In this document: positions 1-64,000 of the stretch, piece after piece
How the letters are laid out: each line of letters opens with the position of its first letter
Position numbering within the stretch: position 1 is the first letter of the stretch
Assembly: GCF_000003815.2 (NCBI RefSeq)
Contig: NC_049992.1
Location: forward strand, 1,363,724 to 1,427,723
DNA length: 64,000 nucleotides
Source: Branchiostoma floridae
Lineage: Eukaryota > Chordata > Leptocardii > Amphioxiformes > Branchiostomatidae
Direction of reading: 5' to 3'
The notes under the pieces: model-generated
What the model was told of the DNA's origin: nothing
Database searches by the model: none
What the model saw: the letters and a program-made list of their open reading frames with translations, nothing else
Program-made: the position numbers and the translations under genes

Positions 1-184
1 TGTATTGTAGCCAAACCCTTGATGTTCAGCGGTGGCCACGACATTCCCAAGTCAGTATGAATTTAGTTCAATGTAGAAAACTGGTATACGTACAATGTAT
101 GTTTACATGTTACTAGTAAATCTTGACCATTCATACTACTACGTACAGAACTTGGTAAATGTTAAAGCTTTGCATGGTTAACTG
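1..184. other. 3' flank of the fibrinogen-domain gene
   Basis: Downstream flank of the minus-strand gene that stops at 185. I see no further coding sequence and no clear minus-strand AATAAA signal, so the polyadenylation site may lie outside the window. Confidence 0.4.
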
Positions 185-3100
185 TTAAAGTCGCAGATTA
201 CGGATAAAGTTTCGAGGCCGTACCATCATCTTGGTTGCCTTTAGTGAGTAGTATGAGGTATCTTTCCAGTAACGCCAGAAAACACACGGCCCTGTGTCAG
301 TACCATGATAGTCCTCTGGGTGGAAATAGGGACCGTTCAGGTTAGAGCGAGCACAATCGTTATACCACCAGCCACCTGAATAGTACTGAGCACAGTTATA
401 ACTCCAGCCATCATTGTCCTGATCATTAGCACTGAATTTCCTTCCATTATGGTAGACCATAGAGTCATTGGCATCCCCACTGTACCCCCAAATGTGCAGT
501 GTATAATCTGTACCCTCATCCCCAATGCTGAAGGTAGAATATTTAGCATGTACAACGTTACCTTCCCAGTCTTCTAGCTGCACATATAGTTCATAACTAT
601 CCTGGGTTGTCAAGTTGTGTATCTTATCCAGTCCAAGCCAGTGTTCCCCCTCGACCCTCCCAAACCCATTTTTATAGTCTGCCCAACGCCTGTTAAAGTT
701 GAGTCTCCCTTCAGACCTCCTCTGTATGACAGTCCAGCCCCCACCATCTGTAGTCATGTCACAGAAGACGTCAAAGTGGTCGGTGTTAGACTCAGGTTTG
801 ATGGGGAAGACTCCGTCCTGTACTGAGTTGGTCCAGTAGAGTACAGGGTAGAGCTCTGAGCAGTCCTCGAAGTCAGCAGCGCTGGGGGGAGGGTTGTTAC
901 TCTCTCTCTGCAGGGCTGCTACATCCGCGTCGTGTTTCAAACGTTTATCTGGAAATACATTCAACAAACGTGATTGTACTCAGTGATTGAATAGCAATAG
1001 TAAACATGCATAGTGCATGAAACGGGTAATAGCCCCCAAATCTAGAGGCAGCTAAGGGATGGTTACTTGTTTCAGCAAACTGCCGGTGGTAACAAGTCAG
1101 TTAAATACTGTCGAGCTTGTTCATTGACACTCTTATAGAATAGAAGAAGGTAATGGGCATAACGCCGCTCGGATAGTTTTTCCAGCCGAGCTCCTGAAGG
1201 AGGGAAGAATATGATGACCCCCTCACAGCACCAGCAACCGTGAGAGGGAATTCATATTGCAGCCAGTCAATAAGTCTAGATTCTGAATCTGAGCAGCTGT
1301 ACCAAACAACATCGGCATATTCTAGAGACGGTCTTATAAAAGTCATGTTAAAATTGTTACCAAATTTTGGCGGGCCACTTAAATTTTATGTTGTAATTAA
1401 TGATGGATACCTTTTTAAAAACTTTAGCAGCCATTTGGGAAATATGAGTACTCCATGACATGTTGGACGTTAGAATAACACCAATATGCTTATGATGTTT
1501 CACCGTGTGAATAACTGAGTTACCAAGAAAGAGAGGAGGGTGAATTGGGGGAGTTATTTTTATTGAAACACGCATTTCTTTATTTTTACATGGATTAAGT
1601 TCCATTGACCATTTATTAGACCAAGAGAGTTCAGTCTTAACCCTTAAACTGCCAGCGTTTCTGCCCAGTACATGTTCTGTGTACCAGGGTTTCAGGACCC
1701 TCTTGAAATAAGGGGTACAATTTTTGTTTTACTTCGTTTACGTTATTTTCTTCTCAATTGAACATACCATGCCATACATCGTTGGAAAGCTAAGAACCTC
1801 TACTTTAAGACGAAATATTCTAAATGTAGCCTGGGTAATAATGTCATAAAATATATGTTTTCATGAACGTTTTGCATTACAGTGCCTAAACTAAACTCAG
1901 CACAAAAAGTTTGGAATATCAACTTCGGTTGACCATATTTCTGATGTTTCTGCATCAATTTCAATGTATTACATATCAATTAAAAGCTTGTGTGATTCGC
2001 TTTCCTATGGCATCAAACTCATTATGATTGTAAACTCATGAAATGAGGACCGGACCTGCTTACATGAGTGGATCACAAAAAAAGTGCCCAAATGTGACTG
2101 CTTGTGTTAAACACAGTATCATCCTGCGTGTTTTAGTCATCGGATCCAATCAACCTTTTTTTTAACGTCATGTTTGGTATACAAAACATACAAGTTTGTT
2201 TTAGCACATTTGATTAGAGTATATCTGCCCTTTTGGCAGTTGGATGGCCGATTTAAAGCTTGGAGGCGGAAAGGAGAACCGCACAACGACACGGCTGTAC
2301 CAACTTTCAGTGTTTGGCGGTGGAGGCAGCGTCATGGTGTGGGGCGGTATAACCGCCATAGGAAAAACTCGTTATCATTTTAGGCAACCTCAATGTGGTG
2401 AGTTATAGGGACACCATCCTCAATATCTTACTCCTTCAATATTGGACCAAATACCATTCTGCAAGATTACAACACTCGTCCACACAGGGCCATTGCAGAC
2501 TACCTCCAGGATGCGATGCTGCACAACAGTCTTAGGGTGGGATAGCCTTCCTACAGTTTATTGCTAGCACTCGATTGAACTTGGTTGAAATTGTTAGCTT
2601 GACTAAAGAGTAACAGGAGCTTGGATTAGACGTTTATCCAACTTGGCTTCATTCACAAGTCAATGCCGACAGACGAAAATCACGTGTTTGACTTTAGTAG
2701 GGTAATTTTGGCACTTTTTTGTGAACCCCTGTACGAAAGCAGGCCTGGTGCTCGTTCCATGAATTTACAATTATAAGATACTCTACCCAGATATGCTAAA
2801 AATAAACTTGGATGTTCTGTATACCAATAAAATACCGTTAGGTGAAAAAAAGGATTGAATCAATCATTGTCACCCGCGGCTATAACAACCAGAAGATACA
2901 GTATTGAACAGAAGCAGGGAAATTTGGGCACTTTTTGTTTGTGATCCACTCACGTAAGCAGGATTGGTGCTTGTTCCATGAGTTTACAATGATATTGAAT
3001 TTGATATCATTGGAAAGAAAATTACACATGCTTTCTAATGATATTGCGCAATGCTTGATGGGCGGAAAAGCGCCCTCTAGCAAACCATTGCTTATCGCAG

Positions 3101-3917
3101 CATGTATGACTATCCAGAAGGCTATGTCCTAGTCTGGCAGCCTATTTAAGAGTGGCGACTTAGCAACGCAGCTGCGTTCCAAAAAATAAGGCCATTATGC
3201 CAAAGTTTGTCAAAGGCACGAGAGAAGTTGAGATAAACAGCTCGTACTTCTTTGTTTGCGTCGAGAGCTTCGAGTATTTTGTGAGTTATGCAAACAAGTT
3301 GACAAACTGTAGAATCACCACGGATGAAGCTCGACTGAAATGAGCTTTGTTTGACCCTTATAATTCTTTAATATGATATGATCTGATATGATATGACATG
3401 ATATGATATGATATGATATGAAATATGATTTAAAAGAGTACAAAGCACAGAAAAACGTAAGAAGATTCATTCTTTGTCTATGGAAATTTTTGAGCGATTT
3501 GTCCATTTTTGGTTGCTCAGCGGTCACAGCGTCTAGTTGAAAGGGGGTGAAGGAAAAGCGAAGTGGAAAATCTATTATAAGTCCGGTCCGACACACTGTA
3601 AAATGTTACCATAAAAGTGTGGAAATTTACTAAACAAAATATAAAAGGTAGAGTATCACACATAACTGGATTGAATGAGCCTCATCTATTGTGTAAAAAT
3701 GTATCTTTTAAAGATTTAAAATATTTTCCAAAATCATCAGTTTGTGGACATTTCAACTTTCCGATGGGTATATAAATGTATATTGTAGGTCTTAACACAT
3801 AAGTATCAGCCTACCATGTGTGTGCACATCCCCTGGTAGTTTGCCCTCCACAGCTGCTTTTGTTAGCACCTGTCCCCAGGCTATGGCATAGATAACCCAC
3901 AGTACGAGCATGGTCAC
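185..3917 (-). CDS. Secreted fibrinogen C-terminal domain protein (ficolin/FREP-like), two coding exons
   Basis: Exon 1 (3917-3815) follows an acceptor-like TTTGCAG. Its ATG at 3911 opens a hydrophobic leader (MLVLWVIYAIAWG...) that reads as a signal peptide, and it ends at donor ATG|GTAGGC with one base of a split codon. Exon 2 (948-185) follows acceptor TTTCCAG and supplies the other two bases, making an Asp codon; this phase match is the reason for joining them. The product would be about 286 residues. After a linker of about 40 residues the fibrinogen C-terminal fold is complete: DCSELYP, FDVFCDMTTDGGGWTVIQRR, the LGLDKIHNLT block, and KFSANDQDND followed by WSYNCAQ and the WWYNDCARSNLNG block, which carry the expected calcium-site acidic residues and cysteine pair. 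It ends MMVRPR. Family members are usually secreted glycan-binding lectins, many of them immune. No collagen region is visible. An upstream non-coding exon is possible. The methionine just before exon 2 is intronic. Confidence 0.88.
1095..1645 (-). pseudogene. Degraded non-LTR retrotransposon fragment (reverse transcriptase C-terminal part)
   Basis: Two adjacent minus-strand frames resemble the region after the palm domain of CR1/Jockey-type reverse transcriptases. The upstream one contains MELNPCKNKEMRVS and HHKHIGVILTSNMSWSTHI. The downstream one contains SLEYADVVWYSCSDSESRL and LLQELGW. They are separated by a stop or frameshift near 1350, and the catalytic YADD region is missing, so this is a dead, truncated copy. 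It lies in the same strand sense as the host gene. Confidence 0.8.
1945..3050. mobile_element. Decayed Tc1/mariner transposon with long inverted arms
   Basis: About 200 bp at 1945-2165 recurs in inverted, diverged form at 2840-3050. Shared blocks include TTTGGGCACTTTTT, TGATCCACTCA and CATGAGTTTACAAT. A further partial copy of the same block sits at 2695-2800 in the right-arm orientation. Between the arms, plus-strand frames at 2236-2560 carry Tc1-like motifs broken by frameshifts and stops: DGRFKAWRRKGE, then GGGSVMVWGGI in another frame, then DYNTRPHRAIADYLQ. The last corresponds to the DNARPH catalytic motif with its second Asp still recognisable. The coding sequence is clearly dead. Confidence 0.75.
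2236..2560 (+). pseudogene. Tc1/mariner transposase remnant
   Basis: Three successive reading-frame blocks align in order with the middle and end of Tc1-type DDE transposases: DGRFKAWRRKGE, GGGSVMVWGGI and DYNTRPHRA. At least two frameshifts separate them, and stops follow the last block. The N-terminal helix-turn-helix region and the third catalytic residue are not recognisable. Confidence 0.75.
3370..3425. repeat. ATATG pentanucleotide repeat
   Basis: Near-perfect tandem GATAT/ATATG pentamers, about ten copies with a few substitutions. Confidence 0.9.
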
Positions 3918-4394
3918 CTGCAAACAGTGGTAATATAAACTGCCTTAGTAAAATATAAGTAGTCTTCAGTGCGCGTGTGTCTGGTCCTAAGAATTAAACA
4001 ATGACTGACAATGCTGATAAAACTAAACGTGATCTGATACTAGTTTGAAGAGATTGAAGAGATATTCTACCATTATTCGTGACATGCTGACAGAGAAGAC
4101 GAGCACTTTGCGCAGTATTTACAGGTTGATTTCACCTGGAAAATTTCACTAGCTCATGTTGAGTGACCGGGATTCAAACTTTAGAGACATTGTCGCTGTT
4201 CACCGAACTACGCATGCGTATAGTCTTGTAATGTATATCATGCTTTCAGTACAGTGTTTAACATGCATTATGAAGAGTGGTGTCTATTGACAACAAAGAA
4301 AGAAGATAGTAAAACTTATATCATACACACCTTTAGTATTACACCCAGTATTTCTGCTGCAGAAGTGGTTTCCGGTCTGGATCTGCTTGAAGAG

Positions 4395-5455
4395 TGTTCT
4401 ACCTGGGCTGGTTATCGCACTTTTATAGCAGACTTGTTTTGATGTAAAATCTGCTGATGCCTATACATGATGCTGATAGGAGCTATAATTGTAATTCGTA
4501 TTGATTCAATGATCCGTTCATCCGTGGTACTTTGGGCTGATGTAAATAGACTTCAAAGGCGAAAGAGATGCTCTTGTTTTAAGTTCATGGGACTGAAACA
4601 TCTGCTGGTTTCTTTAAAGATAGGCCATGTGAAGTTATTGACCGTTTCCCGAGACGAAAAAAGCCGAATAGAGATGTAGCTATGCTGACGTTTCAATTTG
4701 TTACCTTATGTATGTATGTGTGGGCCGGGGTGGTGGGTAGGGAGTAGAGGGTTGCCATGAAAATCCGTGACATCTTCACGACGAGATCATGAAGTTTACA
4801 ATCATACTGAACCGGTATACAGAGAGCAAAGAATTTTACATGTCAAGTATTGTTGTCGTTTAAGTATTTTCTAGTTAAGACAACTTGAATCATGACAACC
4901 TAACACCAAAATGCGGTGTGAAGTTCTATTAGGCTTCGTTTAGTTGAATAACAATTTGGACAATAGTCATCTTAAGGAATATGGACAGCATCTATGTCTG
5001 TGTTTATCGATTTGAACAACGTCATGTAAAGTTTAGCTACATGAATGCTCATACAAGGTTGATGAAATCAGAAGCTGTCTTTGGAGTATCCATTCATCTG
5101 TGATTTTATTACGTTTGTTTATCGTTTTATTGTAATGTATGCTACAAAGAATGTACACAGTGCACGCTTTCTTATGACTTTACAGTGTTCTACCTCGGCA
5201 GGTTGTAGTGCTTTTATAGCCAACTTGTTTTTCTGTTAAAAATAATTGCTATTCATGTTGATTCAGAGGTTCGTTCATCCGTTGTACTTTGGACGTGTAC
5301 AGGCATAAGAGCTACATTTGTTCTAAGTTCATGTGACAGGAGCATCTGCTGAGTACTTAATGTTGACTTTTTTACCTTAAATATCCATGGGGGTAGGGAG
5401 TACCGGACGAGACGGGTCATGAACGTCCGTGGCACCTTCACGTCGAGATGAGTAC
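4395..5455. repeat. Diverged direct duplication, two units
   Basis: Unit 1 (4395-4795) and unit 2 (5185-5455) share ordered blocks: GTTCTACCT, CTTTTATAGC, GTTCATCCGT followed by GTACTTTGG, AAGTTCATG, GGTAGGGAGTA, and CCGTG with CACCTTCACG-like sequence. Spacing differs between units, indicating old duplication with later indels. Confidence 0.7.
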
Positions 5456-5479
5456 GATTATGATCCCATCTTGGATGTT

Positions 5480-5960
5480 GTGAATGCAGAAATGTTTGCC
5501 GTGTTTTTATGTTCGCGATGGTTTTCGCGGTGACAGCGAACTCAACAACAGCGCAAATATTTTGCTCTGTCCCTTTCGTCTACGCACTATATATTGCACA
5601 GTATCATGATGTGTTGGTGACTCTAGTTACGGTGAAGATTCACGAATGATAAGCATAAATTGTGCAAAGAATACATATTTATAAAAATGTGCTATGAATC
5701 CAAAGTGTAGATGCGGTTCATTCTCCTACGTAGAGGGAAATAGTGTCGTCGTACTCCTTCTGTTACCCTATGCGTAGGAGAAAAACACGGTTAGGTCAGT
5801 GACAGTTGATTATACCAGCACTACCGGATGTGGCTGTTCTGTTCGTACATATTAAGCACAATATGATGCAATAGTGAAGTCAAAACCACCGCCAACACTT
5901 TACTACAAAACTCCTTACCACAAAATTAAATCTAAGCGAACTGAAATGCATTTGCAGTAT
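5480..5960. mobile_element. Split remnant of the TTCGCGG palindromic MITE family
   Basis: 5480-5560 matches the left part of the intact MITEs at 21317, 30915 and 60051 (GCAGAAATGTTTGC, GGTTTTCGCGGTGA). 5876-5960 matches the right part (TCAAAACCACCGC, AAATTAAATC, TGCATTTGCAGTA). About 315 bp of unrelated DNA separates the halves. The copy is strongly diverged. Confidence 0.65.
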
Positions 5961-6006
5961 TTAAAGCCTCTGAAATGCATCGCTAATCAACGAATATGCT
6001 CTCCAG

Positions 6007-9000
6007 GCCAATGTTTTCCGAGATGAATACAACCGAGCCTTGGACCGCACGGAGTCGGTTGAAGTTCGTCTGGAGGCCGCTAGGCGGCTCCTGGCCAAGC
6101 AGAATGACATCATCCAGCTTCAGGAGCAGGATCTGCAGGACATGGCGACGGAGCTGGAGGTCGCCAAGGAAACACGAAAACAGATGAAAGCCAGGTAACA
6201 CAACACTCAGTAGTTGTTTTGTATACGTGACTGTGTTTTTGATTGGCTTGTTCTGTTTCGTTTTTTTAAAAATGAATCTGAATTGTATAGCCGTTAAAAA
6301 CTTTCCCTTTTGCATAGCACATCAGCTTCACAGGCACGCAGCGCAACAGCAACAGGTTATCACTGAATGGTATAACTCTTGCACACTAGTTTATCTTCAA
6401 GCGTTCTTAAAGCTCTGTAGTGAGGGTGTTCCTACTGTACTTGCTGGCAATTACTAATAGCGGACTTACCCCCTTACTCTGTACCCGGCTGGAACGCCGT
6501 TGTCAAGGAGGCCCATCAAGCCGCCCGAGATGCTTTCCTTCTCTGGCGGCAGTTGGGCCGTCCTAGGCATGGAGCGGTCTGGAATATCATGCGTAAAACA
6601 AGGGCGAAATTTAAGCTGTTACTGAGGCAGTGTCGCCGCTCTGAGGCCCAGTCTAGAGCGGACGCGCTTGCCATGCATCTTCATCAGGGGGGTTGCAAGA
6701 GTTTTTGGAATGCTCTGCGTTCGCAAAACCGCTCCAAGCCAAATCTTCCCAACACGGTTGATGGTTACACGGGGGCTACAGAAATTGCCAATATGTGGAG
6801 AAACTACTACAGTTCCTTGTTTAATTCGGTTAATTCCGCTAATCACAAACCATCTGTTATGCATGCAATGGAATCTGATGTTAGCGATGTAACCACGGTA
6901 ACAGTAGGAGAGGTATGTGATGCTATCAATGACTTATCCAATGGGAAGGCTAGTGACGTGCAGGGCATTTCAGCTGAGCATCTTAAGAACGCCGGGCCCC
7001 AACTACCCGTTTTGCTTTCAATTTTAATTTCCTCTATGCTTAGACACGCCTATGTGCCACCTAGCATTCTGAACGTTGTACTTGTCCCTGTATTGAAGAA
7101 GCCCAGCTGTAATGCTTCGAACAAGGACAGTTATCGTCCGATTGCAATTGCCAGTCCCTTGTTAAAAGTCATCGAATCTGTACTATTGACATACCTTGAC
7201 GATTTCCTATGCTCCCCGAGCAACCAGTTCGGATTTAAGAAGAAACATGGAACCGATCTATGTATATTTGCCCTCAAAGAAATTATTCAGTATTATCGAC
7301 AAAGGGGCTCTCCTGTATTTGCATGTTTTCTGGACGCATCCAAAGCGTTTGACCGTGTAAACCACTGGACATTGTTTAAAAAACTTATGGATCGAGGGGT
7401 TCCGATGTACCTAGTTAGATTCCTGGTCGTGTGGTATAGTACGTTGTCATTCTGTGTCCGTTGGGGCCACACCCTCTCGGATACATTTACTGCTATGAAT
7501 GGTTTGCCTCAAGGCAGCATATTGTCACCAATCTTGTTCAATGTGTATGTATCCGATTTGAGTACCGAGCTACTGAGGTCTGGAGTCGGTTGCTATGTTG
7601 GGGACACCTTAGTCAACCACTTGATGTACGCGGATGACATTTGCCTCGTCTGTCCGTCTGTTAAAGCGTTGCAGAGACTGATTAGTATTTGTGAGCTATC
7701 TGGAGCGGATATTGACATGTTGTTTAATGAATCGAAAACACTATGTATGTACTTTCCGTGTCGCCGCTTCCGCATGAGTATGCCTTTGCCGCCGCTGATG
7801 CTGTACGGTACCGCCTTAAAGTATGTCTCCTCTGCCACTTATCTTGGGTATATAATTACCCCTGATCTTTCGGATGACGCAGCAATCCGAGCTCACGTCA
7901 GAGGCTTTTATTCTCGGGCAAATTCACTCCTCCGCCGGTTTCGTTACTGCTCAGCGGCGGTAAAAAGTGAGTTGTTCTCAGCGTATTGCTCCCCGATGTA
8001 TTGTGCCCAAATTTGGAGTAATTACAGCGTGAGTGCGATCTCCAAGCTACGAGTGGCTTACCACAGCGCAATGAAACTGCTCTTTTCTGTCGGCAGGCAT
8101 ACAAGCACTAGTTGGTTGTTTGTGAATAACCGGACCGACATGTTTGACGCAAGGCGTCGCAAGGTCACCTACTCATTTGTAACACGCCTGCTGTCGTCTG
8201 ACAATGATATAATAAGAGTGCTTGTACACTCGGACGGCTTTTGCCACAGCCCATTCTGGCGACATTATGTAAAGTATTTGTAAGTGTAGCTTTGCAAATC
8301 TTTGTTCTGTGTATGTTTTTATGGGCCATGGGCCTGATACAAATAAATAAATAAATGGTGTTCTGCTTCAGTGAGTTCTCGCTAATGATGTATGAACCTC
8401 GCCCAGCAAGAGGGGAAGAAACCTTTTTCTGCTTTAACTATTTTTAATTTAAAAGAGGTGAATGTGAATTAGGGCAAATTAAAACGTTTGTTTGTCATAG
8501 GGCGCAGGTGTAATGCAGTTTTCTAAAAGCACCATCATCGTTAAAACCACATTTGTCCCTGGTCGATTAAAGGACCATGATTGCTATCAACAGAAGACTT
8601 TTGTAGATATGTGTTTTTAACCATATTCTAATACTATGCTAATAAATTAGAACATATAATTAAAACATCTATCTATGCCTTCAGACTGGACGAGTCCAAC
8701 ACGAAGCTGGACCTGGCTAAGATAGACTAACATGTTCACCTTGCCCCTAGACTAGACGAGTCCAACACGAAGCTGGACCAGGCTAAGGTAGACTTTGAAG
8801 CAGGAATCGAGGAGTACCGGCAGGAGCAGGCGGCTCAGGCGGCGTTCGGCTTCATCGGCGCCATCTTCGGGATATTCATCGGCGTCATACAGGTAATTAG
8901 TTTTCTTATTGCACGATAGATAAGTCGTTTCATGGTTTAAAGGGCGTATGCGCGGCGAGGTGCCTTGTGGGTACCATGTAGCATTTTTTGACAGGTACTG

Positions 9001-11701
9001 TTTACAGCTTCGGGGCCTTCAACTTTGACACAAAACCCACAGTTCATTTCGCCGCGCATGTGTAGTTTAAACCGGCCAGCTTATCCATGCATGTTTTGTT
9101 AAAGTGGCGGCCAATCATCAACACACTGCCCTACAGATTGGACTAGGCGATGTTGTTGGAGGGGTGAGCACAGAGTGAACTAACGGTAACATACTGCCTT
9201 ACAGATTGGACTAGGCGATGTTGTAGGAGGGGTGCAGTACAGAGTGAACTAACATTAACGCACTGCCGTACAGATTAGACTAGGCGATGTTGTAGGAGGG
9301 GTGCAGTACAGAGTGAACTAACATTAACGCACTGCCGTACAGATTGGACTAGGCGATGTTGTAGGAGGGGTGCAGTACAGAGTGAACTAACGTTAACACC
9401 CTGCCCCACAGATTGGACTAGGCGATGTTGTAGGAGGGGTGCAGTACAGAGTGAACTAACGTTAACACCCTGCCCCACAGATTGGACTAGGCGATGTTGT
9501 AGGAGGGGTGTCCAATATCGTGGGCAGCACCATTGATATCGCCGACACCATCACGGACCTAACCATTCTCATCCGGGACCTGGAGGAGTACAACAGCATC
9601 GCGGATGACGCAATAGAAAGTGCCGCAGGTGCCGTATCTGGGGTAAGTGTTCACTCTCACATTGACGTTAGACTGTATGTTTCCATTCTCTGTTTTAAAT
9701 TTACTCATCAACAAACGGATGAAGTCTGATTCACGGATGATGCATTCGAAGAACTGAAATGATATGTGGAGAGACGGGATATTTCTCTGTCCTTGGTGCT
9801 GATCTTCTTTCTCACAAAATGTCTGATTGAAGACTACATTACTTGACCATAGAGAAAATTCTTAGTAATTACAATGTCTCTCGTGGCGCAATAGTTGTCC
9901 CAGAATGACTATGAAGACTACAGTCCGTCTATGAAAAAAAATCCTGTATAATACTAACGTTTATTAACAGAATGACTATGAAGGCTACATCCTGACCATG
10001 GAGGATGGAGAGGTCCTGTAGACTCCTAACGTAACGTTCATTAACGTTTATTAATAGAATGACTATGAAGGCTACATCCTGACCATGGAGGATGGAGAGG
10101 TCCTGTAGACCCCTAACGTAACGTTCATTAACGTTTATCAACAGAATGACTATGAAGGCTACATCCTGACCATGGAGGATGGAGAGGTCCTGTAGACTCC
10201 TAACGTAACGTTCATTAACGTTTATCAACAGAATGACTATGAAGGCTACATCCTGACCATGGAGGATGGAGAGGTCCTGTAGACTCCTAACGTAACGTTC
10301 ATTAACGTTTATCAACAGAATGACTATGAAGGCTACATCTTGTCCATGGAGCGGGTTGTGGAGCTGCACATCAAAGTTGTGGAGTGGGACAACCTGCAGA
10401 ACGTGGCCTCCGCTCTGCTGTGACTATAAAATAACGCTGTATAATATAACCCCAAAGTGTTTACCCCAGAATGACTACGAAGGCTATATCCTGTCCATGG
10501 AGCGGGTTGTGGAGCTGGCTATAGAAGCAGATGCTGTAATATGAAAAGTGAAGTTGACAATGGTACCTTGATTTCTCCCAGACTGACTATGAAGGCTACA
10601 TTCAGACTATAAAGAAAGCCTGAGTGTATAATTCTAACCTGTTTACCCCAGAATGACTACGAAGGCTATATCCTGACCATGGAGCGGGTTGTTGAGCTGC
10701 ACATCAAAGTTGTGGAGTGGGACAACCTGCAGAACGTGGCCTCTGCCCTGCTGGGTCACGGAGAGGTCACCAAGATCAGCGGGTCACGTGAGTACCGCAA
10801 GATCATGTCCGAGACCTCCAACTGGGGCAAGGCGCTCACGGAGACCACCATCGCCGAGGCTGAGCTGCGCGTGCAGTATGAAAGGTGGCGCTTCTGAACT
10901 ACTACTAATGTTGCTACTTCTTCTGTCAGTCAGTCTATGCAGGCTATGACTCTGCGAAAAGGAACTAAACGACAATGGATACTACAATACAAAAATGTAC
11001 AAATTGAATACGGCGCTTCTAAACACGTTTATGGATACTTGATAACCCAGGGTAACGCATATCTCTGTTTCCGCAGCCCTTGGACCACACAGTTATGTAA
11101 TTGATTAAACACAGGCGTGTCAATCGGATGCTTTATCGTGATCCTACTTTATGCCGTATGTTCTTTGTGGCTTTCATAGCATAAATGTCATCCTGGTTAG
11201 CTTCCCACGATCGCCACGAAGACAATGGATTACAATAACATTTATATTTGGCTTGTTCTTGTTTTCTTAAATTCACGATGTATTCATGTATTATATTATT
11301 CGTATCCCAACCCGACCGGTACTTAACGAAACACCCCTGCATTTCCAGCCGGAAGCGCTGGCTGGCCGCGGAGAGGCGTGAGAAGGAGCGGATAGAGGCG
11401 CAGATCGGGCTGGACGAGAGCCGGAGGGAGATCAGCCTGGAGCTGACGTCAGCTATAGGGCTCACGGCCTTCCACGTACGTAACGTACTAACTAACTAAG
11501 CAACTAAGTAATAACTAACTATCTGGGACGAGAGCCGGAGGGAGATCAGCCTGGAGCTGACGTCTGCTATAGGGCTCACGGCCTTCCATGCACGTAATGT
11601 GCTAACTAAAGACATGGCTGCTGTGCAGCAGACACACCCTGCAATATTCGATAACATCAATGTAGCAAGTTGCAGGACACACAGAGCTGGAAGGACTGGT
11701 C

Positions 11702-11757
<56 letters not shown>

Positions 11758-14700
11758 TGTGTCTGGTAACAATAAAAAGATGGAGGTAAATTTTACTGAT
11801 CTTCTTACCAATTCCATCTGTCCAGAACGAGCCTAATATTCTGGTTCGCTATCACTACAATTACTGCAAACATATCATACTGTCTCATGATGTCAACTTT
11901 TTGGTACATTTTCGCGGGTACATTTCCCCCACCGCAGGTGAAGCTGGAGCTGAACAACATCCTGCTGGACTATTGCAACTCCTACTCTACTNNNNNNNNN
12001 NNNNNNNNNNNNNNNNNNNNNNNNNNNNNNNNNNNNNNNNNNNNNNNNNNNNNNNNNNNNNNNNNNNNNNNNNNNNNNNNNNNNNNNNNNNNNNNNNNNN
12101 NNNNNNNNNNNNNNNNNNNNNNNNNNNNNNNNNNNNNNNNNNNNNNNNNNNNNNNNNNNNNNNNNNNNNNNNNNNNNNNNNNNNNNNNNNNNNNNNNNNN
12201 NNNNNNNNNNNNNNNNNNNNNNNNNNNNNNNNNNNNNNNNNNNNNNNNNNNNCTGCTGGACAAGGTGTGGCAACTAGCTAGGTCTTACTGGTAGCATAAC
12301 CCTAACCCTAGCTAACCCTAACCCTAACCCAATTAGCTAGGTCTTACTGGTAGCATAGGCATAGCCCTAACCCTAGCTAACCCTAACCCTAACCCAACTA
12401 GCTAAGTCTTACTGGTAGCATAACCCTAACCCTAGCTAACCCTAACCCTAACCCAACTAGCTAGGTCTTACTGGTAGCATAACCCTAACCCTAGCTTACC
12501 CTAACCCTAACCCAACTAGCTAGGTCTTACTGGTAGCATAACCCTAACCCTAGCTAACCCTAACCCTAACCCAACTAGCTAGGTCTTACTGGTAGCATAG
12601 CCCTAACCCTAGCTAACCCTAACCCTAACCCAACTAGCTAGGTCTTACTGGTAGCATAGCCCTAACCCTAGCTAACCCTAACCCTAACCCTAACCCTAAC
12701 CCTAACCTACCTACAAAACCCAGCCTGGGAGACGACCTGGTCACTCTGCTGGACAAGGTCTGGCAAATAGGTTCTACCAGTAGCATAATAGATATACATG
12801 TAGATATAGAGACATAGAGAGACAAGGTGGCAAAGGGAGAAAGAAAGAGAAAGAAAGAGTGAGCGCGTAGGAGTGAGACAGAAAACGAGAGAAAAGCAGA
12901 TAGGGAGCGTCGGAGAGAGAAACAAATGAAGCAATCGATAAATAAACAGCAAAAGAGGGACAGAAAGAAATGTAGAGAGAACCAGAGAGAAAAACGAAGA
13001 TAGATAGGGAGAGAGTGTGTAAAAGGAGAGAGAGGAATCCAACAAATGGTTTAGCGGAAGAATATGATATGATATAAATTCCTCATTTAGTACTACGACA
13101 CCTCTGCTACGTTTGTTAAAGTCTTTGATAAAGAGGCTGCCTTAAAGAAACTTTCCCTTGTCTTTTCAGGTGAGCAACGCGGCCCAAGACGGCCTGCAGA
13201 ACTTGGCCAGCTTCAACCCGCCTCCTCAACCCTTCAACAACCTCAACATCCGCATCACTGACTCGGTAAGGGCTTACTAGTAGCCACCCTAACTGTAGCC
13301 CCAAACCCAACCCCTAACCCTAACCCGCCTCCTCAGCCCTTTAACAACCTCAACATCAACTCGACAAGGTCCTCGCAACCTTTCCTAAAATAGTATAAAT
13401 GATCAAATGAATGTATTGATACCATATGTGAATGAGTCAATGAATGAATAAATGAATTAAAAGATAAATGAATAGACACGCTTTCTCCCAACACATCCGC
13501 TCCTGGAATGAATGGCTAGATTTTCCTTTTTGCACTTCTTGGGCAGTATACACACATATATACCTGATAAGTTTTAAAAGAATTCAAACCTGTTGTGTAT
13601 TCATCGTCATTTTATCTTTCGGTGACTTGAAAAACGTTTGCTGCCCCCCTCACCAGCCGACGGCGTGCGTGAACGCCACGGAGTGCCCGGTGTCGCTCCT
13701 GAAGGAGACCAAGAGGCTGCACGTGGAGATCGCAATAAACAAACAAACAAATAAACAAACAAACAAACAAACAAATGTTTTCTGTCCCCCAGCCGACAGC
13801 GTGCGTGAACGCCACGGAGTGCCCGGTGTCGCTGCTGAAGGAAACCCGGAGGCTGCACGTGGAGATCCGGCACGATCACCCCAACTTTCTCAGCTGGGAC
13901 CGCGTCAGGATAGAGAAGATCAGGGTCTTCCTCATCGGTAGGTGATTTTACTTTCAGTTCAAATTTACATCTATAAGTCTTAGGTCCCAACTGCACCGGT
14001 GCCCGTCAGAGATATCGCCCGGCGGGCTCCGAAGCCACAAATATGTCCCGGTGGATTTCCGGATATGGAGGGTTCCGGTTTTGCTCGGGTCACAGGTGTT
14101 ATGATCGCAGGCTTGATCTGGGTCAAAAGTACAAACGGAAAATACAACACACATGCAACTCTGAATATTTTTACGGAGTGTCTGATTTTTGACTGAGAAT
14201 TCCGTCTTGTTTCCACCCCAGGCGCCACCCTCCCGAGTAACCGGATGCGGGTGTCCATTTCCACATCCGGGGAGTTCTTTGACCGTTACCGTTCCATCGA
14301 GCAGGACTTCGTGAGCGTGCCTCTGCGGAGGGGGTTTGAGTACAACCCGTCAAGCAGTAAGTAATCCATTTGTGTCATATCTGTCATGTGATCTGCATTT
14401 GAAGCTTTGCCTCATCTGAGCATGTTGTCGCCAGACCTTTGAACGGGCTATATTGAGAGTGACCCACGGTCCTCCTAGTTAGGTGTACTCCCGGGGAAGT
14501 GTCTCACTAGGCGAGGAGGAGGTCGTCTCTCGTCGGCAGAGTCTCTCTTCTTCCACCTATCGATCCTGAAGGTGAACTCCGAGGCCTTGAACTGTCTAAA
14601 GTGTTACCTGACTTAACGAAATTTCTCGTTTTTTTCCCAGATGGCGTCATCGTCGACGGAAACATCCATGACGATTTCCATGGTTACTACTCGCTGACCA

Positions 14701-15641
14701 CGCCCTTCACGACCTGGGTGATTGACGTGTCGACTGGACTGAACACCGGGCTGGACCTGAGCCGGCTCAGCCGTGTGGAGCTCCACATGTGGGGGAGTTT
14801 GGTGAGCGGGAGCAGGGACGCACAGGTTTGTTTGTTTGTTTGTTTGTTTGCTGGGCTGGACCTGAGCCGACTGAGTCGTGTGGAGCTGCACAAGTGGGGG
14901 AGTTTGGTGAGCGGCAGCAGGGACGGACAGGTGTGTTTGTTTGTTTGTTTGCTTGCCGGGCTGGACCTGAGCAAGCTGAGCCCTGTGGAGCTGCACATGT
15001 GGGGGAGTCTGGTGAGCGGGAGGATGGGCGGACAGGTGTGTTTGTTTGTTTGTTTGTTTTTCGAACTGGATCTGAGCCGGCTGAGCCGTGTGGAGCGCCA
15101 CAAATTGGTGGGTCTGGTCAGCGGTAGCAGGGACGGACAGGTTTGTTTGTTTGTCTGTTTGATTGTTTGTTTGACATAAGCAATAAAATTTTTAGGCGTA
15201 ACATCCATTGTGTAAAGTAAGTACAAGATGTGTAAAATTGGACTAAGACTTTGTCCACTCACACCGGGAAGGACTGTCTTCGATAAGTGTGGTGGGTTCT
15301 TTAACATGCTCGAGGTGTGGCTTTCCTCAAACAAGGGACCAACTTTACTTCCAATCTTAGAGGGCATCCCTCATTTGAATTCAACCTTAGGTTTTCACCT
15401 AAATCAAGTGCCTTTCCCAGGGGCACAAATTTCGAACCCAGATCCTTTATACGTCGTTTAAGGTAAGACATCTAGGTGATAAGGTATGCCAAATAATAGT
15501 TGCTCAACCAAAACCATATCCAGTTGCTTGCTAATGGGTAATATGATGCACGAGATTTTTTATATTCTGAGTTAGCAACCCTGACCATAAACTTACCTTG
15601 CCGCCAAACAGGTCCTGGACAACATGGTCATCGACCTGTAG
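6007..15641 (+). CDS. Gene A: unrecognised multi-exon protein, helical/hydrophobic N-terminal part and beta-rich C-terminal part (5' end missing)
   Basis: Exons chosen by GT-AG sites and matching phases: 6007-6194, 8751-8892, 9481-9642, 10652-10884, 11349-11475, 11938 into the gap at 11992, 13170-13265, 13793-13937, 14222-14356, 14641-14825, 15612-15641 (stop TAG). No start codon is found. The exon 6 end is hidden in the gap. Exon 1 is a charged coiled coil (RRLLAKQNDIIQLQEQDLQD). Exons 2-3 carry a hydrophobic, glycine-rich stretch (AAFGFIGAIFGIFIGVIQIG). Exons 4-5 are helical and charged. Exons 7-11 are less charged and probably beta-rich (VRIEKIRVFLIG, FTTWVIDVSTGL), with a Cys pair in exon 8 (ACVNATEC). 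Helices with a hydrophobic hairpin followed by a beta domain is reminiscent of alpha-helical pore-forming proteins, but this is only an architectural impression. A LINE sits in intron 1 and eight exons have partial copies beside them. Confidence 0.72.
6455..8357 (+). mobile_element. 5'-truncated non-LTR retrotransposon (CR1/L2-like) with open reverse transcriptase frame
   Basis: The frame is open from about 6455 to the stop at 8283. The translated region begins in the linker before the reverse transcriptase (WNAVVKEAHQAARDAFLLWR). It continues through FLDASKAFDRVNH, GLPQGSILSPILFNVYVSDL, the catalytic YADD at 7627-7638, and the thumb/C-terminal region (YCSPMYCAQIWSNYS). No stop or frameshift interrupts it. 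The 5' apurinic endonuclease domain is absent, so the insertion is truncated. The 3' end is a short AAAT-type tail (AAATAAATAAATAAAT) near 8342-8357. It lies in intron 1 of gene A, in the same orientation. Clade assignment is uncertain. Confidence 0.9.
6553..8283 (+). CDS. LINE-encoded reverse transcriptase (partial ORF2)
   Basis: The reverse transcriptase fingers and palm are complete. Recognisable blocks are SYRPIAIASPLLKVIES, QFGFKKKHGTD, a DASKAFD motif with the first catalytic Asp, GLPQGS, and YADD with the other two Asp residues. A C-terminal region follows (LRVAYHSAMKLLF). The codon before 6553 is also open, and there is no ATG at 6553 (TTG), so this is not a true start; the frame runs upstream to about 6455. 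The intact frame suggests a recent insertion. Mobility would have required an intact copy elsewhere, since the endonuclease is missing. Confidence 0.9.
   Translation: MGRPRHGAVWNIMRKTRAKFKLLLRQCRRSEAQSRADALAMHLHQGGCKSFWNALRSQNRSKPNLPNTVDGYTGATEIANMWRNYYSSLFNSVNSANHKPSVMHAMESDVSDVTTVTVGEVCDAINDLSNGKASDVQGISAEHLKNAGPQLPVLLSILISSMLRHAYVPPSILNVVLVPVLKKPSCNASNKDSYRPIAIASPLLKVIESVLLTYLDDFLCSPSNQFGFKKKHGTDLCIFALKEIIQYYRQRGSPVFACFLDASKAFDRVNHWTLFKKLMDRGVPMYLVRFLVVWYSTLSFCVRWGHTLSDTFTAMNGLPQGSILSPILFNVYVSDLSTELLRSGVGCYVGDTLVNHLMYADDICLVCPSVKALQRLISICELSGADIDMLFNESKTLCMYFPCRRFRMSMPLPPLMLYGTALKYVSSATYLGYIITPDLSDDAAIRAHVRGFYSRANSLLRRFRYCSAAVKSELFSAYCSPMYCAQIWSNYSVSAISKLRVAYHSAMKLLFSVGRHTSTSWLFVNNRTDMFDARRRKVTYSFVTRLLSSDNDIIRVLVHSDGFCHSPFWRHYVKYL
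8665..8730 (+). repeat. Truncated acceptor-side copy of gene A exon 2
   Basis: 66 bp upstream of the true exon 2 (8751) an acceptor CTTCAG is followed at 8685 by a near copy of the exon's first 45 bases. It then diverges into an in-frame TAA. Splicing to this acceptor would truncate the protein. Confidence 0.85.
9131..9480 (+). repeat. Tandem 69 bp acceptor-exon array before gene A exon 3
   Basis: Copies of acceptor plus the first 30 bases of exon 3 begin at 9137, 9205, 9274, 9343 and 9412; the full exon begins at 9481. Spacing is 68, 69, 69, 69 and 69 bp. Each copy ends in CAGTACAGAGTGAACTAA or a close variant, giving an in-frame stop. The array is regular and highly similar, so it is young or homogenised. 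Confidence 0.95.
9960..10651 (+). repeat. Tandem acceptor-exon array before gene A exon 4
   Basis: Four 87 bp units begin at 9971, 10058, 10145 and 10232. Each has an acceptor, the exon start (AATGACTATGAAGGCTACAT) and a TAG stop after GAGGTCCTG. Three less regular copies follow at 10319, 10470 and 10582, before the full exon at 10652. The 10319 copy carries more than 100 bases of exon sequence before TGA. Confidence 0.95.
11349..11608 (+). repeat. Gene A exon 5 and a donor-side partial copy
   Basis: Exon 5 is 11349-11475, donor CAC|GTACGTAAC. At 11525-11599 the exon's last 70 or so bases recur with a few changes (GGACGAGAGCCGGAGGGAGA onward). The donor in the copy has changed to GCACGTAAT, so it is probably inactive. 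Confidence 0.85.
11611..11756. repeat. Interspersed repeat ending in a TA microsatellite
   Basis: The block with GACACACAGAGCTGGAAGGA and CTGGTCGCCATATA recurs at about 63075-63170 (GACAGAGCTGGAGGGGCTGG, then TCACTATATG). It is followed here by about 25 TA dinucleotides (11705-11754). Confidence 0.7.
11992..12252. other. Assembly gap (261 N)
   Basis: Run of N inside gene A. It starts within exon 6 (11938 onward) and ends in sequence similar to the exon 6 end (GCTGGACAAGGTGTGGCAA). The true exon 6 end and donor are therefore hidden. It adjoins a tandem array, which may be why assembly failed. Confidence 0.98.
12253..12710 (+). repeat. Donor-side array with telomere-type CCCTAA repeats, intron 6 of gene A
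   Basis: About seven units of roughly 58-66 bp. Each begins with CTAGCTAGGTCTTACTGG TAGCAT-like sequence, resembling the exon 6 end and donor, and continues with AACCCTAACCCTAGC and further CCCTAA hexamers. At 12705-12771 a longer exon-like copy follows (CCCAGCCTGGGAGACGACCT to GGCAAATAG). The hexamer is the vertebrate-type telomere repeat, here internal to a gene. Confidence 0.9.
12785..13045. repeat. Purine-rich low-complexity tract
   Basis: Long GA/GAGAGA-rich interval within intron 6 of gene A. No exon is seen before the acceptor at 13169. Confidence 0.8.
13285..13385 (+). repeat. Partial copy of gene A exon 7 fused to CCCTAA-like repeats
   Basis: After exon 7 (13170-13265), CCCCTAACCCTAACCC at about 13311 runs directly into CGCCTCCTCAGCCCTTTAAC, a copy of the exon's middle. 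It then diverges near AACTCGACAAGG. Confidence 0.8.
13640..13792 (+). repeat. Acceptor-side copy of gene A exon 8 joined to a CAAA microsatellite
   Basis: Acceptor CTCACCAG at 13656 is followed by a near-identical copy of the first 77 or so bases of exon 8. It breaks at GTGGAGATC into AAAC tandem repeats (13737-13776). The full exon starts at 13793. Spacing is 136 bp, not divisible by three. Confidence 0.92.
14826..15170 (+). repeat. Donor-side 105 bp array after gene A exon 10, in frame
   Basis: Exon 10 ends at 14825 (GCACAG|GTTTGT). Three further copies of its last 70 or so bases follow, with CTGGACCTGA-type starts at 14856, 14961 and 15066 (14751 in the exon), exactly 105 bp apart. They are linked by TTTG repeats, and each ends in CAG followed by GT. 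The reading frame stays open through all copies to 15179, so use of a later donor would add one to three 35-residue repeats. Confidence 0.93.
15225..15460 (-). mobile_element. tRNA-derived SINE, minus-strand fragment
   Basis: Reverse-complement sequence corresponds to the body of the intact SINE at 46745-47234. Shared blocks include ACACCGGGAAGGAC, GTGTGGTGGGTTCTT and GTGCCTTTCCCAGGGGCACA. It lies in the last intron of gene A. Confidence 0.75.
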
Positions 15642-15722
15642 GGCAGTGACCTGGTGACGTCACGCAGCGTCGTCTTACCAATGGTGGAAGAGGACTTCAC
15701 CATGCTTTATGTGATAGGAGGA

Positions 15723-15728
15723 AATAAA
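15723..15728 (+). terminator. Probable polyadenylation signal of gene A
   Basis: AATAAA 82 bp after the stop codon at 15639-15641, followed by a T/G-rich tract (CGCCTTGTTTTTGTTGTTC). Confidence 0.7.
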
Positions 15729-16104
15729 TCATTCCAAACAGGCATTTATTCGCCTTGTTTTTGTTGTTCTATCATACAGTTTATACTAACTGCACAAAGA
15801 TGCTTTTATCTAAGAGTGGCATAGTAGCAAAGCTGGCTATGAAGTATAGCTGGCCAAAGGGAGTCATCAGCCACTCCGGTAGCCAAACACACTCCTAAGT
15901 CGGCTTCACTCCTCTGCCTGCTTTGAATACTATCTTATGTTACCGTAGGATCTGGTTGCTTAATCTTAACATTGATTTTATGTATGACTTCCGCGCATGC
16001 GCATGCATTAACTTTCACCAAATTTCCAGTTTTTACACCATCGTCTGAAACAGGTTAACGTGCCTCCTGTAACAGCAAATGTAGAAGTTATCATTTTACA
16101 TAGA

Positions 16105-16206
16105 AGAGTAGGTTCATTCCTCAAGCTAACGACGACATCTTGCATGCTGCAGTCGTCCATCACTTTAGTGTGCAAGATGACGGTAGCTTGAGGAATGAAT
16201 CTACTC
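16105..16206. repeat. Long inverted repeat (hairpin)
   Basis: AGAGTAGGTTCATTCCTCAA followed by GCTA at 16105-16128 pairs with its reverse complement ending at 16206, with one mismatch in 24. Shorter matches (ATCTTGCA/TGCAAGAT) continue the pairing inward. The outer GTAGAAGTTAT occurs on both sides in direct orientation. Confidence 0.85.
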
Positions 16207-17150
16207 TACTATATACTGTAGAAGTTATAGTTTGTTGCCGATTTTTCTCTGACAAGACAACCTACGTAAGTTATAATAATTCTTATCCCACAAAAATTCA
16301 ACCATGCACATGTAGCGGCTCCCCCAGGCGCCCAATGTTATATTGCATCTCTTTTATACTTCGCACTCCCCACGGCATTTTGAAATAAGATTGCCATTGA
16401 AAAACTCGTAAAGAAACCATCTTTATTGAATTTATCAAAGCTAGAAGTTTACTCGAAGTCACGCCATGAGGCCATCGGTCAGTGACCCCGGTGATAAACG
16501 CAGGCGGCGATCTATTGAGCCCGTTCGTCCCTTTTCATGTCATATTAACATCATATCAACACCTAAGTAATAATCTGGCTCAAAGAGCGACGGGGTTCCT
16601 TTATAAAAAATTGTAATCATACTAGACAGGTTTTAGATGGCTTTTCAAAGGTGCTCCTGATCAGAGACGTTGTGCCTGGTTGGTTGGTAACCCAGGCCGT
16701 TTCTGCTGCTATGTGTGATCTACGTAAGATATAATAGTACCTATATTGTAAACGTCTGTTCATGTGCCTTGTAACTACTTGTGATATATAAATAGTGTAC
16801 TGGATAAAATTAAAAGGTTATGTCCGGACATAACATCCATCACCCTTACTTGGCGTCACTAGAACTGACACAACAACACAAGTACATAGAGTCATGCATG
16901 GTCATTAAAGATCGCATAAAAATGTCACTCATGTGTTTAACCAGGTTGTTATGTATGTCTGTCTGTATGTCTTCAGACAGCCAAATTGATAAATTGATAA
17001 ATCTGATTGATAAGTGGGCAGTGCTTGACTTTATATAGATGTCTTTAGCAATAATGAGAACAGCCCAAATGGACGGACAGGAGCTAAAACGTACTTTGGT
17101 GTTGAAAATTTCCTTCTCTGTCCGCTAGCCTGTGTTAAGCTAACGTCACA

Positions 17151-17335
17151 TTACCAAGCCGGGCCGGCCGGGCTGTCTGTGGTAACGAAAAAAACAACAA
17201 CTTACATATGAATACACAAGTAATGCCCACGACTATTCTCTTTACGTTTTGTGTACTTTGGTGTCTTTTTTAATACTTTATATCATATTTTTCGTTCCTA
17301 AAAGCTGCCCGACCGGGCGCCGGTTTAGAAATCAT
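17151..17335. mobile_element. MITE with GGCCCGGCCGGGC-type inverted ends, copy 1
   Basis: Ends carry CCGGGCCGGCCGGGC and GCCCGACCGGGCGCCGG in inverted arrangement, with AT-rich interior sequence. Closely related sequence occurs at 49193-49346 and 60993-61110. Confidence 0.75.
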
Positions 17336-18094
17336 ACATAAATGGGAAATGACTGACTTTAATGTGCCTACAGATGTCTTCCAGAGACAAAAACGGAAAC
17401 AACAAAACTTAAGGGACGTGGACCATACGGTGTTTTTCTAACACATTGCGTGTGTGATTCCGCTGTATGTTAATGTATTTCTCATGAATTCAGTCATGTG
17501 GTCTGTATTTTGTAGAAAGGGACCACTCCCTTGCCGAGGTGCTAGCCAAGGCCACTTCATTAGTATCTGTGTTTTTGTCTTATTCTCTCTGACCCCAAAC
17601 TCCTCTCTCTCGTGACCGCAATAAAATAACAACTAACGGGAAGATTTCAGCTTTAGTCATTGGTGCTTACGTCCCTTTGTTTTCCCTTCCTCTCTTGTTT
17701 TATCCCTGTGCATTTTTCATCGTTTCAAACCCATATCAACCAACGGCACATATTAAACAGTTGTAAAATATAATCAATATGCCGTCTATACGACAGCTCA
17801 GCAGCATACAGCCGTCCGTATCTCTTACTAGATCGTTAAAGAAATGCACTGAAAGGCACTTTTGTCATGTCAAATGACCTTTGCTATCCATTATCCTTGT
17901 TAAGGGCGGAAAACACGGTAAGTAGTACTTATAGCTCATTGTAGAGTATGCATTAAGGTACTCTTTTCAATTCGGGCCCTCCATAAACGTTCGTCCGAAG
18001 CCCTTCATATCTTCTAAGTAGTAATTTGTGGGGGCTGAAGCATCTGCCAAGGTCGCAGATAATGGGAAATTGTCCGAAACTTTCCCGGATGTAT

Positions 18095-18270
18095 CAGAAC
18101 ATTGTAGCGAAGGGACGTGGAGTGTGTGGCAATCTGGGGCGGTGGGCGGGCTGAAAGATCCCGAAACATTACAAGTCTGCAACTCTCCCGGCTGGTGGTT
18201 CGGCTGTGTCAGAATTTGTAGCGAACTGGCACGTGAAGTGTGTGGCAATCTAAGGCGGTGGGCGGACTGA
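18095..18270. repeat. Two-unit tandem repeat of about 114 bp
   Basis: CAGAA...TTGTAGCGAA...ACGTG(G/A)AGTGTGTGGCAATCT...GGCGGTGGGCGG(G/A)CTGAA occurs from 18095 and again from 18209 with modest divergence. Confidence 0.85.
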
Positions 18271-20172
18271 ATATCCGAGTAGATATCAGCCTCGGTGCTT
18301 TACGCCTGTTTTTTTTTGTGCAAAATTTAGATTTGGTGCTCTTTTTTATTTTAGTATAGTTTATCTTCTTCAGGTTAGGCGACAAAGCTCAGTGGGTCGA
18401 GAGCTCTAGCAAGGTGGGGAAGGGGTGCTTTTGTGGGGTTGATCGCTTTACTTTATGGCTAAGGTATAAGACATCTTTCTGCATCTTAAGAACCAATTGC
18501 AAATCTTAAGAGTCTCATATCAAACCTTAAGACCAAGAATACTCCAGACAAACGACAATTCAATTGTTCTTTTTATCAACGCAGCTTAATTCACAGCAAG
18601 TAGTAATCAACGGTCTATCAATCCTGCACAAGCAGGAGTTAACTAATAACCCGGACAAACATATAGAAATAGGAATACACATGAACCAAAACGGTGGAGA
18701 CAATCCACTTTTCTTTACACATTCAACCAGTTAGTACTCACTTTGCGTACGTTTCGATGTATGTCAGACATCTTCTTCAGAGCTTCTAATTGGATTTCTG
18801 CTTCTCGCTGCTAATTGTAGCCGATATCGATGTATGTAGTATGTATCCCCTGTCCCTTGTTCATCACTGGGGTTGACTTTCTCAAAACTCTAGAACTCTA
18901 GTTAGAAGCTCTGCGGAAGGTGTTTGAGAGACATTGACGCGAAAGTACAAAAGTACAAACTGTTTGTCTATTAAGATTTCTTGTATATGCTATATTCTAC
19001 CAGCATTATGAAGTTGTTTTAGGAATTTGCTTTCCTTCTTCAAAGCGTACCCGAGGTATGCCGCAATCAGAGATATAGCCGTACACAAACTTTAATCAAC
19101 TGTTCCTTCCTAAAGCATGCGGGATATTCTTCAATTATATAGAGATATCAAAAGACGTGATTAGCATTTGCTATGTGTGCCGAATGTTGACCATTTCAAC
19201 CGCACTCTTATCATCACATCTCTAAACCAACCATTCTCATCAAAGACGATCCAAAGAAATGATTTGACACACAGTAACACTCCCAGATATCTGTCAGTTC
19301 CAATGGAAAATATGATCCAACACATCGGTAATAACATTATCTGCCAGGCAGGCGTTCCTCCTTTGAAGCGCAGACGCGACACGTCGCAATTATATGTATC
19401 GTGAAAAAAACCGCCGTATTGAATGATTACGAATATTTTTGCTACCAGGTGTTCTAATATCATACATACGAATTGCGTAGCTCACTTCAAAGACCGCTTT
19501 TTCGTAAACAGAATAGAAAAGGTTTGCTTCTTCTTTAGGTAATGTCAGGTACTTTTTCAGTCATAAAACGTAAGAAACAAATGGGCCTTTTGTGTTCTGT
19601 GTGTCGAGTATATCATCTGTTTCAAAGGTCTTATATAAATCAACTACAGCTGACTGAACTCATACATTTCGAGCATTCGACTCGGCAGGGGTCTTTATAA
19701 AAACATTTGACGACCACCCTCTGCCTCAGAGTTAATCCAAACAACCGATGTGGCATTTATGTGTATGATATTCCGATATTTTCCAGTTATCATCAGGTAA
19801 AGTGTAGCTCAATACATCGGCAAGAAAGCCAGCGGATCAATGTTTTGTGCCTTCTTTGAAGCGCACACGGCGTATTGTACAATCACACGCAGTCTCTCAC
19901 CGCATACTGTTCCTTGATTAGGGATGTTTTCTCCCCACTGATCTTCATGTATTCTGATATCATTCATTCCTTACCCACTTCAAAAGCGTCTCCACACCCC
20001 ATGCCGGATGAAAACACACATCTCTTGTTGTGAAATGCAAGAAATTTCTCCAATTACGGATACTGCAAAACAAAACGGGTAATTTCCCCCTGTGTGTCGA
20101 GTATTATCCATATCAAAGACATTCTGATCGTGGTGCACAGTTGATTAAACTCACATTCGCCTCGCCAAAATC

Positions 20173-20179
20173 TATATAA
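20173..20179 (+). promoter_or_regulatory. Putative TATA box of gene B
   Basis: TATATAA lies about 270 bp upstream of the gene B start codon. It would place transcription start near 20205. Upstream ATGs occur near 20208 and 20279 with short frames, so the leader may contain small upstream reading frames. No initiator element is certain. Confidence 0.45.
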
Positions 20180-20449
20180 CCTGAGCACACAAGTCTTTCT
20201 CATTCCATGCATTGCCACCTGTAGGAAGACGACGGGGGTTCTTTCCATTGAGAAGATTTGCCTCTAAGACTGGAGAAATGTTTCTTCTAAGACAATAGAG
20301 AAGCAGACCGAAGTCCTACTTGAGCAACGGTGTGCTTCGCAAAACGTCCTACCAATCTGAGACGAATAAGAGAGAAAGTGAGAAGGTGTCTTAGAGAAAG
20401 TGTCCAAGACCAGTCGGAGTTACGTGCCATTTTCCTTACTCTGGTCACG

Positions 20450-23400
20450 ATGGGGCCCCTTAGAACGGCGGTAGGGGCTCTACTGTGTCTCCTCTCGGCT
20501 GTGCCCTGCTGTGTTACACGGGACAGCCTCTGCTTTCCCGGGTGCAGTGAGCGCAGCTGGCACGCCTGTATCCCCGAAAGCCTTACCACAACCACCCATC
20601 CTAGCACACACACCATCTGGAGATCGCCCAGCGGCAAGTCAGCGTGTTTCTTGTGCAACAAGCAGAGGTTTGTCGCCTGGATGCCGCCTGAAAACGTCAC
20701 GTGTATTCCAAGTAAGACTGGCTCCATCAAGATTGCTGTGCGCGGATACCACTTCGGAAGCCTCTCGGCCCGAAAGCTTGGATTTGTGGACCCCGGGACC
20801 ACGGCCCTCTCCCTGATCGACAACAACATCACGAAGCTAGAAACGAACGCCCTAGCCAGGCTGACACGTCTGTACACACTGCACCTGGATTTTAACAAAC
20901 TCTCAGGCATCAAGGCGGGTTGGTTTGGCGGGCTAGGCGGGTTGGAAATCTTGACTTTGACAAACAACCAGATCAAGACCATCGAACCCGGTTCCTTTCA
21001 AGACGTCAGGATTCTTAAGACGTTGTTTCTAGAGAACAACCTGGTACAGAGCTTACACCCCGACTCGCTGCTGGGCCTGGGAAGCCTGTGGGACCTGTAC
21101 CTGGGTAGGAGCCGTCTGAGCGCGTTCCCCTCCGCGGCTCTGCGGGGCCTCCGTCACCTGGTCCGGCTGGACCTGCACGGGAGCCGCCTGGCCGGTCTGG
21201 ACGGGCGCGTACTGACTGGGCTGGGCAGGCTGGAGAACGTCAAGGTGATGCTTTATTTCTTGCAATTGGTTGCTACTTTAGATGTTACAGGTGTTTAAGT
21301 AATTTTCATAATCATCTACTGTAAATGCAGAAATGTTCGCGGTGGAGTAATATTCGCGGTTTTCGCGGTGACCACTTCACCGCGAACTTAAAACCACCGC
21401 GAACATTTTTCTATTATGGTAATAGACTGCAGTCTATGGTGTTACCGCGAACTTAAATCCACCGCGAAAAGTCATTTTCCCGCTACCGCGAAATTAAATC
21501 CCCGCGAACTTAAATCCATTTACAGTACTTTACTTCGAGTTGTAGAAACCTTTGCTGTACAGATAGCTGTTTTTTAGTATATGTATTCATGATTGTCCTT
21601 TTGTGAGATCTGTTTTTTAATACCCGACAGAAAGAAAGTTAGCAGTATTTGCTAACATTTATTATCATAAGTAGTCTCAGATCTTTTTTTTATCATAATA
21701 TTGTCATCTTTTATCATTTACTAACATTTGAATATACTATCATCATCAATAACTTAGTCTTATCATTTGCTAGCCTTTAAAGTTTTCATTGATGTCGGGA
21801 GAACTAAATTTAGAACAAATCCCATTGCCTTTTTTCTCCCTCCAATACGTGTTCCTTTTTAAACCTAATATAGATGATTGTTAATTAGTTTTATAATGTA
21901 CTAATGACTAAAATCGAAGCAATCAATTCCAGGTGGACGGGACCCGGATTGCCACACTGGACGGCCGGACCCTTCAGAACTAGAACAGTTCCCGTTGCCC
22001 CTTTTCTCCCTTCAGCACTTGTCTTAATTCTTTTTTAACCTGATGTAGATGATTGAAAATTAGTTTTATAATGTACTAATGACTAAAATCCAATCAATCA
22101 ATTCCAGGTGGATGAGACACGAATTGCCACCCTGGACGGCCGTACTCACCAGAACTAGAACAGTTCCCGTTGCCTTTTTTCTCCCTCCAGCACGTGTTCT
22201 TCTGATGTAGATGTTTTTGTAAATTGATTTTAAAATGTACTAATGTACTAATAAATCAATTCCAGGTGGACGGGACCCGACTGGCCACCCTGGACGGCGG
22301 GACCCTGGAGAATACTTCCTGGGGCGTCACCCTGGAGGTCAGGCAGGTCCGCTCTCCTTCCCAGGGCACTGTGCGGAAGCACGTGCAGTCCGTGTCCGTG
22401 TCTGTGCACGGTGTGCTGGTCTGCCTGCGTCACGATGACGTCAGCGGCGTGACGCACCTCGGCTGGATGTTCGCGCCACCGGTCATCCCGTTCTGCCGGG
22501 CAGACCTGGCCTGCAGGTTTGTTTTATTTTTTATTTTTTATTTTACAGAGTTCAATGCATTTTACAGACAAATCATAAGGCTACAGACATCACTGTAATA
22601 CGTTCAACATTGTTTTTACAATGAATCTGAGCTGATTATGACTGTCAAGGTGACAAATGTAGATCAATACCGAAACATGCGTTTATACATTTCTGCTTGT
22701 TGCTTGATATTTACACAACATATTTGATTAAAAGTAATTCAGGGCTACATAGCAGCATTACAATATTGTGCAAAGGAAACTGTTGCATAGTGCAAATAAC
22801 TCTTGACATGGCATGTGCAAGATGGTGAAGAAAGCCTACCTGCCTGCCTGCCTAAGTGCCTAGGCCAGGGACTGGACCCTTGCTCCGCTCCGTTAGTAGT
22901 CTCCAGGTTGCACGGTCCTGTGCACTTGTCTCCGCAAACTTGATACTCTGTCCAATATCCTTTGCAATTTGATCCCTTCAGCACTTCTGGGGTTTACCCC
23001 GTGGCCCTGGCTTTTGGAAATCTTGATAGTATGCTTGAAGAAAGAAATTTAAACAAATACCAAATAATGTCTATTCTGTGTCTTACCTGCAGGTGCTCGG
23101 CACTGGACAGAGACCTGACCAGAACCACGGGCCGGCTCCCGGCCGTCATCGTCATTCCTACAGGCGGGGCTTCCCGCCAACGCGCGCCGGACGGACACAG
23201 TCTTTACGGAAGAGCTTTACGGAGTCTTTACGGCGTCCGCCTGCCGTTGAGGCATGGGCTGGCTTTGACGCTCGTCGGGGTGGACGCAACGGACGATACT
23301 GTGGAGAGTAGCGCCATCGTGATCGATCACGCTGACAATCAGACCATAAAGGCTCCAGGTCGGGATGTGAACACTTACCTGTTGGTACCAAATGCTGAGC

Positions 23401-24611
23401 AAACGGTGGAACTAACTCTCACACCGGTACCATTGGCCGTCAAGACGACTCAGGAACCTCCAAACGGCACAGAACCGAATGCGTCTCCTCCTCTTGGTGT
23501 TTTCAAGACAACCACGCAACAAGCCATTCTCTCAGACACAGCATCAGACCACGCGCCCGTCCCTCTCGGTGTTCTCATTGTCATTATCGTTGCTCTGGTC
23601 ATGATGCCGTCGATGGTCTTCCTCCTGGTGACGATGCTCAGGAGACATCTGAGAGGCAACGTCGTGCGAAACCCACAGAACAGACAGAACAACTCAGCGC
23701 ACTGTGCGGGTACCGGGACTGGAACTGCCGCGTGCTCAACATGTCCGGGTCCTGCACACAGACAACGCGCTCAATTCTCCCAGCCGACAGGAGACGGCGT
23801 GTCTACGATAACAGACCCGAACCCTTGCCAGGTTGAATACCGCGTGTACTGGGGCATCTCGGACAGTGGCGCACCGACCGTTAGTGTATCAAGGGTGGCG
23901 CTGAGTACTACACATGACCGTCTCCGGCCCTCCAGCTCCCTGCCTCATACGTACGAGACCGTCCCTGACAACGCCCCGACTTCATCGGGACAGGTAGAAG
24001 CTGCTCGAGGACAGGGGAGAGAGGCGGCGATGGTGAGTGCACATCGCCGCACGCGCCCAAAGTCATTGCCGGGTGATATCCGCGTGCGCTACGAGAACAC
24101 GGCAGGAGGCGGCAACGCCAGGACATCAGTGAACCATAACGGTCGTGTACACGAAGACCAGACAGTGGATGAGAGCGACAGTAACGAGGACCACATGAAT
24201 GAGGACCACACCACCAGCATTGCCGCGAGTGTTGTGGTTTCCTTGCCTAGACTCACCAGGACAAGGCACAACAGAGCTGTATACGGACATTCGCCGTCGG
24301 ATAATGCAGACCGCGTGCTGTATGGTAGAGAGGGGAACCCTCTCAACCCTTACCAAAACACGCCGTGCTCAGAAGCTGCTGTTCCTCGACTTGCTAGGAC
24401 AGGGCACAACAGTGCGGCGTACAGAGTTTCACAGTCGGATAGTACGGACCGGGTGCTGTATGGTAGAGAGGGAAACCCTCAGAACCAGTACCAAAACACG
24501 CCGTGCTCAGAAGCTGTTGCAAGTCCGATGTACGCTGACTCTAGTGCCTCTCATCTACCGGAACACATGATGCCCACAGATCCCAGCACGGCAAGTACTG
24601 AAGAAACTTAG
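20450..24611 (+). CDS. Gene B: leucine-rich-repeat single-pass transmembrane receptor, three exons
   Basis: Exons 20450-21244 (phase 0), 22266-22516 (phase 2) and 23093-24611 give about 854 residues. ATG 20450 was chosen because a signal peptide follows directly (MGPLRTAVGALLCLLSAVPC); the frame is also open upstream to 20330. Residues about 25-85 are Cys-rich (LRRNT-like). About six LRRs follow in exon 1 (LYTLHLDFNKLSGI, LEILTLTNNQIKTI, LKTLFLENNLVQSL, LWDLYLG, LVRLDLHGSRLAGL). Exon 2 has Cys residues that may cap the repeats. Exon 3 encodes a stalk, one membrane segment (VLIVIIVALVMMPSMVFLLV) followed by RRH as stop-transfer, and a tail of about 300 residues. The tail has two 45-residue repeats, each containing DRVLYGREGNP and YQNTPCSEA; the tyrosines could be signalling sites (inference). 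It is likely a cell-surface adhesion or recognition receptor. I cannot assign a named orthologue. Introns contain decoy acceptor copies of exon 2 and a MITE. Confidence 0.88.
21317..21537. mobile_element. TTCGCGG palindromic MITE, copy 1 (intron 1 of gene B)
   Basis: Bounded by TA and ends CTGTAAATGCAGAAATG / CATTTACAG with TA flanks. Interior made of repeated TTCGCGG/CCGCGAA heptamers and the perfect palindrome ATAGACTGCAGTCTAT. 221 bp. Strongly similar to copies at 30915-31126 and 60051-60226. Confidence 0.92.
21795..22265 (+). repeat. Acceptor-exon array before gene B exon 2
   Basis: Acceptors TTCCAG precede copies of the exon start at 21933 and 22108, and the true exon at 22266 (spacing 175 and 158 bp). 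Each copy continues for about 48 bases and then reaches CAGAACTAG, an in-frame stop. The shared intronic part includes TAGTTTTATAATGTACTAATG. A partial unit precedes the first copy. Confidence 0.93.
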
Positions 24612-25320
24612 CAATGTTACCCAGCGTAAGGGTTAATCATGCCTTAGGAATAGGGAAGGATGGGGGAAGAGAGCCATGGCCATCCGTGCAACCAGCACGC
24701 CTGGATAATGATGATGATGATGTCTTTAATTCTTTCCAATATGGACCCGTCTTCATATACATGTACGAATGCACAAAAGCAAACAGTTTGCTACCAACTG
24801 CACAATATGTGTAACTTGAATACCCTAGTGCCTGTAAAACATGAATGTGTGTCTTGCTTTGGACAAAGAATTTTTACAATGTTTCAGGTGTTTTACTTCT
24901 AGAAAGTATGACATTCACTACTTGTAACATGTGCGGTGAACAAAAGTTTTAATTGGCTGTGATTTTGTTAATTGTAGACTTACTGGCACATGGCACGTAT
25001 AAGCTGAATAATTTCTATGAATTGTGGTGTTTTTTAGACCCTGAAATGGGCTTGCACAAGAACATGACAAGACACTGTAGATTGTGGTCTCTTGCAGTAA
25101 AGTTCTGTAACACTAGTGTTTCGCTCTTTGTGGCTAACTGTCAAATTGTTTTCTTTGCATGGTGAGGTTTTCCGTCACCAATGACTAAAGACCAGTAATC
25201 GCAACGTACTGCTGAGAACAAAGAACCCTCAGAAATGTTGTATTATTGGTCAACAGAAAGCATAGCAAATCTCATGCCATGTATACTTCATCATCCCCAT
25301 GAATATATGTAAACACACGA

Positions 25321-25326
25321 AATAAA
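25321..25326 (+). terminator. Candidate polyadenylation signal of gene B
   Basis: AATAAA about 710 bp downstream of the gene B stop; I saw no nearer canonical signal. Confidence 0.45.
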
Positions 25327-25796
25327 TGTCTCAGACCAAATTTCATTTTCTGTGGTCCTTTGTAGTTTGAAGTCTCTTTGAAGTGTGCGAATGAGACAGA
25401 GTGTGTGGGAGTCTGGTGTTTCATTCTGTCCTCAAATATGTGATTTAGCCCACAATCCAATCAGGGGCTCCAGTATATGTATTGCAGGATTGCTCAGAAT
25501 TGTAGTGCAGTGCTAGGTTACCACCCTGTTCTATTGTTCTATTTCATGTCGCCACGTTTCAATTCATCGCTTTACTTATGAATATTAAGCATGTGCTCTA
25601 GAAGCTCGCAGACATGTATTTGGCTGTAGAGACACGTAAGAACCAAGAAGGAAATTACAAAGTAATCCTTGTTCGTATCAAGGGGAGTGGCAATCTACAG
25701 ATCCTGGGTTATGAGCTCTTATGTTCCTGTGATGCATGTTGAGCTGAAGCCGCAGTGTTATATGGCTACTTCCCGGCTTGGTACCCAGCTCACGGG

Positions 25797-25862
25797 CGCA
25801 CCACCAGCGCACACGTCCACACCACCAGCGCACACGGCCGCACCACAAGCGCACACGTCCGC
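25797..25862. repeat. 21 bp minisatellite, three units
   Basis: Three near-identical units of the form CACCACCAGCGCACACGTCC plus one base. Confidence 0.9.
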
Positions 25863-26291
25863 CCCGTGCTGCTGTTTTCACTACAAGGCCGGCCCGTTCG
25901 GAGAGCGCGCAGCCTCCAAAATATCGCAATTTGTCTCATAAATCATCTTACCGATACTTGAGTTTTTAAGTTTACCAGTATGGGTAAATGCCAGACAAGG
26001 CTTGTAATGTTTGCCAAAAAGCAAACGTTATCAGTCATACCTGACATTTATCCATACAGGTTAATCCCACTTTTCGCACAGAGAGCGTCTCAAGCTGCTT
26101 CCAGCAGATGCTATTTCAATAAAGACTCGACTTTGACTTTTATCATTATGATCCACAAATAGTTTGATTTTCTGTCAACTATTCTCTCTGCTGTAGTCAT
26201 GAATATGACGAAGATCAATGGATATGCTGTTGAGACTCTCCAATAAGAAATAGAATGTCAAACGTACATGACATTGCATCGTATGGAATCA

Positions 26292-26391
26292 NNNNNNNNN
26301 NNNNNNNNNNNNNNNNNNNNNNNNNNNNNNNNNNNNNNNNNNNNNNNNNNNNNNNNNNNNNNNNNNNNNNNNNNNNNNNNNNNNNNNNNNN
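26292..26391. other. Assembly gap (100 N)
   Basis: Run of exactly 100 N, the usual size for a gap of unknown length. Confidence 0.98.
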
Positions 26392-27364
26392 TATTGCCTT
26401 TGACCAGTTCCGTCCTGCAGCAGATTTCGCGGTGGCCAATTTTCCCCTCTGCCGGCTGAAGTCCTTCCCCAGCTTATGTTACTGTTTTATGCCACCGGAG
26501 GAATCTGCTTGGAGATTACTTCCCTGCTGTCTCATGGTGTGTGATAATGCGGAGTGTCTCCTTCTGCGGGCGCCATGGAAATAAAGAAGTCTTCGGAGAC
26601 CAGCGCTATAATTGCACCACCGTCTGCGTATAAATGCTTTCAGCTTAAGGACAAGCGAAAAACAACATCCAAATGTCAGAGGGATGACGAGACATCAGGA
26701 GTCGGCGCGCGGATCGTACGGCGCCCAAGGTTAGGCCGTGTGGTAACAGAACGTGAGACGACTTAAACGGAAATCTTCAAGTTCAAAGTCACTTGAAGAC
26801 GAATAACTCGTTGCACGTACTTACTGTTGCACACTGGCATTGATAATTTTCTTTTAGATACGTAATATCAAAAAGTTTGCCATGTTACAACACATTATAG
26901 GGAATCCGAAAATTTTCATTACAATCTCTTTCAAATATGGATCTTCTTTAATCTTACTTGACTATAAATGCACAGACATGGTGTATTACTTTGTAGAGTA
27001 GATATTATTATGTGAGTGTCCCATGTTTGATTGCGATCGGCTCAAACCTTCTAAGAATAAACAGCTGTCTTAATAGTAATCACAGGGAATAAATAATAAA
27101 CCAAAAAACAATAAACAATAAACAGGGCAAAGCTAAATTTCTTTCCAGCACAAATGTTTACACAGATCAAATTTCCAACGACCGCTGTCACCCTCTTCAG
27201 GATCGATGATCTTATTAACACGTGATCTAACGTATACGTGACGTCAGCACTTGGTGAATGAATGAATGAGTGAAACATGCCAGGAGAGGTCAAACCACTT
27301 TCCAAGAATCTTTCTGTTTCCTAGAAAATCGAAACACCATAAAGAGATCACAGAAAGACCTGAA

Positions 27365-27485
27365 CGTCCTGTCAAGTGCCTTTCCCAAGGGCACAACGTC
27401 AAGGGCACGGCGGGTCTCGAACTCGGGACCTCTAGATTCCGAGCCGTGCATTCTACGCCACACACGACGCCACAATCTATGCGTC
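27365..27485 (-). mobile_element. tRNA-derived SINE, minus-strand fragment
   Basis: On the minus strand it reads a B-box-like GAGTTCGAGACC followed by the family's core GTGCCCTTGGGAAAGGCACT, as in the full copy at 46745-47234. Confidence 0.8.
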
Positions 27486-28489
27486 GTGATGTTTTCACAG
27501 TCTTAACACCCCCCCCCCCCTCTCTTTCAGACGCTGCCGGCGCCAGCACTTGTTGACGTCTACCACTTGTTGACGTCTACCACCAAGTTCCTCTCCTGGT
27601 AATTTCCAGTAATTTCCGGGGAAATCCAAATTACAACCTGCCGACTCGGCGGCTGGCGGCACGCTTCCTGATGCCCCGGATGTTTGAGAGAGGCTTTGAC
27701 AGGCTGTGTTATCTTTGTGTTTGCAATGTCTAGTATAATTTCAAAGTCAAGTCTAACCTTTTTATCTCGATGATGCCGTACTTCAACTGTCCGACACTTT
27801 CCGTACAACAGGCGTTTCCGTTTACAAGGTCTTCTTGCAAATTCATGTCCATGGGGCTAATTGCAAGTGAGCAAATTCAAATACATGCGGTGATTGAAAA
27901 CAGGAAAATAATCTAAATTCTAACATATAAATATTGTTTGTTATAGAATATCGAATACGATTCTAAGCCTACATTATATAAGCCAGTTTGCTCGAGTGCG
28001 GTGCCACTGTGTACTATATGTCCTTTTTGTTGTAATAAAAAAACTTGATGACTTGTTCGGCTGATATGGCCGCTTATTAGCAATGTCGAGAGAAGAGAGG
28101 AGTCACGGTTAACACTCAAAGCATTAGAAAATGTACTATAGCTAGTAAACAATGCAGTAAGGATGTGTAAATTAATAGATAATTCAGTCGTAAATACGTC
28201 CGTAACTATGTCCAGAATCACGCCTGTTCTTGTTACTAACACCATCTATGCAAGGACACCTATTTGTTACATGTGGACTTGAGATGAAATGCAAGTTCTG
28301 GCTATTATGATTTACCTTTTTTGTATTCAACGGAATTAAGATCCAAAAGGTTGGTAAAATCAGTTTTTGTCATTTCCCCTGATGTATGCACTAAATGTAT
28401 ACGTATGGATTCCTCACATCCTACCTTTCGTCAGTATTCGGGACCTGTTCCAGAAAATCCCGCCAGAATCGGGTGAAAATACACAGCTC

Positions 28490-29115
28490 TTAAAATCGTG
28501 CACGTGTACCACTGGTATATGTAGGAAACAGGAGCCTATCCGACTCAGTTCTGTTGCCATGTAATAAGACAATGATACATCACACTACGTCTGCACTTTA
28601 TGTTAGGGTAAACCCTACAGACAGTAGAATTAACAGTACCACTGACACATGTAGAAAAAGACGCCTAACAGTATCTGACTTAGCTTCGTTGCCATATAAT
28701 AAGACATTGATATATCACTCCACGCCTGCACTCTTAGGGTCAGCCCTACTGACATTAGTACTAACAGTAGTACTGGCACATGTAGGGGACAAGAAAGCTA
28801 TCTGGCTCAGTTTTGTTGCCATGTAATAAGACATTGATGCATCACTTCACTTCTGCACGTTATATTAGGGTCAACCCTACTGACGGTAGTACTAACAGTA
28901 GTACTGACACATATAGAAAACAAGAAAATCATCTGACTCAGTTTTTTTGCCATGGAATAAAACTTTATATCAAGGTCAGCTCTACTGACAATAGAACTAA
29001 CGAACGTGACATTTGTAGGAACAGAGAAGCTGATCCGTCGCAGTTCTGTAGCCATGTAATAAGACATTGATGCATCACTTCACTTCTGCACGTTATATTA
29101 GGGTCAACCCAATTC
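28490..29115. repeat. Tandem array of about 105-134 bp units
   Basis: Five or more copies of a unit containing TTGCCATGTAATAAGACATTG, CACTTCTGCAC, TTAGGGTCA-CCCTACTGAC and CTAACAGTA. Unit starts are near 28560, 28693, 28820, 28945 (shortened) and 29053. The copies at 28820 and 29053 are almost identical over nearly 60 bases, while the others are diverged. Confidence 0.88.
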
Positions 29116-29299
29116 ACTTCTCGTATTGTCTCGCGAGACCATGATTCACTGAGCAGTTTATTACAGAGGGCAGACTATGAACACTCCAGTGTAGATTGTG
29201 TTGTGATTAACATGCTAGGCTTCCTACCATATGAGGGTAGGTAACTTGCTTCAGCACGGCCAATCAAACAATCTCAATCGTTCAACCATAAAGTCTAAA

Positions 29300-29399
29300 N
29301 NNNNNNNNNNNNNNNNNNNNNNNNNNNNNNNNNNNNNNNNNNNNNNNNNNNNNNNNNNNNNNNNNNNNNNNNNNNNNNNNNNNNNNNNNNNNNNNNNNN
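29300..29399. other. Assembly gap (100 N)
   Basis: Run of exactly 100 N. Confidence 0.98.
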
Positions 29400-29477
29400 G
29401 TTGTAATTCATGGTGTCTGGGGCACGGTATTGGAAATCAAAGTCCATCAGATCTGTCTTCTTCCATTGCATTTTACC

Positions 29478-29776
29478 TCCCCATCCGTACCCTGGGAAAC
29501 CACCTCGAGAAGCTTGGCAAATAAGAGTTACCGATCCCCTGCCTAACGCGCGCCCTCCCGCAACTATGCACCCGCCCCACTACCAGCTGGCCCCACTTAC
29601 GCCGGTCCCCAACTATCGCTCGCTTCTCGAGGCAAAGCGATAGTTGAGGCCAGCTGGCTTGTGGGGCCGGCGGGTGTTGGGCGGGGGGTGTCCCGTGCGC
29701 GCGTGTGGTGGGGATCGGTAAACTAGGCCTTGCGCGCCTCGAAGGAGTCTGTGTTTTCCCAGGGTACCCCATCCGA
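29478..29776. mobile_element. About 300 bp GC-rich palindromic (fold-back) element
   Basis: The left arm (TACCCTGGGAAA..., TACCGATCCCC, GCGCGC, CAGCTGGCC, CAACTATCGCT) pairs with the right arm in reverse order (AGCGATAGTTG, GGCCAGCTGG, GGGGATCGGTA, CCCAGGGTA). The short centre is CGCTTCTCGAGGCAA. No coding capacity. Probably a MITE or foldback element. Confidence 0.85.
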
Positions 29777-29930
29777 AGTCAGGTACCCTTTTTTTTTACA
29801 CCGGAGTGGAGTGAGGAAAGTCGTGTTAAGTGGCTTTCCCAAGGGCACAGGATCGGGAGCATGACAGGATGTAAACCCAGGACCTCTGGCTTCTGGGCCA
29901 ACACCATCCAGTTACGCTAGACGCCCCCAC
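29777..29930 (-). mobile_element. tRNA-derived SINE, minus-strand copy
   Basis: The minus strand reads a tRNA-like head (TCTAGCGTAACTGGATGG and a B-box-like GGTCCTGGGTTTACATCC). The family core GTGCCCTTGGGAAAGCCACT and ACGACTTTCCTCACTCC follow. Confidence 0.75.
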
Positions 29931-30018
29931 GTGTAATGTTTAAGTCTATCTATTCTTATTAAAAAGTAAAAAAAGTAAAAAAAGTAAAAAATAAAAATAA
30001 AGAATAAAAAGGAAACTA

Positions 30019-30253
30019 ATGTGGTACGGTCACGTGACAAGAAGCAAAGGCCTCTCTAAGGTCATCCTGCAAGGAACAGTCAAAGGGAAAAAGACGAGGC
30101 AGACAGAGAAAGAAGTGGGATGATAACACCAAAGAGTGGACAGGAATAACCCTTGCCGAAACCCAAGCATTGGCTCACGACAGGGGGAGATGGAGGGAGG
30201 TGTGCTCAGCCGCTAAGTGCCCCCACGACCACCCCCGGTCAAGGGACCGGTAA
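30019..30253 (+). pseudogene. Non-LTR retrotransposon 3' coding fragment (RTE-like C-terminus)
   Basis: Plus-strand frame MWYGHVTRSKGLSKVILQG, then KGKKTRQTEKEVG and a stop. The next frame continues DDNTKEWTGITLAETQALAH and ends HDHPRSRDR-stop. This is the typical C-terminal end of endonuclease/reverse transcriptase LINEs, with a single frameshift near 30120. Everything upstream is missing. Confidence 0.8.
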
Positions 30254-30279
30254 GCGGTATTCTTATTAACTATCACCTC

Positions 30280-30690
30280 AACATAAGACCTGGAGACCAC
30301 TTGAAGGTTACGGGTGACATGAATAGGACTTGGACAGCATCTCTTCTCCCTCAGTCAATAACATCATGATTGAGACCAGATCTGGGGGTCAGGACTGCAT
30401 GTAACTATCCCAATAGGAGAATCACGGCTACGAAGGCTGCTCTGAACATTTCCTATCCAATTTAGACCGGTTGTGATCTACTCATACCGGGAAGGACCCC
30501 TATCATTTTCAATACGTGTGGTGGGATCCTTAAACAAACAAACAAACAAACAAACATACAAACAAACAAACGTGCATGAGGTGTGACTCTCGAACCTCAA
30601 ACGCGAGACCTCTGCTTTTCGTCTTGCCCGGGGGACGTCTCTGGAACAGCGGGGTTCAAGGACCGCTAAACTAACCATAAAAACGGCTTT
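30280..30690 (-). mobile_element. tRNA-derived SINE, minus-strand copy with CAAA tract
   Basis: In reverse complement it matches the SINE 3' body at about 46950-47210 (GATTGAGACCAG, CCACTTGAAGGTTACGGGTG, ACCGGGAAGGACCCC). A CAAA microsatellite interrupts it at 30534-30570. Confidence 0.75.
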
Positions 30691-30775
30691 AAGCCTTTTG
30701 GCGTACCGGTTTAGCGTCTGGGTTTGTGATCGGGCGGCCCGGATTCGTTGTGGGCTCGAATCCCGGGAGTCAGGA
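30690..30775 (+). repeat. tRNA-like sequence, probably a SINE head
   Basis: A-box-like TTTAGCGTCTGGG and B-box-like GGCTCGAATCC at plausible spacing. No convincing cloverleaf or acceptor stem, so I do not call a tRNA gene. Confidence 0.4.
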
Positions 30776-30914
30776 TATTGTTTCTTTCTGTTTCTACTCC
30801 TTTCTTACATCACTAACATACGCTAGGAACTCATTTTCACCAGATTAACCGAGATTTGTTTGTTTATTTATTCAACCAAGGGAACATGGCGTAACCAGAG
30901 CTTAAAGCAACACA

Positions 30915-31126
30915 TACTGTAAATGCAGAAATGTTCGCGGTGGATTAATATTTGCGGTTTTCGCGGTGACCACTTCACCGCGAACTTAAAACCACCGCGA
31001 ACATTTTTCTACTATGGTAATAGACTGCAGTCTATGGTGTTACCGCGAACTTAAATCCACCGCGAAAAGACATTTTTACCGCTACCGCGAAATTAAATCC
31101 CCGCGAACTTAAATCCATTTACAGTA
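30915..31126. mobile_element. TTCGCGG palindromic MITE, copy 2
   Basis: 212 bp, TA-flanked, same ends (CTGTAAATG / CATTTACAG) and the same central ATAGACTGCAGTCTAT palindrome as the copy at 21317-21537; differs by only a few substitutions and small indels. Confidence 0.92.
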
Positions 31127-31863
31127 GTACATGTAGATATCTTTATCAAGATCTGAGCTTTAAAACCACTTGTGTTGCCGGGTGCCGCACGCCATTGTAC
31201 TCCAGAGCTTCATCAACAGCTATGATAATGAATCATTCACAGACTTTTATGATCCTGAAATCAACAGAACCGTTCACAAGGACCTGGAGAGCTGAACTGA
31301 CGGTCTCAGCGCGGAGCGAAAAAAAAAATGACCACACGTATGAAGGAGTCAGCAGTACATCGATGTGTCTGAATATCTCTTACCGTAAGTATTTACACTT
31401 AAGGGCGGAATTTTTTAACGTCCGAACAACGATAAGGTATGGCAAGTAAGGTTATCCGATATCAGATAATTTATGATAGATTTTACAAGTTAGTTTGCGA
31501 AACGACTGTTCACTCCGATGGACTGATAACACATGTGAAAAGACATACCCTATATTGGACATCCCCCCCTTTTTTTCAAATTACAGGGAGGCGCATGTAG
31601 TCATGAGTGACCGATTAAAACCGCTAATTTCATACTCTGATTGCTTCTACGCTGCCGACTGAAAGTTTGTATTAATGCTTAACCAGGGAGCCCGATGGAG
31701 GCTGTTAATGGCGGGACCGTATAGAGTGGCGACGTGTCTGAGTAGATAACGATATGGTAATGCAAACTCGTCATCGTTGTTCGCCCGGAGAATGGGTTTA
31801 TGGGTGGGCACAGGCCGGGTACTGGGGGCAACAGTCGATGGCCGGAGTGTATGCGTACTAACT

Positions 31864-31887
31864 GGGGACTATACTATTATAGTCCCC
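31864..31887. repeat. Short perfect hairpin
   Basis: GGGGACTATA and TATAGTCCCC separated by CTAT. Confidence 0.85.
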
Positions 31888-32734
31888 GAATTGTGCGACA
31901 AACTAAAGAATCCGGGAATGCTCACACAGTCGGATGGTGACTCATACTTTTCTGGGAGTACGAACTGAGCGTGAAACAGATGAAATGTAAATGCAAATAA
32001 GTTGCGCAACGACCTAAGCTCTCAGTGCTGTGTGTAAAGGCCTCAAGTTTGGCTCTCCGCGTTCTTTCCAATAGTCTACAGTCAGAAATACCTCTCAGGA
32101 CACGTTTTACATTTGATTTAACCACCCCAGATATCGTTTCATCTCCCGCTCGTCGTTAACGGAATCACTGTAACGGGGGTAATGTTATTTCCACCCCTTC
32201 ATTCACGCCAGCCTTCCGTAAAAACCATCTACTTCAGAGGTGGGAGATTTATTACGTCTTATCTTAAAGAGGTTTATATTGTGCACTGATAGGTGTTACT
32301 GGTCACAAAGCCAGCTTTATGACCGTAATTACCTCAGGAGCAGCATTCCGTTCTCTGGTTCTGACCCTGCTGTAGACGACAACAAGCTCTATAGGCTCCG
32401 GGGTTAGTCCATCGGATCCGATTGCTTTCGCATCAAGTGATATGTCAAAGAGATACCGGGGGAGGCTCAATTTGACGGCAGGAGGATTTTGATTGCATCT
32501 TTCTTCTTTCACAAGTGTCTGTCGGACAGTGTTACGTGTGTGCTGATTGGTTTCCTGAAGGGCTGCATGTCGTTTGACGCATGGACGAATGGAGAAACTA
32601 CAGCGCGATGTTCTGAAGCTCCGAATCTACTGATAAAGGTACGTGGACATTTTTTTTTTGGCCATGATAACGTGGTTAGAGTACATGCAACGTCCTTTCC
32701 GAGACCCTATCCGAAGGTTGGTACTCGTTGTTAA

Positions 32735-32800
32735 CCTGAGTGAAGTGAAGAAAGTCGTGTTAAGCGCCTTTCCCAAGGACACAAGATCGGTGACATGACA
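32735..32800 (-). mobile_element. SINE core fragment, minus strand
   Basis: GAAAGTCGTGTTAAGCGCCT followed by TTCCCAAGGACACA, matching the minus-strand core seen at 29815-29850. Confidence 0.65.
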
Positions 32801-35800
32801 AGTTTCCTCGGAACTCCTCGTTGAATCCGTGTAATGTTTCCTGTAACGTGTGAGGTCGGGAGAGAAGGAAAGTGTTTCCGTCACATTTTCTGGTCTTTGA
32901 GCGTATGGGGGGTTCTTCCGACCCCCCCAGCCCCCCCCCCCGGCTACGGGCATGAACGTGGTTATACCCTATAAACCAGAATCCGTGTAATGTTTCCTGT
33001 CACGCGTGAGATCGGGAGAGGAGGAAATTGCTCCCGTCAAACGCTGGCTGCATTGTTCAGATAAAGAATGAAATGCGCTACATGTAGGACTATTTCTGAA
33101 GAAGGGATCAAGCAGCATTTTGCAGATAAGGAATGAAACGTCCGAATGAAATCGTAAAAGTAGGACTTATTTGAACGGGGGATCAAACGCTGGGGTTGGC
33201 GAGGGCCATTCTGTTAATTGGAAATGAAAGTGGAGTGTCAGGGATTGGCTCCGAGGTAATATCGTGTGAGGAAAGGTCGTGATATCCTGATCTTTTGCAG
33301 TTATGTTCTGTCAGGTCCACCTGTCTGATTCTGCAGACACTCGGATGTGGAGAGGTTGGATGTTAGGAGTTAGGCAAATGCTGGTTGAATATTACTCTGG
33401 GGTGTATCACACATCATAGAATGCAATTTCGTGTTGCATTGTTGCCCTGGTATATAACATTGATTGGAAAAAGTATAGACTAAAATAACAATAGGGACAA
33501 TTACAAGTGGAAACAAAAGACTATTTTAATAAGAACCGAAATGGAATTCCTTTTTCTCGATTCTCCCCCTAACGCATCTAATGTTACTACCAATACAATT
33601 ATAGTCAAGAAAACGTGAAATGAAGTATCATTATCATTATAGCTTACGTTCCAAACTACAATAGACACAACCCAAAATGAAGCAATTTACTTCAAACATC
33701 AGATTTTTTCTACCTTTGACGTCAGAAGGTAATCAGTAAACCTTTATGGAAACAACTGCAAATAGACTTCCGATGGGAAGAAAATACAGAAGAGACATCT
33801 TCAGGCTGTTTCTGACAACCCCTTGGTAAGGCTGAACGTACTGATGGAATATGTGATGTGAGGCCCATTATAGAGGCGCCCACGCGTACATTTGTACCAC
33901 CAAACTTTGTCAAAACTGCCTCTCCAACTTCCCTGACGACATGAATGAAGAGGATGCTGTAGAGAATTGATTTGTTACCAGGAAGACGAGCTGAGAATAT
34001 AGAACAAAAACTCTCAGACTGGGGCCTTAAGGTGAAACTGGTGCATACACAGAATAAAGAGACTCACGGATGGTGTATACACAGTAATACCTGCACAGTA
34101 TTCACAAAGGATTATCAGGGAGGTTTGAAAAACTCCTTGGGATCATATACTATTTATATAAGCTTCCGTAAACCCAAATAAAAAAGCCAATTTACTGCAA
34201 GTGCAAGGTCTTTTCTGGACGTAATGAAATAAACCCGTGGAGACACACAACTTTAATGAAGTTTTAGAAATACAGCAGACAGGTTCATTCGTTTTGGCAG
34301 CTCTGGTAAGACTGAATATGTTAGAATATAAGAGGACCGAACTTCGTCAAATATGGCTTTTAACTTTCTACGTGTTATGAAATCGGATGATGTAGGCAGA
34401 CGGTTTGATATAGAGACCTGAAGTCTACTTGAATGCTGTGTAATGGCTCAGTTTAGATTTGTCTATTCTTCTGTTTATTTGTTTTGTATATGTTACAGAC
34501 AATGTGTTATAGACAAGATTTCTGATACTGTCGTCAATGAATAAAATACCAAAAAGAACGCTAAAAAAGTCACATTTGCCTGGGGGTCATCTGATATTCA
34601 TGGATGCATTCAAGTATTGTTTGTTTGTTTGTTTGTTTGTTTGTTTATTTTCAAACGCCTAGGTGGCCTATTCAGTTTAGACAAAATGATTTTCAATAGG
34701 TTTCACATACAAGGACGTAATAAAATCTACCGACGTTTGCTATTTTCATATGTCCTATATTTCCTGAGTCCCATGGAAACCAATAAATCGCTATAGAGCT
34801 GCCCAGATTAATGTTTTTAAAGTTGACCGTATAAACTAAAGTGTGAAGACTTGGTAATCAGGCATTATCTTAAGTGCATTAGATGTTGATATAGTTTGGA
34901 CTGAACACACGGGACTCACGTAAGAGTACATATTAAGTGATAGGTTCCCACAGGAGAAGCGATGCTTGACGTTGATTTTAGTTCTAGATGTCGTTTCTAT
35001 CAATAATGCATACTAACCACTTCAGGTGGCCCACGCGTAATTCGTTTATTTCACGTTTCAAGCGAGATTAGAGCTATATTTAGATATCTTGCTAACGGGA
35101 ACTACTTTGAAGGCATTTGTATTCCGTCTGTATTCCCTCTATCGTAAATGCAAGTTCGTCCGGAGATTGTGTTAGGAATTGGCAATAGAACTTTACAGTC
35201 TTCCACCAGAGGGTCTGATCTGTATGCAGGCGGTGCGGGGCTCTTCTGAGGAAGGAACGAGTTTCTTGAAGTTTTGATGTTCTGGGACAAGTTTCTTGAG
35301 AAGGGGAAATCAAGGAGAGGGCATACGTTTATGAAGGTTAGAAATCCCTGTAAAAAATATTCAGATCTCTACAACTTGTTTAAAAAACGAGATTTGTTTC
35401 CAGACGTTTCGAGTGACATCCATCACTCTTCTTCAGCGTCACTAGAATAAACTAGCAGAACGTCCCAAGAATTGTATGCAATAGTAAAGATTGAATTGTA
35501 TCCGAATAAGGAAAAATATACCGGGACAATTGACCATTGTGATTCGAATATTTGTCTAATAAGGATCACCCCAGTACCGACAGATAACTGTTGGAAGAGG
35601 CAGAGATTTTGACTTGGATATGTCCTGATATATAAGGCAGGTGCATCTTTAATCAATGATAACTATGTCAGAAACAACACTGCGGGATGAACAGGATGTT
35701 GTTGAGAGATATGAAGAAAGACTGCTTGCAGCTGTAGAGTGTCCAGACCACTGCAGTAACAGAACACAGTAGACAATTATGTCCTGATATATAGCGCAGG

Positions 35801-36239
35801 CTCATATTCAATCAATGACAACTATATATAACTATCGGACTATTGACTATTCTGATACCAAGGGTCACGCCATATCTTCCTGGGTTAAAGGATCACCAAG
35901 ATACCGACAAATGCCTATTTTGAGAGACTGAGATTTTTACTTTGGTACGTCTGGAAATCTATGAGAATGATGATGATGATGCCCGGACAGGGTATGTACA
36001 GATCATCAGATGAATCAACTGAATAAAGAGGTAGATGATGTTATGTAAAACGTATTCGTTAATCATTGATATCAAGTAAGGAATCTTAGGAAGTTATTGC
36101 TCTGTTTGATATGCAAACATTAAGACAGCGGGGACGTTTTTATGGGCTGAAAAACTAATCTGTAAATCTTGGTCCTTAAACTGATGACAACTCCTCTAGT
36201 AGACAGTTTAGAAACATAAAAATACATTAAAATCGTGCA

Positions 36240-36790
36240 AAGACGAAAAAGGTCCGTTTCTGAGGGATTCATTGCTGTAGGACGGCAAAAATTGCACCCA
36301 ATCTTCAACTGAACCTCGCGACCATTCACATTGTATTTGCCATTCGCAGCGGTGTTCTGAGGAAGTCCGCCATTTAGTATGCAGTATTCCATACCGGCCG
36401 TGGGTGCTCAGATTTTCTAGCCAACAAAACTATAATTTTGAATTATTATAAAAAGACGAAAAATGTCAATTTCTGTAGAATTTATTGCTGTAGGATGGCA
36501 GCAATTGCATGCAATCTACCACTGACCCTCGCGACCATCCGAATTTTGTTTCCCATTCGCAGCAGAGTTCTCGTGGAATCTGCCGGCCCACCATAGTTTT
36601 AGTATGCAGCATAACACAACACATTTTGTTTGCCATTCGCAACAATGTTCTGAGGAAGCCTACCATTTAGTATGCAGTATAGCATACCAAATTTTGCTTG
36701 CTACTCGCTGCAGAGTTCTTGGGGAATCTGCCGGCCCACCATAGTTTTAGTATGCAGCATAACACACCACCCGTGGGTGCTCGGATATTC
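36240..36790. repeat. Diverged tandem array, about three units of 160-220 bp
   Basis: Shared blocks recur: ATT(C/T)ATTGCTGTAGGA(C/T)GGCA, TTTGCCATTCGCAGC-like sequence, TTCTGAGGAAG, TTTAGTATGCAG, and CCGTGGGTGCTC(A/G)GAT at the outer units. Confidence 0.85.
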
Positions 36791-37769
36791 CAACCATGAC
36801 AGACAGATACACAAAGCAATAAAACCCACGTAGGGAGACTCTGCCCTTTTCAAAGACAAGACTGCTCGACTTGTAGGCAATCAAATTTGTTACGCCAGTG
36901 CCATTTGTTCTGTCATTATTCATAGTGGATGCAGTTTTACCTTATTACTAACATGACTTTCATGCCGGCTAAACTTTCACCCAGCTAAGGTTAACTAAGG
37001 TTAAGTGGAGCTCAAGTTGACGTTAAGATGAAAAAAATCAAGGCAATTCAATTTGAATTCTTAATTAATATCTAACATCGCCGACATACATTTCTAAAAA
37101 AAACTTATCCTGACTGCCGTCGATAGTTATGATTTAAATACGGGCATTAATAAGAAAACGACAATTCAGCCTTTTGTACATGTGCTGCAAGAGTTTTAAT
37201 GTCAATGGCAATAAACAATTCTCTCAAAATGCAAATCAACGCCGCCGCTCTATAGGCACGTAACTGGGTAATGCCAAACGATATCCCGGTCTTTTCATTT
37301 GACATTTCTCTTCGTATGTTTTCGCTATGGTCATTCCAGTAACACTGCAAAGCTATGAGCATTGAACAAAATGAAATCCGTTCAATGCCACCCACATATA
37401 AAAGTTTGTGAATGTCAGAATCAGTGGGAGGTCCGTCGATGAAGGTTAGACATCCAGGTAATAAGATACGCCAAGAAACAACTACTCAAGCAACTGGATG
37501 TGATCTTGGGCGTCAGTTTTCGTTTCCAAAATCATATCAAGTTGCTTTAGTAACTGTTTTTTAGCGAATCAGTGAGGTCGTCAAACAAATGCAGAACAAG
37601 CCAAAGGCATACAGAAGAAAGCTTCCATCTAATGTTATATAGAACCGATACCATTTATACAATCTCAAGGCTGATCCTGTGAGTCAGATTATAGAATCAC
37701 TGCTAAAGAGGCCATGAGACAAACATACACAAGGTCCAGACCTAAATGGAACAGTCACATGACATGCAA

Positions 37770-38200
37770 TCTGCTAGAGAGTTCGGTAGGAGCTTCTTGC
37801 GTATATATGATGAATTTCACTTTATAATGGAATGCTCTAGATATGCTAGTTTACGTAATGAATTATTATTATTTCTCGAATCAAGTACAACAGATTTCAA
37901 GAAACCCGATGCCACAAATAGATTTGTATATATTTTTAGATGTCAGAACTCACATAATGCAAAAATAGGAAAATATATCAAGGACTGCTCTGCTATTAGA
38001 AAGAATACTGTAACTAATGATTAGCCTACTCTATTGTAATACTATACGAAAGAATTATGTTAACCCTAATTATTGTTATGTTAAGTAGGTTGCTAAGCTT
38101 TATCCTATACCTCTGTTTTGTCCTTTGTGTAATAGTTGTTGCTATACATTGACATTGCATCATGTACAATTGTCGTGCAATAAATTTCTATGAATATAAA
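37770..38200 (+). pseudogene. LINE 3' fragment (zinc-knuckle-like C-terminus)
   Basis: Plus-strand frame DEFHFIMECSRYASLRNELL matches the His/Cys region near the end of CR1-type LINE proteins. The frame ends at 38024. A 3' untranslated part with GCAATAAATTTCT follows near 38180. Confidence 0.75.
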
Positions 38201-40700
38201 TCAGTAATTAGATTCTAGTCCGTTAATACTAGGTATATAACTTTTATGTCCCTGTTTTATGTACAGGTAGATTAGCTACTTACAAATGTATGTATCGTAG
38301 GTAACGGAAGTAATCAAGTATCTAAGGAACAGATTTACAGAATTCAGATCGGCACGGCCTTTTCCTACACATGTAAGTTTGCTTCTTGTGAAATAGATAA
38401 GTTCTAAAGTCTAAGTATCCAAGGCTGCTCGCTTTGTACGCAATTAACCGTGGAATTCTGAACGCCTGTTCCTGGTAAGTCTCCTGACGTACGTTAGCCT
38501 CCGCACATTTCAGGGATTACGGTCTTTCTCTGTGGCGTCCATGTTCTTACGGAGTTAAGCAATTACACTGGGAATTCTAAACGTCTATCCCTTACATTTC
38601 TGTTGATTGAATATTAGCTATCTTATGTGCGGGTTTTCATAATTACCAACAGGGAAGCACTCAAAAGCATTTCCAGTGAGGTACTATCATACCCGGCAAC
38701 CTCGGTTCCATACAGGAAAGATAATCATCATATCTTAACCGAATGAACGACCAAGCGTTGGTTATAGGAACCCTTATAGGGACCGTTATAGGAACCGACC
38801 ATGAATTTTGGCACCCTATAGACCGAAGTAAGGCAGGTCATTAACCCTTAATTACCACCCACGTACCAACACGTTAAAAGTCGTGTCGCTGAACTTAAGG
38901 CTTGTATAAAAGAATATTAGATTGAGACAAATTAAGGTCAACCCCTGGGGCCACATGATATAACCGACGACTGTTGACGTTGTAGGTAACATAATGTTGG
39001 CTTACGCCTATTTCTGACATTTCTCTTGACATTACCTGAGGAGTTATATTTATTGCTGCGAGATTTCGTATTGCTTTAAGCTTAAAGGCAATTAAATGTG
39101 CGCTTTCAAACGTCTACTTCTGACATTTGTCTTGGTGACGGCTTAACATCGTGTATACATGCAGGTTTTCGTAATTGCCAACAAGGCTTTTCTGTCTTCT
39201 TGCACACGCAATGCATACATTTACTGTGTTACATATGTTAGGCAAAAGTTACGTTTACTTAAAAGTCGACAGTTTACTTTGCAATCCACCGTGTAACAGT
39301 ACTGGAAGGTAGACTTAGGCAATCTCTTTCCATATCCCTTTAACTCGAATATCGAAGTCAGTTACTCATTCATAATACCTGAGTGGAGTGCGTAGAGACG
39401 TGTTTTCCGATGATATATATTAATCTCATAGTAGCCTGAGTATCCGCCTGGTTAGTTGTGAGGGAAGGGGGTATGGGCGCCCCGATAACAAGGCTGATGT
39501 TCAATTTTCTTAGTTTTTCTAGTGTATTATTATTTTTCGAGACTTATTTAAGTGCTTATGTTATGCAAGGACGATCATGGTATTGACACAATATGTAAAT
39601 ATGTCTCCATGTGTTTCAAAAGGAGAGAAGAACATGTTTAGATGCAGCCATTAAAGATTGTAACACATAGTGCCTTAGTTCCTTTTCCATTTAGACTAGT
39701 TTAAAAGCATTGTATAAGTTTAGTTTTTTCTTCTGCATCCATAAGACCATATGTGGTCCTCTTGTGCATTTAGCCCTCGGGCATGAATATGCAATAAAGA
39801 TTATCTATTATATCAACGGGTCACAACACCAGCATAGCGCTGCCTATGATCACCGTTCGCAGTTCTAATAAAATAAAATAAAAAGAAGAAAATCAATACG
39901 ATGATAATCCAGTGATATACTTTTCTCGTATTGATATTAATTTCCGATGCCGACTTGCTTTGCAACCTCGACCTTCTGTCGAAATGTACGAACTATTGAA
40001 ACGTTTCGCCCAGACTGAAGATGCACCCCCCCCCCTTCTTGCAACTTTGCCGAGAACCGTGTAATCAACCTTTTTGCTCAAGAAGACAAACCGAGGTCTT
40101 CACAATATGGACAATTTCCTTCCCACGCTTGCCCTTCAACAATTTTGTTATGCCCATTTCAGGAACACTCCAAAGAATTTCCAACTAGGGAATGTTCAAT
40201 AAAAGCTCGTCCGAACCTGTTCCTGTACTCAGCAACCCGTATTCTGAAGCACCGCCCACATAAACGAGGTTTAAGATAAAGGTCAAAATCAGAGAAAGGT
40301 CGTTTCATAAAAAGAACATTGAATTACTGGATAAGCCAAGGCTGTTTGTAGGCGATCGCCAGTGGAATTCTAACCGCCTGTTCCTGGTATTCCCCTTGAT
40401 ATTCCCTTTGTTACATGTGTGGTGGTTACCAGCAACAGACGAATGGGTTTTCAGCGAAGGTCAACACCGGAGAAAGGTCGCCTCGCAGAACAAACTTCAG
40501 GTCTATAAACAGAATGTGCCCCCTTATGTAAAACCAATACCATTTCAGCACACAAAAGCCGACCACTAGGGACCATGTATATTAACATACCGCCGGCTTC
40601 AGCTCAAACAACGTTTACAATAGAGGAGGGTGGCTGAGGGTGAGTGGCATTTGGAAAGACATGAAAAGCGCTGCGTAAAAGCCATAATGTCTACGTGATA
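38200..40700. other. Intergenic interval with a diverged repeat family
   Basis: Related blocks occur near 38425-38520, 38560-38660, 39070-39190 and 40340-40450. Each has an AGGC(A/G)AT(T/C)-like start, TGGAATTCTAA(A/C)CG-like centre and a TACCAGCAA/TACCAACA-like end. A LINE 3' end lies at 39566-39810. No gene recognised. Confidence 0.5.
39566..39810 (+). pseudogene. LINE 3' terminus
   Basis: A short frame (TICKYVSMCFKRREEHV-stop) plus a 3' untranslated region ending GCATTTAGCCC...ATGAATATGCAATAAAGAT. It is clearly the same family as 41668-42045. Confidence 0.75.
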
Positions 40701-40719
40701 TATGTGACAACCCCATCTA

Positions 40720-40833
40720 CAATATATGTATACAATATATATGTATATATGCTGTCATATGTATGTGGATTTTGGCGATCTCTCCCCCCCTCTCTCTCTA
40801 TACACACATATATATATATATATATATACATAC

Positions 40834-40875
<42 letters not shown>

Positions 40876-40892
40876 CTCCTCTCTCTCTCTCT

Positions 40893-40962
<70 letters not shown>
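40720..40962. repeat. AT / TG / CT microsatellite cluster
   Basis: Runs of AT (40808-40852 and 40899-40962), TG (40853-40875) and CT (40877-40893). ORFs here are repeat artefacts. Confidence 0.95.
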
Positions 40963-40964
<2 letters not shown>

Positions 40965-41464
40965 TTTGCCACGATATGTGTATCGTGTATCTCTGCGATC
41001 TCTCTCTATCTCATATATATATTATACAGAAATCTTTATTGACACGACGTTATCAGGCACAATGTGTTCACTCCATAGACTGAAATTGTTAATCTAATTA
41101 GAGAGTACTTGGGGCGTTTTGAAGACTAAATGCTTTTTGATGCACATGGTGCTAATGGGTACTTTCTCGTATAACATGAAATAGTGTGCATTTATCACTT
41201 CCTAGTATCAATATCTATCGGACAATGACGCTCCCACAGCTTCTGGAGTGGAATGCCGGGTCACCTCCGTCCGTTTACGTAAGGTTCTGACTCATCAGAG
41301 CCTGTCTCACACAACAAATACCCGGGTTCTATTTTTCACCACACGACCACATGACACAAGCGACTACAAACAGACGCAAATACATGATTATCCATCTATC
41401 ATAGCGTACAAACACGTCAACATAACCGACATGCGTACATGTACATCTCTTCTTACGTAAGGTA

Positions 41465-41525
41465 AGTTGGTGTGTTACGCCGAACGGCGGTTATACCGGC
41501 TATATAGATACAGATACAGATAGGT
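41465..41525. repeat. Solo unit of the GGCGGTTATACCGGC minisatellite family
   Basis: Single copy of the unit (GGTGTGTTACGCCGAACGGC then GGTTATACCGGCTATATAGA) that forms an array at 55255-55515. Confidence 0.8.
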
Positions 41526-41667
41526 TGAGACAGGGGCTTACACCATAGGTCTGTTTTACTCACAGAAGAATGATGGGAATTAGGTGACAAAAATAAATAT
41601 TATCACAAATTCGTGTCCTTGGGATAACTGAAGTTTAACAACAGATGATAGTGTAAGAACACAACGT

Positions 41668-42045
41668 GAGTAATGTGAGTAATTCTCTGCAACGACAGAT
41701 GTGCAGAGAATGAAGTACATTTTCTTTTAGAATGCCCACTATACACTGAGATGCGCACATCTCTCATAAATGCACTACAACTAGATAATGAATATGTGTG
41801 TTTAAGTAAGGAACAAATGTTCAACTACATTATGACAACTAATAGATATAACGCACTCGAAAAGATTTGTAAATTTGTTCACACAAGTTTCAAAAAGAGA
41901 GAAGAGACTATGTAGAGACTACTAGTATGTAGATTTTAGATGATATAAGATGTAACCTGTTTCACGTATACTAGTACTTAAGTTATCCAACCTAATGCAT
42001 TTAGCCCATATTGGGCAGGAATATGCAATAAAGATCATCATTGTC
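41668..42045 (+). pseudogene. LINE 3' fragment
   Basis: The plus-strand frame NDRCAENEVHFLLECPLYTE continues to KFVHTSFKKREETM-stop near 41914. An untranslated region follows, ending GCATTTAGCCCATATTGGGC and AATATGCAATAAAGATC. It is a C-terminal His/Cys motif of a CR1/L2-like LINE, 5'-truncated. Confidence 0.85.
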
Positions 42046-42049
42046 AATG

Positions 42050-43979
42050 TACACGTGAAACAGGGTGTACAGATGCGTTACTGGTGTATATTACAGCTCT
42101 ATATCATTTCTATATAACTGACTGAGGCCCTGACCAAAGCTTTCGACCGTCTCCCAAGACGACAAGAGCCGAAAACATATCTTTTGTACCATTGCGGGGT
42201 TGGGGTGGGGGGTGGGGGTGTTACTTTTTAGAAAAAAAAATATCCACGATTTCAATGATATGTGTTTGCATGAAATACGTATATAGATAATTTTTGCAGT
42301 GTACTCAACATAGAAAACATGATTAGATAACATACATCTTTCGACATTGCGTCAGACACATTCTCCGAGGAAACGTATTTCACTGCATCCACGGCACACT
42401 GTTAATACATTCCCCCAAGGACGGGTAGCTTTTGATAGATGTACCCATTTCCTCACAAATCCATACAGGAAACTGGTGGATTACGGGAGTGCTTTGGATC
42501 TAAATCCGATCCGCGGGGTTTGATTGATGGTTACATTAAAAGCAAAGTTCTTCCCGAAATCGATGGTGCATCGGGCGGCGCCCATCTCCGTCTCTGTAGC
42601 TCTTGGGCCACACAACGTTGTGCAATCACCACAGCAGGGGCCCAGTCCACTGGTAGTGTGTGATTAGCTCTTATGCTGAGTGTTGAGCAGAGAAAAACAT
42701 GTGACATTTTCTCAAGTTTTTGGCATCACTCGGCCGGGATAGAAATCAAAGCACATCGAATGCAAGATGAACACTCTACCCACTTGGCCATTGTCCCAGT
42801 GCCTGATGGAACACTAGTGTGCCACTGGAGTTCTTTCAAACATACGTCATAATTACTCCACGCTAGAGTCCCGTGAGTGTGTGGATGATGGAGTGAGGAA
42901 TCATAGTGCCTTTATACACCCAATAGGGAAATTCGCTAGATTACAGCTACGAGAATAATCAATTTTACAGCACACCTTCCTGCGTTCCGTTGAATGCCAA
43001 ATGATCTTTATTTGCTCTCTCCCATCAATGGGCCACAGCAATGTAACATAGACATAGACATACACTCAACAAAACAATGAAATCATAAATAACTAGACAC
43101 AAGTTGCAAATGAAATCAATAAAACAAAGCCACCAATTGTACATCAGTTAAAAGGAAATGAAATATTATCAATATAAGGGCAGAACCAAAATCATAGTAA
43201 TATTAAACTTCATGAACAAAAGTGAAATCATAAAACCTGACATGAACTTATGTGGAACAAATAACAATTTTTCAAATGAATAAACAAATAAATAAATAAA
43301 GAGTTGAAGGTAGCATGCAAAGTCCAGTGGTAAGCGGCCCTGCCTCTGGAACCAGAAGCCGTGAGTTCGTATTTCCTTGATGTATCCACAAAAAAGAACC
43401 TTTACTTAGTAGACTGCCGTGGTCATGATGGAAATCATTTTACAAATATCTTACTGATTTCGGAAACATTCATGACGGCCGCAAAAATAGGCACAAATAT
43501 CTGGAATGCAGTGAGAATTTCTAGAATACGATACTAATTCCCAGAAATATACAAAGAATTTTATTCAGACGGCAATTTGGCTGTATCCGCTACTCCTGTG
43601 AAGGGCTGGGGCCTTTAGCGGCCCTGCCTCTGGAACCAGAAGCCGGGAGTTCATATTACCTTGCCTTATCCACAGAACAAGAACCTTAAGTTAGTGAATT
43701 GCCGTGATAGTAATAAACAATCTTACAGCACATCCTGACATCCTGAGATCTGAAATATCCTGTCTACCGAGGCCGCAGGCTAGAGATGTTTTCTTCCCTG
43801 GATGTACGTCCTCCTTTTATAACTCAATAAGCACTAACTTGAAATTTCATCAAAGAAGGCACATTTAGAATCCTCTACGCCATTGAATTAAAGGTCTGAT
43901 TTCAAGGCAACTGCACTTTCAACATTGTCGAAGGCATCTATCAATAACTGATATATTCTTTTTGGAACGCATGCCTGCA
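42050..43979. other. Intergenic interval with SINE-like copies
   Basis: No gene recognised. A minus-strand tRNA-like block is at about 42730-42800. A possible minus-strand LINE 3' end (AGATCATTTG with upstream GGCCCATTGATGGG on the minus strand) is at 42995-43080. Paired SINE-like units occupy 43318-43740. Confidence 0.5.
43318..43740 (+). repeat. Two tandem SINE-like units with tRNA-like heads
   Basis: GCGGCCCTGCCTCTGGAACC followed by AGAAGCCG(T/G)GAGTTC(G/A)TATT occurs near 43337 and 43618. Both are followed by similar bodies (TATCCACA-AA-AAGAACCTT, TTGCCGTG). Confidence 0.8.
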
Positions 43980-43980
43980 T

Positions 43981-44330
43981 TTGGAGCACAGGAATGCTAG
44001 CGTTACCAAAATGAAAAAAAAAATATGCACAGTGGATGCACTTGAAGATAGAAGGAAAATGTCCAGACTTTGCATGATGTACGAAATGACCAACAAACTG
44101 GTGGACTTAACGTTACCGACTGACAAGTACAATGTACAAGTACAACTTATTCAAATGCTGCTTTTCTATGGTTCACAATGAGCCGAACATTTTTTTTGCA
44201 ACCAGATCCTTCTGGCAGCACGTAAGAAACGTGATAGCTTTGATAGTAACTGAGTTTAAAGGTTGCACACCACAGAAACTTCCATTCGTCGACATCTCTA
44301 TCGAACCCGGGGCAAACCTCTGATTGTAAG
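43981..44330 (+). pseudogene. LINE 3' coding fragment (CR1/Jockey-like)
   Basis: Frame ALEDRRKMSRLCMMYEMTNK then LVDL, followed after a frameshift by IFFATRSFWQHVRNV. These are the ordered end motifs of CR1-type reverse transcriptase proteins; the copy is frameshifted. Confidence 0.8.
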
Positions 44331-45806
44331 TTTTTAATGTAACTTCGTATCTTCAAACCTCCTTGTATCTTCAAATGGCACTGAACAGTTTTCTATGTTC
44401 TTCTCTCAAGATGTAAAGAACTATCGTCAATGATATTTAATCATCCCAAAGACATTTTGTCCTTGGGCAGTTCAGGAAGAAGCCGAGTTCCCTGTGATAA
44501 AAGTGATGACTCCTGAATGAGAAGGAAACTACGGGACAGATGAGACAAACTGTTAACAGCTAAAGCTTTCATGAACGATGCTTTTCACTCAATATTGTGT
44601 TTCTCCTTGATCAAAGCTTCACATTTCTCGTTAGTGGGCGGGCCGACTACTCTATCGTCGCAGCCGGGGGCTGTCTGCAGCGGCTGTCATTCGGCACTAC
44701 TAGTAACTCAGGCGACCTCAATACAGCAGCACTTTCACTAGCGTTTGTATATCTGTCTGTCTGTCTGTCAACAAGATTTATCTATTTATTTATCAACAAG
44801 ATAACTCAAGAACGGCTGGATGGATTAGTTACATACTTGGTGTGTTGGTAGGGTGTGATGAAAGCTGGAAATGATTAGATTTTAACCCCCCTAGCAGCTT
44901 CCCTTGGGACTGCAGCGCTACTTCCGTTTTTCTCTAGTTACGCTTGATTTTCTGCTTGTTTTTAAGTCTGGTGGTTTTCTAATGTTCAGCGTTTGACGTC
45001 ACATTCTATTTTTGCTTCCACTTCCCACCCGGAGGCTGAGGTGCGGATGTTGGTGACGCCCGGAGCGTACCTGACGCGCAGGTGGTTCAAAATGGTTAAT
45101 TGGAGGGGCACGACGTGAAGTGGCCGTTATAGACGTTATTTTCGTCCTCCTCCTCCTCATCATCCGGGCGTGCTGGTTGCACGGATGGACATGACTCTCC
45201 TCCTCCATCCCTCCCTATCCTCCATAGCCTTGGGCAGTTCTTCAGCCGAACAGCCAGTATCTTCACAAAGTTCTTTATTTTCCTCAATGAAATGTAAATG
45301 AGAAAAAAATGGGTGATGTGATGTGAGGTGAACTGTGGATGAGTCTATAAAGACAGGTGAAATCAGTAGTGCTTGTGTTAAGAGCTGGTAGAGCTAGTGT
45401 GTAATGAAAAGCCTTCCCTAACTCGCAGGGTGTTCAAAATGGTTAATTAGAGGGGCGAGACGTGAAGTGGCCTCCAAATTGTCACAGTGGGAGGTTTCTG
45501 CTAGGGCAGGATTTCCCCATCGTTTGGTTTGATTGAATTCGGATGTTTATTAGTAAAAGATACGTCACTATTCTTCCTGGAGTCCGGGTGAATGACGTAA
45601 ATAGATCACAGTGTGGCTGATACGAGACGGAGGTTCGCCAGGCCTCCATCCGGGTGATTTGTAGTGTGTAACCAACTGCAGGCGGAAGGATTCGGTCCAT
45701 CGCACACGGGGGATGCCCCTACTGTTTTGTGAAAAGTGTGGTCGGTTCTTGATGATCAGACACTTTTTTTTACAACATAAAGTAAACGATTTACAAGGTG
45801 CGTGAC
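44331..45806. other. Intergenic interval with interspersed repeats
   Basis: No gene recognised. Contains a repeat with AACTCAAGAACGGCTGGATG (44740-44960; related sequence near 50420-50590 and 56210-56370). A locally repeated block (TTCAAAATGGTTAATT-GAGGGGC) is at 45090 and 45432. A minus-strand SINE body fragment is at 45685-45755. Confidence 0.5.
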
Positions 45807-46238
45807 TAGGGCTGGGTATCGGTACAGCGTACGGGTACAAAACCGGTTTTTCTTGTTGGACCGGTCCAGAAAAACCGGACCTGAAAAAATTAGGTGGACC
45901 GGATGTTGGACCGATTAGAAAATTAACATATTATTCGATCAGATATTCACACGTTTTGGCACTTGCAGGTGGAAGAAAATAACAAGAGTGAAGTAGATAG
46001 AGTTTATAGTCATTTCTACCAAGTTTTACAGCCAAACGTACATGTGCAGTTAGCGTTGTAGGATTTTAAAACGCAAGTGTAAGTCTAATACTCCACCAAA
46101 CAGATTTCTTTGTAGTGAAATGGACCATTAGTATGAGTCATACTGCATCAGGTCCAGGTTCAGGTCCGGACCTGGACCTGATCCTCTGGACCTGAACCGG
46201 ACCTGGACCTGAATTTTCTGTACCGGTACCCAGCCCTA
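45807..46238. mobile_element. hAT-like MITE with exact 8 bp target duplication, copy 1
   Basis: 432 bp. Terminal inverted repeats TAGGGCTGGGTA(T/C)CGGTACAG, 21 bp with one mismatch. Flanked on both sides by TGCGTGAC (45799-45806 and 46239-46246). The interior is rich in CAGGTCC/GGACCTG words that self-pair. No coding sequence. Confidence 0.93.
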
Positions 46239-46744
46239 TGCGTGACTGTAACAGAGTCTGGCTATTCAGGCAGCGCCCACCTTGACTTACTTGACTTTGT
46301 CGGGTGCTGCTCCTCCCCTGCCACCCGAACCACTGTAGCAGCCCAGAGGTCTCACCCACCACCTGTTTTTTAATCAGCCAATGAGTTAGTGGAGCAAATC
46401 TTAGTGGAACCGCTAGAACGAGTGAAGCACTTTGTTTACAACAGAAACCAAACGACTCGCGATGTCTCAGACGTCAAAGACGTTATTTTCGTCACTGAAC
46501 TGTACATGAGAAAAAGTGTAAGGTGAGGTGAGGTGAGCGGTGGATGCATCCCTGTGGATTCTCCTGTCGATTCGACAGATGAGCAGGCAGACAGGTATTT
46601 ACCTGTTTGCCTGACCTGCACATGACTTTTTTTATGGTGAAGGAGGGGTGTGCAATTCCTTCTCCACCCTCTCGTCTACTGGAGCACTATTTAAAGTCTC
46701 ACAGGGACAGAACTGTATGACACGTGTGACGGTGAATCTCTGTA

Positions 46745-47234
46745 GTGGGGCCGTGTAGCACAGTGGTAGTGTATTCGGCCCGTGACCGAGAGGTCGCCGG
46801 TTCGAATCCGCCTGCCGTGTTGCCGGTCTTGTGCCCTTGGGAAAGGCACTTTACACGACCTTCCTCACTTTACTCAAGTGAAAAATGAGTCGTCCCTCGG
46901 ATAGGACGTTAAATGGAGGTCCCGTGTATGGGGAGAGCCATACCCTATGCACGTTAAAGAACCCGCCACATGTGCGAACATCCACCCGAGCGGATCAAAC
47001 CATTCCGGCCAAAATAGGGGTAGGGAATCTCCCGAGCAGCCCTCGTAACCCCTGCTTCGCCTATTGGGTCAGTTAGTCCTCCTCCTCACTCATAGTGAGC
47101 AATTGGGCTGGTCTCAATCATGGGCGAAGAGTTGCTGTTACAGTTCCAATCATGTAACCCGTAACCTTGAGTGGCCTTCAGGCCTTGTTACGTGGTGACC
47201 ATTGAGTAAAAAAAAAAAAAAAAAAAAAAAAAAA
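46745..47234 (+). mobile_element. Full-length tRNA-derived SINE
   Basis: The head has A box (TAGCACAGTGG) and perfect B box (GGTTCGAATCC) near 46755-46808, consistent with internal RNA polymerase III promotion. The unique body has the core GTGCCCTTGGGAAAGGCACT, and the element ends in a poly(A) run at 47209-47234. Fragments of the same family occur at 15225, 27365, 29777, 30280, 32735, 45685, 50680, 51350 and 56885. It is inserted beside a block related to 45280-45420. Confidence 0.93.
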
Positions 47235-48328
47235 GATAGGTGGAAACAGCAGTGCTTGGTGTTAAGTGCTGGTAGAGCCATTGTGTAATGAAGAATCTTT
47301 GATAATCATATAAAAATAACCAGGCCATAAATAACAATTTCTCTTATCCGCCCAAAGGATTTCCTGAGTTATCTGCTATTATCATTATCATACCCATGGT
47401 GATGTTCTATTACCGGTTCTGCCATGTGGAATTGAGGAGGTACCACGTCAATGGTATTTCCTCTGCTCCTTTTATAACTAAAGCACCCTGATGAAAGGAT
47501 AATGAAATCACCTTTTCCTTAGTCCTAACATAGACCACATCCGCCTTCCGTCAGCCACATCACAGGTGTATAAAAACAACTGTTTCCAAGAACAAGTGAC
47601 GTCTGACTTTTGTCTATATCTTCAAACCAGGCAGTGAAGAGATTTTGAAATTTGAGCTGTGACGGTTTGTTGGAAAAGTTTTCAGAAAATCATCTCAAAC
47701 ACACGATGTGTCCCACCGAATTTACTCCACCTTTTAGACTGCCTCGGTGGAATAATTTTTTTTAGCCCAGCTGACTTGAGAACTAAGAGCTATGTACTTT
47801 TATTCTAACGTTGTGGCGATGATTCCACGTGGTCTACTCCATTATCGAATACATTCTGCTAATGAATGAACTCATCTAGTTTCAATGAAAACAGCTTTGA
47901 AAGTTAGATGATACAAGATCAATGAAGCGGCGTAGAGCATCATTTATCCCATCGATATTACAGAGTATATGCTTCAGGCGTTTCGTTAATTCATCCGGTC
48001 CTGTCTTAAAGTCCTCAAAGGCCACCTTGAGATTAGAAGAGTTGGAAACCTCCTCTTAAGTTTCACTCAGAGGAAACTTGTATCAGTCCGGGTGAATTGA
48101 AATGCATCTCGAGTTTTCTACCGTCTCCTTGAATGCATGGTTACGTCAATCAAGTGGGCGTGGCGCAAATCGAGTGCTGTGATTGGTTGAGCCCGACCCA
48201 TTCGCCCATTTACAAATCTCGCCCGCCTTCAGACCGTCCTGACAGATTCGCGCATCCGTAGCTCCAGTAAAGGTCGTCTCTCTGCTGTCTCTTACAGTTA
48301 GCGGGGCGGCGAATTGAGCTCGGCGGGG
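47235..48328 (+). other. Upstream flank of gene C
   Basis: No coding sequence recognised. 47240-47300 resembles 45350-45420. The proximal 200 bp is GC-richer and holds candidate promoter motifs. Confidence 0.5.
48141..48190 (+). promoter_or_regulatory. Candidate proximal promoter elements of gene C
   Basis: Within 190 bp of the start codon lie a CRE-like TTACGTCA (48141), a GC-box-like GTGGGCGTGGC (48154) and an inverted CCAAT box (GTGATTGGTTG, about 48179). There is no TATA box at a usual distance. Motif presence only. Confidence 0.4.
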
Positions 48329-51300
48329 ATGGAAGCGAACGGGACCGCAGAGCCCGGGAACAGCTCCGGTGATGCTGACTGGGGCGATCTGGGCGGGCAG
48401 GAGAGCATGTGGGGAACCGTCGCTCTGGTCGTGCTGCTGTCAATCATTGTGGCCATCACGGTGGTGAGTTCATCTTTCCATGTCTTCTGTGTTAAGATTA
48501 GGGGTTTATTATCGTCTACGTAAAAACAAATTTTACGATATCGCATTAGTGGGCCAAAGGGAGTAGGGAAAATGTCACTGACTTCGAAGGTTCCCCAAAA
48601 AATTATTGGTTTCGAATGTACGTATTCACGATTTCATGAGGCACACTTATTTCATATTGATATCTTCACCTTTAATACCCCTGAGTGCGCTAGCCAGTTT
48701 ATCACAATCTCCCTAACACTATAAAGAATGACTCGAAGATGGTCTACTTCTTTAAGACAGGGGTTTTTATTACCCACGGAGCGGCTAGAAGAAGCATGAT
48801 GCTACGAGATGCATGTTTACGATGTAGCAATATCAGTCGGTCATTATCACCGTCTGTCTCACAAGGAATGTATAGGGTTACCAGTAGAAGGTCTTTCTTT
48901 TTGAGACGTAGGTTTTGTATTACGTAGAATGGCTTGAAGACAGCCAAGCCTACACGTATTGGAACCATATTTACGTTACAGCCCCAGCTGTCGGTATTAC
49001 AGTCTGCCGTCCTGGGAGCATTACGAATGACTTGGAGAAGGCTAATTGACGTTTTATTACGCCTGGGAAACATATTTTGGGTCTAGCAAAGATAGATCAA
49101 AAGAAGTGGGGAAAATATCGATTTTTGAAGGTAAAATTTATCACATTCGAATCGGGGCGCCAAAGATGTGAATATTCGCCAGTTATGCTACAGTCACATT
49201 TCAAAACCGGGGCCCGGCCGGACTATTTTAGAAAACGAAAAAAAATGCCATGACTCTCCTTTCTACGTTTTGTGCATTTTATTGTCTTTTATATAATTTT
49301 TTCGTCCCCGGTCGGGCCCCAGTTTGGAACTTTCACTTCACTGTGACCTAGGCATGAATGAGGTGCTCCTATATTCTTTCTACGACGTCTTCTCCTTTAA
49401 TACTCTTGAGTGCACTATCCATAAGAATTCCTTGAAGATCATATTTCTTCTTTAAGACGTAGGTTTTTATTACCCACTTGGTATACTTGCTATTAAAAGC
49501 CCGACGCTACGAGAAACATATTTACGATACATCCAGTCCGTTTTTACTGCCGTCTGTGTCACCAGGAATATGAGAAATGACCCGGAGAAGGTTTTTCTTT
49601 TTAAGATCTGCCCATTGGGTAGAAAGGCTCGAAGACGGTTTATATTACACCAACGGGAGCCATATTTATTGCAGAGCCACAGTAACCGGGTTTTATTACC
49701 GTTCCTCTCACTGGGAGCATTACCAATAACTAGAGGAAGGTGAGGTTGTTACATGAAGGGGAAACATACTTACAGTATAGTCGCAGCGGTGGGCCAGAAA
49801 GATGACAGACGTGTCACATTTTTTATGGTTTTACATACGTTTATTAGGAACCATGACGACTTGAAGATGCTTACTGACCAGTTGATAAGTACGCTTAAGG
49901 CCCCTTAAAACGGAAAAGCGAACGCTGAGCGACGGTTAAATGACAAATTAGATTCGTGTCACGCTATTCTATGGTCGGAATCAAAAGACACAAAACGTGA
50001 ACAAAAATCTGTTCTTAATCTAAAAATACGTTGAGCAATGTGTGTCATCCTCCGTTACTCAGCAGTCATAGCCTGTAGTGGAAAGGCACTTTTACCTCAT
50101 TCGGAAACAGAATTTCAGTCGGAAGGAAGCAGTTTCTGAGCGTAACCACCAATCGTACAACGATTATCTTCAAGAAAGGGGATGGTTTGAAGAGTTTAGC
50201 GTACGCGTATTCCCGTCTGGACCGCAGCACGATGATTGATTGTCCTGTTTATGTAGTACTCATCTCGCGTTACTGTAGCCCTCTGGTCAGTAATGCGTCA
50301 TCAGGGCCTCTAAAACAAAGTGCATCGGCCTTTTTGGTCCTAGGACGCAGCTACAGAATGCGCAGGACATTTTATGGAACGATTTTCAGAAAAGGCTTCC
50401 ATTGACATGTTTTGATTTAAAGAGCCTGTATGCGTCTGCAAGTGTGTGGATGGATAGCAGAGCTCTAGAAGGCCTGGGTGGATTGTATTGAAATTTAGTA
50501 TGTATTGATGACACCTTGAAGCGCTTTTGGCCTTGATTTTGGCCACCCTAGCGGCTTGTTAAGGTACTGCAGCGGAAATTCTGGCTGTGATATTTCGATT
50601 TTGAAGTTATGAATTAATTTATCAAAACAAATTGTGCTGTTCTACAAACAAATCCAAAGGCTTTTTTGTCACTACGTAACAAGACCTGAAAGTCATTTTG
50701 AGATGTGACCCGAAGGCCACTCCAAGGGTACAGGTCACATTGTAAATGTAACAGCATCTCTCCTCCCTAGATCAGAAACATCACGATTGAGACCAGGTAA
50801 GTGTGAGGATGTAACTGGCCCAGTTGGCGAAGAAGGGGTTACAAAGACTGCTCAGGAAATTCCCTACCACATTTAAGCCGGAATGGTTTGATCCACACAC
50901 CGGGAAGGTCCCCTACTCTTTTCCATGTTTTGTTCATGGTGTTGTTCAGTAGTCTCCAGACACTGTCTAACGTCTTGTTCCTTCAGGTGGGAAACATCCT
51001 GGTGCTGCTGGCGGTAGCGACACACCGCAGTCTCCAGACACTGTCTAACGTCTTGGCCCTTGTCTTGTTCCTTCAGGTGGGAAACATCCTGGTGCTGCTG
51101 GCGGTAGCGACACACCGCAGTCTCCAGACACTGTCTAACGTCTTGACCCTTGTCTTGTTCCTTCAGGTGGGAAACATCCTGGTTCTCCTGGCGGTAGCGA
51201 CACACCGCAGTCTCCAGACGCTGTCTAACGTCTTCCTGGTGTCGCTCTGCGTCTCTGATCTTCTGGTAAGTGGACGTTTTGTTTGTTTTCAGATAATGTG

Positions 51301-54300
51301 TACACCAACTCTGGACGTAACACACTCGTTTATACAGCAGATACAAGCTGTATAAGCTGTGGCCGTTTGATTCACTCACACCAAGACGGTTCCCTACTGA
51401 TTCCGATAAGTGTGGTGTTTTTGTTACATACTTGAGACGGGGCTCTCCAGATTCAGGGAACCTTTGGCTCTAAGTCCTATCCGAGAGGATGTAAGAGGTA
51501 CGCTGTACGGAGAGTAAATCTCCACCGCCACCCCCACGACTACCCCCCCCCCCGTGTAGACTATTTGACATTCAGTAGTTTCTAGCGAGGACCAATAAAA
51601 TAGCTGCTGGCAGGTCACTGACATTGGGCGATAACTGCGAGCTTTTCGCACCCTTGCTTATCATGCAAATGCCGTGAACTCAAATCAAGCAGACATTATG
51701 TTCGTCATTTTGCACCGTGCGGGAGCTTTACTTGCTCACAAACAACTCTATATATCAGTTTAAAAAGTTTACTCTGGTGATCAAAAGGTGACGGGACTGT
51801 AGCGAGTTTTCCTGCATTAAACTTTTTGAAATGACGGCCCTACAGTTTATTTCCGTCTCTTTTATTACGCGCTTTGTCACTTTAGTTCTATTTTTTCGTC
51901 CACTTGTACCTCAAGGCTTCGTGGCGTAGTTGACTAGTGATTGGATTTGTAACTTTTGGACCAGAGTTCGAACCTGGCGTGGTGCAATTTTAAAAAAAGT
52001 TTTCTTTGTTGAATATTTTACTTTTTATCACTATACGGTCGTACTTTTGTAACTGAAATGTTTCGCTTCTTGTCAGTCACCCAAAATGTTGTCACCCCCA
52101 AAAGTTGTGACTTTTAGTACGTGTCACCCTATGTTTCAGTGCTATTTCCTTGCATTCACAAAAATAAAAACAGTACGTAGTTCTACAACTTACAACTTGT
52201 ACCTTGTAACAAGGTAAAGAGACGTCTCTGATGACCCGGTGTACAACGGCTGTAGTAAGTTGTCAAATATATGCGTTATGCACTCAAGTCGTGTTGTTTG
52301 CTGATTATTCAGTCCGTCCTTCTATTCTATATAACCAGCATTCAAAGGGACCAGCTCATAAAAATACATGCTGCAAACTAAAGGAAGCCCCACAAAGATG
52401 TCCTTTGTAATGTATTGACGGTATTTAACAGCTAGTAATCGACGGACAATAGGTGTGAAACATTCCTCCCTGGCCCTCGCGTGCAACCGGTCTGGCGTTA
52501 ATTGGTTACTCTGCATTTGAAAGAGCGGACTTCATGGGCGTAGCCCTCGCTAGAAATCTACTGAATGGGAATCAGNNNNNNNNNNNNNNNNNNNNNNNNN
52601 NNNNNNNNNNNNNNNNNNNNNNNNNNNNNNNNNNNNNNNNNNNNNNNNNNNNNNNNNNNNNNNNNNNNNNNNNNNTTTAACATCACTCTTGTTAGGCCCC
52701 CCCCCCCGACACACTTACACGCGTCGCCGTTTTTTTAACATCACTCTTGTTCCTGTTACCCCAGGTGATAGCCCCTTCCGTTGCCATCTCCCCCACCAGC
52801 CCCCCCCCCCCCACTCCAAACACACACACACGTCACCGGTGTATTTTTTTTTATATTACTCTTTTTTTCCCAGGTTGGCCCCCATGCCATTGCCATCCAT
52901 GAGAGTGGGTCTTCTCACCCAGACACACATACACGTCGCCGATGTGTTTTTTCAACAACACTTTTGTTTACCCCAAGTGGGTGCCCTTCTGATGCCCCCA
53001 GCCATTGGAGTCACCTTGTACGGAGAGTGGATCTTCTCAACCACCCCCCTTCCCCACACATACACACGCTTGTCGCCGGTGCGTTTTTTAAACATCACTC
53101 TTGTTTTCGTTACCCAAGGTCGGCGCCCTTGTGATGCCCCCTGCCATTGGAGTCACCCTGTACGGAGAGTGGATATTCTCCCCGGGATTCTGCGCGGTCT
53201 GGGTCTCGTTTGACGTCATGCTGTGCAGCGCCTCCATCCTCAACCTCTGCGTCATCAGTCTAGACAGGTCAGAGGTCAATTTATTTTGTTATCGTTATCA
53301 CCGTTGAGAAACTATAAAGGACGTTTGATTAAGGTCTTGAAAGAAAAAAAGAGAACGTCCTTGCCGAAATACAGTATAGTTACCCTATGTATTCCCAAGA
53401 AACGGTCTTCTCAACTTAAAGATAACTTGAGCGTGCTTGGTTATCTGAAATGATTGTATCCTTGTCTGATAGTTTCAATGATTCATGCTCCCCGGTCACC
53501 TTGGGATGGTCGCTTGTAGATCAGGCTAAAACAGAAAGAGCTAAAGTCTTACGCATGCTTGTGTCCTCCTTACTTATAAACCACATTTACTCCAATTCAT
53601 GTATTGCAGAGACATTCATCAAAATGTCTTGCCCAGTAAAAAAGAAAAAAAAAACCGAGCCGTCCCAACCACTGCTTCAAGCATAACACCTTTAACGGCT
53701 TACACAGGATAGTCTCTCTACAATCCCATTTCCTGCCTTTCTCCAATGACTTAACATGTCGGGGCAACCTTGTTTACCGCCAACTAAACCTTGTATGGAG
53801 AAAAACAGGATGTGATCCATTCAGTGCGGGTGAAGTCATTGAAAATCAGGTCATTACCCTTCCCAGACGCCCCCAAATGTCACTAGTACCGATGTTTGTG
53901 TCTAACGAAGTGCAAAACAGTATTATTTTGCTTCAAGAATTCAAAGGCTTTTATTATCAGTACAGTTCTAAAAGTGCTCACTCATTCATAACGTGGATTA
54001 TTATTTTAAACGGCTCTACGTGTCTCATAATTTTACTTTGACTACGATTCATGTTCCTCGGTCATGTTGGAATTGTCACTGGTAGATGATTCTTAACAAG
54101 AAAGAGCTTGAGCTTTGTAAACACTTCCCTTCCATTCATCCATTGAAACATTCAACCCAAAGTTTCGTCCAGTTAAGTCAAAGCCCTTCGTCACCTATTG
54201 AGTCAATCAAACGTGCCGATGCTCAATGACTTTGGTAGAAAAGATGCTGATACAGTGAGCGTATGGTAGTTCGGTACCTAGAAGTGATCAATACATGGCT

Positions 54301-57300
54301 TTGCACTGATAAAACTCGTTTAAAAAGTAATATTTCCCAGTTGTGTCCGCTACTGTTTCAAGCATAACACTAGTGGTGCGTACCTAAACTTATATTCAGG
54401 TTCAGGTCCGGATTCAAGTCCAGCAGTTCAGGTTCAGGTTCGGACTTTAAGTCCGGACCTGAACCCATCATTGCATATTATGTGCACTAGAAATTTTATT
54501 TGAAGGGGAGGGGGGATGGTGCATATAAAATTGCCTGTTATGAATTGAAATGCAATGTGAAAAATACATGCAAATTATATACAGCCAGTGTAAACATGAA
54601 AAGTTTTTTTGTCTCAGTGCAAATTTCACTGTCTATGGAAGGTTTTAAATGGTTTAGAACAAAAAAAGGGAATATAAGTGACAGATTGCTTTTTGCAAGT
54701 CCGGACTTGGCTCCGGACATTCAGGGTTTTTTTTGGACTTGGACCTAAACATTTCAGGTCCAATTCCAAGTCCGGGCTTTAGGTACGCACCACTACATAA
54801 CACTTTTCTCGGCTTACACAGTTCTAAGATCTTTTCTACAATCCGATAAGAACTTGACACCAGGGCCCTACAGTGTCAGGGCAACGTTGTTTACTAGGAA
54901 CGAAGCCTTGTGGAAGAATAGAACCGTGAATGAAGTCACTCCAAATCAGTTTATCGCCTTCCCCAGACAAATCCAATACGATTAGAGAACTCTGCTTCTA
55001 ACGATGAACTCACCGAATAACAAAAACATCGGGGCGACATTCATAACAGTGCTGATGGGCTTGGGTTACATTTTGTATTGTCGCTACTAAAAGGTTACTG
55101 CTTTAGTGTATTAAGTTTGTCGAGTTGTCAAAGAGAAAAAGACAACTGCCCAGTTCTTTAAAGATTACGTGTCTTAATTCTCATATCTAACTGAGACATC
55201 CTGGGTTGTTCGATGTGACATAACCAACTGCTGTCTCGCCGCGTGTCTGCGGAAAAAAATGTTTGTTACGCTGAAAGGCGGCTATGTTAAACCGGCTATA
55301 TGGATATATAAGCTGGTGTCTTAAACAGAAGGGCGGTTATGATATATAGATACAGATACAGAAGCTGGTGTGTTACGTCGAAGGGCGGTTATACCGGCTA
55401 TATAGATACAGATACAGAAGCTGGTGTGTTACGCTGAAGGGTGGTTGTACCGATTGTACACATACAAGCTGGTGTTACGCTGAAGGGCGGTTATACAGGC
55501 CACACAGACACAGAAAATGTTATGTTCCACAGGGCGGTAACTTTTTGTATGGGATGAAATAAAGCCTGTATGTTGAAAAGTGTCCCCATCTCTGTTACAG
55601 ATACATCCAGATCACGCGGCCCCTCCAACACGACACCTACATGACGAACACGATACAGATACAGAAATTTATGTGTTGCACCGAGTGGACCCTTTTTGTA
55701 TGGAATAAAATGAAACTTAAATTCCCCTCTCTAACACAGATATATCCAGATCACGCGGCCCCTCCAACACGACACGTACCTAATGGTTTCCCCTCTCTAA
55801 CACAGATATATCCAGATCACGCGGCCCCTCCAACACGACACCTACATGACCAACACGCGGGCCGGAGTGCTGATCGCCCTGGCCTGGCTGCTCGCCATCT
55901 TTGCCTCCTTCCCGCCCATCACGCTGGGCTGGCACGAGCACCCCGGACACCCGAGTCTCAGCGACCTGACCGCGCTGTCCCCGCGGCCGCAGTGCGTCTT
56001 CGACCCGAGCAAGACGTACGCGCTCACCGCTTCCATCGTCACCTTCTATATACCACTGGCAGCCATCCTCTTCACCTACAGGTGTGTTTGTTTGTTTGTT
56101 TTGTCACCTTCTACATCCCTCTCGCCGCCATCCTCTTTATGTACAGATTTGTTAACGCTATACAATATGGTAAACGTATGGTATAGGTATAATTCGGGGT
56201 TATAGGTTTCGCGTGTGTGTGTTTGTCTGTGTGCATTTCCCCAATGATAATTTAAAGATGGATTGTGATGATATTTGGCACGTGAGTAGGTCTTGAGAAG
56301 ACGAAGCTCAAGGTAATCTAAGACCCTCTGGTGGCCGATCTTGGTAATGCAGCAGAGCTTCCGGTTTTCGTTTTTGCTTGTTATGGTTTCGTCATTACTA
56401 TCATCAACATGAGAATTATTATCATGATGATTCTCCCAGCCGGATCTACAAAGAGGCGAAGTCCCAGGCGACGCGCGTGGCCTCCCTGAATAAGCAGTTC
56501 CGCACGGAGTCCAGACGGAAGAACGGGAAGCGTGGCAGCCAGCCCAGCGGGCCCTCCTCCACCAAAGGTGCTTCATTATTATTGCCATGTCACATTATTT
56601 ACTATTGCCATTGTAGTAAAAGCAGGTTGTCTCCACATATGAAGTAATTCTTGATTTGCATTGTTTGTACGACCTAGTATAGTCAAACCTGTATTAGGGG
56701 CCACCTCTACAGAGGGGCCACCTGTCCATAGTGGCCACTTTTTGTCGGTCCCTTGGGTATTTTATCTACAAGTTGCCACCTCTATACAGAGGCCACCTGT
56801 CTATAGTGGCCAAATTTGTCCGGTCCCTTGAGTGGCCGCTATAGACAGGTTTGACTGTACGTAGAAACTTAGTGCGTAAAAAACTTCATGCTCTTGGGAA
56901 AGGCGCTTTTCTCACTCCACCCAGGTGAAAAATGGCTATATGACTTCGGTTGGGGAGGTAAAGTGTGGTGAAAGGAGAGAGTAGACCTTCCAATACTATA
57001 CCCTAGACAAAGTAGATAACAACCCGCTGGCCAATGGTCATGGCCGTAAAAGGGTTATCAATGAATGAATGAATGAATGGAGACCTTTATTGTACATAGT
57101 ACCCACTGGGTTAAGTACAGGTCGCAACAAAAGATACATGAAATATATGCAATGTCATCCAATACAAGAATCGTATCTTACTACGTGAATATGAGACTAC
57201 CTTTGCCTTTTCCCTCCTTGTCCGCAGCTATCCGCACGCTGGGAGTGATCCTCGGAGCCTTCATGGTCACCTGTCTAAAGTGGCCACACTTCTCCAGTCC

Positions 57301-58673
57301 CTTGAGTGGCCGCTATAGACAGTTTTGACTGTATCTTTACCCTTTTCTCTCCGTCCACAGCTATCCGCACGTTGGGAGTGATCCTGGGAGCCTTCATGGT
57401 CACCTGTCTAAAGTGGCCACACTTCTCCAGTCCCTTGAGTGGCCGGTATAGACAGTTTTGGCTGTGCCTTAACCCTTTTTTCTTCGTCTACAGCCATCCG
57501 CACGCTGGGAGTGATCATCGGAGCCTTCATGGCCACCTGTCTAAAGTGGCCACACTTCCCCAGTCCCTTGAGTGGCCGCTATAGACAGTTTTGCCTGTAC
57601 CTTGACCCTTTTCCTCTGTCCACAGCTATCCGCACGCTGGGAGTGATCCTGGGCGCCTTCATCGTCACCTGTCTAAACTGGCCACACTTCTCCAGTCCCT
57701 TGAATGGCCGCTATAGACAGTTTTGACTGTATCTTTACCTTTTTGTGTCTGTCCACAGCCATCCGCACGCTGGGAGTGATCCTCGGAGCCTTCATGGTCA
57801 CGTGGCTGCCTTTCTTCATCTCGAATATCGTGCGGCCCTTCTGCGGCTGCGTGCCGGGGGAGGTGTTCGAAGGTGCGTTGGTTTTTATATATATCTATAT
57901 ATATATAATGCGGGACAGGAGACCTGGCGCATCCCCGTCTTGTAATTAGCCAGCGAAAGGGTATGTCACCCCGTAAGGGGCGGTATCACCCCGTCGTGTG
58001 TAAACATGTGCGAACATGTGTGATCACGTCGACCGATGATGATGATGATCTATATAGTGCGTAGAAGTAGTTGATTTCGAGCTGTGCTTCGCTATAAGCG
58101 AGATCAGAATTAGCGCTCACCCTCTTGAAGTAGAAAGAGAGCGTATTAGGGGTTTACTAGTGTGCAAAAGAATTTGTAGATACTGTACATCTAAAGCAGT
58201 GGAAGACGAAAAACTTTTTTATTTCCAAGTGTTTGTTCCACAAAACTGAAAAACCTTCTCTTCGACAGATTTCCTCTGACGTCACTGACGAGGGACAGGG
58301 ACTGCGATCTGCAACGTCTGACCATTTTTGAAGTCATATCCAGTTGCTTGATGAACTACTATTTGGTGTAAAATTATTTTTTATCCTGTATTTCACACCT
58401 TCAGGTCTGACGTGGCTGGGCTGGTGCAACTCCACCATGAATCCCGTCATCTACCCGCTCTTCATCAAGGACTTCAAGCAGGTCTTCCGCAAGTACCTGC
58501 CGTGCTGTCGCCAGCCGCCAGGGGGCAACGTCATGGGCATCCACGGGGTCCCGTTCCCGCTGCCGGGCCCGTCCACGTCCAACGAGAACGGCAACATCGA
58601 AATCAGCACTGTAGCCGGGACCGTTCCCGCCAACAACCGCGTCGATTCGCCGGTGGATGAACAGGCGAACTAA
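48329..58673 (+). CDS. HTR6-like: Gene C: 5-HT6-like serotonin receptor (class A GPCR), seven exons
   Basis: Exons 48329-48463, 51167-51265, 53119-53267, 55806-56081, 56440-56567, 57759-57872 and 58405-58673 have matching phases and give 389 residues. The N-terminus has two N-glycosylation sites (NGT, NSS). TM1 contains GNILVLLAV and TM2 LCVSDLL. TM3 has the amine-binding Asp in FDVMLCSASILNLCVISLDR, and the intron splits the Arg codon of DRY. TM4 includes WLLAIF; ECL2 has Cys (QCVFD). TM5 is TASIVTFYIPLAAILF with the Ala-Ser-x-x-Thr pattern of 5-HT6. TM6 is VTWLPFFISNIV and TM7 is WCNSTMNPVIYPLF, with a CC pair in the tail. The set FDVM-CSASILNLC, GW(H)E, TWLPFF-NIV and TWLG-CNSTMNP is distinctive of 5-HT6, which signals through Gs in vertebrates. 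ICL3 is short. Five of seven exons have partial flanking copies. Confidence 0.92.
48655..49790. repeat. Diverged tandem duplication in intron 1 of gene C
   Basis: Copy 1 (about 48655-49100) and copy 2 (about 49380-49790) share ordered blocks: CTTTAATAC, GAGTGC, CTTCTTTAAGAC followed by TTTTTATTACCCAC, ACGCTACGAGA, GCCGTCTGT, and GGGAGCATTAC. A MITE (49193-49346) lies between them. Each copy also shows an internal periodicity of roughly 140 bp. Confidence 0.8.
49193..49346. mobile_element. MITE with GGGGCCCGGCCGG inverted ends, copy 2
   Basis: TCACATTTCAAAACCGGGGC at the left pairs with GGGCCCCAGTTTGG...TGTGA at the right. Same family as 17151-17335 and 60993-61110. Confidence 0.85.
50680..50950 (-). 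mobile_element. SINE, minus-strand copy in intron 1 of gene C
   Basis: GACCCGAAGGCCACTCCAAG, ATCACGATTGAGACCAGG and GGAATGGTTTGATCCACACA match the reverse complement of the body and 3' region of the SINE at 46745-47234. Confidence 0.75.
50950..51166 (+). repeat. In-frame 90 bp acceptor-exon array before gene C exon 2
   Basis: Acceptor CCTTCAG precedes copies of the first 66 or so bases of exon 2 at 50987 and 51077; the true exon begins at 51167, spacing exactly 90 bp. The reading frame is open through both copies in the exon's own phase. Splicing to the first acceptor would insert 60 residues, two repeats of a TM1-like segment ending LVLFLQ. Confidence 0.95.
51350..51480 (-). mobile_element. 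SINE fragment, minus strand
   Basis: TTTGATTCACTCACACC, CCCTACTGATTCCGATAAGT and GTGTGGT match the minus-strand SINE body seen at 15235-15300. Confidence 0.65.
51905..51985 (+). repeat. tRNA-like sequence (probable SINE head)
   Basis: TGGCGTAGTTGACTAG and AGTTCGAACCTGGCG resemble A and B boxes. The anticodon arm does not fold convincingly, so it is not called as a tRNA gene. Confidence 0.4.
52576..52675. other. Assembly gap (100 N)
   Basis: Run of exactly 100 N immediately before the exon 3 copy array, so the array may be longer than shown. Confidence 0.98.
52680..53118 (+). repeat. Diverged acceptor-exon array before gene C exon 3
   Basis: Acceptors precede decayed copies of the exon start at 52765, 52874 and 52978; the true exon begins at 53119. 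Units share a CACACAC...CGTCGCCG...TTTAACATCACTCTTGTT intronic part. The 52978 copy retains about 60 bases of exon sequence (GCCATTGGAGTCACC, TACGGAGAGTGGAT). Confidence 0.85.
53460..55010. repeat. Segmental duplication in intron 3 of gene C, second copy split by a MITE
   Basis: Copy 1 (about 53460-53910) and copy 2 (about 54035-54370 plus 54796-55010) share ATTCATG-TCC-CGGTCA, AAAGAGCT, TTCAAGCATAACAC, CGGCTTACACAG, CAGGGCAAC-TTGTTTAC, GAAGTCA-T and CTTCCC(C)AGAC. A hAT-like MITE interrupts copy 2 at CATAACAC. Confidence 0.85.
54371..54795. mobile_element. hAT-like MITE with exact 8 bp target duplication, copy 2
   Basis: 425 bp. Terminal inverted repeats TAGTGGTGCGTACCTAAA. Flanked by CATAACAC at 54363-54370 and 54796-54803. 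The uninterrupted site (single CATAACAC) is present in the duplicate segment at 53681-53688. The interior is rich in AGGTCC/GGACCT words like the element at 45807. Confidence 0.95.
55255..55515. repeat. Minisatellite of about 55-65 bp units
   Basis: Four to five units of AAGCTGGTGTGTTACGCTGA, AGGGCGGTTATACCGGC, TATATAGATACAGATACAG. A solo unit lies at 41465-41525. Confidence 0.9.
55590..55805 (+). repeat. Acceptor-exon copies before gene C exon 4
   Basis: Acceptor plus the first 38-45 bases of exon 4 occurs at 55601 and 55740; the true exon begins at 55806 (spacing 139 and 66 bp). The 55740 copy reaches an in-frame TAA. The 55601 copy loses the frame on entering later copies. Confidence 0.93.
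56082..56150 (+). repeat. Donor-side copy of gene C exon 4 after a TTTG tract
   Basis: After the true donor (ACAG|GTGTGT at 56081) and a TTTG run, GTCACCTTCTACATCCCTCT and CTTTATGTACAG repeat the last 45 bases of exon 4 with substitutions. The copy's donor has become ATTTGT, so it is inactive. Confidence 0.88.
56680..56860. mobile_element. MITE with AGTCAAACCTGT inverted ends
   Basis: AGTCAAACCTGTATTAGGGG at the left pairs with ACAGGTTTGACTGT at the right. The interior repeats GGCCACCTGTC-ATAGTGGCC and GGTCCCTTG. Its right end is the source of the intronic part of the exon 6 array at 57200-57758. Confidence 0.88.
56885..57060 (+). mobile_element. SINE fragment, plus strand
   Basis: CTTGGGAAAGGCGCTTTTCT and CTCCACCCAGGTGAAAAATG match the SINE core and body; it is followed by ATGA repeats. 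Confidence 0.7.
57200..57758 (+). repeat. Chimeric 133 bp acceptor-exon-MITE array before gene C exon 6
   Basis: Copies start at 57228, 57361, 57494 and 57626; the true exon starts at 57759 (spacing 133, 133, 132, 133). Each has about 45 bases of exon 6 (ATCCGCAC to TTCATGGTCAC). It then switches to the right end of the MITE at 56680 (CTGTCTAAAGTGGCCACACT, CCTTGAGTGGCCGCTATAGA, CAGTTTTGACTGTA), followed by a pyrimidine tract and acceptor. Confidence 0.95.
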
Positions 58674-59010
58674 AAGGCAAAGACTTTTCAACCCATTTCG
58701 TCTCACGCCCAAAACCGCGTTGGTTCCCCAGTGAATGAACAGAACTAAAAGGCAAAGACTTCCATCTGAAACTAGAACAGTGCAATGGGAATCAGTACCA
58801 AAGACAGCACCATTCCCAACAACAATCGTACCACCAAGTCCCTGGCCGTAAACGGTGCCGTCTCCACTAACAACCGCGCTGCTTCCCCACCGGATGAATG
58901 GAAACAGCTCCTCCCTCTACAATGAGAAGGGTGCAGTTGAAATCAGCACAGTTGCCAGCACCGTTCACACTAACAACCGCGTTGATGCTCTGGTGGAGAA
59001 ATAGACACAA
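58674..59010 (+). repeat. Degenerate copies of the gene C exon 7 end in the 3' UTR
   Basis: After the stop at 58671-58673, blocks from the exon's last 110 bases recur up to three times (AACTAAAAGGCAAAGACTT, GAAATCAGCACAGTTGCCAG, CACTAACAACCGCG). The coding strand pattern decays with distance. Confidence 0.8.
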
Positions 59011-60050
59011 ACTAAGGGACAGGGACTTTCTAACCAACTCCATGTCCAGGTAACACAGTATCCTAAGAATTAGCATCGTGGTCATCCGTGTAACCAGCTT
59101 CGCGGTCGCCACGGGATCTAAGAACAGTCGCGCCCATGCTTCAGTGGAAAATAGACAAAATGATAAAGGACAAAAACACCGTTAGTGTACCGACAAAGCC
59201 GTGCCGAGCGGACGCAGATCCGAAGCTTACAGCACATCAGAAGAGACGGAGAATCTTAGAAGAGTCGAGTAGAATCCGTGTTCACCAGCAGCCGTACATG
59301 AAGATAAAAGGACACAGACTATGAAACACTCCACTTCAAACCGGAGCAGCATGCTTGTCATCAGTACCGCTGTTGGCACTTTTCCCAGCGCAAAGATGAT
59401 CAATAAAAGGATACATGAAAATAAACTACACGAAAAAAACTCTTAAAGCAGAGCAAAACAGCATTCTAGAATCAGCTTTCTCTATACTTCATATATGGGT
59501 CAATACAGCAGCAATTGCAATGGGTATCTGTGTTTTGTTGCAATCTCAATTAAATCAAATAAAAATCGGTAACTACTCCTAACACCATCCACAACAACTG
59601 TCCGAATGCCCGGGAGCATAAATAGATATAAGCTAGTTGTAACTCACTTTACATGATTGTAACATCAAACGAAAGTAGCCCATATCATATCCAATAAAGC
59701 ACCGTTGTGGCCGGAGGCTCCTGGTGACGCAGCATACACGCGGAACTGGTTTAAGTGGCAATTTGCACCGTTTTTGCAACATAATTGGACACTTTGATTG
59801 TAGCTAGCCAGCGGCTGCCACGTGGTTAAATGAAACCGCATATCAAAAATTAAGTTAGAAAGTTCTCGGAGCGAAATTCTGCTTTGATCATGATTCGGTA
59901 TATCAAGGCCCGTGCCATAACAAACTACAGAGAAGCACGTGCGATGGGGGCCAGGGAAACAACGTTAACCTCGGCTGTTGTCAACGGCGTTTAGTTTAAT
60001 AAACGCCCCTAACTATGTCTAGTATGTAACTGTATTACTGTATGGTCAGG
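59011..60050 (+). other. Gene C 3' UTR and downstream flank
   Basis: AATAAA signals at 59402 and 59420 are candidates for gene C polyadenylation. No additional gene recognised. Confidence 0.5.
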
Positions 60051-60226
60051 TACTGTAAATGCATTTAAGTTCGCGGGAATTTGATTTCGCGGTAACACCA
60101 TAGACTGCAGTCTAATAGTAATAACATAATAGAAAAATGTTTGCGGTGGTTTTAAGTTGACGGTGAAGTGGTCACCGCGAAAACTGCGAGCATTAATCCA
60201 CCGCAAACATTTCTGCATTTACAGTA
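60051..60226. mobile_element. TTCGCGG palindromic MITE, copy 3 (opposite orientation, internal deletion)
   Basis: 176 bp between TACTGTAAATGCATTTAAGT and CATTTCTGCATTTACAGTA. It is the reverse complement of the copies at 21317 and 30915, lacks about 35-40 bp of one arm, and retains ATAGACTGCAGTCTA. Confidence 0.92.
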
Positions 60227-60992
60227 TGTCCCAAATGCTCAAGCGTAAGTCCTCAGAACTTACATTGTATGTAAGTAGATGTGAACCAGCTGTGATGTGT
60301 ACACAGTGGTGTGGCCCAAGGGCTAAAGACAAGACGATGGGCACCGACTTATACACCTTAACATACGGGAAGGATTTCAAATAAAATGATTGTGTTGCCT
60401 TTTTATGTATCTCTTTCAGTGCCAGAAATATATTTGTAAATACCAACATTGTTAAAGTTTTAGAGTCGTTGCGACCACTTCTGTTGTATCAATCTTAGTT
60501 TATACGCTCGTAAATCCTTAGGAAATATGATAAATGTAGATTATTCCGTGTACATAATGCACCTCTAAATAACAAGATTCCTTGCACACTAACAAGTATT
60601 TTATTGAGCCGACGTATCAGACGGTCACTGAAATGTTGGTTGAGGCATGTAACCTCCTTGCTGTGACTTACCAACCGAATGAGCATATTCAGGGATACAT
60701 TAATTTACTATTGTATATTTGTATCGTTTCAATCGTTTTTGTTGATTGTCATCATGTGATTTGACTGTTGAATGCTGAGTTCATTTGTATATACAGAAAC
60801 TTTAACGTTATCTTCATTTGTCAGGTGTCCAAATAAAATCTTGAAAGACATGATGATTGTTGATTTTCTGGTTTTACAATTATACTTTTGCAGCCAAAAA
60901 TGACTAGACCACGACAAATAAAAGTATCTGATAAAAATTCTCCCGTATGTTTATAAATGTCCGATTCGTTCATTTCCGTCTCGTAATGCCTA

Positions 60993-61110
60993 CGTTAAAT
61001 TTCCAAACCGGGGCCCGGCCGGGCAGCTTTTAGGAACGAAAAGTATGATATAAAAGACACCAAACTACACAAAACGTAAAGAGAATAGCCGTGGGCAGTT
61101 TTTTCGTGTA
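60993..61110. mobile_element. MITE with GGGGCCCGGCCGGGC end, partial copy 3
   Basis: AAATTTCCAAACCGGGGCCC followed by GGCCGGGCAGCTTTTAGGAA is the reverse complement of the right half of 17151-17335, including ATGATATAAA and ACAAAACGTAAAGAGAAT. Confidence 0.8.
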
Positions 61111-61448
61111 TATCTAATATCTTTACAAAATAAGCATGTTTCGTTTTTACGGACCTCGCTTTGAAAATATGACGTTGTGGTTCCTACCATTCTAATTTGA
61201 CCTCTGATCTCCCACCTTCACCCTAAGTTACCTCAGTTGATTTTTTTACTTTTCTGTTGACTTATTGTATAAAATTTGTTGCTTATGTTTTGCATTATTG
61301 TTTATGAATTGTAGGACTCCATGAAGAATAGTGATACTACATGTATCACTAATGGAGATCCAAATAAAACAATTAAACAAACCGGCGTGGCCTTTTTAGG
61401 CGTATTTGCAAAGATTTTTCTTCAAAGTTTGAGCAGTTGAATATTAAT

Positions 61449-61560
61449 AGAGCCCGAAAAAAACGTCAAAAAACGTCAAAAACAGCCGAACCTCTGCTCC
61501 AAGCAGAGGTTCGGCTCCGGCTGTTTTTTGACGTCTACTTCCCAACTCGACAGGCTCTTT
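61449..61560. repeat. Strong hairpin element
   Basis: A perfect 15 bp stem AGCCGAACCTCTGCT / AGCAGAGGTTCGGCT has a 3-base loop (CCA). Outer pairing of AAAACGTCAAAAACAG with CTGTTTTTTGACGT extends it, interrupted by a CCG bulge. AGAGCC/GGCTCT lies at the extremities. Confidence 0.88.
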
Positions 61561-63738
61561 GTAGGATTGAAAATCTGGGGCATCCAACAAAATAAAGTTG
61601 TCCTCTAATTAAGCATTTGCGCGACTAAGGGTTGATTCGTGTTCAACTGGGCTGCTAATGGTTTTCTACATTGTCTGGATTCAAACTTATGTTACAAGTA
61701 CGCACTTCAGCATTCAGCCAACGCCAATCAGTTAGAAGCGTATGAAAAGAGCAGAGAGTATTCCTTTGTGAAAGAAACTAAAATACATCACGATCGTGAC
61801 TTATCTTCGGTAGCCCCGGTGTCAAGCCACATTCTGCCCCCACCAGATAATTGCCCCGACACTGCCTGGGGGTCTGCAGTATACCCGAGGGGAGAGAAGT
61901 GGAGTGCTTAGTAATCTAATTGTCAGACAGACGTTTTTGAATTAGGGGTCACACTGTAGCTGCTAACCCTATCAATGACCTTCCCGACCCCAAACAATAA
62001 CCCTAGCTATAGAACTCATCCCAAACCTAGCCCCAAACTGACACGCGCACTACCGCACGGAGCAAAATTTAAAAAAATAATACCTTCGGGGCAAACAAAA
62101 AAAAAAAAAAAAAAGGAAACATAGAAGAAGTTGCACTGCCTGGACTTGGCAGGTGTCTGAAGATCAAAATGACTTGTTTCGCAGTACTGTGTAATAACTA
62201 TCTACCAATATTACCATATAGGTATAGAGCCTCAAGTCGAGCCAAATGCCAATAAATATCTATTTTATCACCCGGTGAAAGTTTCCCCACAACATGACTT
62301 CTATCTATATTCTAAAAATCACTGGAGCTTTTAACATCTTGAGTATAAGATTTTCCAAATCAACCGTTGAACGGTAAATTTTAGAAAATATGTAAAAAGT
62401 AGTTAAATGCTTTTTATTGATGACATGTTGAGATGTCATTTTGAATCACATAAAAATGCGCCAGCAGTCAAAAGCCAAAAGTAACATAATCAATTTACAT
62501 GGAACTGAGGGCATTCACATCTTCATTCCCATTCATTGCCTGGAAGCAAAAAATCAAAAGGCATCAAAAGCCAAACTGATCCAACTTCAGACAAACCGAA
62601 AATTGAATCACGTCCCATCAAATCATACCAGAGATTTGTCGTTTTCTTCCATATGAAAATAGCAAGACCCATTAGGCCTGGAGAACGTGAGGTGTGGCTA
62701 TTGTGGAATGACGTAGATAGCTATATTCTATTTTTTTATATTGTCTGGATGGCAGATATTGGCACATTGGTGCACCACACCTGTGTTTTGGCACAATGTC
62801 GGCGTATAGTGACTATCGAGCCAGGGACCAATCGGTTCAGAGTTAACCGCTCCAAGCAGTACCTTATATCATTACCACTGTTCTGTGCAATGGTTTTCCA
62901 TCCTAAATGTACCATAATGATAGTCCCATTTAATATCAAATGTGTCTCTGTTGTTATCATGTTCACCTTCACAGAAGGGAAACATTGTTTTTGCTCTTTT
63001 TCTTCTTCTCCAAACAAATAAGGTCAATGACCTGGACCAGACGGCTGTCTCCATGGTTACTGGAGGTGTGGAGGTGTAGCAGGCACTCTCTGGGGTTTGA
63101 TTACATTATGTAGCATAATTTGCTACATTAGTGGCAAGACAGAGCTGGAGGGGCTGGTCACTATATGATTTCTTTTTCACTGTTGGCAATGTTGCAATTT
63201 GTTAGGAAAGACCATGTGACGGTAAACATTCCACAAATATACTGCCACATGTTACTTTATTCTAGTGTTTGTTTGTTTCACTGGTACGACACAAAAACAA
63301 ACAGAATCAAGAACAAATCCAACAAAGAAACAAAACCTGTACATAACATTTTATCATCATCAATCTTCACACCAACATTTCTAAAGAGGAAACGGAAGGA
63401 TTTACTCTAGCAGCATTGTAACTTTTGGCATTTCTTTTACTCTTCTGTAACTTTGATCCTTTAAGTTCGCAGCATCGAATTTTGTGGTGCAGTAAAAATG
63501 AAAATTCACAGGTGAAACGACTTTTAGGGTCATTTTCTAATGGCCAGAGGGATCAACAACCTCAAGGTCGTTGACCCCCACCTTACAGGCCTGCACATGT
63601 CTATGATGTAATCAAATATGCTATAGCAACATGATGAAAGACAAAGCAGTGCGATGAGGTCACCAAAGGGCACTGCAAGTTAAAAACATTGAAAGAATTT
63701 CAGAATTTAAGTATAGTAATCGTCTCTTTTCATCGGAG

Positions 63739-63837
63739 CTAGCCTGAAACCACCAGGCCTCTGAGGAGCACTTTGTACCGCTCGGTAGCGTCTCCCTTCA
63801 GCACCAGCTGTACAGCTGCCTCCACCGGCTCACTCGG
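63739..63837 (-). CDS. Terminal exon of an unidentified minus-strand gene
   Basis: On the minus strand, acceptor TTCCCCAG is followed at 63837 by 32 open codons and TAG (63741-63739). The peptide reads PSEPVEAAVQLVLKGDATER and ends LLRGLVVSG. The codon choice is GC-rich like other exons here, and the upstream polypyrimidine tract is good. I do not recognise the family. Upstream exons would lie beyond the window's right edge. Confidence 0.5.
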   Translation of the reverse strand, partial: PSEPVEAAVQLVLKGDATERYKVLLRGLVVSG

Positions 63838-64000
63838 CTGGGGAACAGGAAACAGGAGGAAGTCAACCATAAGTCTGACGGTCAGTCATAAAACATCTGA
63901 TGATTTACAAAATATATCCAGTACATGCATGAGTAACTGCTACACATACAAAGTACTAACTTGAAGAAAATGGGTAGAAGTCAGTGTTAGTGGCTGTTCC

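Follow-up and report, generated by a model that had tools for sequence, protein, structure and literature searches.

Tandem duplications spanning exon ends are crowded into three neighbouring genes of the lancelet Branchiostoma floridae

Amphioxus genes are known to carry 'mirages', tandem repeats that span exon boundaries, described at both acceptor and donor ends in the globin genes BflGb6 and BflGb9 (PMC3087553). In the passages of that paper, mirage units range from 10-72 bp (Adh3) to ~160 bp (globins), many keep the AG or GT, haplotypes of the globin repeats differ in copy number, and a model of intron gain is proposed. In lancelet PGBD5, imperfect tandem repeats of 60 and 108 bp lie over the 5' and 3' splice sites, and Adh and TnC are referenced in the same passage as further cases (PMC3902484). 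The amylases of B. floridae have copy-specific introns, and the passages that describe them make no mention of arrays (PMC3096672). Among the matches listed in our literature search, mostly open papers, mirages appeared only in PMC3087553 and PMC3902484, and no genome-wide mirage survey or frequency control was found.

Here we analyse a 64,000-nucleotide window of B. floridae (C14:1363724-1427723; all positions below count from its first letter), with searches of a 513 Mb genome in 431 contigs. Three genes on the + strand, A, B and C, were modelled by eye from sequence alone and their frame and AG/GT ends were checked; the in-frame reading and the AG/GT ends hold in all three models. Gene A, of an unnamed family, comprises 11 or more exons; six pieces of it, compared with Pfam, gave nothing above the cut-off and two weak sub-threshold matches. 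Its exon A6 abuts an N gap, so the end of A6 is provisional. The product of gene B is a leucine-rich-repeat protein (Pfam match to PF13855), and gene C is a 7TM receptor (Pfam match to PF00001) with seven exons from start to stop. The matches listed in the genome search included no second haplotype of either gene A or gene C. Two further open frames were judged by eye: one of 619 codons with a YADD-type motif in intron 1 of gene A (6424-8280, + strand), putatively the reverse transcriptase of a non-LTR element, and one at 188-979 (- strand) with a putative fibrinogen-related domain, which has many close relatives at 0.9-1.9 Mb of the same contig.

Under a strict rule, a boundary was counted as spanned if a copy lay at most 1.5 kb away, reached at least 42 bits and included 8 bp or more both before and after the boundary. 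Ten of the 37 splice boundaries of the three genes are spanned by this rule, eight of them acceptors (A3, A4, A8, B2, C2, C3, C4, C6) and two donors (A5, A10), as is one of the three stop codons (C7). A looser search, which scans the intron side only and takes in 39 boundaries (36 splice, 3 stop), found a copy at 15/39, with at least five aligned bases on both sides at 13/39 and, among splice boundaries, at 12/36; with it, copies also appear at the acceptor of A2 and the donor of C4, along with a weak one of the A6 donor beside the N gap. The 13 arrays that reach an exon end contact one boundary each, and C4 has both an acceptor array and, by the looser search, a donor-side copy. Comparison of the window with itself (at least 42 bits, at most 1.5 kb) gave 78 direct local pairs and 3 inverted ones, whereas five Markov-resampled windows gave 0 local pairs each, so the arrays hold up against randomised sequence.

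The arrays are real. It is highly improbable that they are an assembly artefact, with alleles or reads of a heterozygous genome stacked in tandem: the window does contain N gaps, one of them adjoining A6, and one mirage is said to have been misassembled in the draft (PMC3087553), but the window arrays hold up to seven non-identical copies, a number that two stacked haplotypes could not yield. For the published cases, globin trace data with two haplotypes (PMC3087553) and the re-sequencing of PGBD5 (PMC3902484), as given in the passages of those papers, also speak against an artefact.

In gene A (all coordinates of arrays and copies are on the + strand), exon 2 (8751-8892) has an acceptor-side copy at an offset of 66 bp (8683..8794), whose 46 aligned bp (93% identity) comprise 44 exonic bases and, on the intron side, the retained AG alone. 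The acceptor array of exon 3 (9481-9642) occupies 9116..9510 and is built of 5.7 copies of a 69-bp unit, and that of exon 4 (10652-10884) occupies 9895..10753, with six upstream copies mainly of 87-bp units; its seven ends, the real one and six copies, are the highest number in the window. Exon 5 (11349-11475) is followed 114 bp on by a donor-side copy (11412..11609) of 94% identity in which GT has become GC. The weak donor-side copy of exon 6 lies in 12254..12788, adjoining the N gap, and aligns at 12746-12788 over 12 exon and 31 intron bases with 40 bits; a separate, telomere-like intron minisatellite of CCCTAA-rich 59-bp units fills 12271-12690, or 12271-12707 in its wider delimitation. At exon 7 the copy (13215..13357) matches 34/36 exon bases and 0 intron bases and ends before the donor. 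Exon 8 (13793-13937) has an acceptor-side copy at an offset of 136-141 bp (13632..13867; 87%), and exon 10 (14641-14825) has a donor array of four copies of a 105-bp unit (14746..15165) whose frame is open throughout. By eye, a (GTTT)n microsatellite is present at several junctions: A10, A8 and the donor of C4.

The acceptor array of gene B exon 2 (22266-22516) has two upstream copies of a ~170-bp unit (21811..22312). Separately, 138 bp (46 codons) of exon 3 of this gene are duplicated in tandem, in frame and wholly within the exon (24246-24519). In gene C, the acceptor arrays are found at exon 2 (51167-51265; array 50951..51234, 2.9 copies of a 90-bp unit, frame open), exon 3 (53119-53267; degenerate array 52697..53180, 77-82% identity), exon 4 (55806-56081; 55504..55857, two copies upstream, 90-98%) and exon 6 (57759-57872; 57198..57807, four upstream copies of a 133-bp unit). 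Sequence related to the intron part of the exon 6 unit recurs upstream in the same intron (56700-56860). The donor-side copy of C4 lies 65 bp on (56038..56153; 80%, GT to AT) and misses the strict eight-base rule by one base. The last exon, C7, carries a duplication that spans the stop codon, with two copies downstream (58599..59035).

The original prediction had listed 14 exons with copies of their own ends, in three unrelated genes with unrelated repeat units. That the genes are unrelated, and the repeat units too, is confirmed; ten of the exons are clear, A2 and A6 are weaker, and A7 and C7 differ from the description. Its acceptor-side list stands under the strict rule apart from A2; on its donor-side list, A5 and A10 pass the strict rule, C4 is recovered by the looser search only and A6 is weak, whereas A7 is purely exonic and C7 has no splice site at the boundary it spans.

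These arrays are of a kind already known, the amphioxus mirages, which the original prediction had named correctly and which are in print for 5' and 3' boundaries (PMC3087553, PMC3902484); what is new is the density here and the control. As described for the globin mirages, a window unit comprises an exon end, the splice site and adjoining intron in several copies, and, as described for PGBD5, the repeats overlap both 5' and 3' splice sites. The published mirages, in the passages concerned, lie in single genes, whereas here three neighbouring genes, 10-13 splice boundaries and a stop-codon array are involved; the PGBD5 passage, likewise, treats one gene and contains no frequency test, unlike the three genes and control presented here. 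Rogers, and Gao and Lynch, reportedly modelled intron creation by internal tandem duplication, the new intron arising between two copies of an exonic stretch. The window arrays share with that model an intragenic tandem duplication that involves splice-site motifs, but their unit already includes intron, and each array touches one intron end instead of flanking both. They nevertheless show the raw material that has been proposed for new introns.

Did the density reflect a process that acts on exon boundaries in general, as had been claimed? As a control we used 29 CCT and P450 genes from other loci (8 chaperonin and 20 P450 stretches, a subset of the loci matched), modelled with a purpose-built spliced profile aligner; these are two conserved families that may not represent the genome. 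Five of 228 control boundaries (2%) are spanned, a count that leaves out exons shorter than 60 bp and, for P450, those ending before profile position 90. The five matches sit in three genes (clustering p 0.05), and one of them, at L017, with a 49-bp 'intron' and a very poor donor, may be a model error. Compared with 10/37 in the window, the difference is strong (Fisher p 1.6e-6), and relative to these 29 genes the density is indeed exceptional, although the window was selected for the feature, so that the contrast shows that genes differ and not how frequent such genes are. Adding 27 further boundaries (L037-L039 and L041-L045, with 0 matches in a by-eye tally entered by hand; L040 was excluded from unselected counts) gives 5/255 (Fisher p 6e-7).

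Control arrays lie where chance would put them. When the arrays are moved to random positions without a change in length, 3.9 of 14 are expected to contact a boundary, and 5/14 actually do (p 0.34; exon limit 40 bp, 244 boundaries), and intron interiors are covered at 84/1623 sites in CCT genes and 127/1566 in P450 genes, exon interiors at 3/2281. In the other sampled genes mirages are rare, and they favour exon edges no more than other parts of the introns. In the window, the same randomisation, applied to arrays inside genes with the wholly exonic B3 array excluded, finds 11/17 in contact with a splice boundary versus 4.1 expected, at a p value of ~3e-4 that carries the selection of the window. 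By position, 10/37 boundaries are covered, compared with 331/1125 sites inside the introns of these three genes (126/303 in A, 30/100 in B, 175/722 in C); exon interiors are covered at 45/371 sites and sites outside genes at 241/3936. Cover by position shows no boundary excess because the arrays extend into the introns, and the window excess therefore rests on the array-level test. Array density is 17 per 18.6 kb of intron in the window genes versus 14 per 63.5 kb in the control. Thus the clustering goes by gene or locus, and a boundary-general process is not supported, either by the control genes, where boundaries show no excess over intron interiors, or by position in the window. Since the sampled control arrays sit at chance positions, the claim is narrowed, and the question becomes why a few genes gather so many.

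We considered a regional tandem-repeat hotspot as the whole answer and rejected it. In 4-kb bins, local pairs take up 23-36% of the five bins that hold genes A and C, 13% of the gene B bin and 0-15% of the other ten (the eleven bins including gene B average ~8%), and 30 further stretches have 0-14%, with a mean of ~4%. The low cover off genes A and C means that any enrichment of the surroundings is mild. Repeat cover was also computed for fibrinogen-like loci on the window's contig (L002-L008).

The reading that we favour, and consider reasonably probable, is that the arrays are neutral, mirage-type tandem duplications at exon ends that are tolerated there, in a gene- or locus-level excess and with no general attraction to splice sites. 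Tandem duplications of ~65-175 bp per unit would have straddled an exon end, some expanding to several copies, probably through ordinary replication slippage, end-joining repair or unequal exchange, and the crowding in A, B and C would be an excess of young duplications at the level of the gene or locus. The C7 array fits this reading, as it lies at a stop codon, where splicing has no role. Random placement leaves two things unexplained, the 11/17 boundary contacts and the centring of units on the boundary (p 0.036; exploratory, 12 units entered by hand). Both would follow more readily if a mutational process targeted exon boundaries in a subset of genes, for example through breaks linked to transcription or splicing, or at edges of base composition, and set off bursts of duplication. 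That all three unrelated neighbours are hit, while other bins have low cover, also points this way, as does L040, a receptor on a different contig, one exon of which has copies both upstream and downstream. Yet the CCT/P450 genes, the positional cover in the window and the C7 array all count against such targeting, and the window was selected for the feature, as L040 was for its overlapping matches; we regard it as unlikely.

The repeat units are ~65-175 bp long and usually include 30-80 exon bases; one A4 copy includes 102, the maximum. Aligned to the real end, 38 copies match it at 1322/1448 exon positions and 1327/1457 non-exon positions; subtracting the A6 rows, most of which belong to the separate minisatellite, leaves 1310/1436 and 938/1056. 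The copies appear to drift without sign of constraint, exon and intron parts being about equally diverged; constraint on the copies was accordingly rejected on these local alignments. Protection of the frame by unit length was likewise not supported: 7/12 units are multiples of three (p 0.066; counts entered by hand), and 8/17 with outside cases added (p 0.17).

An AG is retained in 21/21 acceptor copies with an aligned site; the donor copies have GC at A5, GT at A10 (twice) and A6, and AT at C4. Scored with a simple home-made weight matrix of splice-site frequencies, decoy acceptors are higher than the real site in 8 cases, equal in 3 and lower in 10, and at C6 all four outscore it. The arrays are in this sense natural splicing tests, with near-identical acceptors before one exon, some outscoring the real site, from which the cell must choose the one joined to the exon body. 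We then took the best donor within 260 bp downstream of each decoy and before the real exon. For 16/21 decoys it scores at most 3.4; the weakest real donor, at 4.4, is about matched for 2/21, both at A4, and 3/21 (9137, 21933, 52765) have a better one. An exon extended from the decoy acceptor meets an in-frame stop in 18/21 cases. Of the other three, the C2 extension (90 bp) is open, and the remaining two, one at A8 and one at C4, come from frame-shifted copies. Open frames also run through the donor extensions of A10 (105 and 315 bp), and since the A10 and C2 arrays are open and in frame, they could be translated.

On these scores, the want of a good downstream donor for most decoys would fit exon definition. 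Under the neutral reading, the exon body and the partner site would remain with one copy, which exon definition would select; an array supplies one kind of splice site only, so half-exons would go unrecognised and be tolerated, and the copies would afterwards diverge without constraint. The decoys at 9137, 21933 and 52765, which have a fair donor, and the two at A4 with donors near the weakest real one run against this tolerance, and the donor of the real exon itself is a further potential partner for a decoy. The arrays are most likely young and neutral.

Mirages might instead mark, or create, recently gained introns, as the passages on the globins propose (PMC3087553). Only one relative of gene A is among the matches listed (C14:10.90 Mb; 47% identity in the best-aligned stretch), and it has none of the gene A introns at aa 110, 164, 241.7 and 489. 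The nearest listed paralog of gene C (C14:5.58 Mb, 67%) is uninterrupted at C's intron sites aa 219.7, 262.3 and 300.3; it carries one intron at 78 and another at 127.7, and the model of its first exon is poor. Neither paralog shows a local repeat pair of at least 38 bits. In three more distant relatives of gene C (45%, 40%, 43%) the receptor runs without interruption for most of its length, which favours gain in gene C, while for gene A a loss on the paralog's side is no less likely than a gain. But paralog-absent introns are not clearly richer in arrays, at 5/7 versus 5/8 of the shared ones (A2 and the C4 donor counted, A6 and C intron 1 excluded), six other intron-bearing receptor loci among the seven examined further have 0/11 boundaries spanned (by eye), no array contacts both ends of an intron, and the paralogs may have lost introns. 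Young introns as the whole answer were rejected on these grounds, and we find the intron-gain account doubtful, more so than boundary targeting. Extra introns and arrays coincide in A and C, not as a rule.

The seventh receptor locus, L040 (C12:6637900-6639300, minus strand; L040:1-1401), was chosen because its matches overlapped in the match table. Its related receptor exon has two acceptor-side copies upstream and one donor-side copy downstream that keeps the GT, with ends placed by eye. Together with the window, it raises the tentative and rather unlikely prospect that some lancelet genes undergo tandem-duplication bursts aimed at exon ends, even both ends of one exon, in genes intron-richer than their nearest paralogs. 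If so, burst genes would be living cases of intron turnover, with decoy splice sites that emerge, spread and then decay. Among the other receptors, L045 has weaker intron pairs, one of which (45 bits) ends at the acceptor and leaves the exon untouched, and L041:1-440 and L043:829-1165 (minus read) hold intron tandem arrays of ~124-133 bp that lie near an exon without contacting it.
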